From positions 1 to 32,232 of the forward strand of contig JASJCE010000012.1 of assembly GCA_030066155.1 (NCBI GenBank): 32,232 nucleotides of DNA, written 5' to 3'. Source of the stretch: Desulfobacterales bacterium (GTDB taxonomy: Bacteria; Desulfobacterota; Desulfobacteria; Desulfobacterales; JAFDCJ01). The notes under the pieces are model-generated. The model made no database searches. It saw only the letters and a list, made by a program, of their open reading frames with translations, and was not told where the DNA came from. Positions 1-32,232 of this stretch are shown piece after piece (position 1 is the first letter of the stretch; each line of letters starts with the position of its first letter). Position numbers and translations under genes: made by a program.

Positions 1-408
1 AAGAATTGAAATGATTGCAAGAAGGGTGACGTTGAACCGGAATTTAAACATAGAACTAATTAATCCGCCTTGAGATATGGCATTTTACAAGATCAGATGC
101 TTTTTTGTGAACACTGAAAGATACAGTCATGGCGAAACAAGCGGATTATTAATTTAATGCTTCGCATTTTTTTGACGTAACTTATAAAATTTTCTCACGC
201 GATGTCAAGATGATAGGAGCTGAGGAATTAAAGGTGTGACAATTATCACAGCGTGCTCATTCCAAAAAAAAACTGGTCCTCAGAGCCTGGATTCTTTATT
301 TTGAAAAAATGCGAAAAATATGGGATTGTTGACCATATTGAGGGATGACAATACGAATACCTACCGCGTTTTCCCCCAACTAACTGATATTCATAGGAAG
401 GCATCAGA

Positions 409-3400
409 ATGAAATGCCCCAAATGCCGGTTTGAAAATCCCGAACAGATGCAATTTTGCGGCAATTGCGGCGCAAAATTGGAAAGTATCTGCCCGCAGTG
501 TAAATCTTCCAATCCTCCTGAATTCAATTTTTGCGGCAATTGCGGCCTTGCGCTTCGTGAACCGGTTACGGCTCCTACCATGGACTATTCCGAGCCTCAA
601 GCATACACCCCTAAACATCTGGCGGAAAAAATACTCACTACCCGCAGCTCCATCGAAGGAGAGCGTAAACTCGTTACGGTCCTTTTCGCGGACGTGGCGA
701 ATTTTACGTCGATTTCGGAAGAACTCGATCCTGAAGAAATCCACCGCATCATGGACGGCTGTTTCAGAATCCTGATGAACGAAATCCACCGATATGAAGG
801 TACCATCAACCAGTTCACCGGTGATGGGGTAATGGCGCTTTTCGGTGCTCCGGTGGCCCATGAGGATCACGGACAGCGAGCCTGCCACGCAGCGCTGTCT
901 ATTCAAAACGCCATGGGAAGTTATGGCAATCAGCTCAAAAAAGAATTAGCGATCAATTTCAGAATGCGAATCGGCTTAAACTCCGGTCCGGTGGTCGTGG
1001 GCTCTATCGGAGACGATTTGCGCATGGACTATACGGCTGTCGGCGATACCACCAATATGGCTTCGAGAATGGAGAATATGGCCGGGCCGGGCAGAATTAT
1101 TCTATCCCGTCACACCCGTAGACTTGTAAGGGATTACTTCGAATTTGCCAATCTGGGCTATATTGAGGTGAAGGGCAAGAAGGAACCTCAGGAAATTTTT
1201 GAGCTCCTCGGCACCGGAGCCGTGGATACTCGTATAGCGGCATCCGCAGCAAAAGGTCTGACCCGATTTGTTGGCCGGAAAAACTCCATCCGTTCGCTTG
1301 TCGCCGCTTACAATAAGGCCAGGACCGGATCAGGGCAAGTCGTGGGAGTTGTGGGAGACGCCGGGGTGGGAAAATCGAGACTTCTCCTCGAGTTCAGAAA
1401 CCGATTTTCCCGGGGCGAGTTTAATTATTTTGAAGGCAATTGTCTACCTTTCGGCAGCTCTATGGCCTATCTGCCTGTATTGGACATTTTAAGATCCTAT
1501 TTTAGCGTCAAAGAAGGCGATCCGGAGTCTCTGATCAAAGGGAACGTAGAGGCGAAGATTTATAAGCTCGATGATAAGCTTCATCGTGTTTTAGCGCCTT
1601 TTTTTGACCTCCTGTCTCTCGATGCAGAGGACACCGCCTACAAGGAACTGGAGCCGAGGCAAAAAAGGGAACTGATTTTCGAGGCGATCCGTGATCTGAT
1701 CATTTGCGAAAGCCGGATAAAGCCACTTGTCATTGTTGTGGAGGACCTGCACTGGATTGATAAAACATCGGAGGAATTTTTGGACTATCTGATCGGGCGG
1801 CTGTCCGAAGCCAGAATTTTGTTGCTCCTCCTGTATCGGCCGGAATATACCCATCTCTGGGGAAGCAAAACCTATTACAATACAGTCGGCCTCAGCCAAC
1901 TCACTTCCGAGTCAAGCGCCGATCTGATTCACTCGATACTCCAGGATGGGGAAGCGGTAAATCAGCTAAAAGGATTTGTACTCGAACGGACATCGGGAAA
2001 CCCGCTCTTTATGGAAGAGTTAATTCATACGCTACTGGAAAATGGCGCTATTCGATGCGAGGATGGAAGGTGTTTGTTGCTAAAAAATGCGACAGAGATT
2101 GAGGTGCCGAATACCATTGAGGGGATCATTGCAGCGCGCATGGATCGATTGCAGGACGACATCAAGCGCACAATGCAGGTGGCATCAGTGATTGGCAGGG
2201 ATTTTGCTTTCCGCATACTGGAGACCATCACAGAGATCAAGCAGGGGCTCAAATCTTATCTGCTCAACCTCCAGGACCTGGAATTTATATACGAAAAAAG
2301 CCTGTTCCCGGAGCTTGAATACGTCTTTAAACATGCCCTCACCCGGGAGGTGGCGTACAACAGCCTGCTTCAACAGAGAAGAAAGGAGATCCACGAAAAA
2401 ATTGGGCGGGCAATTGAATCACTTTACCCGGATCGAATAGAAGAATTCTACGAAATTTTGGCCCATCACTATTCGGGGAGTGACAATTTTGAAAAAGCCT
2501 ACCAATTTATGGAATTGTCAGGGGATAAAGTCATTCGAAACTATTCCGCATCGGAGGCATTTTCTTATTACAAAGACGCGATGACAGCCCTTGAAAAATT
2601 TCCCGAGTCTAAAGAAAACGCACAAAAACAACTGGCGATTATTCATAAGATATTAGTTCCCATGATCGTTCTGGGCTTTCCGCAGGACAGCCTGTCCATC
2701 CTGCAGGCGGGAGGGCGAATTGCAACCGCTATGGATGACAAAAAGAGCCAGATACGATTTTACAGCAACATCGGCGTATATTATTCTCACAAGGGGAACC
2801 ATGCCGAGGGATTGAAGTATATCGAAAAAGCATTTGAACAGGCCGAGAAGATCCAGGATCTTCAATCGATGGCGCAGACAGGGATAGATATCGCCATTAC
2901 GCAAATGACGGAAGGCGCATACAACAAAGCCATTGATATTTCTACCAGAGTCATTAATCTGATTGAAAAAACTCAAATGAAGGCGGAAACCTTCGGGGGG
3001 CCGTCCAATGTATATTCTGCCCTTAAGGCTGTCTGCGGTTACAGCAAAGGAATGCTGGGCGATTTTGAAAAAGCATTGGTGGACTGTAACCGGGCAATTG
3101 AGAACGCAATCTCATATGAGAATACACCAGTTCAGGGGTTTTCAGAATACTATTTGGCAATGGTTTTCCTGACCAGGGGGGATTGGAAAAACGCTAAAGT
3201 TCACCTGCAAAAAGGCGTAAAATTCTGTGAAAAGACATCATTTATGCAATGGCTCACTTTGGCCTGGGGCGGCTTGGGAGTTGCAGAAGCTGAACTCGGA
3301 AATCCTGAGGGTGGTATACAACATGCAGAGCAGGGATTAACCGTTCATCGCGAAGCCAATATCAACTGGTTTGCGGGTTACCACTTTTTCTCCCAGGGCA

Positions 3401-3774
3401 TCTGTCATTTCTACTCGCAGGATCTCACCAGATCTATCGAGTTGCTCAAAGAGGCATATCGGCTGTCGGACAAAAGCCGGGAGCACCACTATACGGGAAA
3501 ATCTTTAATCTGGCTGGGAAGAGTCACAGGACTTGCGAATTCACGCAATAAGGATGAGGCACTTGAATATATTAATCGGGGTTTAGAATTCCTGCAGGCC
3601 TTGCAAACAAAACCAGATATATCGATTGCTCACCTGTTTTTGGGAGAGCTATATCGGAATCAGGGCCGAGTAGACCAGGCTGCAAAATACCTGAAAAAGG
3701 CGGTCAGGATGTTTGAAGAGATGGGGATGGACTCCTGGAAGAACCAGGCCCACAAAATTCTTGACAATTTGTAA
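409..3774 (+). CDS. Double zinc-ribbon / class III adenylate-guanylate cyclase / AAA ATPase / TPR signalling protein
   Basis: N-terminal CPKC..CGNCG and CPQC..CGNCG zinc ribbons; cyclase motifs FADVANFTS, FTGDGVMALFG, DTTNMASRME; Walker A GDAGVGKS; long TPR-like C-terminus. Confidence 0.93.
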   Translation: MKCPKCRFENPEQMQFCGNCGAKLESICPQCKSSNPPEFNFCGNCGLALREPVTAPTMDYSEPQAYTPKHLAEKILTTRSSIEGERKLVTVLFADVANFTSISEELDPEEIHRIMDGCFRILMNEIHRYEGTINQFTGDGVMALFGAPVAHEDHGQRACHAALSIQNAMGSYGNQLKKELAINFRMRIGLNSGPVVVGSIGDDLRMDYTAVGDTTNMASRMENMAGPGRIILSRHTRRLVRDYFEFANLGYIEVKGKKEPQEIFELLGTGAVDTRIAASAAKGLTRFVGRKNSIRSLVAAYNKARTGSGQVVGVVGDAGVGKSRLLLEFRNRFSRGEFNYFEGNCLPFGSSMAYLPVLDILRSYFSVKEGDPESLIKGNVEAKIYKLDDKLHRVLAPFFDLLSLDAEDTAYKELEPRQKRELIFEAIRDLIICESRIKPLVIVVEDLHWIDKTSEEFLDYLIGRLSEARILLLLLYRPEYTHLWGSKTYYNTVGLSQLTSESSADLIHSILQDGEAVNQLKGFVLERTSGNPLFMEELIHTLLENGAIRCEDGRCLLLKNATEIEVPNTIEGIIAARMDRLQDDIKRTMQVASVIGRDFAFRILETITEIKQGLKSYLLNLQDLEFIYEKSLFPELEYVFKHALTREVAYNSLLQQRRKEIHEKIGRAIESLYPDRIEEFYEILAHHYSGSDNFEKAYQFMELSGDKVIRNYSASEAFSYYKDAMTALEKFPESKENAQKQLAIIHKILVPMIVLGFPQDSLSILQAGGRIATAMDDKKSQIRFYSNIGVYYSHKGNHAEGLKYIEKAFEQAEKIQDLQSMAQTGIDIAITQMTEGAYNKAIDISTRVINLIEKTQMKAETFGGPSNVYSALKAVCGYSKGMLGDFEKALVDCNRAIENAISYENTPVQGFSEYYLAMVFLTRGDWKNAKVHLQKGVKFCEKTSFMQWLTLAWGGLGVAEAELGNPEGGIQHAEQGLTVHREANINWFAGYHFFSQGICHFYSQDLTRSIELLKEAYRLSDKSREHHYTGKSLIWLGRVTGLANSRNKDEALEYINRGLEFLQALQTKPDISIAHLFLGELYRNQGRVDQAAKYLKKAVRMFEEMGMDSWKNQAHKILDNL

Positions 3775-3842
3775 AGAATCCCGGTCCAAAGTGCTAGGCT
3801 TTGACATCACGCCAGGGGGATGATGCCTACAACCAGGTCACC

Positions 3843-3975
3843 AATGGAATATTGGAATGCTGGGGATCAAAAGCGGAGTTTGGTCCAGTTTTACGTCGAA
3901 GGCCGTGACACAAATATTAAATCGATCTCAATCCATCGAACCCAATATTCCAGTATTCCATTACTCCAGTACCAT
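3843..3975. repeat. Octamer inverted-arm element
   Basis: Left AATGGAAT ATTGGAAT GCTGGGGA; right AATATTCC AGTATTCC ATTACTCC AGTACCAT. Confidence 0.75.
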
Positions 3976-4105
3976 CGCCTTGATTTACGGCGCAGCCAAT
4001 TGCCTCTGACCCCTGATGACGGGAGTTTTCGATTTGGCATAGTTGCTGACTGATTAATATTATTCTTGTCATCCTGCGTGAAAGGTATAACCGGAGGAGG
4101 ATCAA

Positions 4106-5032
4106 ATGAGCAAAAAACATGTGGCGGTTTTTGGTGCAACCGGACAGGTCGGAACACCTTTGACTAAGAGTTTACTGAAACAGGGCCATGAAGTCACCGT
4201 AATTACACGTAGACGAAGTGCCGCCAATGAAACCGGGTTAAAGGATCACGAGAATCGGGGTGCGAGGGTGAAAGTTTGCGCCGAAATGCAAAGGGTTGAT
4301 GCCGTCGCAGATGCGATAAAAGGGTGCGATACTGTAGTTGCCTGTGTTCCGGGCTCAATACCCATCATTCAGGATTCGGAACCCATCTGGCTCAATGCTG
4401 CAATCAAAGCCGGTGTGGAACGGTTCGTTCCGACTGAATTCGGTTCCCACACCCAGGCGATTGGGATGGGCGATGGGGAAATCTTTGACTACAAGAAACG
4501 GTTCCATGAGATTTTGTTTGAATCCGGCATCGGCTGGACGCTTTATTATAACGGTGGATTCTTCGACTACTTTCTGCCGAATCTGCGGTTCTTTGACAAG
4601 ATAACGACGTTCGGTAATCTTGATCTGCCGATTTATACCCATGACATCGAGGATATTGGATATATCGGTGCACTGTCCATCACCGATGACCGCACGCTCA
4701 ATAAATGCGTCCAGGTTGACTACAATTCCCTTACCCAGAATGAAATGCTGGCTCTAATCAGAAAATACTGGCCGGATTATCCCTTCGAGTATGAGCACTT
4801 CTCGTCGGAATATATCATTGAGATGAAAGGGAAAGCCGGCAATGAAATCTCGGCCAAAAAAGGGGCGGAAACCGACCGACAGCGCTGGGGTATCAACTAT
4901 GTCAATTACGTCATCGGAAAACTGGCGGTTTTCAATGATCAGACGCTTCGCGCATCCGAGCTGTTCCCGGATTACGTATGCAAGCGTCCCGAGGAGGCGC
5001 TGAGTGATCCGAGATTTATGTTCGAAGAGTAA
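4106..5032 (+). CDS. NmrA-like / isoflavone-reductase-like NAD(P)-dependent oxidoreductase
   Basis: N-terminal Rossmann motif VAVFGATGQVGTPLTKSLLKQGHEVTVITRR; AGVERFVPTEFG motif; GGAGGA Shine-Dalgarno upstream. Confidence 0.88.
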   Translation: MSKKHVAVFGATGQVGTPLTKSLLKQGHEVTVITRRRSAANETGLKDHENRGARVKVCAEMQRVDAVADAIKGCDTVVACVPGSIPIIQDSEPIWLNAAIKAGVERFVPTEFGSHTQAIGMGDGEIFDYKKRFHEILFESGIGWTLYYNGGFFDYFLPNLRFFDKITTFGNLDLPIYTHDIEDIGYIGALSITDDRTLNKCVQVDYNSLTQNEMLALIRKYWPDYPFEYEHFSSEYIIEMKGKAGNEISAKKGAETDRQRWGINYVNYVIGKLAVFNDQTLRASELFPDYVCKRPEEALSDPRFMFEE

Positions 5033-5101
5033 GATTGATATAGCCGCAAAAAGGCGCAAAAAGCGCAAAAGTGAATTTTTTTTATCAGTAATATCAGTAA
5101 G

Positions 5102-5914
5102 TTAAAACGTTTCCTCGGCGAAATACTGACCCGGGGTCTTGCCGAGCGCTTTTTTGAACATGGATATAAAAGCGCTCGGGCTATCGTATCCCAGGTCGAT
5201 GGCGACAATTGTAACCGGCTCCTTCCTGCCTAAACGTTTTAACGCTTCTAAAATTCTGATCTGTTGCCGCCACTGCCCAAAAGTCATGCCGGTTTCCAGG
5301 CGAAAGCGCCGGGCCAACGTCCTTCCGGTTGCTCCGACCATTTTTCCCCAATCTTCCAATTTCCGATTATCTCCGGGACTGCTGGATAGGCGTTTGTAGA
5401 TCTTCTTTAACCTGGGATCTTCCGGGATGGGAAGTTCCAACGGAGCTATTGTCATACTCCGGATTTGATCCAATATCACTGTCAGCAGCCGCTCTTCCGG
5501 CCCGCCCAGGGGATAAAGACGCGGCATCGCCACAGCTTGGAGTATGAGTTCTTTCAGCAAAGGGGTTACAGCAACAACGCAGCATCTTTCAGATGGGCCT
5601 GGAAAATAATTCGGATCAATGTACAGCGTTCGCATGGAGAGATGATCTGATACAGCTATTTGATGGTCGGTAAGGGCCGGTATCCATACAGCACGGAGCG
5701 GGGGCACAACCCAAATACCGCTCCTGGTTGACACCGTCATGACTCCCGATGAAGCATACAACAACTGTGACCGGGTGTGCCGGTGGTGAGTGATCAAATA
5801 CCCGGGTGGGAACTCTTTGGACATCGCGACAATGGGTCGGGGAACACTGCCAATATCCTCTACAGGGTCTGGAGATGCAAACTTTGTCCTTTTCACGGTA
5901 TATTTTGTCTGCAT
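5102..5914 (-). CDS. AraC-family transcriptional regulator (cupin N-terminus, C-terminal HTH)
   Basis: HHRHTRSQLLYASSG cupin-like segment; C-terminal VTIVAIDLGYDSPSAFISMFKKALGKTPGQYF AraC signature. Confidence 0.92.
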   Translation of the reverse strand: MQTKYTVKRTKFASPDPVEDIGSVPRPIVAMSKEFPPGYLITHHRHTRSQLLYASSGVMTVSTRSGIWVVPPLRAVWIPALTDHQIAVSDHLSMRTLYIDPNYFPGPSERCCVVAVTPLLKELILQAVAMPRLYPLGGPEERLLTVILDQIRSMTIAPLELPIPEDPRLKKIYKRLSSSPGDNRKLEDWGKMVGATGRTLARRFRLETGMTFGQWRQQIRILEALKRLGRKEPVTIVAIDLGYDSPSAFISMFKKALGKTPGQYFAEETF

Positions 5915-5993
5915 AGCGCAAGAAAGATAACACCCTTTTCAGCTACGATCAACCATAAATGAAGTAGCAACTGTATGAAAAGAGGGTTCGACA

Positions 5994-7187
5994 ATGAAAC
6001 ACCGCCAGGTTGGAATATTGACTATCGGGCATCTTGCGACTGACATAAATCAGGGAGCTCTACCTGCCATGCTGCCTTTTTTTATTGCAGCTTATGATCT
6101 TTCCAATGCAGCCGCAGCGTTGATCGTTTTTGCTACAAACATGACCTCAAGTATCGTCCAGCCGCTGTTTGGCTATGCAGCGGATCGATTTTCAAAACCC
6201 TGGCTTTTATCCGCGGGCCTGATGCTGGCAGGTGTGGGGCTTGCTTTATCCGGAGTATTTCAGAGTTATGTCTGGATATTGGTACTGGGCATGGTCAGTG
6301 GGATAGGTATTGCAGCATACCACCCGGAGGCGGCGCGATTGGTCAATTTTGCCGCCGGAACCCGCAAGAGCACTGCGATGGGCATTTTTGGTGTTGGAGG
6401 CACAATCGGATTTGCCATCGGACCACTTGTCGTGACCGCAGCTCTTCTACAATGGGGATTGAGAGGAACGCTTGTCCTGATCCTCCCTGTAACCATTATG
6501 GCGTTGGTCATGGCAAGTCAGTTTTCGACATTTGAATCTCTTGAGAGGAAGCGGAATCGGAACCTTAGGACATCAAAGGCCAGGGATTTAAACGATAACT
6601 GGATCGCATTTGGACTGCTGACCATGACGGTCATTGGCAAATCAATTCTTTTCTATGCACTGAATACGTTTATTCCGATCTATTGGGTCATCGGTTTGAA
6701 TCAATCAAAAGCAGCGGGCGCCATGGCGCTAAGCATTTTTGCTGGCTCCGGAATTTTTGGAACCCTTTTAGGGGGCAGATTGGCAGACCGGATGGGACCA
6801 AAGAAAGTTGTCGTGTCAGGGTATTTTGGTGTAACGTTAATTCTTCCCATGTTGGTTCTAATTAGCGATGTCCATTTACTAACCCTTTCACTGATCCCGA
6901 TCGGTTTGATGCTCGGTACCACTTATAGTCCAACAATTGTCCTGGGTCAAACCTATCTCCCGAATCGTGTTGGGCTGTCATCGGGAGTGACACTGGGACT
7001 TGGCGTCGCGATCGGAGGTGGGGCTACACCGATTATCGGAAGAATAGCCGATATGTATGGCATTTGGTTTGCTTTGGCATCAATTGCCAGTTTGCCAATC
7101 GTAATCGCTGCATTCGCCTTGAGTTTACCAGGTTCCGGGCAAGTTGCCAATAAATCAGAATTAACCCAACCCGTCGAAGCCGGTTGA
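5994..7187 (+). CDS. MFS transporter, fosmidomycin-resistance (Fsr)-like
   Basis: About 12 hydrophobic segments; ILTIGHLATDINQGALPAMLPF N-terminus; YHPEAARLVN motif typical of Fsr-like MFS. Confidence 0.87.
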   Translation: MKHRQVGILTIGHLATDINQGALPAMLPFFIAAYDLSNAAAALIVFATNMTSSIVQPLFGYAADRFSKPWLLSAGLMLAGVGLALSGVFQSYVWILVLGMVSGIGIAAYHPEAARLVNFAAGTRKSTAMGIFGVGGTIGFAIGPLVVTAALLQWGLRGTLVLILPVTIMALVMASQFSTFESLERKRNRNLRTSKARDLNDNWIAFGLLTMTVIGKSILFYALNTFIPIYWVIGLNQSKAAGAMALSIFAGSGIFGTLLGGRLADRMGPKKVVVSGYFGVTLILPMLVLISDVHLLTLSLIPIGLMLGTTYSPTIVLGQTYLPNRVGLSSGVTLGLGVAIGGGATPIIGRIADMYGIWFALASIASLPIVIAAFALSLPGSGQVANKSELTQPVEAG

Positions 7188-7226
7188 AGCGAAGCGTAAA
7201 TCCCGTTTTCGCGGGGAACCAAGAAA

Positions 7227-7364
7227 ATCAATCACGAAAGCACGAAATGACCCCGGTTAAACAAAAAAGAAGGTTTAACTGGGCAGGCGAAAACACGAAA
7301 TAAAGCTGACAACTTTTTCGTGTTTTCTAACTTTCGTGATTTCGTGATAAAATATCTTTTCATA
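7227..7364. repeat. Octamer inverted-arm element, copy A (with internal 37-bp insertion)
   Basis: AATCACGAAAGCACGAAATGA...CGAAAACACGAAATAAAGCT...TTTCGTGTTTTCTAACTTTCGTGATTTCGTGATAAAATATCTTTTCATA. Confidence 0.88.
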
Positions 7365-7450
7365 ATCTGTGTAATCTGCGAAATCTGTTGATTAAAATTA
7401 CGGTTCGCAGAAATCAACTTTTGCGCTTTTTGCGGCATTATCAATCTTAG

Positions 7451-7636
7451 TTGATGAAACGATACCATGTGGGGTACATCAACAAAAATGCACCCGGGGG
7501 CTCTTATGTTTCATTGATCGCTGATGTCCCTGAATTATACGAAAAATTCGGATTCAAGAAATGCTCCCCGAAAAGCGAAGGGATGTATTTATACCGGATA
7601 GAGTTAGGATCTGCTATTCGGTTTGACAGCGAGTAG
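7451..7636 (+). pseudogene. C-terminal remnant of a GNAT-type acetyltransferase
   Basis: Short ORF containing ADVPELYEKFGFKKCSPKSEGMYLYR, typical of a GNAT C-terminus; no upstream acetyl-CoA-binding portion; overlaps the 3' end of the opposite-strand CDS. Confidence 0.55.
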
Positions 7637-8212
7637 CAGCATATCCGGAAGTTTAATTTCTGACCAACCATCCAGGCTAATTTGTTGACCGTTTAAATAA
7701 GCGGATTTCAGATTCAGCCTGAATTCTTCTGATTGGCGGCGAAAAAAAGCCAGCAATTGTTCTTTTTTAATCAGAATGCCCTTTTCGAGGAGGATGGGTC
7801 CAAGATCGATGACCAGCAAATTATATAGCTTTACTGTGACATGACCGTCTTGGCCTGAGGCGTTTTTGCCATCGCTCCTGCAAGAGATTGACCGGCGCAA
7901 AGAAGCCAATGGACCACCCCGACGGAGAGTTGCTCCGGCCAAACCGGGCATCGCGCCTGAAAGCGCCAGGACCGAGCGATTATTAATGCAGGCGGTGCCG
8001 ATATCATCAACAGCCTTAGCATCCAGGAATATCGTTTTTATCCGGTTTTCGACATAATTGTCGTCCAAACCGAGGGCATTGCGGAGCAGGGTCTTGATGC
8101 TGCATCCCACCGGTATTTCAACCACAAACCCATGCCGCAGGAGAGAAAAAAAGAGATGAATCCTCTCGCGGGGGACGTTCAGAATTAGTTTTGCCACACG
8201 ATGATCGTTCAC
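7604..8212 (-). CDS. Hypothetical protein with MoaD/ThiS-like segment, downstream of AOR
   Basis: ORF 7604-8272; a GTG at 8212 is a more likely start because the ORF N-terminus runs through a terminator-like hairpin; position next to AOR. Confidence 0.6.
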   Translation of the reverse strand: MNDHRVAKLILNVPRERIHLFFSLLRHGFVVEIPVGCSIKTLLRNALGLDDNYVENRIKTIFLDAKAVDDIGTACINNRSVLALSGAMPGLAGATLRRGGPLASLRRSISCRSDGKNASGQDGHVTVKLYNLLVIDLGPILLEKGILIKKEQLLAFFRRQSEEFRLNLKSAYLNGQQISLDGWSEIKLPDMLLLAVKPNSRS

Positions 8213-8243
8213 GATCGATCCTTTGAAAAGATACCAATAGAAA

Positions 8244-8266
8244 GGGAGCCCTGACGCCGGGCTCCC
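8244..8266 (-). terminator. Rho-independent-type hairpin downstream of AOR
   Basis: Perfect 8-bp stem GGGAGCCC-(7 nt)-GGGCTCCC, followed on the minus strand by TTTCTATT. Confidence 0.7.
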
Positions 8267-8294
8267 TGACATTCAACCAAAGATGCATTTCGGC

Positions 8295-10043
8295 CTAATA
8301 GCTGTGAACCTGATCAAGTTCTTGATCCGATACCTGGAAGGTTATATCGTGCGGCGGCAGCTTTTCTTTTTTGAAGTAATCCGGCAGCCGGTCATCTCTA
8401 TTGGTAAATCCAGCAGCAGCGTTGAATTCCCGCTCGCTTTTGAGAATGGATTTGCCCAGTTCGGTCACATCATCAGCTGTCATGTTCGAACCGGAAAAAG
8501 CATTAATCAAATCGACCATCGCCTGAAATGTTTCCGGTTGATCCAACAACGGAAAGGCAATGAACAGACACATACCGGTGGCGTCAATCGCTGCGGTAGC
8601 GATTTGAAGATTTTTCGACAGCTCGGCCTGGCCTTCCGGTGAAAGTGGATCGGTTTTGCCGCCGACCCCAGCGACGTTCGACGCCACGGCATAGCCGGCG
8701 GTATGATCGGCGCCCATGGTGCTGGTGGCATAGGTCACCCCGATGCCCTGAATTCCGCGGGGATCGTAAGCCGGCATGGCCTGACCCTTGACCACCGGCA
8801 CCCGTTCGACGCCAAGCACCTTTCCGGTGACCTCCGCTCCGCTGCCAAGGACACGACCCAGAGGAGAGCCTTTGCCAACCTCCTTAACCAGGTTAATGGC
8901 AGCTTCGGCGTCTCCAAATTCGGCAATTCCAGCCTCCATGGCCACGGCAACAGTGGCACCCATTTCAATGGTGTCCAGCCCGTAATCATCGTCCAGTCGG
9001 TCAATTTGGGCGATTGCATCTAAATCATTGATGCCGCAGTTGCCGCCATGGGACCATACCGTTTCATACTCGGGCTGTTTGGTCACATAATTGCCGTCTT
9101 TGTCGTAAAAAGTCCCTGAGCAGCGAATCACACAGCCGCGATGACACCCATGGGTTGCGGAACCTTCACCGCCGCGGGCATTCTCGAGCTCTGCCTGGGT
9201 CTCGCCGCTGATCATTTCGCACCCGTCAAAACGACCCAATTGAAAATTTTTCGTCGGATAAGCCCCGGCTTCGTTGATTATGTTGGTCATCACATTGGTT
9301 CCGAAGGCAGGCAGTCCCTCACCGGAGATCTCATGTTTTCTCAGACCGGCCACAAATTCCTTGTTGGCAGTTTTGAATTTCTCTGCGTCAGCCGGAGATC
9401 TCATCTTACAGCCCGCATCGTCGACGACAATGACCTTAACGCCTTTTGCGCCCATAACCGCACCGACTCCGCCGCGACCGGCATGACGAGTCGGTCTTAA
9501 CTCCATATCCGTGAACGCAACCGAAGCGCCTGCAAGCTTCATTTCACCGGCCTGACCGATGGATATGCAGGCGATCTTTTCGCCGTATTCGGCTTTCATC
9601 TTATCGACCAGATCGTAATTACCGAGCATGCGCAGACTATTGTCGGTTTGAATCTGCACGCCATCATTGTTAATGAACACTTTGTAAAGGCTATCCTCTG
9701 CGGGCTTTCCTTCCAAAACAATGGCAGCATAGCCCAACCGGCCCAGCATCTGGGATGGCTGCCCGCCGGCATTGGCCTCCTTGATCCCCCCGGTCAGCGG
9801 GCTTTTGCATCCCACGGAAATCCGACCGGACATGGCCGCTGCAGAGCCGCTTAAAAGCCCCGGCGCAATCACGAGTTTATTGTCTTCTCCCAGGGGATGA
9901 CACGACGGTGGAACTTCTTTGGATATGATTGCCGATGTCAAACCTCTACCGCCCATACCGGCGTAATCGCCTAAAGATTCAGTTTTCGCTTCAGGGCCGC
10001 CGTTGGCGCCCATATTTATTCTCAATATTTTGTCCATTGTCAT
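8295..10043 (-). CDS. Aldehyde:ferredoxin oxidoreductase family (tungsten/molybdopterin, 4Fe-4S)
   Basis: GGRGLTSAIISKEVPP N-terminal motif; HAGRGGVGAVMGAKGVKVIVV; Cys motif GCHRGCVIRCSG; YGLDTIEMG; DATGMCLF. Confidence 0.95.
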   Translation of the reverse strand: MTMDKILRINMGANGGPEAKTESLGDYAGMGGRGLTSAIISKEVPPSCHPLGEDNKLVIAPGLLSGSAAAMSGRISVGCKSPLTGGIKEANAGGQPSQMLGRLGYAAIVLEGKPAEDSLYKVFINNDGVQIQTDNSLRMLGNYDLVDKMKAEYGEKIACISIGQAGEMKLAGASVAFTDMELRPTRHAGRGGVGAVMGAKGVKVIVVDDAGCKMRSPADAEKFKTANKEFVAGLRKHEISGEGLPAFGTNVMTNIINEAGAYPTKNFQLGRFDGCEMISGETQAELENARGGEGSATHGCHRGCVIRCSGTFYDKDGNYVTKQPEYETVWSHGGNCGINDLDAIAQIDRLDDDYGLDTIEMGATVAVAMEAGIAEFGDAEAAINLVKEVGKGSPLGRVLGSGAEVTGKVLGVERVPVVKGQAMPAYDPRGIQGIGVTYATSTMGADHTAGYAVASNVAGVGGKTDPLSPEGQAELSKNLQIATAAIDATGMCLFIAFPLLDQPETFQAMVDLINAFSGSNMTADDVTELGKSILKSEREFNAAAGFTNRDDRLPDYFKKEKLPPHDITFQVSDQELDQVHSY

Positions 10044-10700
10044 TCCTCCTCATTTGTTAACGGTTGACAATTAGGGGCTAGATTAAAACATAATTCAACC
10101 TTAACCCCGGACTTCACCTCCACGATTACCATGGTTAGGCAACCTCCAATACCCCTTCCAAGCATAAATTATGCTCGCAAATTATAATTAAAGATAGGAC
10201 ATCGCTTTATCAAAGCGAATAATACAAAAGCGGTGAATTGTGTTTCGGCTTCGCTAAGGCTACGCCGCGACAAGTCCAACTTTGCTCTGCGAGTCACGAC
10301 AGGACACGTTCGAATTCGTTTTAGGAGCTTGGTGATTCGCTGTAGATCTTCGACCCCACAAGACGACGGGGCAAGGCAGCTTAACATATTGAGGCGTCAG
10401 TTAAACAGAACAAGTAAATATTCTGATAACGAAAACCGGCGTCGTTGTCAATATCGATATTCCCAATGTCGGTAAAAAGAAAAGTGGCCGTACCGGTGGG
10501 TAGATTTGCCATAGAGTGATGATAAGGCATTCTCGGTCATCGGGCGAACCAATTGATTGCGATGCGCCATAAGGGCCAGGAATACGCCCTGCGCCAACAG
10601 TATACGATGGCATTAGTCGGCAGTCACCACCGTCTTGACATTGCAGGATAATTTTATGTAAATTAGCTGTAGAGATAGCTAAATATCGGTTTGAACATCA

Positions 10701-10922
10701 ATGAAACATCGCCATATCAACATTACAGAAAATGAATGGAGTGCGGCTGTAGTGCATTCGATCTGGGAGCGAGGCCTGGAAGAAGATATATGCGCACTCA
10801 TTCGTGAGGTGAAAATAAATGCCAAAGCTGCCGATGCGGTTAGAAGGGCTATACCCCTTTCGGGAGTATATGGCTGGCCGAAATTCTTCAGGCTGTATTT
10901 AGAGAAAGTTTATGGAGAATAG
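10701..10922 (+). CDS. Small hypothetical protein (73 aa)
   Basis: Intact ORF preceded by a TTGACA-like -35 at 10635 and an inverted repeat TTAGCT/AGCTAA. Confidence 0.45.
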   Translation: MKHRHINITENEWSAAVVHSIWERGLEEDICALIREVKINAKAADAVRRAIPLSGVYGWPKFFRLYLEKVYGE

Positions 10923-10934
10923 CGAGGATATCTA

Positions 10935-11072
10935 TTGGCAGAGCCTAAACCGAACGATCTGGACCAAATTGATCTGACTGTATACAAGGGCATCCAACCC
11001 CCATTTGATTCCTGGGACTTTATCGTGAGAATTTGCGAAGAAATATCCGTGGAATTTGGTGACAGGGTGTAA
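10935..11072 (+). CDS. Possible small hypothetical protein (45 aa, TTG start)
   Basis: In-frame TTG...TAA with plausible composition (LAEPKPNDLDQIDLTVYKGIQPPFDSWDFIVRICEEISVEFGDRV); follows the 10701 ORF by 12 nt. Confidence 0.3.
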   Translation: MAEPKPNDLDQIDLTVYKGIQPPFDSWDFIVRICEEISVEFGDRV

Positions 11073-11201
11073 GATGAACTTCAATAAGCCTTCAGGTCTG
11101 GGCTTCAATATAAGCTCTTTGCTCGTTTAAAATGTCGTGCAGATTCGGAGCGCTTGGCCGCTGATTGGAATTGCTGGGTGTCCGTTAGATTTCTGCTGAT
11201 T

Positions 11202-11885
11202 TTATCTATTAACGTCTAAAGGTTCGTGCATGTCGTCAAAATCATCTGAACAGTCCAAATGAAGTTCCAAGTCCAGGCGGATCTGGGGAGTATAGCGAAA
11301 AGCCTGGATTATGTCCCGGAGCCGCCAGATCTCCTCTTTCCCCAACACCGCCACATAGTCACCACCTTTGCGGTCGGGATCCCAGACGTAGACATAATAA
11401 GTTCCCGGAATAACGATTTGTTCATCAAAATAGGGACCTTTATAGTAGCTCTTGCCGCCAAAAACTTCATAAAAGGTATCTCGCGGTTGATCAGGCTTTG
11501 GACTTTGAATCATTACGATTCCGTAATCCGGTGCAATTTCAAAGGGAATGGGAGCTGCTGGTGTGGGCAATCCAGGACCGACCAGCGCCAATTTCGGTAG
11601 AAAGTTTTCATAACCCTTGCAGACCGGCACCAGAAGTTCCAGGTATACATTTGTCGGTCCGTCAATCCGGAACGCATAAACATCTATATCTTGGGAACGG
11701 CCAAGATCGTCCCTTTCCAGCCAGGCATAAATGGCAAGAGACTGCTCGATAGAATAGTCTACCGAGAAAGGCTGTTTTTCGGAGAAGTCATGGTGTTCAA
11801 AATACGGCACATGGGCCCGGGATTGAGTCGCGACTAAGGTGATTGTTGTTATCAATAAGACTAATTTCAAAATGTGCTTCGTCAT
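11202..11885 (-). CDS. Secreted hypothetical protein
   Basis: Signal peptide MTKHILKLVLLITTITLVATQSRA from internal Met at 11885. Confidence 0.7.
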   Translation of the reverse strand: MTKHILKLVLLITTITLVATQSRAHVPYFEHHDFSEKQPFSVDYSIEQSLAIYAWLERDDLGRSQDIDVYAFRIDGPTNVYLELLVPVCKGYENFLPKLALVGPGLPTPAAPIPFEIAPDYGIVMIQSPKPDQPRDTFYEVFGGKSYYKGPYFDEQIVIPGTYYVYVWDPDRKGGDYVAVLGKEEIWRLRDIIQAFRYTPQIRLDLELHLDCSDDFDDMHEPLDVNR

Positions 11886-12060
11886 TCTAGACTCCTGACC
11901 AACCATATGTATTGATTAGCCGCTTGACGTGAATATATCTTAATTTTAAAACATTTCTATTAACGAAATATTTTTTAATTAAGATATATTATTATTCAAA
12001 ATATTAGATTGTCAATGTTATTTTTAAATTGCTGGCTTGAAGTATTGATGAGATGGTTGC

Positions 12061-12984
12061 TTAAGTGGGCTTCCAGATTTTAGCCATCTGCATTTCGGAG
12101 AGCTTACCGGTAAGCATAATCGCAATGATGCAGAGGGCTATATAGATTCCGTCTGCCAGGATTGACGTCATGGTGGCGTTGATCAATTCCTCGATTTCCT
12201 CAGCCTTGAGTGACTGCTTCATGGAGTATCTGTTGACCAGGCCGGAAATGATCCAAAAGGTCCACCAGCACCCCAAGATGCCACTTTCCCGCTCATTGCC
12301 CCAATTCGCCGGCGATTTGCTGGCCTGCCAGATTTCCTTCATGGCCTGGTAAGGCTTCCACAGGTTGAAGATCGGAATAAAATAATAGCCCACAGCCCAG
12401 CCGGGAGTAAACTTCATGCCTGTTGCCCCCAGCTTCCTGACGTTGGTACCCGCCCGATGGACCCATTTGAGAAATATAACGGCGGTTAGAATCACCATTA
12501 GGATCTGAAAAAGTGATATCGTCATTTGCCGGGTATCATTAGAGTTGACCTCCGATTCATAAATTCCGACGCCGTTTTTAGCAGAGACTAAGAGTTGATA
12601 TTCAGCGAAACTGGAAACGATAGCGGTTGCCGCCAAAACAATGGAAGCAATCAGCATCACCTTCAGTACATTGTTCAAACTGGTCGGATCTTTAAATCCC
12701 GGTGGGGCCGGTTGAGGTTTGGTCGGCCGGGTGGAAAATTGCCGCTCGTTAATGGATTTGCCGCCGACAAGATGGGGTCCCGGTGGCGGGGTCGATTGGT
12801 CGCCAGCCGGCGTTGGCTGACGATAAACTCTTTTCGTGGGAACAGCCGGAGAAAATCCCGCGTTGGGATGCATGACCGGAATGATATTCTGACATTTTTT
12901 GCATCGGGCCGACGCCCCATATTCCGGTATTTTATCGTCACGGATGTTGTATTCCGCGTTACATTTAGAGCATACAACGATCAT
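12061..12984 (-). CDS. MJ0042-type zinc-ribbon / DUF4328-like membrane protein
   Basis: MIVVCSKCNAEYNIRDDKIPEYGASARCKKCQNIIPV zinc ribbon; membrane C-terminus with TPGWAVGYYFIPIFNLWKPYQAMKEIW. Confidence 0.85.
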   Translation of the reverse strand: MIVVCSKCNAEYNIRDDKIPEYGASARCKKCQNIIPVMHPNAGFSPAVPTKRVYRQPTPAGDQSTPPPGPHLVGGKSINERQFSTRPTKPQPAPPGFKDPTSLNNVLKVMLIASIVLAATAIVSSFAEYQLLVSAKNGVGIYESEVNSNDTRQMTISLFQILMVILTAVIFLKWVHRAGTNVRKLGATGMKFTPGWAVGYYFIPIFNLWKPYQAMKEIWQASKSPANWGNERESGILGCWWTFWIISGLVNRYSMKQSLKAEEIEELINATMTSILADGIYIALCIIAIMLTGKLSEMQMAKIWKPT

Positions 12985-13247
12985 ATTCGATATATTCTCC
13001 AGTAACCCTTCAGGATTCAAAGTTCATTGGCAACAATTAGATATCGTCCATTTACGCCAATAACTTTAACAGGTCATTTCTATACATAAGAGGGATTTAG
13101 GAATTTAGGAATTTCGATGCTAACAAATTAGATCTAATTCCACTAAGCCCAGCATTCCATTACTCCGGCAGTCCACGGCGATGTTTTAGTGATATTGGCA
13201 GGTTCAGAGCGCAGCCAGAGCCAAAAGAGAAGACCCTGAAATCGATC

Positions 13248-14771
13248 CTAGCGGTAGTGCCTGTAATCGACTCCGTACTTATGTGCCTTGTAGGCAAACT
13301 TCCGGACGGTAGTCTGCAGGATCTTGGCCGCCACGGTGATGTTGCCGCGGGTGTTCTTGAGCGAATCGATGATCATCTCTCGCTCCAGGTTGGCGACGGC
13401 ATCCTCCAGCGATAAGGTTGGGACGGTATCGGACTCCTTGCCGGTCTGCAGGGTCGGCGGCAAATGATAACTGTGAATGACACCTTCATCACACAGCAGC
13501 ACGGCACGCTCGATGCAGTTCTCCAGCTCCCGGACATTGCCGGGCCAGTGATATTCCATCAGCATGTCAATCGCCGGGGTGGAAAAGCGTTTGATGTCCT
13601 TGGCATTCTCGGCAGCATATTTCTCCAGGAAAAAATCCGCCAGCAAGAGGATATCCGTTTTGCGCTCCCGCAACGGCGGCAAATAGATGGGAAACACATT
13701 CAAACGGTAGTACAAATCTCCCCGGAAGGTCTCTTCCTCCACCGATCGTTCGAGGTTTTTATTGGTGGCCGCAATGATCCGGACGTCGGTTTTGATGGTT
13801 CGTTGCCCCCCGACCCGTTCGAACTCCTTCTCCTGCAGGATTCGCAGCAGATTGGCCTGAACTTCCAGGTTGATTGATCCGATTTCATCCAGAAAAATGG
13901 TACCCTTGTGGGCCAGTTCGAATTTTCCGATTTTCTGTTTGATCGCACCGGTAAACGCGCCTTTTTCATGCCCGAAGAGCTCGCTTTCGATCAGGGTTGC
14001 CGGCAGGGCCGCGCAATTGACCTTGATGAACGGATTTTTTTCGCGGTGGCTGTTGTAGTGGATGGAGTTGGCCACCAGCTCCTTGCCCGTTCCGCTCTCC
14101 CCCCGGATCAGCACCGTAGCATTGCTTTTGGACACCTGCGAGATCATTTGAAACACCTCGCGCATCTTGTTGCTGTTGCCGATGATGTTGCCGATGCTGT
14201 ATTTGTCCTTCAGGACATTCTGCAGACGCCGGTTTTCTTCTTTCAAGCGTTCCTTTTCCATGCGGATCGTCTCAAGCTTGATCACATGGCTGGCCAGCAT
14301 AGTGGCAATTACCGACAGCAGTTTTTGTCCGCTCTTCAGCGAAAAATTTTTGTCGTAGGGCCGATCGACACTCAAAGCGCCGATCACCTGCTTGCCCTTT
14401 TTGACGGGCACGCAAATAAAAGAGTGTTCCCGGTTATCTTTCTTTTTACGGGAGCCGGTGCGATCCAGAAACAGCGGCTCTTCGCTGATCTTGGGGATGG
14501 CAACGGCCTTGCCGGTTTCGATGACCCGGCCGGTAATGCCCTCCCCCAGCTTGTACTTCACCCGCTGGGCAGTATTGCGCGACATTCCGTGGGCAACCTC
14601 GATGTTAATCTCATTGCGCATGGGATTTAGAATTGTTATAGTTCCCCGCACCATGTTCATAGAGCTGGACAGAATATCCATGACCTTATAGAGGGACTTC
14701 TTCAAATCCAGGTGCTCATTGAGCGCCGTGGTAATGCCGTACAACAGGGTGACTTCTTCAATTTTTTCCAT
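13248..14771 (-). CDS. Sigma-54-dependent transcriptional activator, GAF + AAA + Fis HTH (NifA-like architecture)
   Basis: GESGTGKE Walker [16 protein letters not shown]; Fis-type HTH; N-terminal GAF. Start placed at MEKIEEV because the upstream part of the ORF is an 18-bp tandem repeat. Confidence 0.92.
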
Positions 14772-14772
14772 A

Positions 14773-14826
14773 ATAAAATTTTGTGCCAATATAAAATTTC
14801 GTACCAATATAAAATTTTGTACCAAA
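14773..14826. repeat. Three tandem 18-bp units ATAAAATTTTGTGCCAAT-type
   Basis: ATAAAATTTTGTGCCAAT / ATAAAATTTCGTACCAAT / ATAAAATTTTGTACCAAA read directly. Confidence 0.95.
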
Positions 14827-14975
14827 ATTTTATTTATTTAAAATTACGATTTTGTTAAAATATAATAACGAAAATACAAAAATGTAATTTAAAACATATT
14901 TATCCGTAAAGCAAGAAATAATTTAATGGCGGGCTTTAGATCACGTCTCCAGCATGGTTCGATTCTTGATATAGA

Positions 14976-15116
14976 GTGCGAGGGACAAGGTCCAGGGTGT
15001 AGGGTTTAGGGTATAAGGTTTAGGGTCTGAGGCTAAAGATGGAAGGATAAAGCCGGAACTCGTAACTCGCAACCGAAGACAGATGTCAGAAGACAGAGGA
15101 CAGAAGAAAGAAGATG
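14976..15116. repeat. Degenerate heptamer arrays (GTTTAGG-, GTAACTC- and GAAGACA-like units)
   Basis: GTGCGAG GGACAAG GTCCAGG GTGTAGG GTTTAGG GTATAAG GTTTAGG GTCTGAG..., then GGAACTC GTAACTC, then GAAGACA GATGTCA GAAGACA GAGGACA GAAGAAA GAAGATG. Confidence 0.85.
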
Positions 15117-15193
15117 GAAAGTTAAGAAGGTGAGAAAGTGAGGGCGGCCGTTGCGAGCATCCAGCAGCTGGTCTCTGATCTTCAGTTTGTTTC

Positions 15194-15228
15194 AATCCGA
15201 AATCCAAAATCTAAAATCCGAAATCGAA
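15194..15228. repeat. Heptamer array AATCCGA x5, abutting dinB start
   Basis: AATCCGA AATCCAA AATCTAA AATCCGA AATCGAA, then CC-ATG. Confidence 0.92.
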
Positions 15229-15230
15229 CC

Positions 15231-16388
15231 ATGATTTTACATATCGACATGGATGCATTTTATGCTTCGGTGGAGCAGTTGGATAATCCCTGGCTGCGGG
15301 GCAAATGCGTTCTGGTCGGGGGAACCTCCAACCGTGGAGTAGTCATGGCGGCAAGCTATGAGGCCCGCCAGTACGGGGTGCGATCGGCCACGCCGATTTT
15401 TAAAGCCAGAGAGATGTGTCCGGATGCGGTTTTCATTCCGCCCCGCATGAGACGCTACAAAGAGGTTTCCGGAAAGGTGATGTCGGTTCTGCGGGAATTC
15501 TCTCCCGAAGTTGAAGTGGTCTCCATCGACGAGGCCTATATGGATGTTTCCGGCTCAGAAAGGCTTTACGGCGATCCTCAGGCTCTGGCCGCTACGATCA
15601 AAAAAGAAATCAAAGAACGGGTTCATCTGACCTGCTCGGTGGGAGTGGCACCCGGCAAATTTTTGGCCAAAGTGGCCTCGGATCTGGATAAACCGGATGG
15701 ACTGACCGTCATCCGGCCTGAGGACGTCCCGCGCTTCATCGCCAATCTGCCGATACAAAAAGTGCCTGGTGTCGGCAAAAAAACCTTTCAAGATCTGGTC
15801 TCAATGGGCATCTCGACCCTGGGTGACATCAAAAAATTTCCTGAAAACATGCTGCTGGACCGACTCGGTAAATTTGGCCACCGTCTGATCGATCTTTCAG
15901 ACGGCATGGACCGCTCCGCCGTCACACCGGATGCACCCCACAAATCGGTCAGTAGCGAACGCACCCTGGCCCGGGATACCCGGGATAAAGAGTTGTTGAA
16001 CACCTATCTGCTGCAGCAGGCCGAAGAGGTCGCGCGCCAGCTGAGAAAAGCGAATGTAAACGCCAGCACCATAACTCTCAAATTGAAGCATTCGGATTTT
16101 AAACGGGTTTCACGCAGCAAAACAATCGCGATCCCGACTCGATCGTCCGAAACCATTTACCGCCATGCGGCCCGGCTGCTAACCGAGTACCATCTGGACA
16201 GCAAAGTCAGATTGATCGGTGTCGGCACATCCGGTTTCAAATCCGGCAGGCTCCCGGTTCAGCTCGATCTGTTCGATAAGCAGATTCATGGCGACGGCAG
16301 CTGGTCCAAAATCGATCAAACTTTAGAGACTATCACCCGGAAATTCGGCAAGGAAGCCATTAAGAGAGCCACCCTTCGAGATGAATAA
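15231..16388 (+). CDS. dinB: DNA polymerase IV (Y-family)
   Basis: MILHIDMDAFYASVEQLDNPWLRGKCVLVGG; SIDEAYMDVS; CSVGVAPGKFLAKVASDLDKPDGL; GVGKKT. Confidence 0.97.
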   Translation: MILHIDMDAFYASVEQLDNPWLRGKCVLVGGTSNRGVVMAASYEARQYGVRSATPIFKAREMCPDAVFIPPRMRRYKEVSGKVMSVLREFSPEVEVVSIDEAYMDVSGSERLYGDPQALAATIKKEIKERVHLTCSVGVAPGKFLAKVASDLDKPDGLTVIRPEDVPRFIANLPIQKVPGVGKKTFQDLVSMGISTLGDIKKFPENMLLDRLGKFGHRLIDLSDGMDRSAVTPDAPHKSVSSERTLARDTRDKELLNTYLLQQAEEVARQLRKANVNASTITLKLKHSDFKRVSRSKTIAIPTRSSETIYRHAARLLTEYHLDSKVRLIGVGTSGFKSGRLPVQLDLFDKQIHGDGSWSKIDQTLETITRKFGKEAIKRATLRDE

Positions 16389-16436
16389 CAGGCAAGAGTT
16401 GGACATATTTACCTGCCTCAATCTTTTTATAAAAAA

Positions 16437-16464
16437 ATTCCAATCATCAAATCCCAAATCCCTG
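16437..16464. repeat. Heptamer array downstream of dinB
   Basis: ATTCCAA TCATCAA ATCCCAA ATCCCTG. Confidence 0.65.
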
Positions 16465-16754
16465 GCCCAGACCGAATTAACTCCTACTATATTTATTGCC
16501 TCTCATCTCTAAGCGCGAAACGGACCGTGGGATACACCAATCAAGTCGCGCTCTCCGAGGCGTAGGCTACGAGCCGGAGGCCAGGGCGGGCTCAATTAAA
16601 TTACAATAACCAAAATTCCAAATATGGACGTTCATTTTTTTCCATTTGTTGCTTGTGAATTTTGATTTTTTTGATTTATATACATTTGTGATGTGAAACC
16701 TATTTATTCTCGTTTGGTTTCCCTGAATTTGTTGAAATTTAAGGAGTTTTTATC

Positions 16755-17879
16755 GTGCAAATATTCGGCTCCAGGGAGTTGATGGAAGATGTCCACCAGC
16801 GGGATTTGTGCATCGGCTGTGGTGCCTGTGTGGATCTCTGCCCTTACTTCAGAAATTACAGGGGGAAAACATCCCAATTATTCCCGTGTACGCTGGAGCA
16901 GGGACGCTGCTACGCCTACTGCCCCAAAGCCGAGGTTGATCTGAATGAATTGACCCGTATCACCAACGGTGCGGACTACGACGGCAGGCCGCTCGGCAGT
17001 TATAAAACCATCCTGGGAACCCGTGCCGGCGAGAATATGCAGGGAGTTGAAGCGCAAAGCGGCGGTACCGTAACCGCTTTACTGACCTTTGCCATGCAAA
17101 CCGGACTTATCGATGTCGCCGTCCTGACCGACCGGCAGGCGCTGATACCGATTGCCCGCATGGTCACGGATTGGCAGGATATTGCTGCGTGCGCCACATC
17201 CAAATTTACCGCCGCCCCGACTATTGCGGCCCTCAACTCAGCAGTACGTGAGGGGTTCCAGAGTGTCGGGGTCGTTGGAACGCCCTGCCAGATGACAGCG
17301 GTGGCCCAGATGCGCAGCAACCCACTCGGCAAACCGGAGCATACCGTCCCGGTGGCACTGACGGTCGGATTGTTCTGCAACTGGTCCCTGGACACCCGCC
17401 GACTGATGTCCGTGCTATCTGAAAAAATGGATACCGCGTTTATCCGCAAAATGGATATACCGCCGCCGCCGGCGAATATACTGCGAATCGATACCAAAAA
17501 TGGACCGATTAAAATCAGTCTGTCCGAAATCAAACCGCTGATTCCGCACACCTGCTTTATCTGCATGGACTTGACGGCCGAATTAGCTGATCTGGCGGTG
17601 GGGATGTATGAGGGCAGACAGGGCTGGAATACATTAATAGTCCGATCGGATACCGGGGCCCGACTCGTCGATCGAGCCCGTGATGCAGGATTCATCGAAG
17701 CCGCTGAAATTCCAGCCGAAAACAAGGCCCATCTGTCCCGAGCGGCTGCCGAAAAAAAAGAGCGTTCCCTGCGAACGCTGATCCGGCGCGAGCTGATCAA
17801 CACTGAAAACGGCCGGCGCGCCGCGGTCCGGATACCACCGCAAATAGTTAAAAGAATATTGGCCACGGACACACACTGA
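16755..17879 (+). CDS. Coenzyme F420 hydrogenase/dehydrogenase beta subunit (FrhB)-like Fe-S protein
   Basis: CIGCGACVDLCP ferredoxin-like motif; GGTVTALLTFAMQTGLIDVAV; VGTPCQMTAV motif; GTG start with AAGGAG upstream. Confidence 0.87.
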   Translation: MQIFGSRELMEDVHQRDLCIGCGACVDLCPYFRNYRGKTSQLFPCTLEQGRCYAYCPKAEVDLNELTRITNGADYDGRPLGSYKTILGTRAGENMQGVEAQSGGTVTALLTFAMQTGLIDVAVLTDRQALIPIARMVTDWQDIAACATSKFTAAPTIAALNSAVREGFQSVGVVGTPCQMTAVAQMRSNPLGKPEHTVPVALTVGLFCNWSLDTRRLMSVLSEKMDTAFIRKMDIPPPPANILRIDTKNGPIKISLSEIKPLIPHTCFICMDLTAELADLAVGMYEGRQGWNTLIVRSDTGARLVDRARDAGFIEAAEIPAENKAHLSRAAAEKKERSLRTLIRRELINTENGRRAAVRIPPQIVKRILATDTH

Positions 17880-18157
17880 CAATGCACAGACGAATATTAA
17901 CTTTACCTGGTCAATATTCTCAACTTTGCTTGAGACAAAATGTTCCACCCCAAAACTCTATGCTTTTCTGAAAGATGTGTTGATCGTAACCCGGTATAGT
18001 TGGTTTGGTCTTTTGCCTCTGCGGGTCGTGGAGTTTAAATATCTTTGTCTGTCTGTGTCTGTCGAGGGAGCGGAGCGAGTGGGCGGCAAAAAAAATACAA
18101 TCGAGACTCTATAAACTTTCAGTAGCTTTATCTCATCCAAGAACAATTGGAGGAGCA

Positions 18158-20092
18158 ATGTCCCAAATTTTAAACGGCATCCCAGGCTCGCGGCACCTTT
18201 TGATGGGTAACGAGGCCATTGCCCGGGGTGCGCTGGAGGCGGGCGTCAGCGTTGTGGCCGGCTATCCCGGTACCCCCTCTTCAGAAATTGTCGAAACCCT
18301 GGCAAAGGTCTCCTCAAAATTAAATCTGTATGTCGAGTGGTCAGTCAATGAAAAGGTCGCCATGGAAGTGGCGGCAGCAGGATCTTTTGCCGGCCTGCGC
18401 TCGATGGCAGTCATGAAGCAAAACGGGGTCAATGTCGGATCGGATTTTCTGCTCCATCTGGCCCTGACCGGAACCCGCGGCGGTATGGTGATCGTCCATT
18501 GCGACGACCCGGGCGCGCTTTCCAGCGCCAATGAAGGCGAATCACGACATTTCGCGCGTATGCTGGAAATACCCCTGCTGGAACCCGGTGATTTCCAGGA
18601 AGCCAAGAACATGATCAAATGGGCGTTTGAGCTATCCGAAACCGTTCACAACGTTGTCATGGTTCGCAGTGTCACCCGCCTGTCCCATGCCAGCGGCCCG
18701 GTCACGTTAGGCGAGCTGCCGGAGGTGGAGAAAAATGCCTATTTCAACCACAACGGCTTTATACTGGATCCGCTTGAAGGCCCGGTCTCATGTCTGCCGG
18801 TACCTCATCATCACGAGCGGCAGCAGGAGAAAATGAAAAAAGCCGCAGCCGAATTTGAAGTCTCTCAATTTAACACCTACAATGGGCCGCCCCGCCCGGA
18901 GTTGATGGTGATCACGGGCAGCGCCTGCCATCTGTACTGTAAAGAGACAATCAATCTGCTGGGCCTCCAAGGGCGGGTCGGACTGTTGAAACTGGGAACG
19001 ACATGGCCCTTGCCGAAGCAACTGATCCGGACCCATCTTGAAAAGACGGATCGATTTATGATCGTCGAGGAAGTCATTCCGTTTCTGGAGGAAAACGTTA
19101 AAATTATAGCTGCCGAGCTCGCTTCGGAAATCGGTCCGAAGACATTTTTCGCTAAGCGTGACGGCACATTTCCCGGGACCAATGAAATGAACCCGGACCT
19201 GGTGATAGCCGCCCTTGCCGAAATCCTGGAAATCCCATATGAACCTGCTCCGCCGGCATATCGCCGGCGAGCACAGGATCTGACCCAATCCGGAGCCCCG
19301 GGCCGCGATCTCACATTTTGTGCCGGTTGTCCCCATCGGGCATCCTTCTGGACGCTTCACAATGTCCTCCAGCTGGATGGGCGGGAGGGATTTGTGTGCG
19401 GCGATATCGGATGCTATTCCCTGGCAGTTCTGCCGACTGGATTCAGCACCCTTAAGACACTTCATTCCATGGGCAGCGGGGTCGGCCTGGCCAGCGGATT
19501 CGGCAAACTGGGTCAATTCGGCATGATGCAGCCGGTAATTGCAACTGTGGGAGACTCGACTTTTTTCCACGCCGTTCTGCCGGCTCTGATCAACGCCGTA
19601 CACCACCAGTCGGATATTACGATAGTGATTCTCGACAACAGCGGAACGGCCATGACCGGTTTTCAGCCCCATCCGGGGCTTCCTGTGGATGCTTCCGGCA
19701 ACGCCGTGCCGGCCATCGATATCGCCGCAGTTTGCGAGGCCACGGGCGCCACCGTGCGAATCCGCGATCCATTTGATATTGATTCAACCCGAGAAACCTT
19801 GCTGGAGCTTCTGGATATTAGCGGACTGAAAGTCCTGGTATTGAAACAGAAGTGCGCCCTGAGCCCGGAGAAAAAGGCCGGAAAGCAATTTGATGTCTCG
19901 GTGGATGAAGAGATCTGTCTGGGCCAGAACTGCGGCTGCAACCGACTGTGCACACGCATATTCAAATGCCCGGGTCTGAAATGGGATGGAGAAGGGCAAG
20001 TGTCCGGCATCGATGACGTCATCTGTGTCGGCTGCGGTGTTTGTGCGTCAATCTGCCCGTCGGGTGCAATCCGGCGCAAGGAGGTTGCCTGA
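18158..20092 (+). CDS. iorA: Indolepyruvate:ferredoxin oxidoreductase alpha subunit
   Basis: LLMGNEAIARGALEAGVSVVAGYPGTPSSEIVETL; CAGCPHRASFW; TPP motif GDIGCYSL; C-terminal 4Fe-4S CVGCGVCASICP; GGAGGA SD before ATG 18158. Confidence 0.96.
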   Translation: MSQILNGIPGSRHLLMGNEAIARGALEAGVSVVAGYPGTPSSEIVETLAKVSSKLNLYVEWSVNEKVAMEVAAAGSFAGLRSMAVMKQNGVNVGSDFLLHLALTGTRGGMVIVHCDDPGALSSANEGESRHFARMLEIPLLEPGDFQEAKNMIKWAFELSETVHNVVMVRSVTRLSHASGPVTLGELPEVEKNAYFNHNGFILDPLEGPVSCLPVPHHHERQQEKMKKAAAEFEVSQFNTYNGPPRPELMVITGSACHLYCKETINLLGLQGRVGLLKLGTTWPLPKQLIRTHLEKTDRFMIVEEVIPFLEENVKIIAAELASEIGPKTFFAKRDGTFPGTNEMNPDLVIAALAEILEIPYEPAPPAYRRRAQDLTQSGAPGRDLTFCAGCPHRASFWTLHNVLQLDGREGFVCGDIGCYSLAVLPTGFSTLKTLHSMGSGVGLASGFGKLGQFGMMQPVIATVGDSTFFHAVLPALINAVHHQSDITIVILDNSGTAMTGFQPHPGLPVDASGNAVPAIDIAAVCEATGATVRIRDPFDIDSTRETLLELLDISGLKVLVLKQKCALSPEKKAGKQFDVSVDEEICLGQNCGCNRLCTRIFKCPGLKWDGEGQVSGIDDVICVGCGVCASICPSGAIRRKEVA

Positions 20093-20725
20093 ATGATGAA
20101 AAATGTCAATCTGCCCCACGATCCCTACAATGTCATTATTACCGGGGTCGGCGGTCAGGGTAATGTCATGGCCTCGCGGATTGTCGGCAATGCGCTGTCC
20201 CGATTGGGGCTGCGGGTTACCATCGGTGAGACATTCGGCGCTTCCCAGCGGGGTGGTTCGGTCATGAGTCATTTACGAATATCAACCGAATCAACCTGGT
20301 CTCCCCAGATACCGGCAGGCAGTTGCCACCTGCTGATCTCTCTGGAGCCTTCCGAATCCCTGCGGGTCCTGTCAAGCTACGGCAATCCGAATGTCAACGT
20401 CCTGTGTAATACCAGACCGGTTCACGCCATCAGCGTTATCTCCGGTGATCGCGACTACCCGGGCATCGATGAAATGAAGTCCTGGGTGGAAGAACTATCG
20501 GAATCCTGCTGGTTTCTGCCGGCCACCGAAAAGGCACTTGAACTGGGGCAGCCAATTCTGGCAAATATTATCATGATCGGCGCGGCAGTTGGTGTCGGGA
20601 TTCTGCCCCTGAAAAGATCTGATTTTGAAGCCGTTATCCGGGAAACCATGCCTTCCGACAAGCAGGAGCTGAATCTCGAGGCGTTTGATCTGGGCAGAGC
20701 GATGATCGCGGCAATCGTTGCTTGA
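20093..20725 (+). CDS. iorB: Indolepyruvate:ferredoxin oxidoreductase beta subunit
   Basis: IITGVGGQGNVMASRIVGNALSRLGLRVTIGETFGASQRGGSVMSHLR; directly follows iorA. Confidence 0.95.
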   Translation: MMKNVNLPHDPYNVIITGVGGQGNVMASRIVGNALSRLGLRVTIGETFGASQRGGSVMSHLRISTESTWSPQIPAGSCHLLISLEPSESLRVLSSYGNPNVNVLCNTRPVHAISVISGDRDYPGIDEMKSWVEELSESCWFLPATEKALELGQPILANIIMIGAAVGVGILPLKRSDFEAVIRETMPSDKQELNLEAFDLGRAMIAAIVA

Positions 20726-20740
20726 GATTTAAAAGAATTA

Positions 20741-21016
20741 ACGTCCAACATCGAACATCCAACGTCGAACATCCAATGAGGATGGCGCTCTCCGAGGCGT
20801 AGGCGCCACACCCCTACGAGCCGGAGGCTTCGCTTTGTCGATTTTTTAACGAACAAATAATGCTGAACTGCTAAATAAAAAACACAAAATTAGAAAAGGC
20901 GAGGCAAGGATAGTAGGTCAGATATGATAACGTCACTTGTTACTGAGTCTATCTCTGAAATGACAGAATTCCATATTCGAAGTTGGACGTTGGACGTTCG
21001 ATGTTGGACGTTCGAT
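20741..21016. repeat. Intergenic element with inverted heptamer arms (ACRTCSA x5 / GTTSGAY x5)
   Basis: Left ACGTCCA ACATCGA ACATCCA ACGTCGA ACATCCA; right GTTGGAC GTTGGAC GTTCGAT GTTGGAC GTTCGAT; palindromic module inside left arm. Confidence 0.85.
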
Positions 21017-21081
21017 AACTTATCCGTTATAAAAAGGCGAATTTTCAATTTAGATCCAATAATCTTAAGCAAGGACTACCC

Positions 21082-21987
21082 ATGACTGCCCATCACACTC
21101 AAATCGCAGATGACTTGATATTGATAACCCTCAAGCCGCCTATCGACGGATTTGATAATTTTATCAGCGCCTGGCTCTACCGCGGCGACGTCACCTTCCT
21201 GGTTGATGTCGGCCCGGCATCAACCGCTCCCGGTCTTCTGCAGGGTCTGGCGGATATGGGTGTCGCGCACCTCGATTACATACTGTTAACCCACATCCAC
21301 CTGGATCACGCCGGGGCCATCGGCGAGGTCGCCGCAAAATTCAGTCAGACCCCGATCATCTGTCATCCGGCCGGGATACCGCACCTAGTCGAACCTGCCC
21401 GGCTCTGGGAAGGAACCCGCAAAGTACTCGGCGCCACTGCGGAGGCATACGGTCCCATTACCGCCGTTAAAGCCGGGCGCCTGCTGGATGCCACCCGGTT
21501 TCAATCCAACGGCATCCTGCCGCTGATCACACCGGGGCACGCTTCGCACCATCTCAGCTTCAAAACCAAAAACTACCTCTTTGCGGGTGAAGCGGCCGGC
21601 GTATATTATGCGACGCGACCCGATTCCTTCTATTTGCGTCCGGCAACTCCCCCACGGTTTTACTTCGATACGGCGGTGGACAGTCTCAATAAATTAATCG
21701 ATGCCCGACCTGATCGAATATGCTACGCCCACTATGGCATGGCAGATGACGGCATCAACAAACTGAAAAAAGCCCGCCGTCAGCTCTTTAACTGGAAAGC
21801 CACTATCAAAGATGAAGTCAATAAGCTTACGCCAAAGAACGCGGCTGAGAGGTGTAAAATACGGCTGTTACAGGAGGACCCCCTGCTGGCCGAATTCCAA
21901 CACCTAAAGGAATCAATGCAGAACCGTGAGGAATATTTTCTCAACAACAGCATCAAGGGCTTCATCGGTTATCTCACTGCCGATTGA
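21082..21987 (+). CDS. MBL-fold metallo-hydrolase
   Basis: LLTHIHLDHAGAIGEVAAKF; PGHASHHLSF; FAGEAAGV. Confidence 0.93.
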   Translation: MTAHHTQIADDLILITLKPPIDGFDNFISAWLYRGDVTFLVDVGPASTAPGLLQGLADMGVAHLDYILLTHIHLDHAGAIGEVAAKFSQTPIICHPAGIPHLVEPARLWEGTRKVLGATAEAYGPITAVKAGRLLDATRFQSNGILPLITPGHASHHLSFKTKNYLFAGEAAGVYYATRPDSFYLRPATPPRFYFDTAVDSLNKLIDARPDRICYAHYGMADDGINKLKKARRQLFNWKATIKDEVNKLTPKNAAERCKIRLLQEDPLLAEFQHLKESMQNREEYFLNNSIKGFIGYLTAD

Positions 21988-22005
21988 AATCCATCGGAGG
22001 TCAAC

Positions 22006-23622
22006 ATGACCGATAGCAAATTTTCTCAGCCAAAAACCGCGCACCAATCGAGTGCAAATGACAAAAATCAGATATCCGCTATGTACAGGAGAAGGTATGC
22101 GGATGATTTCGAGTTCGCCCCGGTGGGATATTTCACATTTGATCGATCCGGTGTCATCCTGAAAGTAAATTCCACCGGAGCCTTGCTGCTGGGAACAGAA
22201 CGGGAAAATTTACTTCAGCGTCCCTTTTCATCATTTATCGCGCCGGCTTCCCGGGGTATTTTCGACGCTCATAGTCGGCAGCTGTTCCAAAGCCGCACGA
22301 AATTAAACTGCGATGTAGAGCTTCTGAGCAGAAACGGGAGCTCCCCCTGGATCCAGCTGGAGAGTATCGCCGTTCAGAGCGGCAACGGCAATGATGATCA
22401 ATTTCGCACCGTCATCAACGAAATTACGGATCGTAAGCTGACGGAGGACAAGCTTCGAAAAACCCGGGCGGAGTTGGAAAAAGAGCTTCTTGAACGCAAC
22501 GCCGAGCTCGAAAAAACAAACGAGCAACTGCGCGCCCAGGTTCAAGAGTGTGAGATCGCCGAAGCCGCCCTGAGAGAATCCGAAACCAAGTACAGCACGC
22601 TGGTCGAAGACGCCCTGATCGGCGTCTACATTATCAAGGATGGCAAGATCGAAATCGCCAACGACAAATTCGCTGCCATATACGGCTACGACAAAGCGGA
22701 GTTGATCGGTATGGATTCGGCCATGCTCGTTCATCCGGAAGACCGCAATCTGGTGAAAGAATTGCGGGAAAAGCGATTGGCCGGCGAAAAGGTCCCTTCT
22801 GAATATGAAATCCGGGGCCTTAAAAAAAACGGTGAGACGATCTGGGTCATGCGCAGTCTTTCAGTCATCAATTTTGAAGATGGTCCAGCCATCGCAGGGA
22901 TCGTTCAGGACATGACCAAACGCCGTGAAGCGGAAGAAGCATTGCGGGAATCCGACAAAGAGCTGCGTATTCTGTCCAATCAACTGCTGTCCGCAGAGGA
23001 AAAGGAACGCAAGCGCATGGCCAGGGAATTGCACGACGGTATCGGCCAGGCCTTAAGTGCCATCAAATTCAGCGTCGAAAATTCCTTGAGAAATCTGCGC
23101 GACAGCCCCTATGAATCGGAATTGAAATCACTGGAGGCCTTGATTCCGCTGGCCCAGAAAACAATTGAAGAGGTTCGCCGGATCGTCAAGGATCTGCGCC
23201 CTTCCATCCTGGACGACCTGGGGATCCTGGCCACCATTACCTGGTTCTGCCGCGAATTCCAAAATGTGTATGCGGATATCCGCATCAACAGAGAGCTGGA
23301 AATTCAGGAAATCGACATCCCCTCACCCCTCAAAACCGTGATCTATCGCATATTGCAGGAAGCCCTCAACAACGTCGCCAAGCACAGCCAGGCCGATCGG
23401 GTCGATCTGAAACTGCAAAAAGCACAAAACAGTACGGAATTAATTGTGCGCGACAACGGCATTGGTTTTGATCTGAATCAGACCATTTCCCTGCATGCCT
23501 CCCGACGGGGTTTCGGCCTTGCCAGCATGCGCGAAAGAGCGGAATTGTCGGGCGGGAAGTTCGCAATCAGATCAGAGCCGGGAGACGGTACAACGATTAG
23601 GGTAAGGTGGGAAACGGTATAA
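22006..23622 (+). CDS. PAS-domain sensor histidine kinase, HisKA_3/NarX type
   Basis: Two PAS segments, RKRMARELHDGIGQALSAIKF H-box, HATPase DNGIGFDL and GFGLASMRERAEL. Confidence 0.94.
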   Translation: MTDSKFSQPKTAHQSSANDKNQISAMYRRRYADDFEFAPVGYFTFDRSGVILKVNSTGALLLGTERENLLQRPFSSFIAPASRGIFDAHSRQLFQSRTKLNCDVELLSRNGSSPWIQLESIAVQSGNGNDDQFRTVINEITDRKLTEDKLRKTRAELEKELLERNAELEKTNEQLRAQVQECEIAEAALRESETKYSTLVEDALIGVYIIKDGKIEIANDKFAAIYGYDKAELIGMDSAMLVHPEDRNLVKELREKRLAGEKVPSEYEIRGLKKNGETIWVMRSLSVINFEDGPAIAGIVQDMTKRREAEEALRESDKELRILSNQLLSAEEKERKRMARELHDGIGQALSAIKFSVENSLRNLRDSPYESELKSLEALIPLAQKTIEEVRRIVKDLRPSILDDLGILATITWFCREFQNVYADIRINRELEIQEIDIPSPLKTVIYRILQEALNNVAKHSQADRVDLKLQKAQNSTELIVRDNGIGFDLNQTISLHASRRGFGLASMRERAELSGGKFAIRSEPGDGTTIRVRWETV

Positions 23623-23797
23623 ATGACGAATGACAATTGAAAATTGAATAATTAAGGCATGCTTTCGTTCTAAAATGGGCTGATTATGGTTGAGCTTGGT
23701 TTTATTGCAGCAAATGTATTGGAATGCTGAACTTGTAAACTATATAAAAATGACAGAATTCCATCATTATTCATTCTTCAATATTCAATAGTCATTT
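23623..23797. repeat. Intergenic element with inverted heptamer arms between convergent genes
   Basis: Left ATGACGA ATGACAA TTGAAAA TTGAATA; right arm (minus) AAATGAC TATTGAA TATTGAA GAATGAA; arms abut both stop codons. Confidence 0.8.
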
Positions 23798-24454
23798 CTA
23801 GCGGTTAACCAACCCCTTTTCCACCGCATAAACCGTCAACGCGGCGGCGTTGTGAAGGTCCAGTTTTTTCATCAGGTTGGCGCGATGTTTTTCGACAGTT
23901 TTGAGGCTGATGCAGAGGTCTGCGGCAATTTCTTTGTTCTTGTAACCTTCGGCTATCAATTTCAGCACTTCACGTTCGCGCTGGGAGAGGGATTCCCAGG
24001 ATCCGAGGGCACGGGAACCTTCCTTACCCTTCAGGTAGCCTTGAATCACTTTTTCCGAAACCCCGGGGCTGAGATAAGACTTGCCGCTCATAACGTTTTT
24101 GATGGCGAGGATGAGTTCATCATGGGTGGCGTCCTTGAGGACAAAACCATCGGCCCCGGCTTGAAGGGTTGTCAACAGATATTCTTCCGTTTTGTGGACG
24201 GTCAGGGCAATAATTTTGGTATCCGGATAGCGTCTCTTGATCTCCCGGATCGCATCCATCCCGCTCATGCGGGGCATTGACAGATCCATCAGAATCAGAT
24301 CCGGTCCCAATTTTTCAACGCAACGCACAGCCTCGCGGCCGTCCCGGGCTTCTCCGATAATCTCAAAGTTTGCATCTGCCGCCAGAAGTGCGCGCAAACC
24401 TTCACGCAGAATGGTATGGTCATCTGCTAAAACAATGTTCAGTTTATTCACCAT
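23798..24454 (-). CDS. LuxR/NarL-family response regulator
   Basis: NIVLADDHTILREGL; PDLILMDLSMPRMSG; LKDATHDEL; C-terminal LSQREREVLKLIAEGYKNKEIAADLCISLKTVEKHRANLMKKL. Confidence 0.96.
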   Translation of the reverse strand: MVNKLNIVLADDHTILREGLRALLAADANFEIIGEARDGREAVRCVEKLGPDLILMDLSMPRMSGMDAIREIKRRYPDTKIIALTVHKTEEYLLTTLQAGADGFVLKDATHDELILAIKNVMSGKSYLSPGVSEKVIQGYLKGKEGSRALGSWESLSQREREVLKLIAEGYKNKEIAADLCISLKTVEKHRANLMKKLDLHNAAALTVYAVEKGLVNR

Positions 24455-24642
24455 ACCCCCCTTGCTGTTCACAGCATGCAGTTTCCTGATCGGGAAAATA
24501 CAGCCAAATTACGCAAAATATACAGTGTTCACTCTATTTATCATGCTACGTTTTTTTAGTAAACATTAATACATCCACAAATGACATCTAGGTCCGGTCT
24601 CTTCGGCGCATACCAATAGCCAAATCACTGAGAGCTCCCAAT

Positions 24643-25068
24643 ATGTTTAAGATTTTAATCGTAGATCCGAACAATCCGTTTCGTCGATTGTTGAAAATGG
24701 TTCTTGGCGGTCAGTTTTCATTCGCTGCCATCCAGGAGGCCCCGGACGGCAGCCAGGGGTGGAAGACCATACAGACCTTTAAACCGGACTTAGTTTTCCT
24801 GGAAATCCATTTGCCGTCTGAAAGTGGTCTTGAACTGGCCCGTCGGGTAAAGCGTGAACGCCCTGAAACGATTATCGTTTTATTGACCAGCTACGATTCA
24901 CCGGAATACCGCGCTGCAGCAACCCAATCAGGTATCGAGCACCTGGTTCCAAAGGATGATTGGACCGCTGAAGACATGATTGAACTGGTCCAGACCATTC
25001 TGACGGACCTTCATATCAACGATCATGCGCTTCAAAGTGGCTTTCTGCCCCAGGGCCAATCCTCCTAA
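24643..25068 (+). CDS. Stand-alone receiver-domain protein with Glu at the phospho-acceptor position
   Basis: KILIVDPNNPFRRLL, KPDLVFLEIHLPSESGLELARRVKRERPETIIVLLTSYDS, HLVPKDDW. Confidence 0.88.
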   Translation: MFKILIVDPNNPFRRLLKMVLGGQFSFAAIQEAPDGSQGWKTIQTFKPDLVFLEIHLPSESGLELARRVKRERPETIIVLLTSYDSPEYRAAATQSGIEHLVPKDDWTAEDMIELVQTILTDLHINDHALQSGFLPQGQSS

Positions 25069-25072
25069 TGGT

Positions 25073-25258
25073 TTAAGCGGTTGATGCCGCTGTATATCCA
25101 CCCCGGGAAGAAGCCAGCAGCGTTTGTTCAGGTTTCCCTTTCCGTTTTGTCTCGACTCTTTTTTTCTTCGACCCACCGATATTCTTGCTGTTATCTGATT
25201 TCTCCTTGGCCTTGGCGGCAGCCAGCGCAATGATTGCGGTAATCACATAATACTTCAT
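25073..25258 (-). CDS. Small Lys-rich protein with hydrophobic N-terminus
   Basis: MKYYVITAIIALAAAKAKEKSDNSKNIGGSKKK...; GGGAGC SD upstream of ATG 25258. Confidence 0.45.
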   Translation of the reverse strand: MKYYVITAIIALAAAKAKEKSDNSKNIGGSKKKRVETKRKGKPEQTLLASSRGGYTAASTA

Positions 25259-25617
25259 AATTTGCTCCCTGATTTGGACCACCGTCCCGGTTCGACCGGC
25301 GGTCCGCCGGTTTAAGGTTTAAACGGAGGGAATGTCGCCCCGTTTTCTATCCGTTCCAACTCTAATGCGGATTATCCCGGATTGCTTGACATTGCGCGCC
25401 AACCTGTATACCGACGGTGCCAGAACCAAAATAATACGTAAAATTTGCCATATTGGCCATTTTTCTCATATCTACAGTTGGTTATACGACCGAAAACCCA
25501 TAACTAATAATTCGATAAATCTGATCGATTGAATTTAAGGCAATTAGTTTCGGCAGTTGCATATACTATATAAATATACAATATTATTAGTAATATTTAA
25601 AAGGGGGAGGGGTATCT

Positions 25618-25815
25618 GTCGATTTCAAAAAATTAGTTCTGATCTTGCTATTCACCTGTCTTGCAGTCGGTGAATTTACAAGTGGACCCGTCCACCATAA
25701 AAGGGAGGTTGGGCGGGTTTTGAAAATCGTTGCTGAGGTGATAACGGTAAATCGCGTGAACGCATATCAGGCTTCTTCGGATGCGCAAGAGCTGTTGCTC
25801 ATCCCGATAGAATGA
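25618..25815 (+). pseudogene. Signal-peptide-bearing small ORF lacking a canonical start codon
   Basis: AAGGGGGAGGGG SD-like run then GTC-GAT-TTC...; translates as (V)DFKKLVLILLFTCLAVGEFTSGPVHHKREVGRVLKIVAEVITVNRVNAYQASSDAQELLLIPIE*. Confidence 0.35.
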
Positions 25816-26018
25816 TTACAGTACTTGTGTTCTCGTTTTATCGGCATTATCCAATCCACTTTTATCCACAACCGTATCAGGCATTTAAATATGCAACTCA
25901 TGAAGCAAATTGCGGGAAGTAAGTCTAAGAAAGATTATGGAAGACGTTATTTCAGCTGAAATTCGAGGCTATAACGAGGAACGAATAACTTCCCAATAGG
26001 ATAGCTACAGATAGAGCA

Positions 26019-26486
26019 ATGTCGGATAAGCGAAACTTTTTTCTAACCATTATTTTTCTGACGATATGTTTCGCCCTAAATGCCTGCACCGGGGCTAAAT
26101 ATGGCAGGCTGACGGCCACTCCGGACGTCAAGCGATCTTTTGAAACGTATGAGGTGTTGCCAAGCCATAAATATTTCTATCGGGGAGCGAGAAGTAAGCC
26201 CACCGTAATTGTCGGCATCAATCAAAATTATGAAATGAATTTGAAACTCTGGGTTCCCCTGGATCCTGAATCGAATGAATTTCGCACACAGATCGACCGG
26301 GTTTCCCTCCAGGGTATGGGCAACATAGCCCAGCCATGGGGATTCAGGATTCTGGATAATGACGGTAATGACGTGGGCGTGTGGTACTCTGCCATTCGTA
26401 TGGCGGCCGTCGCCATAACAGACGACCGCCAGATCGTCAAGTTGCAGCCCGGATCCATGGTGGCCATGGGAGATCAGATCAGATAA
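26019..26486 (+). CDS. Lipoprotein, hypothetical
   Basis: N-terminal hydrophobic segment and lipobox ALNAC. Confidence 0.75.
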   Translation: MSDKRNFFLTIIFLTICFALNACTGAKYGRLTATPDVKRSFETYEVLPSHKYFYRGARSKPTVIVGINQNYEMNLKLWVPLDPESNEFRTQIDRVSLQGMGNIAQPWGFRILDNDGNDVGVWYSAIRMAAVAITDDRQIVKLQPGSMVAMGDQIR

Positions 26487-27499
26487 TGATGCACTACAGT
26501 CACCTCGCAACTGCAACCAATATACTCTGGAAATTGATTGAAGCGAACGGGCATGATCCCGGTGGCCTGTATCAGGAAGTGGGCATAGATCCTGGTTTGC
26601 TGAACAAGCCCGGTGCACGAGTACCATCCACCCTGGTCAACCAGCTCTGGGAAAGGGCCTCCGAGCTGATTGACGATCCCTGTTTCGGTCTGAAAGCCAG
26701 CAAATATTGGCACCCATCCTATTTCCATGCCCTCGGATATGCGTGGCTTGCCAGTCACAGCCTGCGCGACGCCCTCAATCGCTTTGTCCGTTATCTTCGT
26801 ATCGTATCCGAAAAGATCTTTATCACTTTAAAGGATGAAAGAGATGGATTTACATTGATACTCAGCTACAAGATCCTGGGTATGCGAGTTCCGGCACAAA
26901 TCGATATGGGCATGGCCATGACCATTCACATCTGCCGCCTGAACTTCGGTGAGGACCTCAAACCCGTCGCCGTCAATATCATGCACGATCCCCCACCCTG
27001 CGCCGGGGAATACCTTACCCTTTTTGGTGTCCCGGTTCAGTTTTCGGCAAAAAGAGACAGTATTACCTTTGCCAGATCAGACGTTGACAAATATTTACTG
27101 GGTGCCAATCCGCAACTTGCCAGGTTAAATGATCAGGTGATGATTGAATATCTGGCCAAACTGAATAAAGACGACATCATCGATCGGGTTACAGCCGCCA
27201 TCGTCGATATGCTTCCATCCGGGGGAGTTGCCGATGAAAAAATTGCTGAATCGCTGAACATGAGCGTGCGCAGCCTGCAGCGGCGGCTCAAGGAGGTGGG
27301 GACCACTTTTCGGACGATCCTCGATATGGTCCGCAAGGATCTGGCTGCAACATACGTTCGTGATCCGGAAATTGAATTGGCTGAAATAGCATTTCTGCTG
27401 GGATTTTCGGAACAAAGTGCGTTCTCGCGCGCCTTCAGGCGCTGGACGGGAACTTCTCCGAGCGAGGCCCGCAAATCCGGTGAAACGGGAGCTGTATGA
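26486..27499 (+). CDS. AraC-family regulator with AraC-binding-like N-terminal domain (OruR/ArgR-like architecture)
   Basis: MSVRSLQRRLKEVGTTFRTILDMVRKDLAATYVRDPEIELAEIAFLLGFSEQSAFSRAFRRWTGTSPSEAR; ATG overlaps the upstream stop (TAATG). Confidence 0.93.
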   Translation: MMHYSHLATATNILWKLIEANGHDPGGLYQEVGIDPGLLNKPGARVPSTLVNQLWERASELIDDPCFGLKASKYWHPSYFHALGYAWLASHSLRDALNRFVRYLRIVSEKIFITLKDERDGFTLILSYKILGMRVPAQIDMGMAMTIHICRLNFGEDLKPVAVNIMHDPPPCAGEYLTLFGVPVQFSAKRDSITFARSDVDKYLLGANPQLARLNDQVMIEYLAKLNKDDIIDRVTAAIVDMLPSGGVADEKIAESLNMSVRSLQRRLKEVGTTFRTILDMVRKDLAATYVRDPEIELAEIAFLLGFSEQSAFSRAFRRWTGTSPSEARKSGETGAV

Positions 27500-27559
27500 C
27501 GGAGCACAGAATATCGAATCCACCAGCGGCGGCGCTAGTGTAAAACTTCAACTAGATAT

Positions 27560-27625
27560 CTCGCAGAGCCCGCTGAGCACACAGAGCTTTTTTGATTGTT
27601 CTCTGAGAACTCTCTGGACTCTGTG
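27560..27625. repeat. Inverted nonamer arrays forming a hairpin-like element
   Basis: CTCGCAGAG CCCGCTGAG CACACAGAG - CTTTTTTGATTG - TTCTCTGAG AACTCTCTG GACTCTGTG. Confidence 0.85.
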
Positions 27626-27655
27626 AGAGATTAATTTGCTTAAGTTTTATTTTGA

Positions 27656-27757
27656 TCAGCCTGGCCGGTATACCTCTTGAATCTGTTTGATAATCCTTCC
27701 AGGGTTCATCTTGAGGTCACTGATCGGTACAATGTCTTCGGAGAATTTTATGCTCAT
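27656..27757 (-). pseudogene. Truncated Phd/YefM-type antitoxin
   Basis: 33-aa ORF MSIKFSEDIVPISDLKMNPGRIIKQIQEVYRPG*, resembling the N-terminus of prevent-host-death family antitoxins; no partner toxin adjacent. Confidence 0.5.
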
Positions 27758-27878
27758 ATTTGTCTCGCTCTTTTTTAATATGGCTGTTAACAGGTCTCAG
27801 TATAGCACCGGTTAATAGTACCGCCAATAGTCGATAACCAGAGCTGGATGTTTCTGGAGCACCGTCTGCTGCTACAGC

Positions 27879-28544
27879 CTATTGCATAATTTTCTCCTGC
27901 ACCAGTTCAATATCCACTGCAGGAACTCCGGGAAGTCCGTCTGCCTTGTAGCGCACGAACGTCATCTCCGGCAAGCGGTGCCAGTAGGTGGACTGCCAGA
28001 ACAGGGACAGAAAGCCGCGCAGCCGGGCTGTCATTTTAACTGCACGAATCTGTTGACCATTCAAGGTGATCTCCTCTTCTGCGGCCCGCGTGGCCCGGAA
28101 CTTTTTAATGGACAGATCTTCCGGTGCGACCACAATAAAATCCTTGCTATTCTCGTTTGCCTTCAAAAAATCCAGCAGGCCGAACTCCGAATTTTGCAGC
28201 CAGATTCGGTCTCCGGCTTCCAGGGATTTGTTAACCGCCTGGCCTTTGGATATCCCGCGAATGACAATTTTACTCGCGTTTCGCTCGGCCTTGAAATCGG
28301 TATTTTCACCGCTATCCGCATATTCCCAGCGCACCATTGACCCGTCGGAATTGTAATAGTATAGCTGTTTCACATCCCGGTAGGTTGATCGATAGGTGAT
28401 ACCGTTCGCGTTTTTTTCGATCGTTATGCACAGCTCGGAAACGAGATCGTCGCTGCGAACCTCATATGTTAGATCACAGGCAAAACTTTCGGTGCTCATC
28501 AATAGCAGGATTACAGAAAAAAACGTCATTACAGGTTTAAGCAA
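27879..28544 (-). CDS. Secreted hypothetical protein (DUF6134-like)
   Basis: Signal peptide MLKPVMTFFSVILLLMSTESFA; YYYNSDGSMVRWEYADSG. Confidence 0.7.
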   Translation of the reverse strand: MLKPVMTFFSVILLLMSTESFACDLTYEVRSDDLVSELCITIEKNANGITYRSTYRDVKQLYYYNSDGSMVRWEYADSGENTDFKAERNASKIVIRGISKGQAVNKSLEAGDRIWLQNSEFGLLDFLKANENSKDFIVVAPEDLSIKKFRATRAAEEEITLNGQQIRAVKMTARLRGFLSLFWQSTYWHRLPEMTFVRYKADGLPGVPAVDIELVQEKIMQ

Positions 28545-28563
28545 ATTCGTTGCCTCCAGTTTT

Positions 28564-29298
28564 CTAATCTATTTTCACAATCATAAGCGTTACATCATCA
28601 TGAATCAACGATCCACCGGCAAATCGACGAATTTCATCAATCACAATATGCTTTAAATCAAAAGGCGAGTTTTCCGGATGTTGATTAAGCAAATCTTTTA
28701 GGCGGTTTGCCGTAAAAAATCCGTTCCGCTGAGAATACGCCTCAACGACCCCGTCCGAGTAAAGAAATAGACAGTCGCCGCTGTCTATTTTTGTTGCGCT
28801 TTGGCTGTAAACCGTTTCAGGCAGAACACCTAAAATCGGGTCGTTGCTGCCCTTGGCCAATTTTAATTCCTGCCACATGTTTTCATTATAAGGTTTGATC
28901 AGGGCCGGCGGATGACCGGCGTTGACGTAGTAAAGATTGCCGTCAAGTTTGTAAAAGGAAGCCATAACCACTGTTGTCATCGCCTCGAGCCCGATTCTCA
29001 GTGCAGTTCGGTTCAATTCTGTCAGCAGTTTATCACCATCTGTAGAGTTCATATTCATCTTGAGTGCATCGTAGATACAGGTGCTGATGTTGCTGACATC
29101 TTCGCCGTGGCCATTTACATCAGCCAGAATCATTCGGGTCAGCATCTTGTTTTCACATAAACTCAGGTAATAGATATCACCGCCTTTGCCGCCGTCGCTG
29201 GCCATCGAATAAAGCGAAGCCGTCATACCGGCACTGGCAACATCGTCATTGCAATCCCGAATACCTCCCCAGATTTCACCACAGCTTAAATTGTGCAT
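28564..29298 (-). CDS. PP2C-type (SpoIIE-like) serine phosphatase
   Basis: GGKGGDIYYLSLCENKMLTRMILADVNGHGEDVS; YVNAGHPPALI; LFLYSDGVVEA; HDDVTLMIVK. Confidence 0.93.
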   Translation of the reverse strand: MHNLSCGEIWGGIRDCNDDVASAGMTASLYSMASDGGKGGDIYYLSLCENKMLTRMILADVNGHGEDVSNISTCIYDALKMNMNSTDGDKLLTELNRTALRIGLEAMTTVVMASFYKLDGNLYYVNAGHPPALIKPYNENMWQELKLAKGSNDPILGVLPETVYSQSATKIDSGDCLFLYSDGVVEAYSQRNGFFTANRLKDLLNQHPENSPFDLKHIVIDEIRRFAGGSLIHDDVTLMIVKID

Positions 29299-29432
29299 TT
29301 TGACACCTTTTCGTAGTGGGCCCTCGCAGATTAGTTAATTTTTTTTATGGTCTCGTAGACGTCAAAATACTTGATGATATGGACTCCTTTACCCAATCCC
29401 TAAACCGGAATAGCCGTAACCAAAAAAAGAGG

Positions 29433-29532
29433 AATCACGAAAGCACTAAATGACGAAAATACGAAATAAAGCTAACATATTTTTCGTATTTTCCAACTTT
29501 CGTAATTTCGTGATGAAAATATCTTTTCATAA
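29433..29532. repeat. Octamer inverted-arm element, copy B
   Basis: AATCACGAAAGCACTAAATGACGAAAATACGAAATAAAGCTAACATATTTTTCGTATTTTCCAACTTTCGTAATTTCGTGATGAAAATATCTTTTCATAA; clearly homologous to copy A. Confidence 0.9.
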
Positions 29533-29751
29533 AGTGTCGCAGATCCGCCTTTGTAGGACAAAGAATTCGCCTTTAGGAATCTATTGTCAATTTATCCCCG
29601 ATTTCATTACACAATACCCAAATTTCGCGCATAATATTACCAACGGTAAATAGGCCTGCTGTTTAGAAGCTTGCAACCAATTAAGATCATTTTAAAAATT
29701 CATATAATGATTGGCATTGGAAGAGGCAGCGCTAAGATTGTGAGGGTGGCT

Positions 29752-29793
29752 CCGTAGGATTTTTCCAAATCTAAAATTTGGACCTTCCTACGG
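29752..29793. repeat. Long interrupted hairpin
   Basis: CCGTAGGA...TCCTACGG outer 8-bp stem and TCCAAAT-ctaaa-ATTTGGA inner 7-bp stem. Confidence 0.8.
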
Positions 29794-29835
29794 GCCGGAG
29801 CAGGTCCGAGATTTTTCATGACCTTTTATTATCAT

Positions 29836-30246
29836 TCATCTTATCCGCACAAAAAGAACATCTATATTCTGCCTGGTCGGAGCGTGGTAATAATATCCGA
29901 TCAGGACATCTTTTTCGGCATCATAGACAAGGGTGTAAGCAGAACCGGGATACCCTTTGTCGCGCAGTTCCAGTTCAATTTTGATTTTTTCTCCGTGTGC
30001 TGACGCCCGGGCATGAGCGACATTGATCGGCCTGGGATTGAAATAGCCGGCCTCTAGTTGACCATCCGGGTGAATCCGGTTCACCTCGATTATATAGCCG
30101 CCATCAATTCGCTGCCAGCGGCCCAATAAAGGTCCGAAATCGTCTGCCCTGATGGCATCATTCGCCCCGAACCAGAAAATCACCAAAGTTGCTGCTGTTG
30201 CCGTCAATATGAAATGTCTTGACGATAATTTTTTCTGTTTCAATCT
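29836..30246 (-). CDS. Secreted hypothetical protein
   Basis: Hydrophobic N-terminus from MRLKQKKLSSRHFILTATAATLVIFWFGANDAIRADDFGPLLGRWQRIDGGYIIEV. Confidence 0.65.
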   Translation of the reverse strand, partial: RLKQKKLSSRHFILTATAATLVIFWFGANDAIRADDFGPLLGRWQRIDGGYIIEVNRIHPDGQLEAGYFNPRPINVAHARASAHGEKIKIELELRDKGYPGSAYTLVYDAEKDVLIGYYYHAPTRQNIDVLFVRIR

Positions 30247-30427
30247 CATAACCAGGACTCCAATCAGGCCAATTTTTAAGAAATCCGGAGTTAAAAGGGA
30301 ATTGATATTGTTAGTACACAACTATCCATGCTGAATTGGGCTGTCAAGGGGGACTTTGTAAAACAATGGGCAGTAAGTAATACTTGCATTGTCATTGGTT
30401 TACTGACATTCGTAAATAAATTAATGA

Positions 30428-30823
30428 ATGACGCATAAACAGCTTGAGCATGCAATTCGAGCAGCATGTGAAGTTTCTGAAGATAATGAAATCTGGATAT
30501 TTGGATCGCAAGCAATTCTCGGGGAGTTCCCGGATGCACCGGAACCACTTCGCGCGTCTATCGAGGTGGATGTCCAGCCAAAAAATCGGCCCGACAAAAT
30601 TGACGCCATTGATGGCGTATTGGGTGAGCTGTCACTGTTTCATCAGACGCATGGTTTCTATGTGCATGATTTGCCCATCGATGAAACAGCAACGCTTCCC
30701 CAGGGATGGCAACACAGAGTAACAGCAGTTTTTGACGAAATTGCAACCAACGGAAAAACCGGATGGTGTGTGGAAGTTTCGGAACGCTACATTTTATTTA
30801 TTTTGCCTGATCTCTTTCCTTGA
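30428..30823 (+). pseudogene. Truncated DUF6036-like (nucleotidyltransferase-like) protein
   Basis: Intact N-terminal part (EIWIFGSQAILGEFPDAPEPLRASIEVDVQPKN...TNGKTGWCVEV), then an abrupt unrelated-looking tail SERYILFILPDLFP*. Confidence 0.45.
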
Positions 30824-30841
30824 CGAAAGTTTAAGCATAGC

Positions 30842-30875
30842 TTAGTCTATGACTAAACTAATTTAGAGGTCTAAA
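30842..30875 (+). promoter_or_regulatory. Two adjacent palindromes upstream of the Phd-type antitoxin (candidate operator)
   Basis: TTAGTC-tat-GACTAA and TTTAGA-gg-TCTAAA, the second containing the AGAGGT SD-like sequence. Confidence 0.6.
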
Positions 30876-30880
30876 GCATT

Positions 30881-31138
30881 ATGAAAGTCGGAATACATGA
30901 GGCCAAAACCAAGCTTTCCAAGCTTATCCCCGCCGTGCTCGCAGGCGAGGAGGTAATCATCACCAAGGCTGGCCGTCCTCTTGTGAAACTGGTTCCCGTT
31001 GAGGAACCAGGCAGGGAAAGGCCGCTTGGTGCCTATTCGGGCAAGGTCCGGATCAAAGGTGACCTTTTGGAGCCCCTGCCGAAAGAAATTTTAAATGAAT
31101 TTTGGCAGGTAAAAGACGAAGATGCGTTATCTACTTGA
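30881..31138 (+). CDS. Phd/YefM-family antitoxin
   Basis: MKVGIHEAKTKLSKLIPAVLAGEEVIITKAGRPLVKLVPVEE. Confidence 0.92.
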   Translation: MKVGIHEAKTKLSKLIPAVLAGEEVIITKAGRPLVKLVPVEEPGRERPLGAYSGKVRIKGDLLEPLPKEILNEFWQVKDEDALST

Positions 31139-31508
31139 CACGCATACTTTTCTCTGGATGGCGGCGGAACCGGCGAGGCTCTCCGAAAAAATCACTGGGA
31201 TCGTCCAGGTTTCAGAAAACCGGTTGTTGTTGAGTGCGGCAAGTGGCTGGGAGATCGCCTTGCTTTGGCATCTCAAACGTCTGGAGTTGCCGGATCATCC
31301 CCGGCGGTTCATTCCCGAGGCCCTGCAAAGACTCAGTGTAATCCCCCTTCCTATTGGCTTTGATGCCGCCATATCGGCAGCCACACTCCCCCTTGTCCAC
31401 CGCGACCCGTTTGACCGTATCATCATCGCTGAAGCCCTCAAAGAAAACGTGTCTGTTCTTACTAAAGACAAAATGTTTACGGAATATGGTGCCCGTACAC
31501 TGTGGTGA
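31122..31508 (+). CDS. PIN-domain toxin (VapC-like)
   Basis: MRYLLDTHTFLWMAAEP; LLLSAASGWEIALL; HRDPFDRIIIAEAL; overlaps the antitoxin by 17 nt. Confidence 0.93.
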   Translation: MRYLLDTHTFLWMAAEPARLSEKITGIVQVSENRLLLSAASGWEIALLWHLKRLELPDHPRRFIPEALQRLSVIPLPIGFDAAISAATLPLVHRDPFDRIIIAEALKENVSVLTKDKMFTEYGARTLW

Positions 31509-31782
31509 TCAATGACAATACCCCGCCTTTGAACCGGAAACCTTAATTTAACAAACCATTTTACCGTACGGCTTTCCTACAATTATCGGCGAGATTATCG
31601 CCTTTAATCAATAAAAAAAATGATTGAGCTGTTGCCTTCCCTCTTTACAAACTTTTAACCGATATAAATCTTGATTGAGATTTGCCCATGGTCATCGTCA
31701 TCATAAAAATGAACGCAATGCCTTATAAGCGGCGCCTCTGGCCTAAAAAAACGGCCGGGCTGATCAAAAAAGAAACTGATGA

Positions 31783-32112
31783 ACATCCAACATCGAACGT
31801 CCAACGTCCAACGTCGAATATTGTATTCTATCGATTTATTAAAGGAACAACATGCAGTGCCTGTGTTGCTCCAGTGAATACACCGTTGCAAATTTGACCC
31901 GACTTCCATTTGACAAGCTCGGGCAGACGTACACCGCAGGCTATAATTTGTTCATTAATTAAAATCGATAAAGCGCAGCCTCCCCTCCGGCCTGTAAGCC
32001 TATGAAGCCTACGGGCTGGAAGCGGGCTCGTAGGGGATGTGGCGCCTACGCCTCGGAGAGCGTCATCCACATTGGACGTTCGATGTTGGAAGTTGGACGT
32101 TCGACGTTCAAT
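31783..32112. repeat. Intergenic element with inverted heptamer arms, second copy of the 20741-type element in opposite orientation
   Basis: Left ACATCCA ACATCGA ACGTCCA ACGTCCA ACGTCGA; right ATTGGAC GTTCGAT GTTGGAA GTTGGAC GTTCGAC GTTCAAT. Confidence 0.87.
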
Positions 32113-32232
32113 TTTCTATTTGAAGTTTCACACGAGCGTCGCCGCTGGCCGCTAGCGTCCAGTCTGATCGGAAATGAAACTTAATGTCATATGAGGATTC
32201 TTCTGTCAGTCAGTTATGGTGTTATATCCTGA

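Follow-up and report, generated by a model that had tools for sequence, protein, structure and literature searches.

In Coxiella, three tandem GACAGAT heptamers precede the S23 ORF of the 23S rRNA intervening sequence (IVS), with a number of units that varies among strains, and the IVP protein of X. campestris is a homopentamer (PMC4990558). Homology to the family of this protein, PF05635 (PDB 2GSC), was described for Avd of diversity-generating retroelements (PDB 4DWL) (PMC10053308). Heptamer repeats between protein genes are known as well; GGGAATC repeats form 70–75 convergent inverted pairs per genome, are rare between divergent ORFs and lie near ORF ends (PMC4692102).

So far, the heptamer repeats of cyanobacteria, Xanthomonas, Geobacter and Beggiatoaceae have been the subject of separate reports with differing explanations. 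We know of no catalytic activity of IVP proteins and, to our knowledge, the S23/IVP gene that rRNA intervening sequences carry has been without an assigned function since 1993. In the open-access literature we found no published link between IVP and the repeats. This link is the new part of the present work; paired repeats alone are prior art.

We analysed a stretch of 32 232 nt from a Desulfobacterales genome (the window) along with samples of the same and other genomes. We consider it probable that the period-7 elements, and some of period 8, are related to the intervening sequences of 23S rRNA, although they are intergenic and for the most part lack a gene.

Paired and unpaired arrays in the window

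The arrays reported by an earlier sequence-only reading were found where it had placed them. The left arm of element 1 (20740–20777, plus strand, detected by TRF) is a period-7 array of AACGTCC/AACATCG units and the right arm (20975–21012, plus strand; GTTGGAC/GTTCGAT units) is its inverted copy; 37 of 43 positions pair between 20740–20782 and 20970–21012. About 37 related paired copies are present in the genome sample. Inside the element lies a hairpin module, CTCCGAGGCGTAGG...CTACGAGCCGGAGG (20785–20830, plus strand; limits approximate, as read from the sequence), which recurs, inverted, in the element at 31781–32116 as well as at 16529–16590, and which is found in congeners between other arms (GAATGACG, GAATATTG). 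The conserved motif GACAGAATTCCAT (20962–20974, plus strand) stands directly before the right arm. Element 3 belongs to the same family in opposite orientation: its arms (31781–31818 and 32079–32116, both minus strand) pair at 32 of 38 positions, and the motif GATAGAATACAAT (31820–31832, minus strand) adjoins the former.

Element 2 occupies the space between two convergent genes. Its left period-7 arm (23629–23655, plus strand; GAATGAC/TTGAAAA units) begins at the stop codon of a histidine kinase gene, while the right one (23770–23796, plus strand) terminates at the stop codon of a response regulator gene; pairing extends over 23615–23663 and 23755–23803 (37/49), and GACAGAATTCCAT is seen again before the right arm (23752–23764, plus strand). 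The orthologous site differs in congeners. The 13-nt motif, GAYAGAATWCCWT, has 47 intergenic matches in the genome sample and stands ahead of arms that belong to no fewer than seven unit families. Hence the families, described earlier as completely different in unit sequence, are not wholly independent: both the sub-terminal motif and the hairpin core are shown to be common to arms of different unit families.

Three period-8 pairs are present, all on the plus strand. Element 4 has arms at 3843–3864 (GGAATATT, with 30 family matches in the genome) and 3941–3972 (TATTCCAG), with 19 of 22 positions pairing between 3843–3864 and 3941–3962. The arms of element 5 lie at 7231–7247 (CACGAAAG) and 7316–7348 (TTTCGTGA) and pair at 16 of 17 positions (7231–7247/7332–7348); this element is a copy of 29434–29514, that is, of element 6, with arms at 29434–29466 (CACGAAAG) and 29482–29514 (TTTCGTAA) and pairing of 26/33. 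The period-9 pair of the sequence-only reading, element 7 (27550–27586, CGCAGAGCC, and 27601–27636, both plus strand), is there too, though weaker (26/37) and with a loose internal 9-mer; 13 copies with 85–95% identity were found in the genome sample. No IVP link was found for elements 4, 5 and 7. In the window, the octamer families CACGAAA and GGAATATT as well as those of period 9 have the architecture alone in common with the others and may be different elements. The earlier reading could tie the architecture to no named class; its period-7 part is now tied to IVP/S23 elements, with the CACGAAA 8-mer and the 9-mer families remaining unlinked.

Unpaired blocks were located at 14981–15225 and 16448–16462, as had been claimed. 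The former comprises an AGGGTTT array (14981–15026, plus strand), a mosaic of ACTCGTA followed by GAAGACA (15054–15119, plus strand), all of period 7, and a period-7 array at 15194–15225 whose minus strand, GATTTCGGATTTTAG, follows the clade-A grammar described below. Within the mosaic (15075–15114) there are GACAGAT-type units, the heptamer family of the Coxiella 23S rRNA intervening sequence. The latter is a short CAAATCC heptamer block, given without strand. Arrays at 5045–5070, 13091–13114 and 14773–14825 had not been listed before; the first, also without strand, has period 9 (CGCAAAAAG) and belongs to a further dispersed family, of which the sample contains 49 chains.

Arrays across the genome sample

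The genome sample (∼1.1 Mb) was taken by stretches, and two-thirds of its contigs were picked for holding repeat matches; given this biased choice, lag figures were determined separately for unselected contigs. Autocorrelation at lags 7, 8 and 9, proposed earlier as the check on which the network should stand or fall, showed an excess of intergenic self-similarity (binomial z of 53, 20 and 13), which persisted in contigs chosen regardless of repeats (24, 10 and 7). At lags 4, 10, 11 and 12 the 1.1-Mb sample showed no excess of intergenic self-similarity. For intergenic DNA of the window itself, z was 6.7 at lag 7 and 3.4 at lag 8 in comparison with dinucleotide shuffles. With a score threshold of ≥13 we counted 300, 72 and 23 intergenic arrays of periods 7, 8 and 9 versus none in shuffled DNA, and 14, 1 and 3 in coding DNA, which is 3.5 times larger.

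An inverted partner within 400 nt was observed for 97 of 338 period-7 arrays (∼24, or 23.5, expected from other loci) and a partner for 17 of 79 arrays of period 8 (5 expected); ∼70% of the arrays in the sample had none. Pairing is significant, yet confined to a minority. The lag, array-count and pairing results together uphold the idea of a network that spans the genome and combines a single architecture with several families of units, while the statement that this architecture is constant was too strong. That arms of a pair share their period is true; it is not a separate observation, since equal periods follow necessarily from the arms being inverted copies. There were 104 paired elements in the 1.1 Mb, with a median length of 235 bp; by extrapolation a genome has about 316 paired copies.

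The most frequent arm length is five units, about 33–37 nt. Period-8 arms peak at 35–37 nt (about 4.5 units), so that a fixed length of ∼35 nt fits as well as a fixed number of units, and we dropped ‘five units’ as a strict rule. Array units are degenerate at fixed positions and not homogenised. Some arrays are long and near-perfect.

IVP genes between inverted arms

In the genome of the window, all 10 genes with above-cutoff matches to PF05635 (23S_rRNA_IVP, S23; a four-helix-bundle protein) are situated between inverted arms, with one of them (L110) having lost the distal arm at a contig end while keeping the sub-terminal motif; the same inverted-repeat score was reached by only 22 of 770 other CDS. 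Several housekeeping genes appeared to be enclosed as well (e.g. L076 9700, L025 2128) and were rejected: the arm polarity is opposite and the arms belong to neighbouring elements. Among 135 IVP loci from many phyla, 75 (56%) had inverted flanks (inverted-repeat score ≥14), versus 4.9% for mismatched flank pairs, and in 65 of these 75 the arms have period 7. Arms were not detectable in 44% of the 135 loci; none of 20 such armless loci was in rRNA as judged by Rfam. At foreign loci 67 of 126 IVP genes were enclosed, as compared with 4 of 67 other ORFs of the same loci (Fisher p 8e-12). Solved IVP structures 2RLD and 2GSC were matched.

Arm sequence and IVP protein sequence covary, with Mantel r of 0.60 overall, 0.64 within genus and 0.47 between samples (p 0.0005 for the last). 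The covariation shows that arms and gene are co-inherited as one unit; by itself it is no proof of binding. Clade-A arms from distant phyla have a common heptamer grammar, GA[T/A]T[T/G][C/T]N, with 5.6 bits versus 1.2 in shuffled sequence. In a set of 118 genomes, five-unit GAWTNNN arrays were present in 31 of the 70 that are IVP-positive and in 2 of the 48 that are IVP-negative (p 6e-7), and every one of the 15 genomes with at least five GAWTNNN array matches was IVP-positive.

Gene-bearing and gene-less forms were observed at the same orthologous sites in different species. At pta-ackA, genome G000 has an IVP element where G006 has the same arms around a 17-nt spacer and no gene; at a second orthologous site an element with an IVP gene in G004 (L126) corresponds to a gene-less one with an 86-nt spacer in G000 (L076 9498–9643). 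Also, the ends of IVP elements L116, L117, L118 and L142 reappear around short gene-less cores. GTTGGAC arms were not seen around any IVP gene.

One could ask if heptamers simply arise by slippage, as independent expansions of simple sequence, with inverted pairs produced by chance or fold-back copying and with IVP genes merely sharing the same niches. An unpaired majority, the occurrence of long near-perfect arrays and the heptamer excess known from many bacteria (PMC4692102, PMC4679880) are what such a process should give; however, it would account neither for units that vary at fixed positions and have not been homogenised, nor for the much higher frequency of enclosure among IVP genes than among other genes, for arms covarying with the IVP protein or for a flanking motif common across units. 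We regard it as quite improbable and already strongly disfavoured.

With the period-7 elements taken as IVS relatives, the paired arrays would be the ends of small, probably mobile elements in which a core lies between an array and its inverted copy. The core of a full element would be a single gene for the IVP protein; most copies, including all copies in the window, have a gene-less core, like a miniature non-autonomous element, with the IVP gene lost or never present. The IVP homopentamer may recognise the heptamers, as arms of most often five units suggest, and full elements may mobilise gene-less ones in trans. A bolder proposal, which we put forward tentatively and hold to be less likely than its negation, is that IVP/S23 proteins are sequence-specific pentamers reading one heptamer per subunit (five units, ∼35 nt; GAWTKYN in clade A) and, with their inverted arrays, make up a minimal mobile element, widespread but so far unrecognised, whose spread needs no recognisable recombinase and leaves hundreds of gene-less copies per genome; the 23S IVS would be the particular case of an insertion into rRNA genes. 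The IVP–repeat link would supply both sides with a counterpart: for the repeats, a role as element ends; for the protein, that of candidate recognition factor. What the link predicts, a pentamer for about five heptamers with the consensus given, is definite enough for an assay of purified protein on a synthetic arm. If true, the link would account for a large part of the repeats found between genes in many environmental genomes.

Genomic position and comparison with known systems

The elements avoid divergent (promoter) regions (5 of 91 versus 31% at random, p 4e-9), and their median distance to gene 3′-ends is 77 nt versus 179. This position is compatible with the role in 3′ processing suggested by the sequence-only reading. 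The arms could then form extended stems in the transcript, which serve RNase III processing or the stability of mRNA ends and are retained for that function; the Coxiella IVS is indeed excised by RNase III (PMC4990558). Still, on the sense strand G–U mismatches are no more common than A–C ones (76 versus 72), and the two arms of a GTTGGAC element match each other no more closely than they match arms from other elements; these results do not support a maintained stem in RNA. Orthologous sites in congeners carry different elements or none, and the position bias is equally expected from selection against insertions into promoters. We consider the transcript-end explanation unlikely.

As regards the termini of the putative IVS relatives, the conserved sequence of the GTTGGAC family extends 40–60 nt past the arms; thus, arms need not be true termini. 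We came across no clean empty site that would reveal a target duplication.

Bacterial MITEs and REPIN/REP sequences resemble the elements in being short, dispersed and intergenic and in having inverted ends; movement in trans is presumed for both. The ends here are, in contrast, degenerate tandem arrays, and Y1/RAYT transposase genes are not associated with them. As in MITEs, we see short multicopy gene-less units with terminal inverted repeats (exact termini at the arms being only putative), and ends matching a gene-bearing partner in the case of L116, L117, L118 and L142; for GTTGGAC no partner was found. The Y1 (RAYT) transposase was rejected as a mobiliser, with a single array near only 1 of the 12 Y1_Tnp genes of the genome. 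Reverse transcriptase was rejected as a regular partner: stray arrays occur near two (L309, L312) of the four RT genes in the genome, with no consistent pattern. In distinction from the Avd-containing retroelements, the elements have no reverse transcriptase and no template/variable repeat pair.

Cyanobacterial STRR and the TAACTGA repeats of Beggiatoaceae (PMC4679880) are likewise intergenic tandem heptamers; they were described as direct repeats, practically unpaired, with one inverted TAACTGA case. The arrays analysed here have the defining feature of STRR, which is a descriptive class, so membership is uninformative on mechanism. At Nostoc IVP loci L199 and L221 heptamer arms are present.

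Classes 1–4 of Geobacter metallireducens (Aklujkar et al. 2009, PMC2700814) share with our elements tandem 7/8/9-mers (three to five units) in opposite-strand pairs with variable spacing, dispersed in a deltaproteobacterial genome; this agreement is one of architecture; unit sequences appear to differ, and no IVP link was made. They were read as global regulatory sites bound by the nucleoid proteins IHF/HU, and the make-up of the sites, with four units if octameric and five if heptameric and most of them in opposite-strand pairs, does match. This interpretation, speculative in the source paper, leaves unexplained the IVP enclosure, the arm–IVP covariation and the presence at a single site of alleles with and without the gene; for our elements we find it very unlikely.

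The GGGAATC repeats of Xanthomonas and GGGGA(T/C)T repeats of Nostoc (Rehm et al. 2015, PMC4692102) are degenerate intergenic heptamers as well. On the other strand GGGAATC reads GATTCCC, which fits GAWTNNN; XCC0516, an IVP protein of solved structure, is from that same species. These repeats were interpreted as G-quadruplexes, and convergent heptamer pairs with a preference for four units would suit an element acting through DNA structure, quadruplex or cruciform. A quadruplex takes at least four runs of three or more G, and most families here, e.g. GTTGGAC, GATTTCG, GAATGAC and CAATTCCT, have no GGG runs; it cannot therefore be their common property. A cruciform is unsupported by within-element covariation, of which we saw none. 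DNA structure is, to our judgement, the least likely of the explanations considered.

The closest known systems include the 23S rRNA intervening sequences of Coxiella, Leptospira and others, with their single IVP/S23 gene and ends forming an inverted repeat. The elements code for a PF05635 protein or descend from a coding form (CACGAAA and GGAATATT 8-mers and the 9-mers excepted), and their inverted ends are able to form a stem, if without covariation favouring it. They differ in being numerous, mostly gene-less and located between protein genes rather than inside a 23S rRNA gene. As the flanks are protein genes and the window has no Rfam match, we characterize the elements as IVS-like rather than as intervening sequences in the strict sense.

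Periodic arrays and their inverted pairing

The sequence-only reading had described degenerate tandem arrays in intergenic regions, often as two inverted arms of equal period. Arms were found at its positions in the window, and the excess over shuffled intergenic DNA at lags 7, 8 and 9, which it had proposed as a check, was present. In 238 kb of intergenic sequence from the genome sample ('intergenic' is approximate, as genes were called by a simple codon-usage ORF picker), self-similarity at lag 7 was 0.307 versus 0.259 in dinucleotide shuffles (z 53); further peaks appeared at lags 8, 9, 14, 16, 18 and 21 and a weaker one at lag 6, while lags 4, 10, 11, 12 and 17 had no peak. At lags 7, 8 and 9, contigs chosen regardless of repeats had z values of 24, 10 and 7. 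At a local score of at least 13 we counted 300, 72 and 23 arrays of periods 7, 8 and 9, against 0–2 at periods 4–6 and 10–13, and none in shuffled DNA. Extrapolated from unselected contigs, the whole genome would contain ∼2,000 arrays, with about 316 pairs in inverted orientation; the source genome is a 6.66 Mb draft in 543 contigs (completeness 87%, contamination 5%), and the window corresponds to one complete contig of it. A dispersed period-9 repeat, GCCGCAAAAAGGCGCAAAAAG, which lies at 5036-5110 in the window and forms 49 chains in the genome sample, was missing from the earlier list.

Inverted pairing is real but confined to a minority of arrays: an inverted partner within 400 nt was observed for 97 of 338 period-7 arrays, against an expectation of 23.5 based on arrays elsewhere, while direct partners showed no enrichment (26 versus 21 expected). 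Within a family, arm polarity is constant for both arms. That paired arms share a period is a consequence of the arms being inverted copies.

Inverted arms around IVP genes

All 10 own-genome PF05635 genes above the curated cut-off, encoding four-helix-bundle proteins of the 23S_rRNA_IVP (IVP, also S23) family, lie between inverted 7-mer or 8-mer arms, 0–180 nt from the ORF; at one of these loci, L110, the distal arm falls beyond the contig end and only its adjoining motif is visible. The inverted-flank score of IVP loci was equalled by 22 of 770 other CDS, and only 1 of 12 Y1 transposase genes had an array nearby. The closest named match to an own-genome IVP, from a deltaproteobacterial MAG, is 84% identical. 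Two Y1 transposase loci, L103 and L107, have ends of their own (AATTTAGGGGACGTCC...GGACGTCCCCTAAATT) and represent a different element type.

We collected 135 IVP loci with both flanks from the own genome, the genus, the phylum and a GTDB-wide set with, among others, Planctomycetota, Acidobacteriota, Verrucomicrobia, Bacteroidota, Patescibacteria and Nostoc. An inverted repeat scoring at least 14 between 350-nt flanks occurred at 75 loci, versus 4.9% for flanks combined across loci and 4/67 for ORFs other than IVP in the foreign loci (p 8e-12 versus IVP). The period was 7 in 65 of these 75, and the arm upstream of the gene was G-rich in 67/73. None of the 20 arm-less loci checked lay in rRNA, and the defence operons that house some IVP genes leave no evident space for arms; arm-less IVP genes thus form a sizeable class. 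On plasmids of Gloeocapsa and Planktothrix (L315, L316) IVP genes are tightly packed in operons with DUF1156, DISARM and BREX genes.

Arm similarity follows IVP similarity, with a Mantel r of 0.60 for all pairs, 0.64 within the genus and 0.47 between independent samples (p 0.0005 in every case); taken by itself, the GTDB-wide set, with its single IVP clade, gave no significant correlation (r 0.10). Clade-A arms of distant phyla have a common grammar, GA[T/A]T[T/G][C/T]N, with 5.6 bits per heptamer versus 1.2 in shuffled arms. Among 118 phylum genomes, five-unit GAWTNNN arrays were present in 31 of the 70 that matched PF05635 and in 2 of the 48 that did not (kinship being ignored), and all 15 genomes with at least five array matches were IVP-positive. 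In G119, a phylum-sample genome that also has IVP genes, the reversed control pattern (TWAG every 7 nt) matched 100 times, which hints at a further heptamer grammar there.

Gene-less relatives and the families of the window

Elements in which inverted degenerate arrays enclose an IVP gene have gene-less relatives. The pta-ackA interval of the own genome holds an IVP element with ATTGCGG arms; the same arms are separated by a 17-nt spacer in congener G006, while G001 has a GAATGCGG pair and other congeners arrays only. At a second orthologous site, G004 carries an IVP gene where the own genome has the same arms 86 nt apart. The ends of four IVP elements (L116, L117, L118, L142) were found again around gene-less cores of 4–240 nt. 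On these unpolarised comparisons, the simpler reading would be that gene-less forms derive from gene-bearing ones, by loss rather than gain of the gene. Where window element 23629-23796 lies, at a histidine-kinase/response-regulator site, congeners carry another element, an array or neither.

The motif TTTAAAAATM-GAYAGAATWCCWT (window copies at 20962, 23752 and 31820) directly precedes the array in ∼40 elements with wholly different units: GTTGGAC, AATCCAA, ATTCAAT, CATTCGAC, CAATTCCT (period 8), CAACCTTG and TTTAGGCA (period 9). In the window's GTTGGAC elements (20740-21012 and 31781-32116) the core is a hairpin, which in congeners is flanked by GAATGACG or GAATATTG arms. Motif and core recur with other arms, so that the interior is conserved and the arm units around it can be exchanged. 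Units thus differ between families as the earlier reading held, but the families are connected by motif and core. The hairpin CTCCGAGGCGTAGG...CTACGAGCCGGAGG is a dispersed module also seen outside GTTGGAC arms (window 16529-16590; congeners G003 and G007). Conserved sequence of the GTTGGAC family reaches 40–60 nt past the arms, so that the arms are only putative ends; it contains an outer inverted GAAACT...AGTTTC pair (e.g. 2998-3224 of locus L043, 11211-11488 of L048) and often adjoins GTTTCAG heptamer arrays in a nested composite.

No link to IVP emerged for the window families CACGAAA (7231, 29434), GGAATATT (3843) and CAGAG (27550); they have the architecture of period-7 elements and may be distinct elements of like design. 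The CGCAGAG/CTCTGTGAG element at 27550-27636 of the window, of which the genome sample has 13 copies (85–95% identical), belongs to the most uniform family seen and, for that reason, probably the youngest. The window itself has no IVP gene, and searches of it found no tRNA or Rfam families; two small overlapping genes at 30881-31508 resemble, by sequence, an antitoxin and PIN-domain toxin pair.

Position, possible mechanism and known systems

Paired elements are rare in divergent intergenic regions (5/91 versus 31% at random, p 4e-9) and close to gene 3′-ends (median 77 nt versus 179). A maintained RNA stem was supported neither by mismatch type nor by covariation.

The mode of arm length is five heptamers, period-8 arms being about equally long. 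IVP proteins match PDB 2RLD and 2GSC, and the 2GSC protein is described as five four-helix bundles arranged in a ring (PMC4990558; Lin et al. 2006, cited there and also in PMC3936711). Given five bundles and five heptamers, it is an attractive idea that an IVP pentamer would read about five heptamers. More generally, we infer that IVP recognises the arrays and that gene-less copies move in trans.

In the open-access literature we found neither a published statement that IVP genes generally lie between such arrays nor a published kinship of dispersed gene-less pairs with IVP elements. Paired inverted repeats themselves are already known: in Geobacter metallireducens inverted 7-, 8- and 9-mer pairs were tabulated (PMC2700814), and in Xanthomonas convergent GGGAATC pairs were described (PMC4692102). 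In the Coxiella 23S rRNA intervening sequence, called a selfish element and excised by RNase III, heptamers stand ahead of the S23 ORF (PMC4990558); an older proposal, as cited in that paper, is that the ORF encodes a mobility component.
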